In this document: positions 1-64,000 of the stretch, one piece after another | Position numbering within the stretch: the stretch's first letter is position 1 | Layout of the letters: each line of letters opens with the position of its first letter | DNA from: Closterium sp. NIES-65 | Taxonomy: Eukaryota > Streptophyta > Zygnematophyceae > Desmidiales > Closteriaceae | Direction of reading: 5' to 3' | NCBI GenBank assembly: GCA_948144175.1 | Contig: CANXME010002319.1 | Coordinates: 226,765 to 290,764 of the forward strand | DNA: 64,000 nt | Program-made: the position numbers and the translations under genes | Notes under the pieces: generated by a model | Told to the model about the DNA's origin: nothing | Databases searched by the model: none | What the model saw: only the letters and a program-made list of their open reading frames with translations

Positions 1-3000
1 GTCGTAGACCCCCTCCCCCCTCAGGGTGCCGCTCCCTCAGGTGTGTCTCAGGTAGACCCGATTGAGCCTGTTGAGGTAGCTGTCGACTCTCGTCCTGCTG
101 TGGGTGCGGAGCCTGGGGGTGCGGAGCCTGGGGGTGCTGAGCCTGGGGGTGCGGAGCCTGGGGGTGCGGAGCCTGGGGGTGCGGAGCCTGGGGGTGCGGA
201 GCCTGGGGGTGCGGAGCCTGGGGGTGCTGAGCCTTGGGGTGCGGAGCCTGAGGGTGCTGAGCCTGGGAGTACTGAGCCTGGGGGTGCTGAGCTGCAGAGT
301 CCGGAGTTGGGGGGTTCTGAGTCTGGAGGTCCTGAGCCTCAGGGTCCTACACCTGGCGGAGCCCTCTCCTCGGAGCTGCTGCGTGAGTGGTACTTCCGGT
401 ACTGCAGCCTCAGGAGAGGTACCTCTGGAGCCAGGCGTACTACTGGGACTGGTGCTAGTGCTTCTCCTCCTAGCCGGGAGCTCCCCTCCCGTGAGCTGAT
501 CCGTAAGTGGTACGAGCGGCGCTGCACTCTTCGGAGTGGCGCGCCTGGTGTCGCGGACCCCGCTGCTGCTGGTGGTGCTACTGGTGCTAGAGACTCTACT
601 GGTTCTGCTGGTGCTGCGGCCCCAGAGGTTGGAGCTGTTTCTGGTGCTGCGGACCCGGGCGTTGGAGCTACGGCTGGTGCTGCGGACCCGGGCGCTAGTG
701 CTGCTGCTGGTACTGAGGACCCGGGCGTTGGAGCTGCTGCTGGTGCTGAGGACCCTGGAGCTGGTGCTGCTGCTGGTGCTGTGGAGTCGGGCGTTTGAGC
801 TGCTGCTGGTGCGGAGGACCCTGGCGCTGGTGTCTCTGCTGGTTCTGGAGTCGCTGCACGGCAGCGGCCGTACTTCGTTCCGCTCCTTCAGCAGGTTCTT
901 GGTCTCCCGCCTTCTCTCGGTCCTCCTCCTCCCTTAGAGTGTCCACAGCCTGTCCAGTCACGGTTACAGTTACAGCCCGCCTTCCCACTGCCTGCTCCTT
1001 CTCCCTACACTGGCCCTATTGGAGGTCTTGCTGAGCGTCGTGAGCCTGCGTCTCGCTCTGCGTCACCTGTCCGTACTGCTCGCACTAGTGGTTGCGGTTC
1101 GCGTCAGCGTCCTCCTCCTGTCCCTGGCACGCACCGGATGTCTCTGCGTCCATCCACTGCTCCTCTGCGTGTCCCTTTGCCTTCTCCTCCTGAGTCCTCT
1201 CTTCTTGCTCTTCCCGACCCGGAGTCGAACTCTCTTCGTGCTGCCAGTCCTACTGTCACGCGTCTCCTTGCTACTCTCGTCACTGACCCTTCTTTTGAGT
1301 CCACTGCTGCGTCTGCCCTAGTTGCTGAGCTCGTCGACTTTGCTGCTCGCTGTCGTCTAGACTACGCTGCTACTCTTGTCGCTGAGTCTGAGTCTGTCTG
1401 TCCTCCGTCCGTCGGGGGTGAGTGTGCCCTTGGCACAGACGTCCTTGAGGACAGGCAGGAGGAGTTCCAGTGCTTGGCCGCTGCTTCACCTCATCTCGTG
1501 TCCGTACTGCTTACCCCTGAGGGAGACCCGGAGGCACTTGACATCCCGACTCCGCGCTCTTACGCGGAGGCGATAGAGGGTCCCTACTCTTCTCAGTGGC
1601 AGGCAGCTATGGATGCAGAGATGGCTTCCTGGAAGTCCACAGGCACCTACGTTGACACTGTCCCCCCTCCTGGGGCGAACATCGTCAGTGGCATGTGGAT
1701 TTTCAGGGTGAAGCGGCCGCCGGGTTCTCCGCCTGTCTTCAAGGCGCGTTACGTGGCTCGTGGCTTCAGTCAGCGGCAGGGAGTTGACTACTTTCAGACC
1801 TTCTCTCCCACCCCGAAGATGACCACTCTTTGGGTACTACTGCACGTAGCTGCTCACTGTGACTACGAGCTTCACTCTCTTGACTTCAGCACTGCCTTCC
1901 TGCAGGGCAGCCTGCACGAGGAGATCTGGCTGCGCCGCCCACTTGGCTTCACTGGGACTTTTCCTCCTAGCACCCAGTGGAGCCTCCGGCGGCCAGTCTA
2001 CGGTCTACGCCAGGCACCGCGTGAGTGGCACGACACACTGAGGACTACGCTTGCGGCTCTTGGGTTTGCTCCCTCTACTGCCGACCCGTCGCTGTTTCTA
2101 CGCACCGACCCTTCTCTGCCGCCGTTCTACATCCTCGTGTACGTCGACGACTTGGTCTTTGCCACAGCTGACACTGCTGGACTCGCCTACGTGAAGTCCG
2201 AGCTGCAGAAGAGACACACGTGCACAGACCTGGGTGAACTGCGCAGCTACCTTGGCTTGCAGATCACCCGGGACAGAGCACGCCGCACCATCACCCTGAC
2301 TTAGTCACACATGGTGTAGCAGGTCCTTCAGCGCTTCGGCTTCACGTACTCCTCGCCTCAGGCCACTCCTTTGTCTACTCGCCACTCGCTCTCAGCTCTG
2401 CCTTCGGATGAGTCCGTAGAGTCGAGTGGCCCATACCCAGAGCTTGTTGGCTGCCTCATGTACCTGATGACCTGCACACGACCTGACCTTGCATACCCTC
2501 TTAGCATTCTCGCACGCTATGTTGCTCCTGGGAGACACCGACCAGAGCACATGGCTGCAGCAAAGAGGGTGTTGCGCTACTTGTGCAGTACGTCGGGCAT
2601 AGGGCTAGTGCTTAGAGGGCGGAGTCCAGTGGTCCTCACTGGTCACGCAGACGCTTCTTGGGCTGACGACCAGGCTACGCAGCGGTCGTCACAGGGTTAC
2701 ACCTTCAGCCTTGGTTCCGGCTCTGTTTCGTGGCGGGCTACTCGCTCGTCTTCTGTTCTCGGCTCCAGTTGTGAGGCTGAGATCTACGCAGGGGCCATGG
2801 CTGCTCAGGAGCTTCGTTGGCTCACCTACCTGCTGACCGACCTTGGAGAGCCGCCTCGTTCTCCTCCAGTCCTGTACGTAGACAACAAGGCCATGCTGGC
2901 CTTGTGTCGAGAGCAGAGATCGGAGCACAGAACAAAGCACATTGCTCTCCGCTACTTCCTTGCTTGTGAGCTACAGTAGCGTGGCCAGTTGCGGCTTGCG

Positions 3001-3465
3001 TACGTGGCCTCTGAGGCCAACACTGCTGATGTCTTCACCAAGGCACTTGCGCCTTGTGATCATCAGCGCTTCTGCACCCAGCTGGGTCTTGTGCCTGTCT
3101 TGCCTCACTTGCTCACCTCTTGACCTTGCTTGTACTGTTACATATATATAAACTTGCTCTTGCTTGTCTAGCCTTATATATATATGTACTCCTGCATGTG
3201 AACTGGCCTTGTGGCCTTGAACTTGTGCTCGGAATGTGTGGTGACTTTGTGATCCACCCTGAGCTTGCTTTGCTTTGCTTTACTTGACTGGTCTTGTGAC
3301 CCCTAGTTCTCCCCCACTTCGCCTATGGGGGTGTGTCAAACATTATATATGTTGTGCTTGTTTAGGCTACAGTGGGTCAGCCTATAGGGGGTACACAATT
3401 CTAGGGTTAGGTACTTGTACTGATTTCACTGTTAGTTCAATCATTCCTGTTCGTTCATTTCAACA
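1..3465 (+). mobile_element. Copia element A, 3' part only (fossil)
   Basis: This is the 3' portion of a Ty1/copia LTR retrotransposon that enters from the left edge of the window. Parts seen in order are a low-complexity Gly-Ala-Glu-Pro linker (about 100-350), a Ser/Ala/Pro region, reverse transcriptase (about 1610-2300, with the polymerase motif YVDD), RNase H (about 2630-3060, with ADASWADD and CEAEIYAGAMAAQELRWL) and a terminal LTR at 3334-3465. Proteins are close to those of elements B and C, so all three belong to one family. It is broken, with a few breaks in the visible part. It ends inside the minus-strand Ty3/gypsy element, so it is one of the later insertions. Confidence 0.93.
3334..3465 (+). 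repeat. 3' LTR of copia element A
   Basis: A 132-bp LTR beginning TGTCAAAC and ending CAACA, preceded by a G-rich polypurine-like stretch (CTATGGGGGTG). It shares the internal blocks GTGGG, TAGGGTT and ACTTGTAC with the LTRs of B and C but is the most diverged of the set. The probable target-site duplication on its right is 3466-3470; the matching left copy lies outside the window. Confidence 0.85.
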
Positions 3466-3665
3466 TGAAATCCGTCGCTGTACCCTCCTTATTCGTCCGA
3501 GCCCGATTGATGGCGTGAATCGGTACTGTGACTCAGTGAGGGTCGGTGGGGTTGGGCGAGCAGGCAGTCTCGTCAGTAGTTGGCCCAATTCCTACTGATT
3601 GCTGGCGTTTCCATGCCTTGGAGACTCCCTCCCCTGCTCTGCTCCGCGGCGCCTCAGCTCCTCTA
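3466..3665 (-). mobile_element. Piece of the Ty3/gypsy element between copia A and copia B
   Basis: A 200-bp stretch wedged between the end of copia A and the start of copia B. It has no copia features. By position it is the continuation of the minus-strand Ty3/gypsy element whose gag reappears at 17638 on the far side of copia B. The target-site duplication of B (CTCTA at 3661-3665, CTCTG at 17638-17642) supports this. Confidence 0.7.
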
Positions 3666-3791
3666 TGTCAAAATTATATGCTATAGTCTGTGTAGGCTGT
3701 AGTGGGGTAGATTATATGGGGTAAAACACTTTTAGGTTTTCCTACTTGTACCCACCTGTTTCCTAGTGCATTCATTTCTCGTTCTTTCACA
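3666..3791 (+). repeat. 5' LTR of copia element B
   Basis: A 126-bp LTR running from TGTCAAAA to CTTTCACA, directly followed by the primer-binding site. Its partner is 17512-17637; the pair differ at about six positions. Confidence 0.9.
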
Positions 3792-3803
3792 TGGTATAGA
3801 GCA
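3792..3803 (+). other. Primer-binding site of copia element B
   Basis: TGGTATAGAGCA immediately after the LTR resembles the plant initiator-Met tRNA complement TGGTATCAGAGC. The same form follows the 5' LTR of element C at 6416, so it is a family trait. Confidence 0.75.
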
Positions 3804-3879
3804 GGTTCCCTAGTGGGAACGTTTCCTAGGGCCCACCGAAAATCGATTTTTTTTTTCGTGCCCGGAGCATGCTTCGCCC

Positions 3880-4660
3880 CTGCCCAAGTCGCGCCCCGTG
3901 TGCCAGCCCTCCCGTCGCGTCCCCTGCCCTTAGCGGCCCATCGCGCTCTCTTACGGCCCCGTAGCGGCCCCTCTCATGGCCCCTCGCGGCCCCTTCGCGG
4001 CTCCCTCGCGGCCCCTCCGCGGCTCCTCGCGGCCCCTCTCACGGCCCTTCGCGGCCCCTTCCGGCCCCTCGCGGCCCCTTCGTGGCCCCTCGCGGCCCCC
4101 TCGCGGCCCCGTCGCCCCCCTTCGCGGCCCCGTCGCCGCCCTTCTCGGCCCCGTCGCCGCCCTTCGCGACCCCTCACGGCCCCTTCTCGGCCCTGTCGCC
4201 GCCCTTCGCGGCCCCTCACGGCCCCGTCTCGGCCCCGTCGCCACCCTTCGCGGCCCCTTCACGGCCCTTGGTGGCCCCTTCGCCGCCCTTGGCGGCCCCT
4301 TCTCGGCTCCTCCGCGGACAGCAGCAGCCGCCGACAGTAGCAGCCACCGCCGCCGCCGCCGCCGCCGCTGCCGTGCCAGCCGCCGCTACCGTGCCAGCCG
4401 CCGCCGCCACTACCGGGGCCGCAGCCGCTGCAGCTGCCGACAGCAGCAGCCGCCGCCGCCGCTGCCGTGACAGCCGCCGCTGCTAGGGCCGCAGCCGCCG
4501 CCACCGCCGACAGTGGGAGCCGCCGCCGCAGTCGCGGCCCTGTCCCTGCCGACGCGCCTCGGCCCTGCCCCACCACCTGCGGGCCTCTACCCACCCGCCC
4601 TGGTAAGAGCACCGCCGAGCCGCGCCTGCTGCTATTGCTGTTAGCCTGCTGCTGCTGCTG
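3880..4660 (+). repeat. CGGCCCC-type leader repeat of copia element B
   Basis: The untranslated leader between the primer-binding site and gag holds degenerate tandem GCGGCCCC(T/G)TCGC units up to about 4310, followed by CCGCCG/CAGCAG low-complexity sequence. Long open frames on both strands here are by-products of the repeat. Element C has the same kind of leader at 6530-7150. Confidence 0.75.
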
Positions 4661-4662
4661 TC

Positions 4663-6286
4663 ATGGCTACCCCTAGCGTTCTCACCTTTGATGCTGAGGG
4701 TCGGGCTGTCGATTTTGATGTGTGGGTCAATGATCTGCAGCTTTTCCAGCAGAGCGATAGGAAAGACGATCTCTCACTGTTCGATCTCACGTCTGGTGCC
4801 TGTCGTGCCCCTATTGCCGATGCTGACAGCACTGTTCGCTCCCAGTGGGCCACACGCGATGCTGCTGCCCGTCTTGCTGTGCGTAGTCACTTGCCGTCCA
4901 CTGAGCGCGCACACTTTAGTCAGTACAAGAGTGCTAAGACCTTGTACGACGCTGAAGTTGCACGCTACTCTTCCCCTGCCACTGCTGCCCTGAGCCACCT
5001 CATGCTACCGTATCTGTTCCCTGACCTCGCCGCCTTTCCCACAGTCGATGACCTCATTACGCACCTTCGCACTAGTGACACCCGCTACCGCGCTGCGCTT
5101 CCTGCTGAGTTCTGTGCCAAGAACCCCCCCCCCCATGTACATCACCCTCTACTACATAGTCACCCGGCTCCCTGACTCCCTTCGCTCGGTCAGGGACCAC
5201 TTCCTCTCTGTTTGCCCCACCACACTCACCGTTGACCTCCTCGAGAAGCGCCTCCTGGAAGCTGAGAAGAGTATAGTCGCTGTAGGAGCCTCTCGTGGTG
5301 ACCCTCATACCCCCTTCTTTGAGGGGTGCTCCCCCTCCCCCCTTTTGCCCTCTGTTGCCTCTGCTACTTCCGTCGACTACGTTGGCACCGAGTCGGTCGG
5401 CGTTGCGTCTGCCCCTAGCGGGAGACGCCGCACCGGCAAGGGCAAGGGGGGCAAGGGCGCTGGAGGAGCTGGTGGTGGCGGTGGAGGTGGTGGTGGAGGC
5501 GGCGGAGGGAGTGGGGGTGGCGGTGGGAGTGGTGGCGGGGGTGGGGGCTTCGGTGGCGGCGGTGGAGGCGGAGGCGGTGGCGGCGGTGGCGGTGGGAGCG
5601 GAGGAGGCGGCGGTGGCGGCGGTGGCGGAGGTGGCGGCGGCGGCGGTGGAGCTGGCCGGGGTGGCTCTGCGCAGCGAGGCGGTTACGGTGGTGGTCAGCG
5701 CCAGCAGCAGCAGCGCACTCATGAGACCCCACCCCCCCCCCCCCCCCCGGAGCTTCGTGAGTGGTACGCTGCGCGTCAGCGGGGTGGGGGTGCTGGTCCT
5801 TGTGCCTACGTCCTGCGTACCGGCGACCGCACTGGTGAGCCGTGCGGTGGCCCGCACACCACCCAGCGCTGCTTCGGCCGCCTGACGGACGCTTGGCGTC
5901 TCCAGTTCCCTGACGCCACTGAGATCCCCCGCTGGGGCGAGCTGCTTAGGTCGGGGGTTGCTATCTTTGATATGGATTATGATGCTATTCTTGCTGCCAT
6001 GTATGTTGTGTCTACTAGTGATGAGGGTGACTGTTACCTGTGTGTTCCACGTGACCCGAACATTGAGGCTGCTGCTCTAGGTGCTAGTGAGGCTGCTGTG
6101 CTAGGTGCTAGTGCGTCTGCTGCCCCAGGTGCTGGTGAGTCTGCTCTCTCAGGTACCACGTCGGGTCAGGCCTTACACATCTTCACCCTTTGACTCGAGT
6201 GCTTCCCGCTCCTTCTTTCGAGACCGCACCACACTTACGCCGCTTAGTCGGCCAGTTGCGGTCTCCCTGGCGGACCCCTCTGGGGG
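4663..6286 (+). mobile_element. gag region of copia element B (fossil)
   Basis: Copia Gag starting MATPSVLTFDAEGRAVDFDV, followed by the conserved LTSG and YKSAKTLYDA blocks, then a Gly-rich tract (about 5470-5660) and a Cys/His motif, YVLRTGDRTGEPCGGPH, in place of an ordinary zinc knuckle. The region is cut by the insertion of element C. It is broken. Confidence 0.9.
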
Positions 6287-6291
6287 TCCTG

Positions 6292-6415
6292 TATCAAACT
6301 CATATTATATAGCTTGTCTAGGCTATAGTGGGGTAGACACTATGGGGTACAGTTTCCTAGGGTTTCCAACTTGTACCCAAACTTGTGCTAGTTCATCCAT
6401 TTCCTCATTCTCACA
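6292..6415 (+). repeat. 5' LTR of copia element C
   Basis: A 124-bp LTR with the same block order as its partner at 12851-12974, followed by the TGGTATAGAGC primer-binding site. Confidence 0.92.
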
Positions 6416-6529
6416 TGGTATAGAGCAGGTTCCCTAGTGGGAATGCTTCCTTGGGCCCACCACTGAAATTTTCCTTTCTGACCGGAGCGCCAGTCGCTCC
6501 TGCCCGAGGCGCGCCTTTTTCGCCGCCCT

Positions 6530-7150
6530 TTCTTGGCCCCTAGTGGCCCCTAGCGGCCTCGTCGCTGCCCCCCACGCGGCCCCGTTGCCGCCCCTAGCGG
6601 CCCCGTCGCCGCCTCTCACCCTACGCGGCCCCGTCGCCGCCCCTACGCGGCCCCGTCGCCGCCCCTACGCGGCCCCGTCGCCGCCCCTACGCGGCCCCGT
6701 CGCCGCCCCTAGCGGCCCCGTCGCCGCCCCTAGCGGCCCCGTCGCCGCCTCTCACCCTACGCGGCCCCGTCGCCGCCCCTAGCGGCCCCGTCGCCGCCCC
6801 TAGCGGCCCCGTTGCCGCCTCTCACCCTACGCGGCCCCGTCGCCGCCCCTACGGGGCCCCGTCGCCGCCCCTAGCGGCCCCGTCGCCACCCCTAGCGGCC
6901 CCGTCGCCGCCTCTAACCCTACGCGGCCCCGTCGCCGCCCCTAAGCGGCCCCGCTTCCGCCCCTAAGCGGCCCCGTCGCCGCCCCTAAGCGGCCCCGTTG
7001 CCGCCCCTACGCGGCCCTGTCGCCGCCTCTACGCGGCCCTATCGCCGCCCCTAGCGGCCCCGTCGTCGCCCCCCTTCCTACGCGGCCCCATAGCCGACAC
7101 TACACGGCCCCGTCGCCGCTCCCCTCCCTACGCGGCCTCGTCGCCGCCCC
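6530..7150 (+). repeat. GCGGCCCCGTCGCCGCCCCT tandem leader array of element C
   Basis: About thirty 19-21-bp units, GCGGCCCCGTCGCCGCCCCT with small variations, occupy the leader. They are followed at 7180-7400 by a CAGCCGAGCCGCC-type repeat up to just before gag at 7490. No real gene is seen here. Confidence 0.8.
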
Positions 7151-7489
7151 TAGTGGCCCCAACGCCGCCTCTACTGAGTAGCCCAACAGCTGAGCCGCCC
7201 AACAGCAGAGCCGCCGAGCCGCCCAGCAGCCGAGCCGCCGAGCCGCCCAGCAACCGAGCCGCGGAGCCGCCCGACAGCCGAGCCACCCAGCAGCCGAGCC
7301 GCCGAGCCGCCCAGCAGCCGAACCGCCGAGCCGCCCGACAGCCGAGCCGCCCGACAGCCGAGCCGCCCAGCAGCCGAGCCGCTGAGCCGCCGAGCCGCCC
7401 TGCCGTCGAGCCGCTACTAGTCCTACCGGCACGCCCCGACCCTCCTTACTCGGACTGGTGAGCTCACTCCTTGCTAGGCCACTTCAGTC

Positions 7490-9590
7490 ATGGCTACCCC
7501 CAGTGTTCTTACCCTTGATATTGAGGGTCGTGCTGTTGACTTTGAGGTCTGGGTCGATGACCTCCAGCTGTTCCTCCAGTGCGATAGGGCAGACGGCCTC
7601 TCCCTGTTCGACCTCACCTCTGGTGCCTCCCCTGCCCCGCCTGCTACTGCTGACAGCACTGTTCGCTCAGAGTGGGCGACACGTGATGCTGCTGCCCGTC
7701 TTGCTGTGCGTCGCCACTTACCGACCACTGAGCATGCGCACTTTAGCCAGTACAAGAGTGCTCAGACCTTGTACGACGCTGTAGTTGCAGGCTATTCTTC
7801 CCCTGCCACTGCTGCACTGAGCCGCCTCATGCTACCGTACCTCTTCCCTGACCTTGCTGCCTTTCCCACAGTCGCTGACCTCATTACGCACCTTCGCACT
7901 AGTGACACTCGCTACCGCTCTGCGCTTCCTACTGAGTTCTGCGCCAAGAACCCCCCCCCCCATGTACATCACCCTCTACTATATAGTCACCCGCCTCCCT
8001 GACTCTCTTCGCTTAGTCAGGAACCACTTCCTCTCTGTTTGCCCCACCACACTCACCTTTGACCTCCTCGAGGAGCGCCTCCTAGCAGTAGAGAAGAGCA
8101 TAGTCGCTGTAGGAGCCTCTCGTGGTGACCCTCGCACCCCCGTCTTTGAGGGGTGTTCCCCCTCCCCCCTCTTGCCCTCTGTTGCTTCTGCTGCTGCTGC
8201 CGACCTCGTTGGTTTCTACGGGGTCAGCGCTGCGTCTGCCCCTAGCGGGAGACGCCGCACCGGCAAGGGCAAGGGGGGCAAGGGAGCTGGAGGGGCTAGC
8301 GGGGGCGGTGGAGGTGGTGGTGGAGGTAGTGGAGGGGGTGGGGGTGGTGGTGGGAGTGGTGGCGGGGGTGGCGGCGGCGGTGGCAGCAAGGGAGGTGGAG
8401 GAGGCGGCGGTGGTGGCGGAGGGAGCGGAGGCGGCGGAGGTGGCGGAGGCGGCGGAGGCGGCGGCGGCGGCGGCGGTGGAGCTGGTTGCGACTCTGGGCA
8501 GAGGAGTGGCTCCGGTGGCGGTCCGCGCCAGCAGCAGCAGCGCAGTCGTGAGGCCCTGTCCCCTCAGCAGCTTCGTGAGTGGTACGCTGCACGTCAGCGC
8601 GGTGGAGGTACTAGTCCCTGCACTTACGTCCTCCGTACCGGTGACCGCGCTGGTGAGCAGTGCGGGGGCCCGCACTCCACCCAGCGTTGCTTCGGCCGCC
8701 TGACAGACGCGTGGCGTCACCAGTTCCCTGAGGCGTCAGAGATCCCTCGCTGGGGAGATCTGTCTAGGGCGGGGGTTGCCATCTTTGATCTTGACTATGA
8801 TGCTATTCTTGCTGCCATGTATGCTGTGTCTACTAGTGATGAGGGTGACTGTTACCTGTGTGTTCCGCCAGACCCGGGCATTGAGGCTGCTGCTCTAGGT
8901 GCTGGTGAGGCTGCTGCTCTAGGTGCTAGTGCGTCTGCTGCCCCAGGTGCTAGTGCGTCTGCTGCCCCAGGTGCTCGTGAGTCTGCTCTCTCAGGTAATA
9001 CATCGGCTCAGGCCTTACACACCTTCACCCTTGACTCGGGTGATTCCCTCTCCTTCTTTCGAGACCGCACCACGCTTACGCCGCTTAGTCGGCCGGTTGC
9101 AGTCTCCCTGGCGGACCCCTCTGGGGGTCCTGTCCTTGCTAGCTTCTCCACTGTCTTACCGTGCCCGGCAGCCCCCTCTGGCACCCTGTCAGGTCTCTAC
9201 CTCCCCTCGTTCTCTACGAACTTGGTGAGTGGAGCAAACCTACAGGATAGGGGGGTTGACCAGTTCACTCCTGCGAGTCAGCGGGTGACCCACTGCACGT
9301 GTGCTCGGACACGTCGACACTTGGCCACGTTCAACCGTCGGCCAGGGTCGAGCCTGTACACACTTACTACTGAGTCTCCTCCGGCTGCTGAGTCTGGCCA
9401 GGTAACTGCGTCGAGTCAGGTGTTTGCTGCAGCGTCCAGGTCTGGTCCTGAGTCTGCTCCCTGCTCGTGTCGTCTCCTGTCCCACCAGACTCTCCTTTGG
9501 CACCACCGTCTTGGTCACCCCTCCCTGCCTCGTCTCCGAGGCATGGCCTCCCGTGTCCTTGTCTCTGGTCTCCCCTGGTAGACCCCCTCC
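7490..9590 (+). mobile_element. gag, protease and pre-integrase region of element C (fossil)
   Basis: Gag opens MATPSVLTLDIEGRAVDFEV, continues through a Gly/Ser-Gly tract (8290-8480) and the Cys/His motif YVLRTGDRAGEQCGGPH, then runs into a protease-like segment (LDSGDSLSFFRDRTTLTPLS) and the pre-integrase block LLWHHRLGHPSLPRLRGMAS. These blocks identify Ty1/copia. Broken. Confidence 0.9.
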
Positions 9591-9599
9591 CCCCTCAGG

Positions 9600-10200
9600 G
9601 TCCTGCCCCGTCAGGTGTGTCCCAGGTAGACGCAGTCGAGCTTGTCGAGGCAGCTGTTGACTCTGGTGCTGTTAGAGGTGCTGAGCCTGCGGGTGCCGGG
9701 TCTAGAGGTGCTGAGTCTGGGGGTGCTGAGCCTGGGGGTGCTGAGTCTGGGGGTGCTGAGCCTGGGGGTGCGGAGCCTGGGGGTGCGGAGCCTGGGGGTG
9801 CTGGGTCTGCTCGTGTGGCTGCCGGCGGTGCTTCGTCGAGGCGGGAGCCACTCTCTCCACAGGAGCTGCGCGAGTGGTTTGCCCGGCGCTAGAGCCGTGC
9901 TGCTGGAGCTGGAGGTACTACTTTTGCTGCTGGTCCCAGAGGTACTCGTACTGGCGGTGCTGGAGCTGCTGGGACTGGGGGTGCTGCTGGGGCTGCAGGA
10001 GTTGGTCCTGCTGGAGGTACTGCTGGAGCTGCTGGCAGTACTGTAGCTGCCGGTCCTGCTGGAGCTGGAGCTGCTGAGGGTGTTGGCGCTGGTGGTTCTG
10101 CTGGCGCTGGTGCTTCTGAGGGTGCTGGAGTTGGCGCTGTTGGAGCTGGAGGTACTGCTGGCGCTGGTGCTGCCGCTGGGGGTACTGGTGCTTTCCATGC
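9600..10200 (+). repeat. Low-complexity linker of element C
   Basis: The GGTGCTGAGCCTGG 15-bp-type repeat encodes Gly-Ala-Glu-Pro-Gly units, followed by GCTGGAG-type repeats. Elements A (100-350) and B (14390-15050) have the same linker between their integrase and reverse-transcriptase regions. Confidence 0.8.
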
Positions 10201-10894
10201 TGGTTTTGGAGAAGCTGCGAAGCCGCGGCCGTACTTTGTTCCGCTCCTCGAGCAGGTTCTTGGTCTCCTGCCCTCTACTGGTCGAATGTCCGCAGCCTGT
10301 CCAGTCGCAGTCACAGTTACAGCCCGCCTCCCCTCTTCCTGCTCCTTCTCCCTGCACTGGTCCTACTGGAGGTCTTGCTGAGCGTCGTGAGCCTGCATCT
10401 CGTCCTGCGTCGCCTGTTCGTGTTGCTCGCACTAGTCGTCGTGTTCCGCGTCCACGTCCTCCTGCGGTCCCAGGCACACACCAGATGGCACTGCGTCCTT
10501 CCACTGCTCCTCTGACTCTCTTCGTGCTGCCAGTCTTACTGTCACGCGTCTCATGGCTACTGTTGTCACTGACCCTTCCTTTGAGTCCACTGTTGCGTCT
10601 GCCTTAGTGGCTGAGCTTGTCGACTTTGCTGCTCGCTGTCATCTCGACTACGCCGCTAGTCTTGTTGCTGAGTCTGACTCTGTCTGTCCTCTGTCCATCG
10701 GAGGTGAGTGTGCTCTGAGCACGTACGTCCTTGAGGACAGGTAGGAGGAGTTCCAGTGTTTCGCTGCTTCTTTGCCTCATCTCGTGTCCACGCTGATTGC
10801 CCCTGAGGGAGACCCGGATGCACCAGACATCCCGACTCCTCGATCGTACGCTAAGGCGATCGAGGGTCCCTACTCCTCATAGTGGCAGTCAGCC

Positions 10895-12634
10895 ATGGAC
10901 GCAGAGATGGCTTCCTGGAAGTCCACAGGCACCTACGTCGACGAGGTTCCCCCACCTGGGGCGAACATCGTCAGTGGCATGTGGATTTTCAGGGTGAAGC
11001 GGCCGCCGGGTTCTCCGCCTGTCTTCAAGGCGCGTTACGTGGCTCGAGGCTTCAGTCAGCGGCAGGGAGTTGACTACTTTCATACCTTCTCTCCCACCCC
11101 GAAGATGACCACTCTTTGGGTGCTGCTGCACATAGCCGCTCAGCGCGACTACGAGCTTCACTCTCTTGACTTCAGCATAGCTTTCTTGCAGGGCAGCCTG
11201 CACGAGGAGATCTGGCTGCGCCGCCTGCCTGGCTTCACTGGGTCGTTTCCTTCTGGTACCCATTGGAGCCTCCGGCGGCCAGTCTACGGTCTTCGCCAGG
11301 CGCCCCGTGAGTGGCACGACACACTGAGGACTACACTTGCGGCTCTTGGTGTCAGAATAATATATAATTCTATATATTGTTTTGTAACTGCCAATAGTGT
11401 AGACTACTGTAGTCATATAACTTTCTGTTTGGTGGTGCACCTTTCTTCATTCTTGCCTATTTGTACTGCTCGCTCTATAGTGAACACCCTTTTTTGTTGC
11501 AATCTTCCTACTCACCTAAACTCACTCGAACTCAACCGCTTTTCACCTAACTCGCCATGGCTCCTAAGCCTTGCTACTAGTATTCTCACACTTGGGTTTG
11601 CTCCTTCTACTGCCGACCCGTCACTGTTTCTGCGCACCGACACCTCTTTGCCGCCGTTCTACATCCTCGTGTACGTCGACGACTTGGTCTTTGCCACTGC
11701 TGACACTGCTGGACTAGCCCGCGTGAAGTCCGAGCTGCAGAAGAGACACATGTGCACAGACCTGGGTGAACTGCGCAGCTACCTTGGCTTGCAGATCAAA
11801 TGGGACAGAGCACAGCGCACCATTACCTTGACACAATCACACATGGTGCAGCAGGTCCTTCAGTGCTCTGACTTCACGTACTCCTCGCCTCAGGCCACTC
11901 CTCTGTCTATTCGCCACTCGCTCTCAGCTCTGCCTTCGGATGAGTCCGTAGAGCCGAGTGGCCCGTACCCAGAGCTTGTTGGCTGCCTCATGTACCTGAT
12001 GACCTGCACACGACCTGACCTTGCATACCATCTTAGCATCTTGGCACGCTATGTTGCTCCTGGGAGACACCGACCAGAGCACATGGCTGCAGCAAAGAGG
12101 GTGTTGCGCTACTTGTGCAGTACGTCGGGCATGGGGCTAGTGCTTGGAGGGCGACGTCGAGTGGTCCTCACAGGTCACGCAGACGCTTCTTGGGCTGACG
12201 ACCAGGCTACGCAGCGGTTGTCACAGGGTTACACCTTCAGCCTTGGCTCCGGCTTTGTTTCGTGGCGGTCTACCCGCTCGTCTTCTGTTCTCGGCTCCAG
12301 TTGTGAGGCTGAGATCTACACGGGGGCCATGGCTGCACAGGAGCTACGCTGGCTCACCTACCTGCTGACTGACCTAGGAGAGCCGCCTCATTCTCCTCCA
12401 GTTCTGTACGTAGACAACAAGGCCATGCTGGCCTTGTGTCGGGAGCACAGACTGGAGCACAGAACGAAGCACATTGCTCTCCGCTACTTCCTTGCTCGTG
12501 AGCTGCAGCAGCGTGGTCAGCTGCGTCTTGCTTACGTGGCCTCTGAGGCCAACACTGCTGATATCTTTACCAAGGCGCTTTCGCCTGGTGATCATCAGCG
12601 CTTCTGTACGATGCTAGGTCTTGTGCCTACTTGA
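10895..12634 (+). mobile_element. Reverse transcriptase and RNase H region of element C (fossil)
   Basis: Copia RT blocks include MDAEMASWKSTGTYVDEVPP, FKARYVARGFSQRQGVDY, SLDFSIAFLQGSLHEEIW and YILVYVDDLVFATADTAG. RNase H has HADASWADDQATQ, LGSSCEAEIYTGAMAAQELR and ANTADIFTKALSPGDHQRF. The RT is interrupted by the solo LTR at 11350-11590. Confidence 0.93.
11350..11590. mobile_element. Solo LTR of an unrelated family inside element C
   Basis: A 241-bp AT-rich insert begins TGTCAGAATAAT and ends TATTCTCACA. It is flanked by a perfect 5-bp duplication CTTGG (11345-11349 and 11591-11595). The same reverse-transcriptase passage in elements A and B has no insert. TG...CA ends, the 5-bp duplication and the lack of coding content identify a solo LTR. 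It does not resemble the copia LTRs or the Ty3/gypsy LTR in this window. Confidence 0.88.
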
Positions 12635-12850
12635 CCTCACTTGCTCACTTCTTGACCTTGCTTGTACTGTGATCTTTCTATACCTGCACTTGCTTGTTTA
12701 CCTTCATATATGATCTTGCATGTGAACTGGCCTTTTGGCCTTGCTCTTGTGCTCGGATTGTGTGGTGACGTTGTGATCCACCCTGAGCTTACTTTGCTTT
12801 GCTTGACTAGTCTTGTGACCTCTTGTTCTCCCACTTTGCCTATGGGGGTG

Positions 12851-12974
12851 TGTCAAACTCATATTATATAGCTTGTCTAGGCTATTGTGGGGTAGACACT
12901 ATGGGGTACAGTTTCCTAGGGTTTCCTACTTGTACCCAACCTTGTGTTAGTTCATCCATTTCCTCATTCCCACA
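12851..12974 (+). repeat. 3' LTR of copia element C
   Basis: A 124-bp LTR preceded by the polypurine-like TATGGGGGTG and followed by the TCCTG target duplication, where element B resumes. Confidence 0.92.
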
Positions 12975-12979
12975 TCCTG

Positions 12980-14204
12980 TCCTTGCCCACTTCTCCACTT
13001 TCTTACCGTGTCTGGCGGCCCCTTCTAGCGCCCGGTCAGGTCTTTACCTCCCCTCGTTCTCTACGAACTTGGTGATTGGTGCTGATCTACAGGATGGGGG
13101 GGTTGACCAGTTCACTCCTGCGAGTCAGCGGGTGACCCACTGTACCTGTGCTCGGACGGGCCGACACTTGGCCACGTTTACCCGTCAGCCGGGGTCGAGC
13201 CTGTACACACTGACTACAGAGTCTCCTCTCGTTGCTGAGTCTGGTGAGGTAGCTGCGTTGGGTCGGGTGTTTGCTGCAGCGTCCAAGTCTGGTCCTGAGT
13301 CTGCTCCCTGCTTGTGTCGTCTCCTGTCCCACCGGACCCTCCTCTGGCACCACCGCCTTGGTCACCCCTCCCTGCCTCGTCTCAGAGGCATGGCCTCCCG
13401 TTACCTGCTCTCTGGTCTCCCCCGGTCCCTCCCTCCCCTCCCTCTAGGGCCTGCCCCTACTTGCGTTCCTTGCGTCGAGGGGCGGCAGCGCGCCGCTCCT
13501 CACTGCTCCGAGTTTCCTCCGACAGAGGCTCCGCTGCAGACTCTTCACATGGACGTGTGGGGCCCCGCCCTCGTCTGTGGCCAGGGTCACGAGCGTTACT
13601 TCCTGTTGGTGGTTGACGACTACTCGCGTTACACCACGGTCTTCCCCTTGTGTAGCAAGGGTGACGTCATTGTGGTGTTGATCAAGTGAATCCACGCAGC
13701 TCGTCTCCAGCTCAAAGAGAGTTTCGGCTCGGACTTTCCTGTTCTGCGTCTGCACTCTGACAGAGGCGGAGAGTTTTCCTCAGACCTCCTGCGAGCCTTC
13801 TGTTGTGCAGAGGGCATCCGCCAGACATTCACGCTTCGGCCTATCCACAGCAAAATGGGATTGGTGAGCGCCGCATTGGCATGGTCATGGACGTCGCTCG
13901 TACGTCCATGATTCATGCGGCTGCTCCCCATTTTCTGTGGCCGATCGCGGTTCAGTACGCGGCGCATCAGATCAACCTTCAGCCCCGGATCTCCTTGCCA
14001 GAGACCTCTTCTTCTCTGCGGTGGACGGGGAAGGTTGGCAATGCGTCTGCGTTTCGTGTCTGGGGATCTCGGGCTTTTGTCCGCGACTTGTCTGCGGACA
14101 AGCTGTTCCCCGGTGCTGTTCTCTGCGTCTTCCTTGGCTTCCCCCCTGACGCGCCTGGTTGGCAGGTTTACCACCCCACCTCGCGCCGTGTTCTGTCCTC
14201 TTAG
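12980..14204 (+). mobile_element. Protease, pre-integrase and integrase region of element B (fossil)
   Basis: Element B resumes with the protease-side blocks (SGLYLPSFSTNLVIGADLQD), the HHRLGHPSLPRLRGMAS pre-integrase block, and the integrase core (LHMDVWGPALVCGQGHERYF, VVDDYSRYTTVFPL, then QQNGIGERRIGMVMDVARTS and the C-terminal FRVWGSRAFVRD block). This order (integrase before reverse transcriptase) is diagnostic of Ty1/copia. Broken. Confidence 0.92.
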
Positions 14205-14288
14205 GACGTCACGTTTGACGAGTCGGTTCCTTACTACCGTCTCTTCCCCTACCGCACTGCGCCCCTCCCCCCGCCGCCACTCTTCCTT

Positions 14289-15790
14289 GTGCCTGGTCCC
14301 CCTCTGGTAGACCCCCTTCCCCCTCAGGGTCCTGCCCCCTCCGGTGTGTCCCAGGTAGATGCAGTCGAGCCTGTCGAGGTAGCTGTTGACATTGGTGCTA
14401 CTAGGGGTACTGAGCCTGGGGGTGCTAAGCCTGGGGCAAGTAAGCCTGGGGGTGTTGAGCCTGGGGGTGCTAAGCCTGGGGGTGCTAAGCCTGGGGGTGT
14501 TGAGCCTGGGGGTGCTGCGTCTGGGTGTGCTGAGCCTGGGGGTGCGGAGCCTGAGGGTGCTGGACGTGCTCGTGTGGAGTCTGGCGATGCTGGGCCTGGA
14601 GGTCCTTCGGGTGCTTCGTCTCGGCGAGAGCTACCCTCTCCACAGGAGCTGCGCGAGTGGTTAACTAGGCGTTGGAGCCGTGCTGCTGGAGCTGGAGGTG
14701 CTGCTGGAGCTGGAGGTTCTGCTGCTACTGAGGGTGTTGGTGCCTCGGGTCCTGGAGGTGCTCGTACTAGAGGTACTGGAGCTGCTGGGCCTGGGGGTGC
14801 TCCTGGTGCAGGGGCTGCTGGCGGTGCTTCTGGAGCGGGTGCTGCTGGAGGTGCTGGAGCTGTGGCTGTTGAGTCTTCCGGTGGTCCGGCTGGAGCTGGA
14901 GCTGCTGGGGGTGTTGGCGCTAGAGGTGCTGCTGGCGCTAGTGCTTCTGAGGGTGCTAGGGTTGGCGGTGCTGCAGCTGGGGGTGCTACTGGTGCTGGTG
15001 CTGCCGCTGGGGGTGCTGGTGCTGTCCCTGCTGGCTCTGGAGGCGCTGCGCGGCCGCGGCCATACTACGTTCCGCTCCTTCAGCAGGTTCTTCGTCTCCC
15101 GCCTTCTGCTTACCCTGCTCCTTCCTTAGAGTGTCCGCCGCCTGTCCAATCTGAGTCGCAGTTACAGCCCGCCTCCCCACTGCATGCTCCCTCTCCCTAC
15201 ACTGGTCCTACTGGAGGTCTTGCTGAGCGTCGTCAGCCTGCGTCTCGTCCTGCAGCACCTGTTCGTGCTGCTCGCACTAGTCGTCGTGTTCCGCGTCCGC
15301 GTCCTCCTGTGGTCCCAGGCACACACCAGATGGCACTGCGTCCTTCCACTGCTCCTCTGCGTGTCCCGTTGTCGTCTCCTCCAGAGTCCTCTCTTCCTGT
15401 TCTTGCTGACCCGGTGTCTGACTCTCTTCGTGCTGCAAGTCCTACTATCACGCGTCTCCTGGCTACTGTTGTCACTGACCCTTCCTTTGAGTCCACTGTT
15501 GCGTCTGCCTTAGTTGTTGAGCTTGTCGACTTTGCTGCTCACTGTCATCTTGACTACGCCGCTAGTCTTGTTGCTGAGTCTGAGTCTCTCTGTCATCCGT
15601 CCGTCGGGGGTGAGTGTGCTCTTAGCACGGACGTTCTTGAGGACAAGCAAGAGGAGTTCCAGTGTTTTGCTGCTGCTTTACCTCATCTCGTGTCCATGCT
15701 GATTGCCCCCGAGGGAGACCCGGATGCACCAGACATCCCGACTCCTCGATTGTACGCTGTGGCGATCGAGGGTCCCTACTCCTCATAGTG
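14289..15790 (+). mobile_element. Linker region of element B
   Basis: The sequence VDPLPPQGPAPSGVSQVDAV leads into a Pro-Gly-Gly-Ala-Lys/Glu repeat, then Gly/Ala-rich sequence and a conserved hydrophilic block before reverse transcriptase. It corresponds to the variable linker seen in A and C. Confidence 0.8.
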
Positions 15791-15800
15791 GCAGCCAGCC

Positions 15801-17314
15801 ATGGACGCAGAGATTGCTTCCTGGAAGTCCACAGGCACCTACGTCGACGAGGTTCCCCCACCTGGGGCGAACATCATCAGTGGCATGTGGATTTTTAGGG
15901 TGAAGCGGCCGCCGGGTTCTCCGCCTGTCTTCAAGGCACGTTACATGGCTCAAGGCTTCAGTCAGCGGCAGGGAGTTGACTACTTTCATACCTTCTCTCC
16001 CACCCCAAGATGACCACTCTTCGGGTGCTGCTGCACATAGCCGCTCAGCGTGACTACGAGCTTCACTCTCTTGACTTCAGCATTGCTTTTCTACAGGGTA
16101 GCCTGCACGAGGAGATCTGGCAGCGACGCCCACGTGGCTTCACTCGGTCGTTTCCTCCCGGTACCCAGTCGAGCCTCTAGCGGCCAGTCTACGGTCTCCG
16201 CTAGGCGCCCCGTCAGTGGCACAACACACTGAGGACTACACTTGCGGCTCTTGGGTTTGCTCCTTCTACTGCCGACCCATCGCTGTTTCTACGCACCAAC
16301 ACCTCTTTGCCGCCGTTCTACATCCTCGTGTACGTCGACGACTTGGTCTTTGCCACTGCTGACACTGCTGGACTCGCCCACGTGAAGTCAGAGCCGCAGA
16401 AGAGACACACGTGCACAGACCTGGGTGAATTGCGCAGCTACCTTGGCTTGCAGATCACCTGGGACAGAGCACAGCGCACCATTACCCTGACACAGTCACA
16501 CATGGTGCAGCAGGTCCTTCAGCGCTTCGACTTTACGTACTCCTTGCCTCAGGCCACTCCTTTGTCTACTCGCCACTCGCTCTCAGCTCTGCCTTCGGAT
16601 GAGTCCGTAGAGCCGAGTGGCCCGTACCCAAAGCTTGTTGGCTGCCTCATGTACCTGATGACCTGCACACGACCTGACCTTTCATACCCTCTTAGCATCT
16701 TGGCACGCTATGTTGCTCCTGGGAGACACCGACCAGAGCACATGGCTGCAGCAAAGAGGGTGTTGCGCTACTTGTGCAGTACGTCAGGCATGGGGCTAGT
16801 GCTTGGAGGGCGACGTCGAGTGGTCCTCACAGGTGACGCAGACGCTTCTTGGGCTGACGACCACGCTACGCAGCGGTCGTCGCAGGGTTACACCTTCAGC
16901 TTTAGTTCCGGCTCTGTTTCGTGGCGGTCTACCCGTTCGTCTTCTGTTCTCGGCTCCAGCTGTGAGGCTGAGATCTATGCAGGGGCCATGGCTGCACAGG
17001 AGCTACGCTGGCTCACCTACCTGCTGAGTGACCTAGGAGAGCCGCCTCGTTCTCCTCCAGTTCTGTACGTAGACAACAAGGCCATGCTGGCCTTGTGTCG
17101 GGAGCACAGACTGGAGCACAGAACGAAGCACATTTCTTTCCGCTACTTCCTTGCTCGTGAGCTGCAGCAGCGTGGTCAGCTGCGTCTTGCTTACGTGGCC
17201 TCTGAGGCCAACACTGCTGATATCTTTACCAAGGTGCTTTCGCCTGGTGATCATCAGCGCTTCTGTACGATGCTAGGTCTTATGCCTACTTGGCCTCACT
17301 TGCTCACTTCTTGA
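15801..17314 (+). mobile_element. Reverse transcriptase and RNase H region of element B (fossil)
   Basis: The same copia RT (YILVYVDDLVFATADTAG) and RNase H (ASWADDHATQRSSQGYTFSF, CEAEIYAGAMAAQELRWL) blocks as in A and C, ending about 200 bp before the 3' LTR. Broken. Confidence 0.92.
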
Positions 17315-17511
17315 CCTTGCTTGTACTGTGATCTATCTATACCTGCACTTGCTTGTTTACCTTTATATATAATATTGCCTGTGAACTGGCCTTGTGGCCT
17401 TGAACTTGTGCTCGAAATGTGTGGTGATGTTGTGATCCACCCTGAGGTTACTGTGCTTTGCTTGACTGGTCTTGTGATCTCTTGTTCTCCCCCACTTTGC
17501 CTATGGGGTTG

Positions 17512-17637
17512 TGTCAAACTTATATGCTATAGTCTGTGTAGGCTGTAGTGGGGTAGATAATATGGGGTACAACACTTTTAGGTTTTCCTACTTGTACCCA
17601 CTCGTTTCCTAGTGCATTCATTCCTCGTTCTTTCACA
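17512..17637 (+). repeat. 3' LTR of copia element B
   Basis: A 126-bp LTR, partner of 3666-3791. Ty3/gypsy sequence resumes directly at 17638 with the target duplication CTCTG. Confidence 0.9.
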
Positions 17638-18732
17638 CTCTGGGCACTCACTCTTGCGATGGCCCGGCCTATTGCAAGCAAAACAGCGCCCCTTAAACGG
17701 TCCGGCAGCTGCATTTGTCACAACAGCATGTACAGTGGCGTGCTCGATCGGTCCCCGAGGGCGATGTCCGTAGTAGGACCCCGGTCTCGGACAGCGTAAA
17801 ATGTCGATTTCCTCGGCGAGCGAGAGAATCTCGTTGAAATTCGAGAGTCCGCGTAGCATGATTTTGTGCGAGATGCCCGGCTTAGCCCTTAGATGTAACG
17901 GTCCACCCGCTTCGCTTCGTGCATGCAGTCGACTTGTTTGCATAATGCGAGAAAACCGCTCGTATAGTCTTGAACCGATCCGAGTTGTCGCCAAGTACGC
18001 AGTCTCTGACGCACCGAAATAGAAGCCGCGATCGGCTCGAAGCGCGCCCGAAGCCCTGCGCACCAAGCGTCCCACGTGTTGTATTGGCGGTTTCGCATAA
18101 TTAACTCTGGGTGACAGCTAGGCCCGTGGGCCCTTCCTCTTGCGACGGTGGCTCGTAGGCGCGTAGCGATGTCACAATGACTTGCCACCAGTCCATGGCA
18201 GGGCCCCTCGGCAGCGAGACGAGACGACATATCGGATCTTCGCTGCGTCCGACTTGACATAGTCCGCGTAGAAAAAGACGTTCATCGTGAAGAACCACGA
18301 CTGAATCGTCAGACCTCCGCGCTGGCTCGGGTCGAAACAGGGCGGGTGTTGCGGCTTGAGTGGCATTGGTGCCATGATGGGGTGGTCGCCGCTTGTCGCT
18401 GCAAACTCCACGTGCCGACGGGCTTCACGAGGCTCCCGCGGGCTTGGCGCCGCCCTGTTCCTCTCCATGCCAGGCATCGATTGAGAGGAGCCATGACTGG
18501 TTGCGCCAGAGCGCTATCCCACGCTGTCGTTTTGTGTCGGTATGCCTGATGAAATGACGATCGGCTCCTTCGATTGTGCGGGTGCGTTTGCAGGAGCATT
18601 CACCGTGGATTGCTGACGAGCGGAGTCGCGTTCCGCCGTGAGTGTCGCAATTTCGAGTGCCGAGTCTTCGATTTGGCGCACGAGACGGTCGAGTTGCTCT
18701 TGTGTTAGTGTCGCGAGAGTGAATTCGGCCAT
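17638..18732 (-). mobile_element. gag region of the Ty3/gypsy element (fossil)
   Basis: Gag begins MAEFTLATLTQEQLDRLVRQ. Further blocks are the Pro-rich PLKPQHPPCFDPSQRGGLTI, the retrotrans-gag signature (RLRTWRQLGSVQDYTSGFLA) and a standard CCHC zinc knuckle, CFACNRPGHRKSEC. These are typical of Ty3/gypsy rather than Ty1/copia. Broken. Confidence 0.88.
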
Positions 18733-18900
18733 GGCAAGGGTGTCGGGCAAGCTCAGCGAGAGCCTCTGTCGTGGACGTGCGTGCTTACGAGAGAGCACTA
18801 CGAGCGGCGGTGCTTGTTTCGCTGAGAGACGTCTACCCCCCCTAAAAATTGAGACAGTGGGGAAGCGAATATTTGGGTGCGGTTCGTGAAGAGATCGTAG

Positions 18901-18912
18901 GCTCTGATACCA
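18901..18912 (-). other. Primer-binding site of the Ty3/gypsy element
   Basis: On the minus strand this reads TGGTATCAGAGC, the exact complement of the plant initiator-Met tRNA 3' end. It lies two bases inside the LTR edge at 18915. Confidence 0.9.
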
Positions 18913-18914
18913 AG

Positions 18915-19774
18915 TGTTATGAGTGCAATTGAGTGAATGAACGAGAATTGCACTATCGAAGCAAGAGTATAATGAGCGAAGGTAGGAGCGAAGAATATAT
19001 AGCGAAAACTATAGTGGTAACGGTAATGCGTGAAAGTGGGGTGCGCGGCGGGCTTGGCGTCGAGGTTGGGAAATGACGAGGCGGAGGTCCGGAATGCGGT
19101 TTACTAACCGAACTGTGAGGTTGGGTCGCGTCGTGAACAGTGGCGGGAACAGTGTAGAGACGAATGTCGCGATTGGTAACGGATTACTGTTGGGTGCTGT
19201 TGGCGGGAACAGTGGAGTACGCGCTGAGCAGGGACGCGAAGTAAGGAAGAAGATTTTTCCTTACATTATGCAGCATATTGGTAGACCAAATGTTCCAAAG
19301 CCCATTGTTCTACACCCAACAATGAGCCAGTTTCAACTGAAATATTGCCATTCTGCAACCTTCCCAGGGCATTTTTTTCGGTTATGTGCTTACGGTCAGT
19401 TTTCGCCACCTGGGATGTAAAGTTCGTGACAGGCTTCGTCAATTCATTGGCGCTCTCATTCATAAATCTGCCCGCTCATCGTACGGAAAACCGACAGACC
19501 CAAGGATGTGCTGCGGGGCTGACCGCGGCCCTTGAAAATTGCGCGAACTCCCTCGAGTTCATCTCATAAACCTCCTCGAAAATTGCTCAACGCCACCCCT
19601 CGCTCAAGAATTGCTGAATCAGGGACCTGGCATTCCTACTGTAGAATTGCTCAAGCGAGCACCATCAGTTCAGTTCCAAGCTCACATTCTCCGAACAGAC
19701 ACTTGACCAACCGGCATTTCAGATAGCTGACTCCCAGAGCTCAACTCACACCCATTTTCAGTTGTAACATAACA
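18915..19774 (-). repeat. 860-bp LTR of the Ty3/gypsy element
   Basis: The segment is bounded by perfect terminal inverted repeats TGTTATG (18915) and CATAACA (19768-19774), with the primer-binding site next to the left edge. A TATA-like CTATATATTC on the minus strand (about 18992-19001) is suitably placed for the element's own promoter. The right edge lies only 24 bp before the AIR9 start codon. The partner LTR is outside the window. Open frames inside it look meaningless. Confidence 0.82.
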
Positions 19775-19798
19775 TGGTGAAGTACGTATAAGCTAAAC

Positions 19799-22700
19799 AT
19801 GGAAGCCGACTGGGAGTTAGATTCAGACAACGAGGGAAAGCGATGGAGTCTCGGCCCGGCGTTCGACGACGCGGGTCAGCTCTCAGACGACGACCTTCTC
19901 ACTGACCTCGGGAGTACCGCCGCCATTCGAGGCGGCGATCTTCTCACTGACCTTAACGGTACCGCCATTCGAGACGGCGACCTTACTACGAGCAACCTCG
20001 AGAGCACCGCCGTTAGCGGCGGTTTCACTAGTGGTGTCGCCGGAAGAGACGGCCAAAGTAGCGATGCGAGCAACGGCGCGGGGATAAATCGCACGTCGCA
20101 GGCCAACGGCGCGTCAAACCTTAACGGCTCGCTAGACTATAACGGGAATAGTGAAAGTTCTGATCGACCTGGAAACGAGGAGGCCTTGCGATCCGCTGGC
20201 GGCATAGACGGCGAAGCTGTCAGTCTACGCGCTGCGGACGAGGGGAGGGAGTCCCAGGTCAATTTTGCGCGAGCCAACGGGTCGCGCGACGCCGGGGAGC
20301 AGAGCGTGAGGGTAGCTGCGCAGTTGGAAGTCTGCGCGGAGCAGAGCGGGGCTGGCGACGTGGGTGGCAGAAGGGAGGACACAGCAGATGGAACGCATGT
20401 AGCGGCAGTTGCGCCTGAATTGGCGCCGCATAGGGAGGAGCGGAGTGCTGAGTCAACAGGGCCGTCAGTGAGTTCACTCGCGCCCGATTTAGCGCCAGAA
20501 GAAACGTCCGCCGGAGGATTGGCAAACGGGAGCGGCGAGTGGGTGGGGAAGGAGCCTGCGGAAGGTGTGAGGGAGGCCAATGGTGCAACGGATGCAGACG
20601 AGGGGAGACGAGGGCAAGGAAAGAGTGGTAGTGAGGAGAGCAGCGCAGTGAATAGGTCGGGGGAGATTAGGGTCGGTTTGAAGGACATAAAGAGGAGTGG
20701 CATGGGGAGTAATGGTGGGAGTGGGAGCTTTGTAGCGAGTGTGAGCGATAGGGGTAGCGGGAGCGGTATTGGTGGCGGTAAACCAAGTGACAAGGGGAGA
20801 GCAGTGATTGGAAAGGCGCAGGTGGGAAGTGGAGTGGGGGCGCGGATACAGACGGGCGAGGCGGGGGGAGCGGGAGGAGGGGGAGGGGCAGGGGGAAGGG
20901 TAGAAGGGGGATCGGGGCGGATGTCAGTCCGCCAGCAGAGCCCTCGCCCTTCCGCTGCCTTCGCCTCCCCCACACGCTCAGGCCCTGGCACCAGGGGGAT
21001 AGCACCAGGGGGAGGGGGAAGCGGAGGAGGCGGAACAAGAGGGGCGCAGGGGGTGGTTGGCCGGTCGCCTTCAGAGGAGCGAAGGAGGGCAAACACGGGC
21101 AGTCCGGGCAGCAGAGGCAAGTCCGACAGCCCTGCCAGGAGAGGCAGTCCGGGCAGCTTGGGCAGCGTTAAACGACCGGATTGGGCGAGCGGGATTGGCC
21201 CGCTGACCAGCAGTTACAGCCCAGAGCTAGCGGGCAGGAAAGCAGGGGGCGGGGGGATGGGGGGTTTGGGTTCTTTATCCCTGGACCGGCATAGCATTGC
21301 TGTGACTGGGAGGTGGAGTGATCCCGGGTGGTTGGGCATCAGGGGAAGGGCAGGGGCGCTGGGGGGGGCGCAAGGGGGAGTGCAAGGGGGAGCGCAAGGG
21401 AGAGTGCAGGGGGGAGCTTTGGGGGGAGTGCGGGGAACTGTGGGGCAAAGTGCGGAGAGAGCAGTGGTTGCAGGGAAGGGGAGTGGGCGCGTGGGGAGTC
21501 CGAGTGGAAGGAGGGATGCAGCGCCAGGAACAGCAGGGGGGAAGGCAGGGGGGAGATTCGAGGGGGCGGATAGGGCGGGTGTGAGTGGCGCAGCAGGGAG
21601 GGCCGGGGGAAGTCCTTTGAGACGAAATGGCGCAGCAGGGGGGAAGGCGGAAGAGAGAGCAGGAGGTGTTGGCGGGGGACGAGTAGGTGAGAGAGCAGGC
21701 AGTGGGGGCGGGGGTGGGGGACGAATAAGCCCTAGTCGTGTAGGCTCAACAGCGGCATTCGCATCCCCATCACTTGCAGCATCAGCGTCAGTGGCAGGAG
21801 GAAATGCGAGTGCAAATGCGAGTGCCCGCAGGCGGATAGCCTTTGGCAGCAGTGTGAGCTTCAACGCGGCTGCCTCGTCATATTCCCCCCCGTCAAGCTC
21901 TGTCGCTGCTCCCACTGCCGCCTCTCTTGCCAGGCGAGCCGCCAACCTCCGCTCCCACCTCGCCTCCCTCACCTCCTCCCCCACTTTCACCGCCCCTACT
22001 GCTGCCCCTGTTGCTGCCTCTGCCACTCGCGCAACACCTGCTGCTGCCGCTGCCACTGCAGCTGCTGTTGCTGGGGCTGCCACGCGTAGGAGCATGGGTA
22101 CAGGGAGCAACAGTACCTCTGCATCTCAATCTGCGTCTCACTCTGCTTCTGCCTCTACCTCGGGTTCCGCGCCTGTCTCTGCACACCCCTCTGTTTCCAG
22201 CAGCCCAGTCGTTGCCCCAACGCCTGCCCCTTGCGATCCCCCACTGACTGCTTTTGAGGCGCCTCAAAAGTCGTCTCACTCTCAATTTGCCTCTGCCTCT
22301 GCCTTGGGTTCTGCACCTGCCTCTGCATACCCCTCTGTCTCCAGCAGCCCTGTCGTTGCCCCAACGCCCGCGCCTTGTGATCCCCCACTGACTGCTGCTG
22401 GGGTTCCTCCTGGCATTTATGAGGGTATGCAGGGCGTTTCCCCTGCTGTCAACAGTGCATCCTCATCATCTGATCCCTCCCCTGATGTGGTCAACACCAC
22501 CAGCACCTTCACTTCTGCTGCTGCTGCTGCTGCTGCTGGTGGTGGTGAATCCAATGCTGCTGTTGCCGGCAGTGATCGAATGGGTGACACTGTGAGTGCT
22601 GTAGATAGGGTAGGAAGTGTGGAGTTGGAGGTGGGGAGAGATGAGGGAAGAGAGGAGGAAAGGGAGGAGAGAACAGAGGAGGGAAGAGAGGTGGACGAAA

Positions 22701-23254
22701 GCGTGGTGGAGGAAAGAGAAGAGGATGAAGGGATGACTCTGCAGGAGATTAGCGGTGACAAGCAGGCGGGGACAAGAGATCAAGACCAAGTAGCAGAGGG
22801 ATGGGAGAAGGAGGAGGAGGAGGAAGGCGGCAAGACAGACTCGCTAAAGACAGCAGAGAGGTCAACACAAGCAGCAGAAGCCAGTGCTGCGATGCCTAAC
22901 GCGATTCCCAGCATGCACAGCCTTGTGACAGCACCTGCTGTCACACCAGCAGCTGTAGTGTCATCCGCTGCAGCAGCATCAGCATCAGCATCACCAAGCA
23001 AGCCATCACAACAACCAGCGTCTCCAGTACCATCATTGCTATCACCGTCACCATTACCATCACCATCACGGTTATCATCACTGGCAGGGTCAAGAGGAGC
23101 ATCATCACCAGCAGCAACGGGAGCATCAATGCCAGTATCATCACCAGAACGAGGAGGAGGAGGAGGGGGAGGGAGCTTGGGTGGCAGGGCAAGAGTGTCG
23201 CCTAGAGAGCTGCGGGTGATGCCGGGTCCTGATGTGCGCGGCACAGATGACACG
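19799..23254 (+). CDS. AIR9: AIR9 exon 1: acidic then basic Ser/Gly-rich microtubule-binding region
   Basis: The 1152-codon first exon opens MEADWELDSDNEGKRWSLGP, continues acidic for about 200 residues, then becomes Gly/Ser/Arg-rich (RRGSPGSLGSVKRPDWASGI, repeated GGAQGG units) and Ala/Ser/Pro-rich. In AIR9 the basic Ser-rich segment binds microtubules. A coding repeat (about 22140-22395, two copies of a segment ending PTPAPCDPPLTA) is split by a perfect palindrome that encodes FEAPQK. The exon ends RVMPGPDVRGTDDT before a GTGGGT donor that is itself repeated. The region is three times longer than expected, mainly through low-complexity expansion. Confidence 0.8.
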
Positions 23255-24365
23255 GTGGGTGGCAGAGATGACACGGTGGGTGGCAGAGATGACACGGTGG
23301 GTGGCAGAGATGACACGGTGGGTGGCAGAGATGACACGGTGGGTGGCAGAGATGACATCCTGCCTCCTCTTTTCCCCAACCCCCTCTGCCTCCCCTCTCC
23401 GGCACATTGACCTGTGTTCGCAGCGCATTAGAAGCCGCAAGGCCAACATGCTGCACCTGCACACATCCCCCCTTCACCATCACCCATGTAGCCCCCCCCC
23501 ATCCCATCTCCCCTTTCCAGCACATTGACCTGCGCTCGCAGCGCATCAGAAGCCTCAAGGCCCACACGCTGCACCTGCACACACATGTGCCGTCGTCCTT
23601 CTCCTCTCCTCCCCCCTCCCCTCTCATCATCATCCCTCAGTCCCCTTCTTCAGCGTGTGCTCGCAGCGCATCACAAGCGCCCCCCCTCAGTCCTCTTCTC
23701 CTCCTCCCTCCTCTTCTCCTTCCCCCTCCCCTCTCATCCCCATCCCTCAACTCCCCCCTACCAGCGCGTTGACCTGCGGTCGCAGCGCATCAGAAGCCTC
23801 AAGGCTGACACCCTGCACCTGCCGCCTTCTCCCCCTACACACATTCCGTAACCGTCCCTCCCTCCCTCCTCCCCTACATCTCCCCTTCCCCCCTCATTCC
23901 CCCTCACCAGCGCGTGGACCTGCGGTCGCAGCGCATCACAAGACTCAATTCCCACACGCTGCACCTGCACACACACGTCATCCGCATTCCCCCTTCCCCG
24001 TCACCCATGTAACCCCCCCTGATCCCACCTCCCCTCAAATCACCAGCGGGTGGACCTGCGGTCGCAGCGCATCAGAAGCCTCAAGGCAGATACGCTGCAC
24101 CTGCCGCCTGCTGCTCAGGTGGGCTTGTGGCAGGTGCTGCTCAGGTGCTGCTCAGGTGCTGCTCAGGTGCTGCTCAGGTGTGGGGCAGTGGGCTCACCGT
24201 GGCTGAGGCAGGCGCTATAGACTGTGTGGGTGTGCGTGCCTCATGGGGTCGCATGCCTGTTGATGCCCCTGCGCTTCTGATTCTGCTTGTGTGCCCTTAT
24301 TCGTACCCCCGTTTGCTAACGTCTGCGTGTGCATGTCTGTGTGCGTGTGTGTGCGTGCGTGTGTG

Positions 24366-24412
<47 letters not shown>

Positions 24413-27400
24413 CTGTGTGCATACATATGTGCATGTGTGCTTTCATCCATGTGTGCATGCATGCGTGCATCCATGTCACAGTTTGTGTATCTGAGGGGCA
24501 ACAAGCTGACAGCAATGGACGGCATCGAGCGTCTCAAGAAGGTCAAGGTGAGTCAACGCTGGTCAAGGTGAGTCAACGCTGGTCAAAGCAAGCTCAAAGC
24601 GAGTCAAGGCCAGTGAGTTCAAAGGAAGCTCACAACAATGGACGGCATCGAGCGACTAAAAAAGGTCAAGGAGAGACAACGCTGGTCAAGGTGAGTCAAC
24701 GCCGGTCAAGGTGAGTCAACAAGGTCAAAGCTGGTAAACAAAGTAAAAAAAGGTGCTAACCATGAGCCACAACTCAGCCCCGTGCGTGCTCTCCCTCCTC
24801 TCTCCCCATCCCTGCTTCAAACCCTCCCCTTCCACCCCATCTCCCCCACCGGGCCCTAGACGTGAGCTGCAGCCAGCTGACCTCTCTGTTCCACCACTCC
24901 ATTCTCTCCAATCTCCCCCCCCGCGGCCTGCCTTCCCCCCACCGCCCCCTTCCCCCTTCATCAGTGCCCGCCTTCCCCCCACCGCCCCCTTCCCCCTCCA
25001 CCTCCCCAGGTGCTAGACCTGATCTACAGCCAGCTGACCTCACTCTTCCACCTCTCCCTTCTCGGCAATCTCCCCCCCTCCTCCACCACCCCAGGTGCTA
25101 GACGTAAGCTACAACCAGCTGGGAGAGGCTTCCCTGGCGCCACTAGCTGCATGCGCGTCCCTGCAGGTGAGTGACAGACAACGGTGAGGAGGATTTGAGT
25201 GCGGTGAGAAGGAGTCAGCACGGGGCGTGCACCACACCCACCCCAGGTGCTAGACGTGAGCTACAACCAGCTGGGAGAGGCTTCCCTGGCGTCACTAGCT
25301 GCATGCGCGTCCCTGCAGGTGAGTGACAGCGAGGCGGCGGTGAGGAGGAGTTGTGTGCGGTGAGGAGTCACGTGTGGTGAGAAGGAATATTGTGTGGTGA
25401 GAAACAGCTGTGTGCGGTGAGAATGAGTGCATCATCCCATTCCTTATGTCCTGGACGTGAGTTACGACCAGCTGCCTCCTTGGCGCTGGTGCTTGATTGT
25501 GCCGTCGCGGATGGACTCGTTAAAGGTTGTTTCATCACAAAGCACAGCCCTGTGCTCTCTCAGTCCTGTCCCCACGCCGGGACTGCAGCTCCAGTCCCGA
25601 AGCTGGGACACGCGGTGCAGGTGGTGCAGCGTATGAGCGGTCGGTGCAGCGTATGAGCGGGCGGTGCTGTGTTCAACACTCACGCTCACCACTGTGACAA
25701 ATGCTTCTTCCCCTGCCCCTCTCCTTCTCTCCGAACTCTCTCCCCCTTTCCCACAGCAAGTATTCCTGGGCGGGCAACCACATCGCCTCCCTCGCATCTC
25801 TTTTGAGTCAGCTCAGAAGTCCGTCTCCTTTCCCCCTTTCTCCCACTTTCTCCCCCTCCCCCTTTCCCCCAGCAACTATTCCTAGCGGGCAACCACATCT
25901 CCTCCCTCACATCTCTTTTGAGTTGACTGAAAAGTTGCTCCTTTCCCCCCATCTCCCCCTCCCTTCTCCCCACCACAGCAACTGTTCCTGGCGGGTAACC
26001 ACATCTCCTCCCTCGCATCACTGCCTCGACTCCCCTCCCTCGAGGCATGGGTCCTGCTATTTTCCCATGCCCACGCCACACCCACACTACACGCACGCCA
26101 CACCCACGCCACACCCACGCCATGCCCATACTACTCCCACGCTACTCCCACGCTACTCCCACGCTACTCCCACGCTACTCCCACGCCATGCCCATGCCAT
26201 GCCTGCTCTTTCCCATGCCATGCCCACGTTCTCCTTACCTTCGTGCCTCCTGCTTCACACTCGTTCCATCCAATGCAACCGTTGCCATGCACACTGTTTC
26301 TCTCTCCCCTCCCCATCCCCCTCTCTCCTACCCTCAGCTGCTTCTCTCTCCTCCCACCCCAACCCAACCCCTCTTCACCTCTGTTCCCTCTCTTTCCTTA
26401 CTCCACCCCATGCTTTCCCCCGTCCGTTCTCCCACCCACCCTGTCACCCATCCACCCTCCCGTCACCCACCCACCCCTCTACCCACTACACCCCTCAGTT
26501 TCTCTCAGTGTCTCAGAATTCGCTCTGTCTCATTGACATGCCGTCCCAACCCCGCCTCAAGGTGCGCATCCACAACCTGTCTCAACCGAGCTGAACCGAG
26601 CATAGCACAAACACACCCCCCTCCCTACTGCACCCGCCAGTTCCTCTCCTGCCACCAATCTTCCTGTCTCTCTGTTTTCCAATCTGCCCCTCTCTCTGTT
26701 TTCCAATCTGCCCCTCTCTCTGTTTTCCAATCTGCCCCTCTCTCTGTTTTCCAATCCGCCCCTCTCTCTGCTTTCCAATTTGCCCCTCTCTCTGTTTTCC
26801 AATCCGCCCCTCTCTCTGCTTTCCAATCCGCCCCTCTCTCTGTTTTCTAATCTGCTCCTCTCTTTTCCACCAGGTGCTCACAGCCAGTAGCAACAGCATC
26901 GCCTCCTTCGAATCTAGTCGGATTTTGAGAGCCCTCTGAAACCATCTCTCTGCCAATTCGCCTCTTTCTTCTGCCTCTCTTTGCCCACACACAATCTGCC
27001 CCCTCCAGGTGGTCACAGCCAGCAGCAACAGCATCGCCTCCTTCGAATCCTTCCCCCTCCTGCCCGCTCTGGAGGTCCGTGCCCCACCTTGCCCCACCTT
27101 GCCCCACCTTGCCCCACCTTGCCCCACCTTGCCCCACCTTGCCCCACCTTGCCCCACCTTGCCCCACCTTGCCCCACCTTGCCCCACCTTGCCCCACCTT
27201 GCCCCACCTTGCCCCACCTTGCCCCACCTTGCCCCACCTTGCCCCACCTTGACCCACCTTGACCCACCTTTCCCCACCTTGACCCACCTTTTTCCCACCT
27301 TGACCCACCTTTTTCCCACCTTGACCCACCTTGCCCTTCTTACCCGCCCTAGAGGCCCCTGCCCCACCTTGCCCGCCTACCTATCCATGCTCCGAGTGCC

Positions 27401-30400
27401 ATGCCCTCTGAGCCCTGTGCCCCATGCTCCATGTACCCGTGTTCCATGCCCTTTGTGCTCTTTGCTCCGTGCCATGCAACTCTCCACCCCCTAGAGGACG
27501 CCCCTGCTCCCCCCATAGAGGGTAGCTGAGAGGGGCAGCGCCAATAAGCCTCTCCTTCGCTCCCTCCCTTTCCCCCTTCTCCTGCGCCCAACTAACAGCA
27601 CCTGCGTCTGGACGACAACCCAATAGAGGACGTCCCTGCTCCCTCCATAAGGGATAATTGTGAGGGGCAGAGCCAGCGAACCTTCCTCTTCTACCTCCCT
27701 CTCCCCCCCCCACCAACTAACAGCACCTGCAACTGGATGACAACCCCATAGAGGACGCCCCTGCTCTCCTAATCGAGGAGAACAGTGAGGGGCCTCAGCC
27801 TTGTTCTCCTTCACCCTTTCCCTCTTTACCCCCCTTCAGCACCTGCGTCTGGACGACAACCCAATAGAGGACGCCCCTGCTCCGCACTTGGCTGCCATTC
27901 TGCTCGCCGCCTCCTCTCTTCTCTCCTTCAACTCCTCAGGTGCCTCCTCCTCCTCCCTGCTCTCCTTATCCTGCAGGGTGTTTTTGAGAATTCTCAAAAA
28001 CATCCTCCTCCCTGCTCTCCTCACCTTCCTTGTCTTGTATCCCTCCCCTCCTTGTATTTATTCTCAGACATAAATGCAGCAGCTTGTGCTTCATGTTTGC
28101 GCGTGCGCACCTCTGCATGTGTGCGCGCCTCTGCATGTGTGCGCGCCTCTGCATGTGTGCGCGCCTCTGCATGTGTGTGCGCCTCTGCATGTGTGCGCGC
28201 CTCTGCATGTGTGCGCTTCTGTGTGCCTGTGTGTGTGCGTGCATGCGTGCATGTCTCTGTGTGTTTACCCGTGGATGTGCGCACGCGCATGCATGCATGC
28301 ATGTGTGTGTGAGCAGCTATAAGTGATGATGAGCGTTTAGCAGTGGAAGAAGCGGGGGGAGGGCACGGGCCCATGTGTGTGCGCATGGGATGGCTGCCTC
28401 CGTCCCCTTCCATTAGCGACATACCAGGTACCACCTGTGGTGGGTGAATGGCGCTTGCAGGCTCACAAGGTGGGGTTGGGAGGGGAGGGCACGGGCCCAT
28501 GTGTGTGCATGGGGTGGCCGCCGCCGTCCCCTCTAATTGATGTCATACCAGGTAGGTACCACCTATGTCTCTGCTCCTCACAGCAATTGCTTGCTACAGG
28601 TGCCCACATGTGTGGGGGGAGGGCACGGGCCCATGTGTGTGCGCATGGGATGGCTACCACCACCTCTTCCTCTGCTCCTCACCTCACCCACCCCTGCCCC
28701 TCGTGTAATGAGTCGAGTTTTGAGTCGACTCAAAACCGGGCCCATGTGTGTGCGCATGGGATGGCTACCACCTCTTCCTCTGCTCCTCACCCACCCCTGC
28801 CCCTCCCCTTGCCCCTGCACCTCCACCTGTTCCTACCACTGTCCCTGCCCTCACATTCATCTGGCCCCCCTCCCCCCTCCCCCCTCTCGTCTCTCACCTT
28901 CCCACTCCCCATTCCCCCTTCCCCTCTCCCTCGTTCCCTCCTCCCTTCTTCCCTCTCCCCACTTCCCCAGCCTCCCTGGTGTCTTTCCTGGCGGCCCACT
29001 GGGCACCCATGCTCCCTGCCGGCTACACCCTTTGCCTCGCTGCTGCTGGACCGCCCCATACCTTTTCAATCCCTCAACTGTGTGTGCCTGCCCTGTGTCT
29101 CCGTTCCCCCCCCACCTCCCCCTGTCCTCCCAGCCTCCCTGGTGACCTTTCTCGCCACCCACTGGGCATCAACGCTTCCTGCCGGCTTCACCCTCTCGTC
29201 GCTGCTGCTCGACCGGCCCATAGAGGACCGCCCCTGCCACTGCCGCCTGCTGCTGCAGCGCACTGGTGGTGGTGCACGGGCGAGGGAGGATGGGGAGGAG
29301 GATTGGGGCGAGGATGGGGTGAAAGATGGGGGGCAGGATGGGGGGAAGGATGGGGGGAAGGATGGGGGGAAGGATGGGGGGAAGGATGGGGGGAAGGATG
29401 GGGGGAAGGATGGGGGGAAGGATGGGGGACCAGATAGGGAGGAGGTTGTGGGTGAGGATGTGGGAGTTGAAGAGAGAGAGGAGGGAGTTGGGCCAAGGGA
29501 GAGGGGAAAGGAGAGGGAGGGAGGGGAGGAGGAATCATCAGTGTCATCGGGTGTGGCGATGCGGTATGAGTGGCTGCGGCGGGGCAAAGGGGCTGCGGAG
29601 TTCAGCGCCATTCCCGATGCTGAGGGGGAGGTGAGGAGGCATCTTTGAAAAATTTCAGGGCGATAAGAAAGTGGGAGGGCCATGTGTTCTCTTTCGCCAC
29701 TGCCCACCCTCCCACCCTTTGGGCCACCATAGCCATTGCTATATCCTGCTCATCACAACCACTGCTACACTACACTGGCCTTGGCCCACAACATTCATCA
29801 AATCCCAACCCATCTCACTACACACACCCCTTCTCAGATGTGCATGCATGCCTTGCTGTGCGGTGCACCTTTTGCCTCCATGCCTTGTCGTATTTCTCAA
29901 TAAGCTTACTGTCCACCCTCTCTCATCTCATCCCACCAGATGTACACGCCCTCCTTCTCAGACGTGCGCGTGTCACTCACCGTCCGTCCTTCCCACACCC
30001 GTCCCTCCATCCCACCACCCTGTCGCCCATCCCACCACCCTGTCGCCCATCCCACCACCCTGTCGCCCATCCCACCACCCTGTCGCCCATCCCACCACCC
30101 TGTCGCCCATCCCACCACCCTGTCGCCCATCCCACCACCCTGTCGCCCATCTCACCACCCTGTCGCCCATCTCACCACCCTGTCGCCCATCCCACCACCC
30201 TGTCGCCCATCTCACCAGGTCTACACGCCCTCCTTCTCAGACGTGCATGCGTGTCTCGCTGTGCGCTGCACCCCGCTGCTCCACGGCCAGCCCTGCACGC
30301 CCCTTATCCTCACCACGCCGCTGGTCGTCCCTGGTAGGTCCCCTCTCCCACTCCCAGGGGTTGTGTTTTCTCAGACGTGCATGCGTGTCTCGCTGTGTGC

Positions 30401-33400
30401 TGCACCCCGCTGCTCCACGGCCACCCCTGCACGCCACTCCTCCTCACCTCTCCACCAGTCGCCCCTGGTACGTTCCCTCTCCCACCCACTCCCATGAGGA
30501 GGTGTGTGTTCCCACTACCACGGCCAGCCCTGCACGCCACTCCTCCTCACCACGCCGCCAGTCATCCCTGGTATGTTCCCAATTCAACACCAGAGACGAC
30601 CAGTGTATGTATGTGCCATGCTGTGAGGTCGTGTGGTGTCTCGCTGTGCGCTGCACCCCGCTGCTCCACGCCCAGCCCTGCACGCCCCTCCTCCTCACCA
30701 CGCCGCCAGTGGCCCCTGGTAGGTGAATACCCCTCACCTCACCCATGCACCCATGCACTTATGCACCATGCATCCATGGTCCCATGCACATGCATTCCTG
30801 CACACAGGTCCCGGCATTCCGCGAGTGCAGCATGTGTCGCTGGGATGAGCAGGTGACCATGAGCGGGTCACCATGTCCATGAGCGTCACCTATGGGAGGG
30901 GAGGCGGTGGAGGGGGGTGTGCTGACTGCTGCTGTATGTGTATTTGTGTGTTTGTGCTTGCGCATGTGTGTGTGTGCTTGCGCATGTGTGTGTGTGCTTG
31001 CGCATCTGTGTGTGTGCTTGCGCATCTGTGTGTGTGCTTGCGCATCTGTGTGTGTGCTTGCGCATCTGTGTGTGTGCTTGCGCATCTGTGTGTGTGCTTG
31101 CGCATCTGTGTTTGTGCTTGCGCATCTGTGTTTGTGCTTGCGCATCTGTGTTTGTGCTTGCGCATCTGTGTGTGTGCTTGCGCATCTGTGTGTGTGCTTG
31201 CGCATCTGTGTTTGTGCTTGCGCATCTGTGTGTGTGCTTGCGCATCTGTGTGTGTGCTTGCGCATCTGTGTGTGTGCTTGCGCATCTGTGTGTGTGCTTG
31301 CGCATCTGTGTGTGTGCTTGCGCATCTGTGTGTGTGCTTGCGCATCTGTGTTTGTGCTTGCGCATCTGTGTTTGTGCTTGCGCATCTGTGTGTGTGCTTG
31401 CGCATCTGTGTTTGAACCTCTCACGCCTGACGGCCTCCATGCAACCATGCCCCCACACAGGTCCCGGCATCCCGCAAGTGCAGCACATGTTGCTGGGAGG
31501 GGAGGTGGTGGAGCCTACGTGTGGGTGTGCACATGTGTGTTTGAATCTCTCATGACTGACTGCCTCCCTTCATTATGCTCCCACAGAGGTCCCGGCATAC
31601 CACGAGTGCACCATGTGTCGCTGGGCGGCGGTGGAGGGGGGCTTGGCGAGGAGACTGTGTGTGTGTGTGTGTTCTCGTCTCAGCTGATGTGTGTTTATCT
31701 TGCATGAATGCATGTGTGTGTGTGCATCCATGCAGGCCCGGGCATACCACGAGTGCACCATGTGTCGCTGGGAGGGGAGGCGGTGGAGGGGGGCGTGCTG
31801 ACTGCCATGGTGGAGGTGGGGTGGAGCTCGGGCGAGCCAGGGCCGTGCCAGTACAGGTGAGAAGGAGGGAGAGGGTTGCCCATGCCAGTACAGGTGCGAG
31901 TGATAGAGAGGATACCCAGCCTTTGACTGCCAAGGTGGAGTATTGAGCACAGATCTTTAGGGGTGTGAGGGCGGTGTGCTGCTGACAGCCATGGTGGAGG
32001 TGGGGTGGAGCTCGGGTGAGCCAGGGCCGTGCCAGTACAGGTGGGAGGGGGGCCATGCCAGTACAGGTGCTAGCTAGGACAGTGCAGTGCAGTAAAACCT
32101 CCAAGATGCTTCAAGATTCTCCCTCTCGGTTGCCCCTCCCCTAGGCTTTTTCTCCTTCGTTGCACTTTCCCTACCCACCCACCCAACCTTACCCTGCGCT
32201 TGTTCTCGCCCCCTCCCCTGTCCCTCCCAAACCAACGCCTCCTCTTCCTCCTTCTCTACACCCCTCCTCCCATCCCCACCCCCCACCTGTCAGCTGGACC
32301 CGCTTGGCACCCACAGCTCAGGGCGGGACAACAAGGGAGGAGGTGCAGAGGGGTGGGGAGGAGTACTCCCTCTCACTGCACGACGTGGGGTGTGTGCTGC
32401 AGCTCGCCTTCACCCCGGTGTCTGCTGCAGGGGTGAGGGGGGAACCCGCCTCCGCCACCTCTCCCCCCATTGCTGCCGGTGAGAATGGGTGCAGAGGGGT
32501 GGGGAGCGGTGGGTGTGTGCTGCAGCTCGCCTTCACCCCGGTGTCTGCTGCAGGGGTGAGGGGGGAACCCGCCTCTGCCACCTCTCCCCCCATTGCTGCT
32601 GGTGAGAGTGGCTGCTTGGTGAGAGTGGCTGCTTGGTGGAGTGGGCGCAGAGGAGTGCTGCTGGGGGATCTTATGCCTATGATAGCTCACTTTCGCCCCA
32701 CTCTTATCCCCATGCTTCCCCCCATGCTTCCCTCCACGCTTCCCCCCACGCCCTTCCCCCTCCCCCCTCCAGCGCCCCCCCAGGTGCAGCAGGTGGCGGT
32801 GGAGGGGGAAGCACTGCTGGGGGGAGCGCTGCGGGCGAGTCTATGCTTATTTATGCCGGCTCATCTCCTTCCCCTTCCCCCTCCCTCTCTTCCTTCTTTC
32901 TCCAGCGCCCCCCCAGGTGCAGCAGGTGGTGGTGGAGGGGGAGGCGCTGCTGGGGGGAGTGCTGCAGGTGATGCTATACCTATGCGGGCTCACTCTCTCC
33001 CCATGCTCCCCCCCATGCTTCCCCCCCGTTTCCCTCTACGCCCTTCCCCCTCCCCCCATCCAGCGCCCCCCCAGGTGCAGCAGGTGGCAGTGGAGGGGGA
33101 GGCGCTGCTGGGGGGAGTGCTGCGGGCGAGGGGAACTTATTTTGGGGGAGCAGAGGGGGCGAGTTTGCTGCAGTGGTTCCGGGAGGAGGGGGGGAAGGCG
33201 GAGGGGGGGTTGGAGGAGGGGGGGAAGGCGGAGGGGGGGTTGGAGGAGGGGGAAGACGGAAGGAGTGCGGCCGGTGCTGGTAGCAACAGTGGTCGTTTGC
33301 GGTGAGTGAGTGGGGCGTGGGTGGTGCTGGGGTGTTATGGGTGCTGCTGGGGTGTTATGGGTGGTGCTGGGGTGTTATGGGTGGTGCTGGGGTGGTATGA

Positions 33401-36400
33401 GTGGTGTGAGGGGGTGTGGTGTTGTTTGGTGAGGTGCAACCCTCTCCATCCACTCTTCCCACCACCCTCTCTCCTTTCCCCTCCTCAGACTAGTGCCAGT
33501 GGGCGAGGGCAGAGAGTACGCAGTGCAGGCGGACGATGTGGGCTGCTACCTGCTGCTGCGCTACACGCCAGTCGCCTCCTCAGGTGATGCACAGCATACA
33601 CATGGGTTGTGCTGCTGGTGCTGTGTGCTGCTGCGCTACACACCGCTCGCCTTCAAATAATTTCATGTGGTTCCAGGTGGTTCCATCCAGGTCATTCGTC
33701 CCTCATCCCACTGCATCGGGTTTCTGCATGCATTTCTCGTCTCAACAACCCCTTGTCAGTTACCCCTTGTCACCTCATCCCACTCCTCATCACCGCATCT
33801 CTGTACCACTGAGCAGGTCTGATCGGAGAGCCAGTCACAGCGCGCTCGCCTATCATCTGCCTCCGTACGTGCCCTTCCCTCCCTTTGCTTCCCTTCACTT
33901 CCTGCCCTGCCTTTCCCAGCCTTTTCCATCCCATCCTTGCCTTCCCGTCCCTTCCTGTCCTGCCTTTCCTTGCCATTCCCCTCTGTTTTCGTCCCCTGCT
34001 TTCCCTTGCCTTCCCTTTTCCTGGTTTTCCCTACCTCGCCCTACTCTGTCGGGTACATGGGCAAACGAGTCTAGTTTTTCCTCGACTCGTTTGAGGGACT
34101 CAAAAAGCTTGAGTTTCAAGTTCGTGTTTTTGGCAAAAAAACTCGGCCGAGTCGAGTTTTACTTCCGAGGTACAAAAAACTCATGAAAAAACTCGGATTT
34201 TTTTAGACTCGCGGGATTTATGTATCGTATGCGAGTCTTAAACAAACTCACGCGTCAAATGTCCCACCAGAGGTGGGGTACAAATGCCAGAATTTTCAAA
34301 AATTCAGATCTGGTTTTCCTCCTTTCCAGATCTGAGAAGTAGTACCATTTTTTTTTTGTTGTTTCTAGGAGGTCTACGCAACCTAGTTCAGTCCAATCAT
34401 CCTTCGTTTTCTTCTTAAGGTAAATTGCGTTTTGTCGGGTTGAAGTTGGGTGGAAGGACAATACCACCCGCATCCAAACCTGCACCTCAAACCTGCACCT
34501 CAAACCTGCACCTCAAACCTGCACCACAAACCTGCACGTCAAACCTGCACCTCAAACCTGCACCTCAAACCTGGACCTCAAACCTGCACGTCAAACCTGC
34601 ACCTCAAACCTGCACCTCAAACCGGCACCTCAAACCTGCACCTCAAACCTGCACCTCAAACCTGCACGTCAAACCTGCACCTCAAACCTGCACCTCAAAC
34701 CTGCACCTCAAACCTGCTCGTCAAACCTGCACCTCAAACCTGCACCTCAAACCTGCACCTCAAACCTGCACCTCAAACCTGCACCTCAAACCTGCACCTC
34801 AAACCTGCACCTCCAACCTGCACCTCAAACCTGCACCTCCAACCTGCACCTCAAACCTGCACCTCAAACCTGCACCTCCAACCTGCACCTCAAACCTGCA
34901 CATCCAACCTGCACCTCCAACCTGCACCTCAAACCTGCACCTCCAACCTGCACCTCAAACCTGCACCTCCAACCTGCACCTCCAGCCTGCACCTCAAACC
35001 TGGACCTCAAACCTGCACCTCCAACCTGCACCTCAAACCTGCACGTCAAACCTGCACCTCAAACCTGCACCTCCAACCTGCACCTCAAACCTGCACCTCA
35101 AGCCTGCACCTCAAACCTGCACCTCAAACCTGCACCTCAAACCTGCACCTCCAACCTGCACCTCAAACCTGCACCTCCAACCTGCACCTCCAACCTGCAC
35201 CTCAAACCTGCACCTCCAACCTGCACCTCAAACCTGGACCTCCAACCTGCACCTCAAACCTGCACCTCAAACCTGCACCTCAAACCTGCTCGTCAAACCT
35301 GCACCTCAAACCTGCACCTCAAACCTGCACCTCAAACCTGCACCTCAAACCTGCACCTCAAACCTGCACCTCCAACCTGCACCTCAAACCTGCACCTCCA
35401 ACCTGCACCTCAAACCTGCACCTCAAACCTGCACCTCCAACCTGCACCTCAAACCTGCACCTCCAACCTGCACCTCCAACCTGCACCTCAAACCTGCACC
35501 TCCAACCTGCACCTCAAACCTGCACCTCCAACCTGCACCTCCAGCCTGCACCTCAAACCTGCACCTCAAACCTGCACCTCCAACCTGCACCTCAAACCTG
35601 CACGTCAAACCTGCACCTCAAACCTGCACCTCCAACCTGCACGTCAAACCTGCACCTCAAGCCTGCACCTCAAACCTGCACCTCAAACCTGCACCTCAAA
35701 CCTGCACCTCCAACCTGCACCTCCAACCTGCACCTCAAACCTGCACCTCCAACCTGCACCTCAAACCTGCACCTCCAACCTGCACCTCCAGCCTGCACCT
35801 CAAACCTGCACCTCAAACCTGCACCTCCAACCTGCACCTCAAACCTGCACGTCAAACCTGCACCTCAAACCTGCACCTCCAACCTGCACCTCAAACCTGC
35901 ACCTCAAGCCTGCACCTCAAACCTGCACCTCAAACCTGCACCTCAAACCTGCACCTCCAACCTGCACCTCAAACCTGCACCTCCAACCTGCACCTCCAAC
36001 CTGCACCTCAAACCTGCACCTCCAACCTGCACCTCAAACCTGCACCTCCAACCTGCACCTCAAACCTGCACCTCCAACCTGCACCTCCAGCCTGCACCTC
36101 AAGCCTGCACCTCAAACCTGCACCTCAAACCTGCACCTCAAACCTGCACCTCAAACCTGCACGTCAAACCTGCACGTCAAACCTGCACCTCCAACCTGCA
36201 CCTCAAACCTGCACCTCAAACCTGCACCTCAAACCTGCACCTCAAACCTGCACCTCAAACCTGCACCTCAAACCTGCACCTCCAACCTGCACCTCAAACC
36301 TGCACCTCCAACCTGCACCTCCAGTCTGCACCTCAAACCTGCACCTCAAACCTGCACCTCCAACCTGCACCTCAAACCTGCACGTCAAACCTGCACCTCA

Positions 36401-39400
36401 AACCTGCACCTCAAACCTGCACCTCAAACCTGCACCTCAAACCTGCACCTCAAACCTGCACCTCAAACCTGCACGTCAAACCTGCACGTCAAACCTGCAC
36501 CTCCAACCTGCACCTCAAACCTGCACCTCAAGCCTGCACCTCAAACCTGCACCTCAAACCTGCACCTCAAACCTGCACCTCAAACCTGCACCTCAAACCT
36601 GCACCTCAAACCTGCACGTCAAACCTGCACGTCAAACCTGCACCTCCAACCTGCACCTCAAACCTGCACCTCAAGCCTGCACCTCAAACCTGCACCTCAA
36701 ACCTGCACCTCAAACCGACACCTCAAACCTGCACCTCAAACCTGCACCTCAAACCTGCACGTCAAACCTGCACGTCAAACCTGCACCTCCAACCTGCACC
36801 TCCAACCTGGACCTCAAACCTGCACCTCAAGCCTGCACCTCAAACCTGCACCTCAAACCTGCACGTCAAACCTGCACGTCAAACCTGCACCTCCAACCTG
36901 CACCTCAAACCTGCACCTCAAGCCTGCACCTCAAACCTGCACCTCAAACCTGCACCTCAAACCTGCACCTCAAACCTGCACCTCAAACCTGCACCTCAAA
37001 CCTGCATGTCAAACCTGCACCTCCAACCTGCACCTCCAACCTGGACCTCAAACCTGCACGTCAAACCTGCACCTCCAACCTGCACCTCAAACCTGCACCT
37101 CAAACCTGCACCTCCAACCTGCACCTCAAACCTGCACCTCAAACCTGCACCTCAAACCTGCACCTCAAACCTGCACGTCAAACCTGCACGTCAAACCTGC
37201 ACGTCAAACCTGCACCTCCAACCTGCACCTCCAACCTGGACCTCAAACCTGCACCTCAAGCCTGCACCTCAAACCTGCACCTCAAACCTGCACCTCAAAT
37301 CTGCACCTCAAGCCTGCACCTCAAACCTGCACCTCAAACCTGCACCTCAAACCTGCACCTCCAACCTGCACCTCAAACCTGCACCTCAAACCTGCAACTC
37401 AAACCTGCACGTCAAACCTGCACGTCAAACCTGCACCTCAAACCTGCACTTCCAACCTGCACCTCACCATCAGCCCTACCCCATGGCAGCGACGTGGCGA
37501 TGAGGGGCCACTGGTGGAGGGAGGAGAGGTACGGACGGGTGGAAGGCGGGGAGGTGCGGGTGCGGGCACGGTTGCAATGGGCAGAGGAGGGGCACAGCGT
37601 GGGAGAATGGCTCTTCACACTCACAGCCCCTCTTCCCTCTTTCGCACTCCCTTTCCTCCCCACCCATCCTCCACCAGCGCTGCCGCGGGCGAGCGATTTG
37701 GCGATTGAGGGGCCGCTGGTGGAGGGTGGGGAGGTGCGGGTGCGAGTGCGGTTGCAATGGGCCGAGGAGGGGCGCAGCGAGGTGGAGTGGTTCTTCACTC
37801 ACACGCCCCACTCCCTTTCAACTGCGGACCTTCAGCCCATCACTGCTGAGACCCCCAACTCCATGGTGAGTGCAATGGGGTGTGGTGCAGCCCAGTGGGG
37901 TGCAGTGCGGTGGGTGGCTTGGTTCTTCACTCACACACTGCACTCCCTTTTAACTTCGAATCTGCAACCCATCATCTCTGAAACACCCAACTCCATGGTG
38001 AGTGCCAGGAGCCGCAACAAGGGGGTGCAGGGGGCGGAGAAGGGAGGGATCTGAGGGGCCTCAAGAGGAGGGGCCTCAAGAGGAGGGGCCTCAAGAGGAG
38101 GGGCCTCAAGAGGAGGGGCCCAGTGAGGTGGAATGGTTCTTCACCCACACGCCCCACTTCCTTTCCACTTTCTCTCCCTCCGTCCAACCTAGGCATGGGC
38201 ATCTGGCCCGACCCGGCCCGACCCGTCCCGTTTAGGGCGACCCGTTAGCTTAACGGGTCGGGTCGGGTCGGGTTAGCGGGTCGGGTTTGACTCTGTTTTG
38301 GTGACCCGACCCGCCCCGTTGGAACGGGTATTTGTGACCCGTAACCGGGTCGGTTACACCACGGGTCGGGTCGGGTCGGATCAAAACATGCTACATAGCA
38401 GCAGGGTATGGTGGCGCCTTGGCGCTGCTCCAGGTGGCGTTCGCGATGCTGGAGGTGGAGACCGCGATTCTGGCTGGTGGCGTTCGCGCTACTGCAAGGC
38501 CGCTATCGCGCTATTGCGGGGATGCGATCCCGCCAATGCGTGGCCGCGATCGCGCTGCCCTAATGTGGTGCCGCGATCGCGCTGCGCAAATGCGGGGCCG
38601 AGATCGCGCTATTGCGGGGACACGATCCTGCCAATGCGTGGCCGCGATCCTGCCAATGCGTGGCCGCGAGTGCGCTGCTGCGCCCCTGGTCGTGCGACAC
38701 TGCGTAATGGCAGGAGCGCCTATGCCTATAATGAATATAAATATTAAAATAGTGCTAACATTGAAGTGAAGACTGTAAGAGTTTTGGTAGGTGCAGTGGA
38801 GATTTACTAACTTGATTAGAGACTGGATCTGAATGTCGAGGGAAACAAAACATCAAAACCAACTGATGTTTCCCCCCTCTCCAAATTGTACCCTAAGCAG
38901 AGAACGGGTCGGGTAACCCTGTCATTTGACTGGGTATGCGACCCGGACGGGACGGGTCAACCCGACCCGGCGGGTCGCTGATACCCGTCTATAAGTCACA
39001 TTGACGGGTCACGGGTCGACCCGACCCGCCCGGGTAAACCCGACCCGACCCGGACGGGTCGACATTCTCAGCATTCCTGACCCGACCCGCCATTTTAGGC
39101 GGGTCGGGTCGGGTAACCCGACCCGTCCGGGCCAAATGCCCATCCCTAGTCCAACCACCTATAATCCCACCAGGCCCTCACAGTGCCTCTGGAGGCCATG
39201 GGGTCGCACGGGGCAGTGCGGCTGGTGCCAGAGTCTGATGCGGGATTGGATTATCAGCTTCGAGATCCCTTCTCTCCTTTCCCCCTTCTGGCCCCTTTCG
39301 TTGGTCGTTTCTCTAACCCCATCAGGCCCTCACAGTGCCTCTGGAGGCCATAGGGTCGCACCTGGCAGTGCGGCTGGTGCCGGTGCGGGCAGATGGGGTC

Positions 39401-42400
39401 AAGGGCAGGCCTGTGGTCGCCGTGTCCTCTGCTGCAGTCACAGGTGTGTGAATGGTAGGCCTGTGTACTAGTGCAGTGCGGTCACAGGTGTGTGAATGGT
39501 AGGCCTGTGTACTAGTGCAGTGCGGTCACAGGTGGGTGAATGGTAGGCCTGTGTACTAGTGCAGTGCGGTCACAGGTGGGTGAATGGTAGGCCTGTGTAC
39601 TAGTGCAGTGCGGTCACAGGTGTGTGAATGGTAGGCCTGTGTACTAGTGCAGTGCGGTCACAGGTGTGTGAATGGTAGGCCTGTGTACTAGTGCAGTGCG
39701 GTCACAGGTGGGTGAATGGTAGGCCTGTGTACTAGTGCAGTGCGGTCACAGGTGGGTGAATGGTAGGCCTGTGTACTAGTGCAGTGCGGTCACAGGTGGG
39801 TGAATGGTAGGCCTGTGTACTAGTGCAGTGCGGTCACAGGTGGGTGAATGGTAGGCCTGTGTACTAGTGCAGTGCGGTCACAGGTGGGTGAATGGTAGGC
39901 CTGTGTACTAGTGCAGTGCGGTCACAGGTGGGTGAATGGTAGGCCTGTCTACTAGTGCAGTGCGGTCACAGGTGTGTGAATGGTAGGCCTGTGTACTAGT
40001 GCAGTGCGGTCACAGGTGGGTGAATGGTAGGCCTGTGTACTAGTGCAGTGCGGTCACAGGTGTGTGAATGGTAGGCCTGTGTACTAGTGCAGTGCGGTCA
40101 CAGGTGTGTGAATGGTAGGCCTGTGTACTAGTGCAGTGCGGTCACAGGTGTGTGAATGGTAGGCCTGTGTACTAGTGCAGTGCGGTCACAGGTGTGTGAA
40201 TGGTAGGCCTGTGTACTAGTGCAGTGCGGTCACAGGTGTGTGAATGGTAGGCCTGTGTACTAGTGCAGTGCGGTCACAGGTGTGTGAATGGTAGGCCTGT
40301 GTACTAGTGCAGTGCGGTCACAGGTGGGTGAATGGTAGGCCTGTGTACTAGTGCAGTGCGGTCACAGGTGTGTGAATGGTAGGCCTGTGTACTAGTGCAG
40401 TGCGGTCACAGGTGTGTGAATGGTAGGCCTGTGTACTAGTGCAGTGCGGTCACAGGTGTGTGAATGGTAGGCCTGTGTACTAGTGCAGTGCGGTCACAGG
40501 TGGGTGAATGGTAGGCCTGTGTACTAGTGCAGTGCGGTCACAGGTGTGTGAATGGTAGGCCTGTGTACTAGTGCAGTGCGGTCACAGGTGTGTGAATGGT
40601 AGGCCTGTGTACTAGTGCAGTGCGGTCACAGGTGGGTGAATGGTAGGCCTGTGTACTAGTGCAGTGCGGTCACAGGTGTGTGAATGGTAGGCCTGTGTAC
40701 TAGTGCAGTGCGGTCACAGGTGGGTGAATGGTAGGCCTGTGTACTAGTGCAGTGCGGTCACAGGTGTGTGAATGGTAGGCCTGTGTACTAGTGCAGTGCG
40801 GTCACAGGTGTGTGAATGGTAGGCCTGTGTACTAGTGCAGTGCGGTCACAGGTGTGTGAATGGTAGGCCTGTGTACTAGTGCAGTGCGGTCACAGGTGGG
40901 TGAATGGTAGGCCTGTGTACTAGTGCAGTGCGGTCACAGGTGTGTGAATGGTAGGCCTGTGTACTAGTGCAGTGCGGTCACAGGTGTGTGAATGGTAGGC
41001 CTGTGTACTAGTGCAGTGCGGTCACAGGTGTGTGAATGGTAGGCCTGTGTACTAGTGCAGTGCGGTCACAGGTGTGTGAATGGTAGGCCTGTGTACTAGT
41101 GCAGTGCGGTCACAGGTGTGTGAATGGTAGGCCTGTGTACTAGTGCAGTGCGGTCACAGGTGTGTGAATGGTAGGCCTGTGTACTAGTGCAGTGCGGTCA
41201 CAGGTGGGTGAATGGTAGGCCTGTGTACTAGTGCTGTGCGGTCACAGGTGTGTGAATGGTAGGCCTGTGTACTAGTGCAGTGCGGTCACAGGTGTGTGAA
41301 TGGTAGGCCTGTGTACTAGTGCAGTGCGGTCACAGGTGGGTGAATGGTAGGCCTGTGTACTAGTGCAGTGCGGTCACAGGTGGGTGAATGGTAGGCCTGT
41401 GTACTAGTGCAGTGCGGTCACAGGTGGGTGAATGGTAGGCCTGTGTACTAGTGCAGTGCGGTCACAGGTGGGTGAATGGTAGGCCTGTGTACTAGTGCAG
41501 TGCGGTCACAGGTGTGTGAATGGTAGGCCTGTGTACTAGTGCAGTGCGGTCACAGGTGGGTGAATGGTAGGCCTGTGTACTAGTGCAGTGCGGTCACAGG
41601 TGGGTGAATGGTAGGCCTGTGTACTAGTGCAGTGCGGTCACAGGTGTGTGAATGGTAGGCCTGTGTACTAGTGCAGTGCGGTCACAGGTGGGTGAATGGT
41701 AGGCCTGTGTACTAGTGCAGTGCGGTCACAGGTGTGTGAATGGTAGGCCTGTGTACTAGTGCAGTGCGGTCACAGGTGGGTGAATGGTAGGCCTGTGTAC
41801 TAGTGCAGTGCGGTCACAGGTGGGTGAATGGTAGGCCTGTGTACTAGTGCAGTGCGGTCACAGGTGTGTGAATGGTAGGCCTGTGTACTAGTGCAGTGCG
41901 GTCACAGGTGTGTGAATGGTAGGCCTGTGTACTAGTGCAGTGCGGTCACAGGTGGGTGAATGGTAGGCCTGTGTACTAGTGCAGTGCGGTCACAGGTGGG
42001 TGAATGGTAGGCCTGTGTACTAGTGCAGTGCGGTCACAGGTGTGTGAATGGTAGGCCTGTGTACTAGTGCAGTGCGGTCACAGGTGGGTGAATGGTAGGC
42101 CTGTGTACTAGTGCAGTGCGGTCACAGGTGGGTGAATGGTAGGCCTGTGTACTAGTGCAGTGCGGTCACAGGTGGGTGAATGGTAGGCCTGTGTACTAGT
42201 GCAGTGCGGTCACAGGTGTGTGAATGGTAGGCCTGTGTACTAGTGCAGTGCGGTCACAGGTGTGTGAATGGTAGGCCTGTGTACTAGTGCAGTGCGGTCA
42301 CAGGTGGGTGAATGGTAGGCCTGTGTACTAGTGCAGTGCGGTCACAGGTGGGTGAATGGTAGGCCTGTGTACTAGTGCAGTGCGGTCACAGGTGTGTGAA

Positions 42401-45400
42401 TGGTAGGCCTGTGTACTAGTGCAGTGCGGTCACAGGTGGGTGAATGGTAGGCCTGTGTACTAGTGCAGTGCGGTCACAGGTGGGTGAATGGTAGGCCTGT
42501 GTACTAGTGCAGTGCGGTCACAGGTGTGTGAATGGTAGGCCTGTGTACTAGTGCAGTGCGGTCACAGGTGTGTGAATGGTAGGCCTGTGTACTAGTGCAG
42601 TGCGGTCACAGGTGTGTGAATGGTAGGCCTGTGTACTAGTGCAGTGCGGTCACAGGTGGGTGAATGGTAGGCCTGTGTACTAGTGCAGTGCGGTCACAGG
42701 TGTGTGAATGGTAGGCCTGTGTACTAGTGCAGTGCGGTCACAGGTGTGTGAATGGTAGGCCTGTGTACTAGTGCAGTGCGGTCACAGGTGGGTGAATGGT
42801 AGGCCTGTGTACTAGTGCAGTGCGGTCACAGGTGTGTGAATGGTAGGCCTGTGTACTAGTGCAGTGCGGTCACAGGTGGGTGAATGGTAGGCCTGTGTAC
42901 TAGTGCAGTGCGGTCACAGGTGTGTGAATGGTAGGCCTGTGTACTAGTGCAGTGCGGTCACAGGTGGGCGCGTGGATGGCATGACCGGTTGGTGCCAGTG
43001 AGGGCAGATGGCGTCAAGTGTCGCCCCTTGACCTTGGTGGCCGGTGGCCGTGTCCTCTGCTGGGACAGGCTTCAGATTCACTCTTTTCCCTGCTCTGCAT
43101 TGCCCTCCCCTGCACTGCATTGCCCTCCCCTGCACTGCATTGCCCTTCACTGCACTGCATTGCCCTTCCCTGCACTGCATTGCCCTTCACTGCACTGCAT
43201 TGCCCTTCCCTGCTCTGCATTGCCCTTCCCTGCACTGCATTGCCCTTCCCTGCTCCTTCTACCCTCTCTCCTCCCGCCCAGAGGGCGAGCCGCAGGTGCT
43301 GAGTGCGGACATGGAGGGGGAGGAGGAGGAGGGGGGTGTGCTGGTGGGGTATTACACGTACCAGGGAGGGGCCGAGGGGGACTCGCTGCTCGAGTGGTAC
43401 CGATATGCGGTGAGTGGCATTGAAATGCGGTGAGCAGTGGGGAAATGCGGTGGGCAGTGGTGTAATGCGGTGAGCAGTAGCGAAAATGCAGTGATTGACA
43501 GCACTTCCCCTTTTCCCAGCCACCACCTTCTAAGTTCCAACCACCCAACCACCCACCCCCCCTCTCTGCCGCCCAGGACGAGGATGGCCAGCCGGGGCCA
43601 CACGGCGAGTTGGTAGAAGACGAGGACGGCGAGCAGCCGCGGATGGCAGGGGGCGGCATGAGTCGGCATGTTCCGTCCGCTAGCGACGTGGGCTGCTTCC
43701 TCTCCTTCCGCGTCACCCCTGTGCGATCCGACGGGGCGGTCGGCACCCCCCAGGCTGTCTGCACGGCCGGCCCGATCCGGGCGGCGCTGCCGTCCGTTAG
43801 TGACGTGTGGGTGGAGGGCGATCTGGTGGAGGGCGGGCGGCTGGTGCCCAGGTGGACGTATGCGGGCGGCAGACAGGGGAACACACGCGTGCAATGGTTC
43901 TCGGTACGTGCTGTGCAGTGATTGTTGAGACGCCTTAGGAATCGGCAGGAGAGCACACATATACTTCATCCACTTGCCCATCTGTATGCGGGCGGCAGGC
44001 AGGGGAACACGTGGGTGCAGTGGTTCTCGGTACGTGCGAGTCCCTTATTGCACAACGAATCTATAGGCACCTCAGAAATTGGCAGGGAGAACACGTGCGC
44101 TCTTGGTTAGAGAACCTTCGCTGCATCCACTTGTCCTTCCGTATGCGGGCGGCAGGCAGGACAACACGCGTGTGCAATGGTTCTTGGTATGTGTGAGCAG
44201 ATTCCCTTGTCCCTCTCCATCTGCACTGGCTGGCTTGTAGGCTTGCTTCGTTTGGGCCGCCAGCCCAGCATGCTGCTAATACTGAGCTCTGCCACTCATT
44301 TGTTAGCACCCACATGATCACCACTCACCTTCCTATCTGGCCTGACTTGACCCCAACAACCTTCCTCCCCAACCCCCTTCCCCACCCATCCCCACCGCAC
44401 TCCATCCCTGCAGATGCTGCCCGACATGAGTGACAAGCGCCGCATTCACCCAGCAGGCGCGCTAGGGGGAGAGGGGGGGCTAGAACAGGGCGGGGGGGGG
44501 GAGGAGGAGGGGGAGGAGGAGGAGGGGGGGCTGCGAGTGGGGGCGGAGGAGGTGGGGCGGGTGGTGATGGTGGTGTGTGTCCCAGTGAGGGATGATGGGG
44601 AGGAGGGCGCGGCTGTTGAGAGCAGTCCCGTGGGACCCATCATGCCAGGTAAGGAGCAATGCAAAGAAGGGGGAGGGGATGGGGAGAAGAGGCAGGAAGG
44701 GGTGCGGTGAGAGGGGCTGGCAGGGGGTGAGGGATGATGGGGAGGAGGGCGCGGCTGTCGAGAGCAGTCCTGTGGGACCTATCATGCCAGGTAAGGGGGC
44801 AAGGGAGGGGGGCTGGCAAGGGAAGAAGGGGTTAGAACAGGAACAGGGTGGTGGTGGTGGTGTGCGTGCCTGTGAGAGACGACGGGGAGGAGGGCGCTGC
44901 TGTGGAGAGCAGTCCTGTGGGACCCACCATGCCAAGTAAGGGGTAAGGGAGAGGCGAGGGGGGGTAGGACGGCAGCAGCAAGGGGAGATAGGACTGCACG
45001 GGGTGAGGGGCGATGGGGAGGAGGGGGGCGCTGCTGTTGAGAGCAGTCCTGTGGGATGGGACCTATCATGGGATGAGCAGTCCAGGTAGGGGACGCGGCA
45101 AAGGGTAGGGTAGGCAGGTGAGGCAAGAGGAGGGGTAGGGTATGGGAATGGCAGCAGGGGAAGGTGGGAGGCTGCTCACCTGGGTTGGAGGGAGATAGGA
45201 CTGCATGGGGTGAGGGGCGATGGGGAGGAGGGCGCTGCTGTGGAGAGCAGTCCTGGGGGACCCATCATGGCAGGTAGAGTTTGCTGGTGGAGGGGTGAGT
45301 GGGGGAGAGGGTGAAGAGAGAAGACAGCTAGGGGTGTGGATGGTAGAGGGCAGCACGGGGTGCGGGACGATGGGGAGGAGGGCGCGGCCGTGGAGAGCAG

Positions 45401-48400
45401 TCCTGTGGGGCCCGTCATGGCAGGTAGGAGGCAAAGGAGGGAAAGAGGCAAGGAGGGGCGAGAGGGGCTGGAGGTGAACAAGTGGCTGCCAGCTCTCTTC
45501 TTGTTGTGTGTTCATCTTAGTGCTACGGCTCATCGCTACACGCTTCAGCCCACTTCCAAAGTTTCTCTCCTCTCCACTTTTCTCCCCCCTTGTCATCCCC
45601 CTCTCCCCCCCCCTCCGCCCTCACAGCCCCCCCAGCGTATGTGCATCTGGCAGCGGATGGCGATGTGAGGCTGGGAGGGGTCCTTTCACGCACTCACCTC
45701 CTCCATTCTTCTCCTTACCCTCGCCTCCTCCCCCCCACCTCCCCCCCTCCGCCCTCACAGCCCCCCCAGCGTGTGTGCATCTGGCAGTGGAGGGCAATGT
45801 GAGGCTGGGAGGGCAGCTCACCTGTCGAGCGCTCTACCATGGCGGGTAATGTGCTTCGCCCTGCCTTTGCTTCGCCCTGCCTGTGCTTCGCCCTGCCTGT
45901 GCTGTGCATGTCTGCAAGCACTACAGCTTTTCTCCCTCTCTGTCCCCTGCTGCTTGTTTTCTCATGTACCCCATCCGCCCTCCTCCATGCGCCCCCCTCC
46001 CCCTGTGTGCCCCGTCTGCCTCCCACGCATGCCCCATCCGCCCCCCCGGAATCTGCCCTTCCTATGCGTGCAGGCAGCAGGGCGAGTGCCGGGTGGCATG
46101 GGTGAGAGTGGCGGCCACAGGGGAGGAGCAGCTCGTTGGGCGGCAAGGTGAGAAACTATGAGTTGCAGGTGCGGGGATTTTGACCCGGAATACGCACTCT
46201 GAATTGATCCATACCCACGTGCTGCGTCCATCCCTCCCTACCGCCTCCCATGCTGGTACACACACGGTGACAGCAGAGGACGTGGGGAGGCGGCTGCAAG
46301 TGGAGTTCACTCCACGGTGTCAGGGGAGGACGCACTCTGTCTTTGAGCTGCCTCTTTCCGAGCCGTACACACAACTTTGAACGATCTCCCCGCCCTGCGT
46401 GCCTCTCTGCCTAACCGCCCCCCCTGTCCTGTGCAGGCACGTACAGGGTAACAACAGAGGACGTGGGGAGTCGGCTGCGAGTGGAGTTCACTCCTGTGCG
46501 GGCCGATGGGGCTGCTGGGGAGGTTTGCACCCATTTCTGAGGCGCCTCTCTGACTGAAGGTTTCCTCTCGCCCTGCCTGCCTCCCTACCCCCCCTATCCC
46601 CTGCGTAACACCTGCAGGCACGTACACAGTGACAGCAGAGGACGTGGGGAGTCGGCTGCGAGTGGAGTTCACTCCTGTGCGGACCGATGGGGTCGTTGGG
46701 GAGGTGGCTGCTGTCACCACCGATACAGTCACACCAGGTACCCTCCTTTCTGGCTGTCGCTGCTACAGTCACTCCTGTGTGGGCTGATGGGGCTCTTGGG
46801 GAGGCGGCTGCACTCACCACCAGCACAGTCGCACCAGGTGCTCAGCAATAACTGTGCTGGATAAGCCATGAAGCACAGACAGCTTCATGGCTGCTGCTTG
46901 AAAGCTGCCACAGGCACACCATGCATGCACGTCACGGCTGCTGTTGCAATTTGAGATGGATAAGGTAGCCCACATTTGAGATGGATAAGGTAGCCCACAT
47001 TTGAGATGGATAAGGTAGCCCACATTTGAGATGGATAAGGTAGCCCACATTTGAGATGGATAAGGTAGCCCACATTTGAGATGGATAAGGTAGCCCACAT
47101 TTGCCACCGGCCGCTCACCTGCTCTTCCTGTTTCTGACTCCCCCCTGCTCCGCCACTCCCCCACTCCCGTGGCCCCCCACGCCCCTGCTTTCTTCCTCCC
47201 CTGCCTTACAGACCGCCGTGTGTGCATTAGTGTGTTGGAGGGGGGCGTATTGCAGGCAGGAGGGGAGATGCTAGAGTGTGCTGCAGCGGGGGAGAGGGGA
47301 GGGGGAGAAGGCGGGCTGGGGGAGGGGAGATCAGGGGAGGGTGGAAGGGGAGAAGGGGGAGCGGGGGAGGGGGATGTGTGGGTGGTGTGGTACAGGCAGG
47401 GGCGGGATGGGCGGATGGAGCGGATAGAGGGGGCGGAGGGGCGCACGTACGTGCCTCAGGAGGCTGACTACGGCTGCTGTGTGGTGGCGGGGTGAGTTGG
47501 TTTCATTGAGAGGGGATATTGGTATTGGTGCGCTTCAATAAGCGAATAGAGGGGGCGGAAGGGCGCACGTACGCGCCACAGGAGGCTGACTATGGTTGCT
47601 GTGTGGTGGCGGGGTGAGTGGGGTCCCTTAGGGTGGGTGGTGTGGTACAGGCAGGGGCGGGATGGGCGAATGGAGCGGATAGAGGGAGCAGAGGGGCGCA
47701 CGTACGTGCCTCAGGAGGCTGACTATGGCTGCTGTGTGATGGCGGGGTGAGTGGGTATCCGTTGGGGCTGTGTTGACTTGTATGGCTGAATAGGAGTATG
47801 TGGCATGCCATGCCACTGCTCACTCCGTGCCACTCTCACACTCCTGCCTGCACCATTCTCTATCCTTACCAGTTCCCCACTCCCTCCCACACTCCCTCCT
47901 CGCCCCCTCCCCCCTGCCCTACCCCACCAGCTGTCGCCCGTGGCTATCGGATGGCACATGGGTCGATGAAGTGCTCTCTGCTCTGGGTCACATCGTCCCC
48001 CACCCACTCCCAACCCCATTCCCCTTCTTGCCCCCTCACCCTCTCCCTCTCCCTACCCCACCAGCTGTCGCCCGTGGCTATCTGATGGCACATGGGGCGA
48101 CGAGGTGCTCTCTGCTCCGGGGCCCATCGTGCTGCCAGGTAAGTCCTTCCTTGCACGGGTCTGTCTGTGTCGCTGAGTGGGGCTGTGCTGATGGGTGGGG
48201 CTGTGTTGTGCTGATACCCCCTTCGCCTTCTGTTATGCCTCCTCGTCCCCACCACCTCCCACCACCCCGACCAGCCCCCAACATCTTCCACCATCCCACC
48301 CCACCCCCCACCACCACCCACCACCCCTTACCACCCTCCACCATTCCCAACCATTACCACCCCTCACCACCGCACACCAGAGCTGTCGGACGAGGAGGCG

Positions 48401-51400
48401 GTGTCACTGGAGGTGGAGGGGCGGGCGGAGGTGGGGGCAGTACTGCACGCCCTGCATGCTGTGTCGCCCGCCCTGGAGCCATTCGTCACAGCTGTTCACA
48501 TGCAGTGGTGAGTCCCAGAAACACAGGCACAGGTGAGCCCAGCTCATTTGCGTTGGTGAGCTGTGAGTCGAGTTTACCCACCACTGCTGCACACCCTGCA
48601 TTCCGTGACTCCTGCCCTCGAGCCGTTTGTCACCGCTGTCCACATGCAATGGTAAGCAGGCTGCTGGATGACTCATCTGCACTGGTGCGCCATGGGTGAA
48701 GTCCACTCTAGTGCTGCACGCCCTGCATGCTGTTCCGCCTGCCCTTGAGCCATTCGTCACAGCCATTCGCGTGCCTGGACCAAGGCGCGCGCCCGGACCA
48801 AGGCGCGCGCCCGGACCAAGGCGCGCGCGCGGACCAAGGCGCGGCCTTTCTAGCACATTTTGGAGTTAGTATATTTACAGACGTGCTCTCCATAGCAAAG
48901 CAAAATTATTGTTCTGGCCGTCGGTAGCGCTAAACGCGAAACAATCCGCACCCATATAGAAAATGAAGCAATCAATCACGGGTACTACGTGCTATCAATC
49001 GCCACCAGATGGCAGGCTAGCAGGGGCTCTGACTCGCACCTCCCCATGCCACTAAACCTCTCCCCCCTCTCCCGCTCATCCCATCCTCGCCAGGTGGCAG
49101 GCCAGCAGCGGCTCCGACTCGCACCGCCCGATCGACGGCGCCACGTCAGCGCGCCTGCCAGTGACGGCGCGCCACGTGGGCGCGTACCTGCTGTGCTCCG
49201 CCACCGTGCTGGACTCGTTCGGGCGCTCATTCAACTCTGTTGCCACCACCGCCACCCCCATCGCTCCTGCCACTTCCACACCTATCGCTGCCCCTGCTAA
49301 CCTTGCCCTCTCAGCCCCCTCTGAGGCTGCGACTGCCATCCCAGCTGCTGAGACTGCTGCTGGGCCCCATGGAGCCTCCCCTGGCGATGCAGACAGGCAG
49401 CCTGCCTCTGAAACGTTGCTGGCTGCTCCCGCTGCCACCAGTGCCGCCACTGCGGGCGCTGCTGGAGAGGCTGCAGGCACAGAGGAGGCACGGGGCATGC
49501 AGGGGGCGCAGCAGCAGGGTGAGGGCGAGGGGGCCGTGCTGCTGGAGGGAGGCAGGGGAGCGGCACAAGGCAGGCATGAACGAGGAGTGCATGAGCAACG
49601 AGGGCGTGAAGGAGGGCAGGACGGCCAGGCAGGCCACGTGGGGGAAGGGCATGAGCAAGTGCGTGGAGGCATAGGGGGAGGGTATGCGGGGGAGGGAGAA
49701 GGCAGGCGAGAGAGCAGAGCATCAGCAGAGGCGGAGAGTGCAGGGTTCCGCCCTGCAGCCACCCCCGCACACTCAGAGCACACCGCGCTGCGCATATCAG
49801 GAGGGCCCTACCACACGTCGCTATTCCACCTGCACCTGCCGCCGTCGCCCCCTGCCCCTGCCTGGCTGCGCCCGTCCTCCTGCTGCATCCAGTGGTTCCG
49901 CGTGCCTCCAGGGGGGTTCCACGCTTTGGATCCGCAGCCCATACCCGGTGAGTGCCCCCCTAAACCCCCAAACCCTCCTCCCCGGCCCCCCTTGCCTGCC
50001 TGCCCGTGCCCACGCCTCCTGCTGCGTCCAGTGATTCCGCGTGCCCCCAGGGGGGTTCCACGCCTTAGAACCCCCCCATACCCGCTGAGTGCTTCAGGTT
50101 AGGTGCGAGGTTAGGTGCCGTACCCCTATCATCCGTCCCCCCCCCTTTGCCTGGCTGCGACCCTCCTTCTGCTGCATCCAGTGGTTCCGCGTGGCCCCAG
50201 GGGGGTTCCACGCTTTGGATCCCCACCCCATACCATGCTTTGGATCCGCAACCCATACCCGGTGAGTGCCGCTGTGCTAAGCCGTAGTCCATACCCCACC
50301 CCTCCCCCCTCCTGTCGCACATCAGTGCCTCACGGTGGAGTTGCGGCCCCTCCCATCCCTTCACACACTTAACCGTAATCCCTGTCCCCTCCCACCCCCT
50401 CTCCCTGTTGCAGGTGCAACGGCCACAACATACCAAGCTGACGTGGCAGACGCGCATCAGTGCCTCATGCTGGAGCTGCGGCCCCTGCCCGCCCAAGACG
50501 TGCACTCCCAGCAACAGGAGGGGGAAGCGGAAAGGGATGGGGAGGAGGTGGTGCTGCGAGTGCTGTCGCCGCAAGTGCTCGTTGGTACGTGAAGTTGCCC
50601 ATTCTTATAACGTGCCTGCACTGCATTGCACCTACTTCTCCTCCCCTCTTCTTCCTCATTGGTCGTACAAACCCACACTCGACCTGCTCCTTGTTCCTTT
50701 CTCCCTGAGAATCTCTCGATGTTCATCGCGCCCCCTCTCTCTTTCTACCCTTCTCCGCCTCTTTCTCGCTTGTGCCTCTTGCATTACTATGCACTGCTCC
50801 TCCTTTCACCCAGCCTCTCTCGCTGCGCTGTTGCGTCATTCACTTGTGCCTTCTCCCCGCTGTGCCCAATCACTCCCTGCTGTGCCCATTCACCCCCTCC
50901 CCTGTCCCCCCACCAGACCCCGCAGTGGCGAGGGATGTGGATCTCATAGTCGCAGCAGGCAGCACCAAAGTGGAGGTCAGTTCAGTGCCCATGATAGGTG
51001 GTGCTGGGGGTGTGGTAGTTGAGGCGGTTGGGGGGGTGCACGAAGCAGTCACGTGCTGCTGTTATAGGACCATGTGCGTGCACCTATCCTTCCCTGCCAG
51101 ACCCCGCAGTGGCGAGGGATGTGGATCTCATAGTGACAGCAGGCAGCACCAAAGTGGAGGTCAGTGCCCATGATAGGTGGTGCTGGGGGTGGTGTGGTGC
51201 TGGGTGGGGTGTGGTGCTGGGGCTGGTGTGGTGCTGGGTGGGGTGCGGTAACTGGGTGGTTGTGTGGGTACACCGTACGGCCATGTGCTGCCTCCCCTGC
51301 AACCATCCAGACCCAGCAGTGGCGAGGGACGTGGATCTCATAGTGGCGGCAGGCAGCACCAAAGTGGAGGTCAGTGCCCATGAGTCATGACACATGGTGC

Positions 51401-53180
51401 TGGTGTGAGGTAATTGGGGGGTTGGGAGGGTGGGTGCATGAAGCAGTCACGTGCTGCCATGGAACACCGTGCTCTTGCGCGACCATGCAAACCCCGCAGT
51501 GGCGAGGGATGTGGATCTCATAGTGGCGGCGGGGCGCACCAAAGTGGAGGTCAGTTCAGTGCCCATGAGTGAGGACACATGGTGCTGGGGGGGCTGCTGG
51601 CGGGTGGTGCCGAGGAGTGTGTGGTGCTGGGGGCGGTACTGTGGTGCTGGGGGCGGTACTGTGGTGCTGGGGGCACCTGCTTGCCATTCACCCCCTCCCC
51701 TGTGCCCACCAGACCCCGCAGTGGCGAGGAGTGTGTAGTGCTGGGGGCGGTACTGTGTGCATGTGAACATGTATTCTTAGGTAGCCATGGGCTGTTGTGT
51801 CTATGTATGTGATGCTGCGGTGCTCATATCTTCTGCTGCCATGCCATGCCTTGCATGCCGTGCTGCCATGCCGTGCATCCGATGCCCTGCATACAACCAG
51901 CCAGCCCTCCCAATTCCCTGCCCAATCGCCCCACTCCCTTCCACATCATCCTCTCCTTTTCCCCCTCCCCTCTTTCCCTTCCTGCCTCCTCGCCAGACAC
52001 ATGACGTGGGGCGGTCGGGCCGGAGGGAGCACCGAGTGGTGGACGCCAGTAGAAAGCGGTTCAAAGTGGTGAAGCTCACTGCACTCGCTGCCATCAACCG
52101 AGTGGAAGTCAGAGCAACCTACGACCCGCCCTTCAGGGTAACACTCACGGCTCAGGTTTGGGAACCTAAAGGTTAGGGTTCAGTGTTTGGGAACTTGGGG
52201 TAACACAATTCCCCCTTTCTCTCCCATCTCTCATTCTTCCCACCCCCTGCCATCAGGTGGAGACAGAACCGGGTGAGCGGGAGCGCATGTGCGTGGTGGT
52301 GAGTGCAGAGAGGGAGGTGCAACTCACACTGCCCTCCTCCCCCTTCCTCTTCCATCCTCTCCCATCTCTCATTGCACCACGTGTGCCATCAGGTGGAAAC
52401 TGAACCGGGCGAGCGTGAGCGCGTGCAGGTGGTGGTGAGTGTGGAAAAGGAGGTAGAACTCACACTGCTCCCTTTGTTTTCCCCTTTTCTCTCCCGTCTC
52501 TCATTCTCCCCACCCCTCGTCTGCAGGTGGAAACAGAACCGAATGAACGGGAGCGCATGCGGGTGGTGGTGAGTGCGGACAAGGAGGTGGAACTCACACT
52601 TCCCTCCTCCCTCTCCCACCCCCTTCCTCTCCCATCTCTCATTGCACCCGTGTGCCATCAGGTGGAAACAGAACCAGGCGAGCGGGGGTGTATGCGGGTG
52701 CTGGTGACTGCAGGCAAGGAGGTGGAACTCACCCCTTTCCTTTCGTTTTCCCCTTCCTCCTGTGTCTCTCCTTTTCTCTACCCCCCGCCATCAGGTGGAA
52801 ACTGAGCCGGCCGAGCGGGAGCGCATGCGTGTGGTGGTGAGTGCGGAAAAGGATGTCTTAGCTCATTCAGCATCCCTTCTTCCCCCTTCTGCTGTCAGGT
52901 GGAGACAGAACCAAACGACCGGGAGCGCATGTGCGTGGTGGTGAGTGCAGAAAAGGAGGTGCAACTGACACTGCCCTCCACCCCCTTCCTCTCCCATCTC
53001 TACTTGCACCACGTGTGCCATCAGGTGGAAACAGAACCGAATGAACGGGAGCGCATGCGGGTGGTGGTGAGTGCGGACAAGGAGGTGGAACTCACTCTGC
53101 CCTCGCAGCGAGCCCGGGATGTCATGGTGCTCTGCCTGCGTGCCTTCATGCAGCAGCACCGCACTGCCAAGCACCATTAA
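19799..53180 (+). CDS. AIR9: AIR9-type microtubule-associated LRR/A9-repeat protein, 32 exons
   Basis: The protein matches plant AIR9 in order: basic Ser-rich N-terminus, LRRs, A9 repeats, conserved C-terminus. Arabidopsis AIR9 binds cortical microtubules and marks the cortical division site. Exons: 19799-23254, 24047-24118, 24482-24547, 25095-25166, 25979-26044, 26499-26561, 27009-27074, 27840-27939, 28317-28427, 29134-29630, 30219-30333, 31736-31856, 32294-32478, 33064-33301, 33489-33583, 33817-33864, 37678-37865, 39326-39443, 43282-43409, 43577-43903, 44414-44648, 45761-45845, 46074-46147, 46618-46737, 47212-47491, 48065-48138, 48381-48507, 49094-49947, 50414-50584, 50917-50975, 51997-52137, 53025-53180. 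All phases join and the sum is 8508 nt (2835 aa, against about 1,700 in Arabidopsis). The start is the first ATG of the long first frame; the N-terminus is least certain. Exon echoes make splice choices ambiguous at exons 4, 30 and 32. Confidence 0.9.
22140..22395 (+). repeat. Two-copy coding repeat in AIR9 exon 1 with palindromic junction
   Basis: Copy one ends CCCCCACTGACTGCT at about 22252 and copy two ends the same way near 22395. Both encode SSSPVVAPTPAPCDPPLTA. The junction is the palindrome TTTTGAGGCGCCTCAAAA at 22252-22269. Confidence 0.85.
23239..23354 (+). repeat. 21-bp array carrying the exon 1 splice donor
   Basis: About six copies of GATGACACGGTGGGTGGCAGA. Each contains ACG/GTGGGT, the donor I chose for exon 1 in its first copy. 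As 21 is a multiple of three, use of a later copy would add seven residues (Asp-Asp-Thr-Val-Gly-Gly-Arg) per unit without a frame change. Confidence 0.8.
23400..23975 (+). pseudogene. Five echo copies of AIR9 exon 2
   Basis: Copies at about 23400, 23520, 23655, 23763 and 23909 resemble the first LRR exon (RVDLRSQRIRSLKADTLHL) and mostly keep an upstream pyrimidine tract with CAG acceptor. The true exon 24047-24118 is the only one followed by a clear GTGGGC donor in phase. Confidence 0.82.
24047..27939 (+). CDS. AIR9: AIR9 exons 2-8: leucine-rich repeat domain
   Basis: Seven small exons, mostly one LRR each and in phase 0: RVDLRSQRIRSLKADTLHL; FVYLRGNKLTAMDGIERLKK; VLDVSYNQLGEASLAPLAAC; QLFLAGNHISSLASLPRLPS; FLSVSQNSLCLIDMPSQPRL; VVTASSNSIASFESFPLLPA; HLRLDDNPIEDAPAPHLAAI. 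Arabidopsis AIR9 has the same LRRs, for example FVYLRDNLLSTLEGIEIL. The order and phase match with no missing repeat. Exon 5 ends at GAG/GCATGG, so its intron would be GC-AG. Confidence 0.92.
24337..24412 (+). repeat. (GT)n microsatellite in AIR9 intron 2
   Basis: A long GTGTGT/GCGTGTGT run sits between exon 2 and exon 3. Confidence 0.9.
24631..24675 (+). pseudogene. Echo of AIR9 exon 3
   Basis: A 45-bp copy of the exon 3 end (ACAATGGACGGCATCGAGCG) lies in the following intron together with several GTCAAGGTGAGTCAAC donor copies (24544-24720). Confidence 0.8.
24856..25480 (+). pseudogene. Echoes of AIR9 exon 4, including one complete second copy
   Basis: Partial copies at about 24856 and 25015 precede exon 4 (25095-25166). 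A complete 72-nt copy at 25247-25318 follows it with intact CAG acceptor and GTGAGT donor, encoding VLDVSYNQLGEASLASLAAC plus ASLQ. A further fragment lies near 25447. The complete copy differs from exon 4 by one residue and keeps phase 0, so it may be a real alternative exon. Confidence 0.85.
25756..25935 (+). pseudogene. Two echoes of AIR9 exon 5
   Basis: Copies at about 25756 and 25872 match the first 45 bases of exon 5 (GGGCAACCACATC). Both stop at a near-perfect palindrome, at 25801-25818 and 25916-25933. Confidence 0.82.
26665..26860 (+). repeat. 24-bp minisatellite in AIR9 intron 6
   Basis: About eight units of CTCTGTTTTCCAATCTGCCC and variants, pyrimidine-rich, upstream of the exon 7 echo. 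Confidence 0.88.
26874..26940 (+). pseudogene. Echo of AIR9 exon 7
   Basis: A copy of the first 40 bases of exon 7 with its CAG acceptor, ending at a degenerate palindrome (26923-26940), precedes the full exon at 27009. Confidence 0.82.
27079..27335 (+). repeat. TTGCCCCACC 10-bp array
   Basis: More than 20 copies of a 10-bp unit follow exon 7. All frames stay open through it on both strands, so the long open frames here are not genes. Confidence 0.9.
27490..27770 (+). pseudogene. Echoes of AIR9 exon 8
   Basis: Copies at about 27493, 27600 and 27722 carry ACCTGC(G/A)(T/A)CTGGA(C/T)GACAA and ATAGAGGACG blocks of exon 8 (27840-27939), with the CAG acceptor kept in two of them. Confidence 0.82.
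28094..28215 (+). repeat. 18-bp CTCTGCATGTGTGCGCGC array
   Basis: About six to seven units lie in intron 8, upstream of exon 9. Confidence 0.85.
28317..28427 (+). CDS. AIR9: AIR9 exon 9: linker between LRRs and A9 repeats
   Basis: It encodes SDDERLAVEEAGGGHGPMCV then RMGWLPPSPS, matching the AIR9 segment DLSREEVAIAKRYPPQTALC-LRDGW. The exon is 111 nt, phase 1 in and out, with CAG acceptor at 28316 and GTACCA donor at 28428. Confidence 0.82.
28485..28775 (+). pseudogene. Three echoes of AIR9 exon 9
   Basis: Copies of CACGGGCCCATGTGTGTG(CG)CATGGG at about 28488, 28626 and 28738. The second and third are near-identical 80-90-bp units separated exactly by the palindrome at 28718-28735. Confidence 0.86.
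28972..29061 (+). pseudogene. Echo of AIR9 exon 10 start
   Basis: CAGCCTCCCTGGTG plus the following 80 bases resemble the start of exon 10 (29134), including LLDRP. The acceptor is kept. Confidence 0.85.
29134..51159 (+). CDS. AIR9: AIR9 exons 10-30: A9 repeat array
   Basis: About ten A9 repeats, each with a beta-strand start such as VQQVAVEGEALLGGVL, an aromatic block (LLQWFRE, VEWFF, LLEWYRY, VQWF, VVWYRQ, MQWW, IQWFRV) and a DVG...TPVRxDG..GEP end. Examples are LHDVGCVLQLAFTPVSAAGV (exon 13), ADDVGCYLLLRYTPVASSG (15), SDVGCFLSFRVTPVRSDGAV (20) and AEDVGSRLRVEFTPVRTDGV (24). Arabidopsis has eleven. A9 is an Ig-like fold used in AIR9 targeting. Low-complexity in-frame inserts occur in exon 10 (Lys-Asp-Gly-Gly), 14, 21, 25 and 28. 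The listed span includes two alternative exon 30 copies. Confidence 0.9.
29326..29428 (+). repeat. 12-bp GATGGGGGGAAG coding array in AIR9 exon 10
   Basis: About eight units encode Lys-Asp-Gly-Gly repeats in frame inside the exon. The insert sits between the LLLQ and VAMRYEWLRRG blocks of the first A9 repeat. Confidence 0.88.
29834..30722 (+). pseudogene. Echoes of AIR9 exon 11
   Basis: Fragments at about 29836, 29938, 30373, 30520 and 30637 surround exon 11 (30219-30333). They keep TCAGACGTGCATGCGTGTCT and GCTGCACCCCGCTGCTCCAC. The copies at 30391-30471 and 30640-30720 keep a CCCCTGGTA donor. Confidence 0.85.
30001..30215 (+). repeat. 20-bp CACCACCCTGTCGCCCATCC array
   Basis: About eleven units abut the acceptor of exon 11 and appear to supply its pyrimidine tract. 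Confidence 0.9.
30808..31640 (+). pseudogene. Echoes of AIR9 exon 12 around a 20-bp array
   Basis: Copies of GTCCCGGCAT(T/C)CC(G/A)CGAGTGCA at about 30809, 31460 and 31589 precede exon 12 (31736-31856). A copy of the exon end with a GTGGGA donor is at about 31986-32040. Confidence 0.85.
30953..31411 (+). repeat. 20-bp GTGTGTGCTTGCGCATCTGT array
   Basis: About 23 units with T/G variation. Open frames in all phases on both strands (Cys/Val/Leu-rich one way, His/Arg/Lys-rich the other) are artefacts. Confidence 0.93.
32503..32966 (+). pseudogene. Echoes of AIR9 exons 13 and 14
   Basis: The end of exon 13 (GGGTGTGTGCTGCAGCTCGC to CCATTGCTG) is repeated at about 32500-32601 with a GTGAGA donor. 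The start of exon 14 (CAG/CGCCCCCCCAGGTGCAGCAG) is repeated at 32772 and 32906 with its acceptor; the second has a GTGATG donor. Confidence 0.87.
33305..33410 (+). repeat. GGTGCTGGGGTGTTATGG array in intron 14
   Basis: About five 18-20-bp units downstream of exon 14. Confidence 0.8.
33607..33660 (+). pseudogene. Echo of AIR9 exon 15 end
   Basis: GTGCTGCTGCGCTACACACC repeats the LLLRYTPVA part of exon 15 in the following intron. Confidence 0.75.
34050..34440. mobile_element. AT-rich insert, possible DNA-transposon fragment
   Basis: The stretch contrasts sharply with the surrounding GC-rich intron. It starts near CATGGGCAAACGAGTC, similar in style to the hAT end at 38190 (CATGGGCA), and holds repeated AAACTCGG and CGAGTC words in both orientations, like hAT subterminal repeats. 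No matching right end or target duplication was found, so the identification is tentative. Confidence 0.35.
34475..37463 (+). repeat. 13-bp CACCTCAAACCTG array, about 230 copies
   Basis: Nearly 3 kb of CACCTCAAACCTG with CACCTCCAACCTG, CACGTCAAACCTG and CACCTCAAGCCTG variants fills intron 16. Because 13 is not a multiple of three and the unit lacks plus-strand stops in any phase, frames over 1000 codons long run through it. They are artefacts. Confidence 0.97.
37466..38160 (+). pseudogene. Echoes of AIR9 exon 17
   Basis: A start copy at about 37476 (GGCAGCGACGTGGCGATGAG) precedes exon 17 (37678-37865). End copies follow at about 37905-38000 (TTCTTCACTCACAC to CCAACTCCATGGTGAGTG) and 38117-38165 (GAGGTGGAATGGTTCTTCAC). 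A 15-bp GAGGGGCCTCAAGAG array (38051-38116) separates the last two. Confidence 0.83.
38190..39148. mobile_element. Non-autonomous hAT-like DNA transposon in AIR9 intron 17
   Basis: A 959-bp element with terminal inverted repeats TAGGCATGGGCATCTGGCCC on the left and, inverted, TAGGGATGGGCATTTGGCCC on the right. It is flanked by a perfect 8-bp target duplication GTCCAACC (38182-38189 and 39149-39156). Subterminal CCCGACCCG/CGGGTCGGG clusters occupy both ends. The 8-bp duplication and end sequence indicate the hAT superfamily. No transposase is present; the middle has GCGATCGCGCTGC repeats and an AT-rich stretch. Confidence 0.88.
39174..39285 (+). pseudogene. Echo of AIR9 exon 18
   Basis: GGCCCTCACAGTGCCTCTGG and about 60 further bases repeat the start of exon 18 (39326) with the CAG acceptor. 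A second degenerate copy lies at about 42978-43070, beyond the 44-bp array. Confidence 0.85.
39445..42964 (+). repeat. 44-bp array of exactly 80 copies beginning at an exon end
   Basis: The array spans 3520 bp with no indels detectable by phase. The unit starts TGTGTGAATGGTAGGCCTGT and ends GCAGTGCGGTCACAGG. The only frequent variant is TGTGTG/TGGGTG at the unit start; single-base variants occur at about 39949 and 41231. Each unit ends TCACAG/GT, repeating the exon 18 end and its splice donor. No other feature is present. Confidence 0.97.
43087..43256 (+). repeat. 20-bp CCTGCACTGCATTGCCCTTC array
   Basis: About eight pyrimidine-rich units precede the exon 19 acceptor. Confidence 0.9.
43985..45425 (+). 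pseudogene. Echoes of AIR9 exons 20 and 21
   Basis: The exon 20 end (GCGGGCGGCAGGCAGG to GGTTCTCGGTACG) recurs at about 43987 and 44146. The exon 21 end (GATGATGGGGAGGAGGGCGC to CCATCATGCCAGGTA) recurs five times, at about 44728, 44873, 45008, 45215 and 45367, four or five with a GGTA(A/G) donor. Intron sequence between copies is also repeated. Confidence 0.87.
45630..45700 (+). pseudogene. Echo of AIR9 exon 22
   Basis: CACAGCCCCCCCAGCGTATG and the next 45 bases repeat exon 22 (45761-45845) with the acceptor. Confidence 0.85.
46250..46840 (+). pseudogene. Echoes of AIR9 exon 24
   Basis: Copies at about 46257 and 46437 precede exon 24 (46618-46737), and an end copy is at about 46763-46840 with a CACCAGGTG donor. 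The first two stop at degenerate palindromes (46341-46358, 46535-46552). Confidence 0.85.
46947..47103 (+). repeat. 25-bp TTGAGATGGATAAGGTAGCC array
   Basis: Six nearly perfect units in intron 24. Confidence 0.93.
47535..48765 (+). pseudogene. Echoes of AIR9 exons 25, 26 and 27
   Basis: The exon 25 end (GCACGTACG to GTGGTGGCGGGGTGAGT) recurs at 47545-47613 and 47635-47748. The exon 26 start recurs at about 47931. The exon 27 end (CTGCACGCCCTGCATGCTGT to CACATGCAATGG) recurs at about 48580 and 48712. Confidence 0.85.
48771..48995. repeat. GGACCAAGGCGCGCGCCC units followed by an AT-rich insert
   Basis: Four 18-bp CG-rich units (48777-48842) are followed by about 150 bases of AT-richer unique sequence with no recognisable feature, then a short echo of the exon 28 start (about 49009). 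Confidence 0.7.
49094..49947 (+). CDS. AIR9: AIR9 exon 28 with a long low-complexity insert
   Basis: An 854-nt exon. It opens WWQASSGSDSHRPIDGATSA and reaches VTARHVGAYLLCSATVLDSF, finishing one A9 repeat. It then has about 190 residues rich in Ala, Glu, Gly and Gln, and begins the next repeat (GPYHTSLFHLHL, CCIQWFRVPPGGFHALDP). The insert has no counterpart in Arabidopsis AIR9. Echoes of the exon end (TTCCGCGTG and GGGGGGTTCCACGC) follow at about 50010, 50160 and 50205. Confidence 0.85.
50326..50365 (+). pseudogene. Echo of AIR9 exon 29 fragment
   Basis: CATCAGTGCCTCACGGTGGAG with GCGGCCCCTCCC repeats the middle of exon 29 (50414-50584) just upstream of it. Confidence 0.7.
50917..51735 (+). 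CDS. AIR9: AIR9 exon 30 and its copies: candidate alternative exons
   Basis: Three 59-nt copies (50917-50975, 51101-51159, 51311-51369) each have a CAG acceptor and a GTCAGT donor and encode DPAVARDVDLIV(A/T)AGSTKVE. A fourth (51491-51549) has lost the CAG acceptor, and a fifth (about 51713) is truncated. Each good copy begins in phase 1 and ends in phase 0, so any one keeps the frame but two in series would not. Confidence 0.85.
51997..52137 (+). CDS. AIR9: AIR9 exon 31: conserved C-terminal block
   Basis: It encodes VVDASRKRFKVVKLTALAAI and VEVRATYDPPFR, matching the AIR9 segment LEMNRKRIKVVKPG...VRGSYGPPFHV. Length is 141 nt in phase 0, with CAG acceptor and GTAACA donor. Confidence 0.9.
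52257..53180 (+). CDS. AIR9: AIR9 terminal exon 32 preceded by six copies of its start
   Basis: The exon I used is 53025-53180. It encodes VETEPNERERMRVVVSADKE and then ARDVMVLCLRAFMQQHRTAK before TAA, matching the AIR9 C-terminus (VDSENEVDIVVQ, RDVIVLVIRGFAQRF). Copies of its start, each with CAG acceptor, begin at 52257, 52393, 52527, 52662, 52795 and 52899. In most copies a GTGGTG/GTGAGTG donor-like site lies 42 nt in, making each a possible 14-codon cassette. Confidence 0.9.
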
Positions 53181-53226
53181 CGGCTGGTACCGCACTGCAT
53201 CGCGCAGCACCACTGTATCAGATGCA

Positions 53227-53420
53227 GCGAGCCCGGGATGTCATGGTGCTCTGCCTGCGTGCGTTCATGCAGCAGCACCGCACTGCCAAGCACCATTAAG
53301 AGCTGGTACCGCACTGCATCGCGCAGCACCACTGTCTCAGATGCAGCGAGCTCGGAATGTCATGGTGCTGTGCCTGCGTGCATTCATGCAGCAGCAGCAC
53401 CGCACTGCCAAGCATTAAGC
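53227..53420 (+). pseudogene. Two echoes of the AIR9 stop-containing exon end
   Basis: Copies at about 53227-53299 and 53346-53417 repeat GCATTCATGCAGCAGCAGCA-type sequence through CATTAA, in the 3' UTR region just after the real stop. The spacer (GGTACCGCACTGCATCGCGC) is repeated as well. Confidence 0.9.
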
Positions 53421-54065
53421 CAGTCATGCGAAGCTGACTGCTGTGCTGAATGGGGGTTAATTCTCTTTCATGCCAGGTGCCCATCTTGCTGCTGCTGTTA
53501 GGAGTGAGCTTAGGATGGGCCGCCGGCTTGGCAGGCTCACTTGAATGTGTTTGTACATTTTTTTCAAAGTTGGGCAATACATAAATATCGACCTGGCTGT
53601 GCACATCCGGCACTGATCCTACATGGCATGGCTAAACTAAACAACTGAAACAAACATAGTGGAAAACAGGCAAGAACAGTTCAAGCAAAAGGCAGAGATG
53701 TGAGTGCGTACGTGTTGGCTTTTGAGGCGCCTCAAAAGGTGACAATGCAAGCCAGCAGAGATGTGAGGGCGCGCTTGTTGGCGCCACCAACCACTCGAGA
53801 ACAAAGCACCCCTTTGAACTGCGAACAATCTGTGAGCACACAGATTGCCTTGCTTGAGCCTCCATCCATTCAGCCCAGAACAAATCCCCTTGTTCTGGAA
53901 AATGTGGAGGCAACTGTGAGCAGCACAGGAGCACCTTGGTGCAGATCTCTTCACAAGGCTGCGGCTGAGAGGCTTGGTTGGCCACCGACTAAGGGGCTGT
54001 GCAGCCATGAGAGCAGCGAGAGCGGCTGTGCATGAGAGGTAGGGGCTAGGGCTAGCAAGGCGTTG
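53421..54065. other. Intergenic region between convergent AIR9 and PNPOx-like genes
   Basis: This should hold the 3' ends of both genes. It contains a 20-bp perfect palindrome (53719-53738) lying between two copies of GCAGAGATGTGAG(T/G)GCG. No coding homology is recognised. Confidence 0.6.
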
Positions 54066-57000
54066 TCAGAGCAGGGGGGTGCCGTTGGGGAGCACGGGCG
54101 AGGGGCAGGCGAGGATGCGGCGCAGCGCTGCCTCTGCTGCTGGCAGTGAGTCCACTGCGTCTGATGTGGTGAAGGACAGGCGCTGCACGTGGAACTGAAG
54201 GGGTGGGGAGGGATGGAGAGGGGCAGGGATAGAGAGGGCGGAGATGGAGCAGTATGGATGGATGTATGCTGCCTCTGCTGCTGGCAGCGAGTCGAGTGCG
54301 TTTTATGTACGGAGAACTGCAGAGAGAAAGGGTGAGATTGGGTTGCTATGAAGAATGAGGCATGTGCAGGGTGTCATATCAGCACTGGGTGGATAGACAT
54401 GCACATGCGCCATGTCATACCACCTGCATGCCATGTCATCCCACCTGCATGACATGTCATCCCACCCTCATGACATGTCAACCCCACCTGTGCAGCATCC
54501 CATTGTTCACCTGTGTGTCGTGTCATGTACCATGCCCTACCTGAGTGACGACCGCACACGAATATCCACCCGCTTGCTGTGGATGCTGATAAACGAAGCA
54601 TCGTCGATGGCCTGCTGGGGCTGCTCGCTGCTTGAGTCACCCGGGTACCATGTCATGTTACTTGCGCAGCCCGCTCTATGCACTTGTGTGCCCATTTACC
54701 CACCTGAGTGCCGTGCAACACGGGGATGTCAACCCCTTGCTGTGGATTGCTGATGAACGAAGCATCGTCGATGGCCTGCTGGGGCTGCTCGCTGCTAGAG
54801 TCACGTGGGTACCATGTCATGCCACCCACGTTCCATGTCTCTCACCCGTGCGTCGTCTCTCTCCTCACCTGAGTGCCATGCCGCACGCGGATGTCAACCC
54901 CCTTGCTGTGAATGCTGATAAAGGAGGCATCGGTGATGGCCTGCTGGGGGCTCGCAGCCACACCTGGTCACCCCACCCACCCACGTGCCACATGTCTCCA
55001 CCCACCTGAGTACCATGCCGCACGCGGATGTCAACCCCCTTGCTGTCGATGCTGATAAACGAAGCGTCGTCGATGGCCTGCTGGGGGCTCGACCCCGCCA
55101 GCACTGCCCTTAGATCGGCTCCCAGCCGATCGTTGAGTTCCTGCCAGCCACAGATAGGGGGAAGGAGGATGAGAGAAGAGGAAAAAGGGGATGGTGGAAG
55201 GAGGATGAGAGAAGAGGAAAAAGGGGATGGTGGAAGGAGGATGAGAGAAGAGGAAAAAGGGGATGGTGGAAGGAGGATGAGAGAAGAGGAAAAAGGGGAT
55301 GGTGGAAGGAGGATGAGAGAAGAGGAAAAAGGGGATGGTGGAAGGAGGATGAGAGAAGAGGACAAAGGGGATGATGGAAGGAGGATGAGAGAAGAGGAAA
55401 AAGGGGATGGTGGAAGGAGGATGAGAGAAGAGGAAAAAGGGGATGGTGGAAGGAGGATGAGAGAAGAGGAAAAAGGGGATGGTGGAAGGAGGATGAGAGA
55501 AGAGGAAAAAGGGGATGGTGGAAGGAGCAAGAGAGACGAGGAAAAAGGGGGATGGTGGAAGCACAATGATAGCATGCACCACTCGACCCTGCCAGCACGC
55601 CCTCAGCTCCGCCCCTAGCCGGTCGTTGAGCTCCTGTTGAAGAGAACAATGAGAGAGGGAAAGGGGAAGGCGTAAAAAGGAACCGGAATGACAATCCTCA
55701 CCGCTTGAACCCGCCAGCACCACCATCAGCTTGGCCCCTATCCGGTCTTGTCATTCAGCTTGGCCCCTATCCGGTCTTGTCATTCAGCTTGGCCCCTATC
55801 CGGTCTTGTCATTCAGCTTGGCACAAGGTACCTTCTCCCTCTCACCTGCAGTGTGTGCTCCACGTGGTTGGTGGCCACGGTGTCAGGCGTGGCAGCCACA
55901 TACTCAGCCACATCTATCCACGCCACCGTGCCAAAGCCCCCCACAAAATAGATGTCACTGAGGGAGTGGGGGGGGGAGAGGAAGGGGGAGGAAGGGGGAG
56001 GAAGGGGGAGGAAGGGGGAGGAAGGGGGAAGGAAGGGGGAGGAAGGGGGAGTGGGGGGAAGGGCAAGAGAGAGTGTGTAAGTATGTATGTAGGCGTCATT
56101 TCACATACTCAGCCTCGTCTATCCATGCCACCGTGCCAACCCCCCCCAGTAAGTAGATGGTGCCAAAAGCGGTTACCGGATGACCAGATGAATGTGCTTA
56201 CCGAACGAATCTGGTCACAAGATGAATGTGGTTACCGCATGAATCTGGTTACAAGATGAATGCACTTACCAGATGGTATCCATGCGGTAAAAGTGGAAGT
56301 TTCCCCATTGCTGCGCTGCCCCGTGCTGGTGCCGCTTCACATAGAAGCCCCGCGCCCACTCCTGCCAGTGGCGCAACCAAAGGGGAGGGAGGGAGGGAGG
56401 GAGGGAGGGAGGGAGGGAGGGAGGGAGGGAGGGAGGGAGGGAGGGAGGGAGGGAGGGAGGGAGGGAGGGAGGGAGGGAGGGAGGGAGGGAGGGAGGAGGG
56501 AGGTGAAGTGAGGGCCCGGAGGGAGAAATGGCAAAATGTGAAGTGGGGGGCATGGAGGGGAGGAGGAGTTAGGGAGGGAGAGGGGATTGTTTGCGTGCTG
56601 GTGCAAACACGCTAACGGGTTGTTATCGCACTTGGTTTCACCCCCATGTGCTGTGATGTATCTAGTCTAGTGTCTACCAGCTATCTGGGGGGGTAGACGA
56701 CAAAAGGGTACAGGTCCCACCTGCTGGCTGGGCGGCAGGGGGTAGAGGTCCCCAAAGATGGTGGCGCGGGCATTGCAAGGCCGCTCCACCCTGGGATCTG
56801 CACCACCACGGTGCAGCGCGGGTCCGACTGCAGGTTGCGCGAATGCATGCCCAGTGGAGAGAGCAGGAACACGGGGTCTGGGGGATTGGGGTTGGGGGGG
56901 GAAGAAGAGGAAAGTGGAGGAGTGAGGGGAATGGCAGGGGAAGGTGAAATCTGCATGACCACGGTGCAGCGCGGGTCGGATTGGAGGTTGCGCGAGTGCA

Positions 57001-58238
57001 TGCCGAGAGGGGAGAGCAGGAAAAGGTGGAACAAGCAGACTCCCTCTCTCGTTTCCCGTGCACACCTCACTCCCATCCTCGGTCCAACCTCGCTCGCCCG
57101 CCCTTCCCCCCTCCCCCACCTCCCCCCTCCCCACTCCTCCCCCTCTCTATCCCCACTTCCCCCTTACCCACTTTCCCACTCATGCCCCCAATCCCTCCAT
57201 TTCCCGACTCACGGCCGTCAGCGTCGGTTGTAAAGTCAACGAGCGACCCAAAGGGGTACCCCTTGCGGCGGTGGTGCGACCTTGACATGATGGAGCAGAG
57301 CTGTGCGTATTGCGCCTGCTGCCCTCCTTGCTTGCTCCCTCACCTGCCCTTCCCTCCTCTCCCATTCCCCTACCCACTGCCCACGCTCTTCCATCCCACT
57401 CCCTGCCCCCCCCTGCCCCCGTTCCCCTCCCCACCTTCCCTTTGTTTACTCACGGCCGTCAGCGTCAGTGGTAAAGTCAACGAGCGACCCAAAGGGGTAC
57501 CCCTTGCGGCGGTGGTGCGAGCGGGACATGATGGAGCAGAGCTGCGCGTACTGCGCCTGCTCCACCAGATTGCGCACCGCCACTGCTGGCGCGGGTAGGC
57601 CGTGGGCGCTCGTGGCGCTCTCTACCCCTCCGGATACTGGCGAGCGGAAGAGACCGGAGCGTGTGGCGGAGACTGGAGGAGAGGGAAGACGGGAAAGAGG
57701 AAACGGTGCAGGGTGGAACGTGGGAGATGGGAAGTGGGGGAAGAAGGGGGGAATGGGGGAGTGGGGAAGGGTGGGGAGGGGAGAAGTTGGGGGGGGGAGA
57801 AGGAGGGAGGGGAGCGGAGGAAGGGATACGCTGCCTCACTCACCCACCTTTACTGCGCCACTGCTAATCACCCGCCTCTTCGCACCACTGACACTCACCC
57901 GCAACCCCCCCCTCCCCCACTGCCACTCACCCGCAACCCCCCCCTCCCCCACTGCCACTCACCCGCAAACCCCCCCTCCCCCACTGCCACTCACCCGCAA
58001 CCCCCCCCCTCCCCCACTGCCACTCACCCGCCCTCACTGCGCCATCGCCTGCGGCGGACACCAGCGGCGCCGCCCCCGCATTTGCCTCGCCCGCGCCCTC
58101 TGCAGCAGCTGCGCGCCACGCCCTTCGCCTGCGGGGGGGAGCGCGCGCTGCGCTTGGCGGAGTGGCGCACAGGTCGGTGCGGAAGGGGGAACCGGCGGCT
58201 AGCGAGTGGGCGGAGGAGAGTAGACGCGCGGGGGGCAA
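54066..58238 (-). CDS. PNPOx-like FMN-binding split-barrel protein, plastid-type, seven exons
   Basis: Minus-strand exons: 58238-58028, 57636-57454, 56877-56721, 56361-56270, 55957-55846, 55140-55006, 54194-54066. The protein opens with a transit-like MPPARLLSSAHSLAAGSPFR, then VRNLVEQAQYAQLCSIMSRS, YPFGSLVDFTTDADG, FLLSPLGMHSRNLQSDPRCT, EWARGFYVKRHQHGAAQQWG, DIYFVGGFGTVAWIDVAEYV, DDASFISIDSKGVDIRVRHG and FHVQRLSFTTSDAVDSLPAA. It resembles the Arabidopsis pyridoxamine-5'-phosphate-oxidase-like family of At1g51560 type, related to glutamyl-tRNA-reductase-binding protein; that locus name is from memory and the substrate is unknown. All junctions are in phase except that exon 3 is one base short near 56776 (WSGL then NARATIFGDLYPL in another frame). 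Expected length is about 339 residues. Confidence 0.87.
54540..54960 (-). pseudogene. Three echoes of PNPOx-like exon 6
   Basis: Copies at about 54545-54640, 54705-54800 and 54870-54950 repeat the exon 6 end (QQAIDDASFISI and DIRVR), each with a CTCAGGT-type or CAGGT donor on the minus strand. Confidence 0.87.
55153..55560 (+). repeat. 36-bp GGAGGATGAGAGAAGAGGAA array
   Basis: About eleven near-identical units in intron 5 of the PNPOx-like gene. Long Arg/Glu/Gly and Ser/Pro/Phe frames here are artefacts. Confidence 0.93.
55575..55825 (-). pseudogene. Echoes of PNPOx-like exon 6 start
   Basis: Copies of the exon 6 start (ELNDRLGAELRA) lie at about 55583-55640 and 55690-55750. The second continues as a three-copy repeat of TTGGCCCCTATCCGGTCTTG to about 55818. 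Confidence 0.8.
55976..56050 (+). repeat. GGAAGGGGGA array
   Basis: About seven 10-11-bp units next to exon 5. Confidence 0.85.
56100..56160 (-). pseudogene. Echo of PNPOx-like exon 5 start
   Basis: CCATGCCACCGTGCCAACCC with ACATACTCAGCC repeats the minus-strand VGGFGTVAWIDVAEYV coding segment of exon 5. Confidence 0.75.
56378..56500 (+). repeat. (GGGA)n microsatellite
   Basis: About 28 GGGA units in intron 3 of the PNPOx-like gene, next to exon 4. Confidence 0.97.
56955..57300 (-). pseudogene. Echoes of PNPOx-like exons 3 and 2
   Basis: At about 56955-57020 the minus strand repeats exon 3 (GMHSRNLQSDPRCTVVMQIS). At about 57205-57300 it repeats exon 2 (CSIMSRSHHRRKGYPFGSLV) with a GTGAGT donor. 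Confidence 0.87.
57880..58027 (-). repeat. 37-bp array carrying the PNPOx-like exon 1 donor
   Basis: Four to five units of ACTCACCCGCAACCCCCCC-type sequence. Read on the minus strand, each repeats CGG/GTGAGTGGCAGTGGGGG, the exon 1 donor at 58028/58027 and the following intron bases. Confidence 0.85.
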
Positions 58239-60209
58239 GGGTATTCTGGAAAATAATGGGAGAGCGGGGGGGGGGGAGGGGGAACAGGGAGGGGAGGGGA
58301 TGGGAGAAAAAGGAGGGAACGGGAGGCAGGGAGAGGGACGGGGGAGAGAATGGAGCGAGAGTCAAGAACGACGGGGAATGAGGAGTTAGAATCAAGTGGG
58401 GAAGAAATGAGGTCAGGAGGACAAGAGTAGGTGATTCGGGAAATGCGGGGGGGGAGTGCAGCTGCTCTTGTTCTGAAAGGTTGTTCATATCGCAGCAGCG
58501 TATGCGGCCTACACCGCGTGTGTAGACGACGTTACAGCGTGCGATAGAGCGCGCATTGCTTACGAAAACGCCGCAGTGGCGACGACCCACCTATAGCGTT
58601 CGCTCGTTACTGTAACACTCGCCAAGGGGCGCGTTCCCGGGGGCAAGGCGGGGTGGGACGCGGAGGGCCATGGGCCGGACTCGCGCGGAACGGGGAAAGC
58701 TGCGCGGAAGAGAACGAACAAGCGCGGCGAAAATAACTGGAGATACCGCGCTGGGCGGCGTTGCTCGTTTCTTCGACGGCTGCCAATGCCAGGGCGGAAT
58801 AATGTTGCTGGTGGCGACTAGAGCACGCGCGACGCGGGCTGCTGATGATCTCTGAGTGCGCGGTGAAGTATGGCGAAGATCGGATGGTGATTGGACTCTG
58901 GGTTGGATCAGAACGAATCGAAACTTGGGGTTCGGGGGATGGGATGGGACTTCCGAAATAATCGTAGTGTACAAGTGTGTATCTAGCTGTTGTGAAAAGG
59001 AACCCTCTTTGTAACGGACCCAGAGCAGGTGCCTCGCCAGCTAACCGGGGGAATGGGCTGCTGACACGTGCACGAGATAAAGGCGGAAACCTGGGAATCT
59101 GGGGAGGAAACGACCCAATCAAGCCCGTGAATCGCGTCAGCAACAACCAAACGCAGGACTGATGAGTTGAGAGTACGGTGAAAAGAGTTTCATGTGGTCT
59201 CTGTAACACAAACAGATGAGGCCGCCTTTATCGGTTGCACGTGATACAGATCCCATAAGATTAATACCCCGCCCCAACCGTTCTCTATTTAGATTGCTCG
59301 CATCTGGAACGCAAAGCAGCATATTGAACCGCTTTCTAACTTTCTCAGGCGTCTTGATTTGGCATCAAGCAAGCAACTGCAGCGCCGCCAATCAACCTTT
59401 CCCACCCATTCCCATTCTTCCCTTCGCACCACCACCTGCCAGAAAATCACTCATTACTACGTTCACTCACTTTCATTCCGCTGATATCCCACATACCACC
59501 CCGAGTCGCCATTCGTCACGCGCATGTCTCTCTAGATTTTACCCACTTTCACTGCCGTGCTCCGCATCGGACCTCCGTGTGCCGCACCTCCTTTGAATTT
59601 CTCCTCGTTGAATCCGCAGTTTATTCCTCCTTCAGGTCTTTCCGTAGCGTGCTCGTTGCCTTGTCGTGCCGCATCCCCCGCGATCACCCGGCGCCACTCA
59701 TCCTTGCGACGATCCGACCATGCGACAGGAGGATGGGAGAGGAGGGAATGGGGGGGGAGCCGTCAGGGACGGGCTGGATTAGGCGCCGCGATAGGCGCGT
59801 GATAGGCGCATGATAGGCGCCTGTGAAATTTCGAACCACTCTTGACAGTTTCGTTAGCAGCTTACTAATACACCGCAACTAGACGCGAAAGTGCGCCGCA
59901 ACGTGTCAAATACAAAGTCGAGTGGGCCCATAGTACCGCCGCCGCCGGCGTCGGCGGAGAGCGTTGATGTCTTTGCCCGTCGCATAGCCGCCGTTACCCT
60001 TGTAAATACCCTCCCCTCTCTCGCGCCACCTATTTTCTAGGCACCTCTCGAATCGTCCGCTCGTCACCGTCTCCTATAACGGCGCCTAATTTGTACATAA
60101 TCCCCTCTTCGGCGTCTGTCCGCTTTCCCGCCTCCGCCTCTCCACCTTTCCGCCTTTCCGCTTCTCCGCCTTTCCGCCGCTCCGCCTCTCCGCCCTCCGC
60201 CCGCGCGCC
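58239..60209. promoter_or_regulatory. Divergent promoter region of the PNPOx-like and bZIP genes
   Basis: About 2 kb separates the two divergent start codons. It holds two G-box/ABRE-core hexamers CACGTG at 59065-59070 (context GACACGTGC) and 59238-59243, a GATAGGCGC triplet repeat at about 59790-59820, and a pyrimidine-rich CCGCCT(T/C)TCC stretch (60110-60205) that probably forms the bZIP 5' UTR. No convincing gene is seen; frames here are unconvincing. Confidence 0.55.
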
Positions 60210-61142
60210 ATGGCGTTCCCGGAGCTGCTAGCGCGTCAGGCGTCAATCTACTCACTCACGCTCGACGAATTCCAGGCGACGTTCGCAGGCCCGTCGCACG
60301 CCGTCGCATCCATGCCCATGGACGACTTTCTGCGATCCGTCTGGCTCGCCGAGGAGTCGCAAATGCTCGCCGCCGCGCACGCCGCCGGCGGCGCGGATCC
60401 GCGCGCGCGCGACAAGGCCGCGGGGCTGCTGCGCGCGCGCTCGCTACGGAGGCAGAAGTCCGCCGCAGCGCTTCCCGCGCGCGCAGACTGCGCGGACAGT
60501 TGAAGACGTGTGGAACAGACATTACAGGCCGAACTAGCGGGGGAGGGGGGAGCAGCGGAAGGGGGCGGGCATCGGCGGAAGGTACTCGCGGAGGGGGGGG
60601 GAGGCGCAGCAGCAACAAGCGCAGGGGCAGGGGCAGCAACAAATACGGCAATTGTCGTTTGCAGAAATTACACTGGAAGATTTTTTAGTGCGCGCAGGGA
60701 TTTCGAAGGAAGAGCTAATAGGGGGTATAGCGGCTATAGGGGGAGAGCCGGGGATGGGGAGGAGGCGAATGGCGGGATTGGCAGCAGTGCGCGGGGAGAG
60801 GGGGAGGGCGGAGCCGGCGGGGGCGAGGGGGAAGGTGGAGGGGGGAAAGGAGGGGGGGAACTCACTGGAACGGACGGGCGGATGGGGAGCGTGGGGGCAA
60901 ATGGCCGCAGTGCTGACGTGGCACATGATTCGAAAGCTACAGCCGCGGCAACAGGGTGGGAACTCCACCCACATGCGGGGGCAGCAGGGCAGGCAGGACA
61001 AGCAAAGGTGCCATTCCTGCAGCAGCACAAGAACCAGCTTCACCCGCAGCAGCAGCAGGGGGGGCAGGGCGGAGGCGAGGGAGGGAGAGGGAGAGGAGGT
61101 GGGTGGTGGCGGAGAGGGAGGAAGGGGAGGCGAGCAGGCGTT

Positions 61143-61173
<31 letters not shown>

Positions 61174-63591
61174 GCAGTGGTGGAGATGGCAGCAGCGGCG
61201 GTGGCAGATGCAGGGCACAGCCACGTGGCATCTGTATTCGCCGCCACACGCCACGCTGCTGCTGCCGCCGCTGCCCTCAACGCCCTCGGGTCCCTGGGGT
61301 CCCTGGGAGCACTGGGGGGAGCTCACTGGGAGCACTGGGGGGGAACTCCCTGGGAGCGCTGGGCGCGCAAGGAGGGGGGCTGCTGGGGTCACTGGAGGCA
61401 GGGAGCGATGGGGGCGATGGGACCCGCCCCTGCTGGTGGCCTTGCCATGGGGATGGGCATGGGGGGAGGGATTGGGGGAGGCGTGGGCGGAGGCGTTGGG
61501 GGAGGCGTGGGGATGGGTGGGGGGTTGGTGCCCACTACGTATGGTGTGGGCGCAGGCATGGGCGCAGGGATAGGCGGAGGCATGGGCGCAGGCATGGGCG
61601 CAGGGATGAGCGCAGGGATGGGCGCAGGCATGGGCGCAGGGGGGTTGGGGGGGCTTGCTGGGGCGAGCATGGTGTCGGCGGATGGGGTGGGGGGGCGGGG
61701 GAGAGAGGTGGGGGGCAGTGACGGCGGAGGGGGAGGGGGGCAGTCGGATACAGGCGGGGAGTGGGGATGGGGACACTTTGAGCGGGGGCGGTGGGGGGTG
61801 GGGGGGAGTGCGGGGCGGAGGGGGAGGAAGCGCAGTGGGGAAGGGGGAGGGGCGCCGGTGGAGAGGAGGCAGAAGCGGATGATCAAGAATAGGGAGTCGG
61901 CCGCTCGGTCTCGGGCAAGGAAGCAGGTGCGGTTGGGTGAGGTGCGGTGAGAAAACATTATGTGATTGCCTGCTGCTCCTCCGCTGTGAGTGAAAACTCA
62001 TGAAGCGTTGAGAGGAGGCAGAAGCAGATGATCAAGAATAGAGAGTCAGCCGCTCGGTCCCGGGCGAGGAAGCAGGTGGGGTGCGATGAGGTGGGGTGAG
62101 GTGGGATGGGTTGAGGTGAGGTGAAGAAGCGTTTTCCAGATCTTCTTGTTTTGCTGCTGTGCCACACTGAGTCAAGATCCGTGATACTTTGAGAGGAGGG
62201 AGAATGCTGTGCGGCACAGGGTGGACGGCACAGGGTGGACGGCACAGGGTGGACGGCACAGGGTGGACGGCACAGGGTGGACGGCACAGGTGGACGGCAC
62301 AGGGTGGACGGCACAGGGTGGACGGCACAGGGTGGACGGCACAGGGTCACCGTGTGGCTGTCTGCGTGCACATGGCTCGTGCTCTCTCTCCTCACACCAT
62401 GCTGCACCAAGCTGCACCAAGCTGCACCAAGCTGCACCAAGCTGCACCATGCTGCACCGCTTCCTGTGCTCCGCCCCACCCCTCTGGTGCACCCCTCTCT
62501 CCCCAACCCAGGCATACACACGTTCAAGTCTAACCACGTGCTGCCCTTCCCATGCCACACACCCCCCTGCCCTTTCCCCCTAAGGCGTACACTGTAGAGC
62601 CGGGGGCGGAGGTGGCGCAGCTGCGCGCCCAGCCCTTCCCCTCTCCTTAACCCCACCTCAGGCATACGCAGTGGAGCCTGAATGTGAAGGTGCCCGGAAG
62701 CCTAGCCACATGATCCTCTTCCCATGCCCCCACTTTCCAACCCTCCAGGCGTATACAGTGGAGCTGGAGGCAGAAGTGGCGCAGCTGAAGGAAAAGAACG
62801 AGCAGCTGCGCACCCAGCCCTTCCCCTCTCCTCTCCCCCCCCCCCCCTCAGGCGTACACAGTGGAGCCTGAAGGGTGCCCAGGAGCTTAACCACATAATC
62901 CTCTTCCCATGCCCTCCCCCTCCCCACCTCAGGCGTATACAGTAGAGTTAGAGGCGGAGGTGGCACAGTTGAAGGAAGAGAACGAACAGCTGCGCTCCCA
63001 GCTGCTGCAGCTGCAGTCACAGTCACACACGCAAATGGTGAGTCAAGAAATATGCAGTGATTGCTCAGCAGCTGCTGCTGCAGTCCCACACCCACGCGCA
63101 CCCTAGCATGGTGAGTGCACATTGCGCATTGAGTGAACGAAGCACGGTGTGCGCACCCCTTCTCAGCTCGAGCGAGTGCGATCACGTTGACATTACTGTC
63201 GCTGTCACTCAGCAGCGCAGCTTCTGGCAAGTTCTCGTTCCCATCATCACATTCGATTTGATTTGATTCGTATCCCCGTCGACCATCGATATTACTTCTT
63301 TTCTTGTCTCCATCTTTTTTGTTTTCTCGCCTCTTTCCCCTTCGGACCTGTCTTGCTCCCCTCAATTTCCCCAAACGCTGCAGCCAGCAGCCATGCCTAC
63401 TTCTCTATCTGCAGCACCACAAACAGCAGTGCCAGCAACGGCAGCAGCAGCAGCAGCAGCAGCGGCGGCAGCAGGCACGCCACTCAGTCTCCTACTACCA
63501 CCACCGCGGACCGTCCAATTTCCCGGCAAACCCCCTCTCAACCGCTTCACACCTGCACACAACATCTCACCCTCACACTCCTTTGCCAGGT

Positions 63592-63668
<77 letters not shown>

Positions 63669-63726
63669 TGGGAAGGGTGGTGCTGGCAGCAAGGCACCGC
63701 AACGGTCCAGGTCTGGGCCATGGTGA
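60210..63726 (+). CDS. Group A (ABI5/ABF-like) bZIP transcription factor
   Basis: The conserved blocks of ABA-response bZIPs occur in order: C1 (ARQASIYSLTLDEFQATFAG, then SMPMDDFLRSVWLAEES), C2 (LRARSLRRQKS then TVEDVWNRHYRP), C3 (LSFAEITLEDFLVRAGISKE), basic region (RRQKRMIKNRESAARSRARK, with N-x7-R), a four-heptad leucine zipper (AYTVELEAEVAQLKEENEQL plus RSQLLQL), and C4 (APQRSRSGPW, stop at 63726). Such proteins bind ABRE/G-box DNA and are phosphorylated by SnRK2 kinases at RxxS sites in C1-C4. Exon 1 is 60210-61926 and exon 2 is 62933-63037 (35 codons, phase 0). The terminal exon start is unresolved. C1 and C3 lie in different frames, with an in-frame stop between C2 and C3. Confidence 0.82.
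61141..61175 (+). repeat. (CAG)n tract in bZIP exon 1
   Basis: About ten CAG codons encode polyglutamine between C3 and the basic region. A Gly-Met-Gly-Ala repeat follows at 61430-61650. Confidence 0.9.
62010..62075 (+). pseudogene. Echo of the bZIP basic-region exon end
   Basis: A 66-bp copy encodes ERRQKQMIKNRESAARSRAR followed by KQ and a GTGGGG donor, 84 bp after the real exon 1 end. It differs by one residue (Arg to Gln) in the basic region. No good acceptor precedes it. Confidence 0.88.
62212..62347 (+). repeat. 14-bp GGTGGACGGCACAG array
   Basis: About ten units in intron 1 of the bZIP gene, followed at 62399-62450 by a 10-bp AGCTGCACCA array. Confidence 0.92.
62584..62880 (+). pseudogene. 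Four echoes of the bZIP leucine-zipper exon
   Basis: Copies at about 62585, 62661, 62749 and 62852 share GCGTA(C/T)AC(A/T)GT(G/A)GAGC(C/T). The 62749 copy is long and open (AYTVELEAEVAQLKEKNEQL) with an intact CAG acceptor, but I see no clear donor. The full exon with donor is 62933-63037. A copy of the exon end with GTGAGT donor is at about 63066-63111. Confidence 0.87.
63590..63668 (+). repeat. (CAG)n tract near the bZIP 3' end
   Basis: About 25 CAG triplets follow a TTTGCCAG acceptor-like site. They read as Gln in the frame joined from exon 2, or Ala in the frame that ends with the C4 motif. Confidence 0.93.
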
Positions 63727-63788
63727 CCACCCTTGCTGCCTGGTCTCGCTGGATGCGCGACACCCCCTCTCAACCACATAACACCCCC

Positions 63789-63960
63789 CCTTAACCGCTT
63801 CAAACCTGGACACACTGTCTCAGCCTCACACTGTGAAGGGAGGTGCCGACATCAAGGCACTGCAACGGTTCGGGTCAGGGCCTGGTGACGAGGGAACCAC
63901 CCGAACTGGCTGGTCTCTCTCGATGCGCCACAAACCCTCTCAACCGCATCACACCCCCAC
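63789..63960 (+). pseudogene. Echo of the bZIP last exon
   Basis: The sequence from TTAACCGCTTCAAACCTGGA to CTCTCAACCGCATCACACCC parallels 63534-63775 but lacks the CAG tract. It includes a degenerate C4 block (AAGGCACTGCAACGGTTCGG). The remaining bases to 64000 repeat CTCAACCGCATCACAC. Confidence 0.8.
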
Positions 63961-64000
63961 TCAACTGCGTTACACCCCACTCAACCGCATCACACAACCC

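Follow-up and report, generated by a model that had tools for sequence, protein, structure and literature searches.

The palindromes of the form TTTTGAGNNNNCTCAAAA found in the 64,000-nucleotide stretch of the Closterium sp. NIES-65 genome analysed here (the window) are one window's share of a genome-wide palindrome family, which probably represents an undescribed family of ultra-short (approx. 18 to 54 bp), non-coding, perfectly palindromic mobile sequences with the 18-mer as their constant centre. In the window's own 874-Mb assembly, which is partly redundant so that copy numbers are inflated because several loci were assembled two or three times, TTTTGAGNNNNCTCAAAA occurs exactly at 30,327 sites as compared to 4 for the reversed pattern, and with up to 1 mismatch at 55,077 sites as compared to 102. 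This frequency is far above chance, as an earlier note on this DNA had led us to expect. The sequence TTTTGAGTCGACTCAAAA alone occurs 13,080 times in the same assembly and in 4 stretches of a prokaryote collection of 257 billion bases. A viral origin was rejected, as the TCGA, GCGC and ACGT classes of the 18-mer had 0, 1 and 1 exact matches in viral contigs; the 2 viral and 4 prokaryote matches had flank-repeat scores of only 14 to 21. No prior description of such a palindrome family was found among the matches listed in the open-licence literature.

The window contains TTTTGAGNNNNCTCAAAA 4 times exactly and 7 times with up to 2 mismatches, as compared to a shuffle mean of 0.08 (100 shuffles; highest count in any shuffle at up to 2 mismatches, 1), and 7 of the 8 TTTTGAG on its plus strand lie inside these 7 palindrome sites (Table 1). 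The perfect copies that the earlier note had placed at 22252, 27982, 28718 and 53720 are all present, have full palindrome lengths of 20, 24, 20 and 20 bp, respectively, and carry self-complementary cores as described (4 of 4). Its near copies at 25801, 25916 and 26923 have 1, 1 and 2 mismatches, respectively, and the addition of FEAPQK within coding sequence is indeed seen. Two weaker copies that it had listed at 46341 and 46535, on the other hand, were dropped, as both have more than 4 mismatches, a range where window counts sit at chance (59 observed at up to 5 mismatches versus approx. 73 in shuffles). Palindrome-like weak sites with 4 mismatches each also lie near 43923 and 44060, and the stretch 34054-34260 has the 12-mer GAGTCGAGTTTT in common with 28710. 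In our reading of the sequence, the tandem units at 25740-26022 appear to be exon-like copies, the first two of which would end at a palindrome while the third continues past it, and the palindrome at 53719-53738 seems to lie past the 3' end of the predicted AIR9-like gene.

Table 1. Palindromes and associated repeats in the window
Feature	Position	Strand	Remarks
Palindrome CTTTTGAGGCGCCTCAAAAG, GCGC class	22251-22270		In frame within large ORF 19799-23410; adds FEAPQK
Direct repeat around palindrome 22251	22136-22395	+	Copies 22136-22251 and 22280-22395; 116 bp, 14 differences; period 144
Palindrome copy TTTTGAGTCAGCTCAGAA	25801-25818		1 arm mismatch
Palindrome copy TTTTGAGTTGACTGAAAA	25916-25933		1 arm mismatch; repeated unit shared with 25801 (period 115, 2.5 copies)
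Tandem units of approx. 115 bp, AIR9-like gene region	25740-26022	+	
Palindrome copy TTTTGAGAGCCCTCTGAA	26923-26940		2 mismatches; flanked by copies 26867-26914 and 27002-27049
Palindrome TGTTTTTGAGAATTCTCAAAAACA, AATT class	27979-28002		Flanked by 19-bp copies 27948-27966 and 28003-28021
Palindrome GTTTTGAGTCGACTCAAAAC, TCGA class	28717-28736		Flanked by copies 28626-28702 and 28737-28805
Palindrome CTTTTGAGGCGCCTCAAAAG, GCGC class	53719-53738		Flanked by copies 53676-53719 and 53742-53782
Weak copy, excluded as member	46341-46358		5 mismatches; chance level
Weak copy, excluded as member	46535-46552		More than 4 mismatches; chance level

Longer units of up to 54 bp are built around the 18-mer, and the whole unit is an inverted repeat, as are the terminal inverted repeats of DNA transposons. 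Cores were self-complementary in 51 of 55 copies in a 264-kb sample, as compared to 2 of 120 matches in viral contigs, and none of the 55 mixed two main classes. Arms vary between copies, which fall into dispersed subfamilies, yet the two arms of one copy match; in a table of 270 cells, 4 of whose 11 rows were picked for matching arms, 41 cells were altered on both sides as compared to 12.4 in shuffles, and 1 on one side. Mixed arm variants in single copies were seen at 2 of the 12 loci listed, i.e., the arrays on contigs C448 and C562. Among the 13,080 TTTTGAGTCGACTCAAAA sites, the left arm was complete at 1417, the right at 1421 and both at 321, where independence predicts 154. Pairing of the outermost position was seen at 75% of 76 distinct sites, much of it due to the conservation of longer arms. 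Reverse-complement copying of unique flank was rejected as the source of the symmetry (pairing of 0.37-0.47 at positions 2 to 7 and approx. 0.3 beyond).

After collapsing arrays, 34 of the 36 exact sites in a sample made up of the first contigs listed and the window, i.e., not randomly drawn, were located between direct repeats of 18 to 145 bp (median 41). In the same test, such repeats flanked 51 of 300 randomly chosen positions and none of 7 other palindromes. The association with direct repeats that the earlier note had proposed is thus borne out. With arrays uncollapsed and up to 1 mismatch allowed, 64 of 74 sites lay between direct repeats; by the test used, 2 of the 36 and 10 of the 74 had no flanking repeat. 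The seven window sites do lie at tandem-copy boundaries as claimed, the left copy ending 0-15 bp upstream of the palindrome and the right one beginning 1-61 bp downstream. As comparable repeat placement is also seen at 146 of 1414 grid positions across this region of the window, the window alone constitutes moderate evidence, and a plain repeat-score comparison against 600 random positions, a control that includes minisatellites, showed no separation (15-38% scored as high).

The duplications thus vary in length, as in LINE and SINE insertion, and lack the fixed target-site length of MITEs and DNA transposons; a variable-length direct repeat without site specificity is also the pattern of end joining. 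At 68 outer boundaries, estimated by alignment, no base preference was seen (no base exceeding 26 of 68 at any position), so a fixed boundary motif was rejected, and the endonuclease motif expected of a LINE/SINE nick was absent. Small filler adjoins several inserts, and arrays of duplication plus palindrome exist in the 264-kb sample. In one case (L140:7157-7216), the duplication of a second insert appears to start close to the midpoint of the first palindrome.

Ten loci with 54-bp units were fetched, eight of them distinct, and at three of the eight the unit was inserted flush between repeats of 15 to 30 bp: L162 (26 bp, exact), L157/L158, one locus assembled twice (15 bp, 1 mismatch), and L163 (30 bp, 3 mismatches). 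L159/L164 had a 27-bp repeat with 11 bp of filler, and L165 a repeat of 8 bp only plus 8 bp of filler; the repeats of L160 and L161 were imperfect, and L156 showed no flanking repeat. Among the best 40 scored candidates for each query, dispersed places matched little beyond the unit (query positions mostly 188-248 of L162 and approx. 168-212 of L147:5650-6010). A short dispersed palindrome with duplication is also the pattern of mitochondrial mobile clusters. On contig C670, a fragment of the window's own ORF is enclosed by a pair of palindromes and a 16-bp duplication. Among the 21 non-palindromic TTTTGAGTC/GC/AC/AA contexts that were listed from 264 kb, there was neither a long-interior form nor an autonomous partner with the same ends around a transposase gene.

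The window's list of tandem-duplication units has 33 entries (BLAST repeats no shorter than 30 bp, which places sites 26923, 27982 and 53720 outside the list). Of these units, 3 carry a clear palindrome and 30, including units of 96% and 94% identity, do not; the palindrome is therefore not a general cause of duplication. The idea that the remaining units carry degenerate palindromes was rejected (3 of 30 within 4 mismatches, approx. 2 expected from random fractions). Outside the repeats the palindrome is absent, and it would therefore have arrived together with the duplication. No empty allele was seen among the other assembled copies of window sites 27982 and 28718 (where unbroken matches suggest the filled state) or of 22252 and L137:4468, nor among the matches listed for L162 and L147:5828; insertion is thus inferred from the repeats rather than directly seen. 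The palindromes are not excision footprints of the hAT-like element at 38190-39148, which has no TTTTGAG end and an 8-bp duplication.

Of the options in the earlier note, an undescribed mobile element is best supported, by dispersed copies, defined 54-bp ends and flanking duplications. Each copy would be placed, without site specificity, into a double-strand break with nicks approx. 15-150 bp apart; both single-stranded tails would be filled in, giving long duplications joined by the palindrome, and the two arms would be trimmed, or remain incomplete, almost independently of one another. Unequal exchange may later have turned some sites into arrays of duplication plus palindrome. Most likely, a single arm would serve as template and the second arm would be its copy, so that symmetry is renewed at every event. 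The spread of duplication lengths here exceeds by far that of any transposase known to us, which counts against this reading. A more doubtful proposal is two-ended templated end joining, in which an enzyme carrying, like telomerase, a template of its own would add an identical short tail (e.g., ...AGGTGACTTTTGAGTCGAC) to both broken 3' ends; as the tips GTCGAC, GACGTC, GGCGCC and GAATTC are self-complementary, the two tails could pair before fill-in. Such tails would explain the nearly always perfect centre, the almost independent stopping of the arms, the predominance of one arm variant per copy with occasional mixing, the absence of cores mixing two main classes (0 of 55), and the palindromes at both joints of the captured ORF piece on C670.

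The note's suggestion of a repair signature holds in part, as neither the length nor the boundary sequence of the duplications is fixed, a pattern shared with staggered-break end joining, and most of the duplications listed in the gene are palindrome-free. In a reading that we regard as possible but somewhat unlikely, ready-made palindromic DNA, in the form of short duplexes or hairpins released from arrays, would be captured as filler when ordinary end joining closes staggered breaks and trims the ends, with no dedicated mobility. The arrays are a possible source, small filler beside several inserts fits, and the 30 palindrome-free units indicate that a break-and-duplicate process exists independently. 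However, the 54-bp units are untrimmed and flush at three loci, the same or similar arm variants are dispersed at tens of places (among the best 40 scored), and the filler is not random or copied from nearby but one family, captured at 36 tested sites while other palindromes were found at such junctions in 0 of 7 cases. The note's remaining option, that hairpin or cruciform breakage at the palindrome triggers duplication of the adjacent DNA, has the arrays and the single L140 case in its favour, but it is unsupported in general and very improbable, given that the palindrome is missing outside repeats and accompanies few of the listed duplications.

It seems unlikely that a LINE-type reverse transcriptase inserts a short hairpin RNA by target priming. 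Non-LTR retrotransposition produces variable-length duplications and partial copies resembling those seen here, but there is no boundary motif, one-sided (G-U type) arm intermediates are almost absent (1 of 270 cells), and incomplete arms are about equal on either side, rather than showing one fixed 3' end with 5'-only truncation. MITEs, i.e., non-autonomous DNA transposons moved by transposase, are likewise short, non-coding, inverted-repeat and high in copy number, and the defined 54-bp ends and thousands of copies are in keeping with them. However, their duplication length is fixed by the transposase and they are mostly longer, whereas duplications here range from 18 to 145 bp and the limited look at 21 contexts revealed no long-interior form, making a MITE origin quite improbable.

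Among known systems, the GC clusters (GC42) of yeast mitochondrial DNA are palindromic, tens of bases long, dispersed and proposed to be mobile by an unsettled mechanism, with a putative target-site duplication of two bases, AG, according to excerpts of PMC4478555. The Closterium family is similarly short, palindromic, dispersed and flanked by duplication, but it is nuclear (the window has an AIR9-like gene and copia-type frames, and the assembly amounts to 874 Mb), comprises many thousands of copies and has duplications of approx. 15-150 bp. In sponge mitochondria, repetitive hairpin-forming elements (PMC2800124), like the double-hairpin elements of fungal mtDNA named in PMC5910586, are short repeats that form hairpins and appear to spread; unlike the Closterium family, these are organellar, and long duplications go unmentioned in the excerpts on them. 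End joining of staggered breaks yields small tandem duplications in which, as proposed here, a variable-length stretch between opposite-strand nicks is duplicated, whereas a constant palindromic junction insert is not mentioned in the available portions of PMC8355091 and PMC5730883.

The usual hallmarks of a nuclear mobile element are the ends that its enzyme recognises and a characteristic duplication. Units of 18-54 bp have space for neither gene nor promoter, yet they occupy many thousands of places with unfixed duplication length, and one family member lies inside a long open reading frame. Small tandem duplications have reportedly been attributed to end joining of staggered breaks by Vaughn and Bennetzen in 2014. 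If the insertion reading is true, this would be the smallest nuclear mobile sequence known to us, and its sites would form an extensive natural archive of staggered-break repair; templated tails, if real, would represent a new way of mending chromosomes. Under either reading each site would mark a break event, and the origin of short tandem duplications would thus be testable in one genome.

Exact matches to the palindrome TTTTGAG-NNNN-CTCAAAA numbered 30,327 in the assembly to which the window belongs (874,075,685 bases in 2400 contigs; window, C2021:226765-290764), as compared to 4 for the reversed pattern; with up to one mismatch, there were 55,077 and 102 matches, respectively (all counts are of assembled copies, redundant loci included). 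A genome-wide frequency near chance, which the earlier note had named as fatal to its reading, was thus not what we observed. Queries of single loci found them assembled 2-3 times on separate contigs with 96-100% identity, i.e., the assembly keeps haplotypes or duplicates separate, and distinct sites may therefore number perhaps one half to one third of the assembled count. TTTTGAGTCGACTCAAAA by itself was found 13,080 times (control, 0), 4 times in 84,980 prokaryote genomes and never in the viral collection.

The window is eukaryotic, with copia-type frames followed by an AIR9-domain gene; AIR9 is found in land plants and algal relatives, and the organism is thus probably a streptophyte. When up to 2 mismatches were allowed, seven copies of TTTTGAGNNNNCTCAAAA were found in the window, four of which match perfectly, as compared to a mean of 0.08 (maximum, 1) in 100 shuffles, in agreement with the four perfect and three near copies reported initially; the weak copies proposed at 46341 and 46535 do not rise above chance. 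Two palindrome-like sites at 43923 and 44060, with 4 mismatches each, may be decayed members, but at up to 4 mismatches counts were only about twice those of shuffles (19 versus 10). The heptamer TTTTGAG occurs 8 times on the + strand, 7 of these within palindrome sites. The proposed placement at boundaries between tandem copies held in that the palindrome lies between two local sequence copies at 7 of 7 sites (the left copy ending 0-15 bp upstream), but the same test was passed by 146 of 1414 grid positions, and by repeat score alone the sites were not distinct from 600 random positions. As the AIR9-like gene is full of local duplications, the window's own flank control is weaker than it sounds.

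Core and flank analyses were extended to a non-random 264-kb sample, made up of the window and of 20 stretches, each 10 kb long, that surround the sites listed first for contigs C6, C9 and C10. The cores of its 55 exact sites were TCGA (23), ACGT (13), GCGC (12), AATT (3), and TTGA, TCAA, AATC and ACAT (one each). Self-complementary cores accounted for 51 of the 55, the other 4 being one base off a main core, and none mixed two main classes. Among the first 120 exact matches listed for viral contigs, 2 had a self-complementary core and none a flanking repeat score of at least 36; these matches presumably represent chance.

With arrays counted site by site, 64 of the 74 sample sites with a self-complementary core and up to one mismatch were near a direct repeat by score. 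In a controlled test (score of at least 20; search reach of 150 bp), the 50 exact sites far enough from an end were reduced to 36 by collapsing arrays <130 bp apart; a direct repeat was found at 34 of these 36. Of 300 random positions, 51 passed this test, and none of the 7 other perfect palindromes that the sample contains did so. Flanking repeats ranged from 18 to 145 bp (median 41), and at 68 outer repeat boundaries the commonest base at any position accounted for at most 26 cases; these duplications thus show neither a fixed length nor a visible target motif. No empty allele, with neither palindrome nor duplication, was found among assembled copies at the loci tested; the copies share each insert, and the tested insertions therefore predate their 0-4% divergence.

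Duplication also occurs without the palindrome. Between 17.5 and 60 kb of the window, in the AIR9-like gene region, 33 tandem units were listed (BLAST repeats of at least 30 bp outside minisatellites, period 26-200 bp; median period 135 bp), which by reading are often exon-plus-intron pieces. A clear palindrome was present in 3 of the 33, on a list from which palindrome sites 26923, 27982 and 53720 are absent; the other 30, some at 96% and 94% identity, had none. This gene is thus generally prone to duplication, with the palindrome as an optional insert. Palindrome-bearing duplications look shorter, although the methods that detected the two sets differed.

Longer palindromes that differ by class surround the 18-mer, which forms their centre. 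The TCGA-class unit, AGGTGACTTTTGAGTC|GACTCAAAAGTCACCT, has 321 complete copies, and the ACGT-class unit, CACGTG-N9 to 14-TTTTGAGACGTCTCAAAA-N9 to 14-CACGTG, has 193 (control, 0 for both). Ten ACGT-class units were read with approx. 190-base flanks; as two pairs were the same locus twice, eight are distinct (see table). The flush cases (L162, L157/L158 and L163) show the ends of the 54-bp unit to be exact. The L162 unit or a close variant was found at approx. 38 other places among 40 scored of 358 candidates, the match being mostly confined to the unit; the AATT-class unit at L147:5828 was likewise dispersed (40 scored of 124 candidates).

Features of the window and of selected palindrome loci (L, stretches taken from the window's own assembly around palindrome sites; C, contigs of that assembly)
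Feature	Location	Description
copia-type retrotransposon reading frames	window 1138-17314	Pfam RVT_2, gag_pre-integrs (gag_pre-integrase)
AIR9-like gene	after copia frames	A9 domains (IG_AIR9, E 9e-16 and 5e-23); PH-like domain (PH_AIR9, E 2e-8)
AT-rich stretch, possible further element	window 34054-34260	dense in CGAGTC, ACTCG and GAGTCGAGTTTT motifs; the latter 12-mer also in insert at 28710
Very large minisatellite	window 34475-37466	13-bp unit, ~230 copies
hAT-like element, judged by ends	window 38190-39148	ends TAGGCATGGGCAT / ATGCCCATCCCTA; 8-bp duplication GTCCAACC either side; interior rich in CGGGTCG repeats
Very large minisatellite	window 39433-42966	44-bp unit, ~80 copies
Palindrome-like sites, may be decayed members	window 43923-43940, 44060-44077	4 mismatches each; in neighbouring repeat units
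Reading frame	window 60652-61947	weak bZIP match, under Pfam cut-off
Composite	L139:1822-1868	two palindromes within one 62-bp duplication
Palindrome pair	L140 7157-7233	unlike classes, 59 bp apart
Duplication plus palindrome, five times	L141 990-1155	37 bp
Duplication plus palindrome, five times	L143 3440-3669	53 bp
Duplication plus palindrome, five times	L152 6135-6320	42 bp
Satellite	C43:1010348-1011054	27-bp unit, 25 bp of each being TCGA-class unit
ACGT-class unit	L162	26-bp exact repeat, flush both sides
ACGT-class unit	L157/L158	flush repeat, 15 bp, 1 mismatch
ACGT-class unit	L163	flush repeat, 30 bp, 3 mismatches
ACGT-class unit	L159/L164	repeat 27 bp, filler 11 bases
ACGT-class units	L160, L161	longer imperfect repeats
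ACGT-class unit	L165	repeat 8 bp, filler 8 bases
ACGT-class unit	L156	no repeat

Eleven ACGT-class units were aligned, seven picked by their CACGTG ends and four for visibly matching arms (L163, two duplicates and those array units whose arms differed were excluded); in this alignment, which by the choice of arm-matched units leans towards symmetry, 94.8% of 270 cells were pairing (78.8 in shuffles), and changes were two-sided in 41 cells (12.4 in shuffles) and one-sided in 1. Selection on an RNA hairpin would be expected to leave one-sided G-U steps; as these are nearly absent, the symmetry appears to arise at the DNA level, with one arm copied from the other. On C448 and C562 (2 of 12 loci listed), arrays had unlike arms on their two sides. 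Among the 13,080 assembled TCGA-class copies, arrays included, 1417 had a full left arm, 1421 a full right arm and 321 both, as compared to 154 expected under independence. This twofold excess may come from arrays, assembly redundancy and shared age; the arms therefore come close to independence.

Window positions 22166-22251, part of the left repeat copy in a long reading frame, recur together with the palindrome on contig C670 at 97% identity, in the order TCTTCCCACTGCCTGC, palindrome, GT, approx. 85 bp of window sequence, palindrome, G, TCTTCCCACTGCCTGC, i.e., as a foreign piece with a palindrome at each joint inside 16-bp duplications. Here (L166, C670:41760-42090), the last bases of the target duplication are CCCACTGCCTGC, which is nearly identical to the CCCACTGACTGC that precedes the window palindrome, and the piece may thus have been copied in through homology.

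The family combines insertion-like anatomy and dispersal with symmetrical, near-independent arms. The palindrome would be placed into staggered breaks, the tails of which would then be filled in; end joining at staggered breaks reportedly yields small tandem duplications (PMC8355091; PMC5730883). At its boldest, an interpretation consistent with this is that the same templated tail is added to both break ends, which would pair via their self-complementary tips; a plainer explanation is that palindromic DNA is captured ready-made. Nearest in kind are mitochondrial short palindromic mobile clusters, for which a putative duplication of two bases is reported and the mechanism is described as unsettled (PMC4478555); among the open-licence papers listed in our searches, we saw none that described such clusters in the nucleus. 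In the L140 pair, the duplication of the second palindrome seems to start near the centre of the first, as if this had been cut mid-palindrome. For the arrays in L141, L143, L152 and C43, it is possible that satellites arise from single palindrome insertions.
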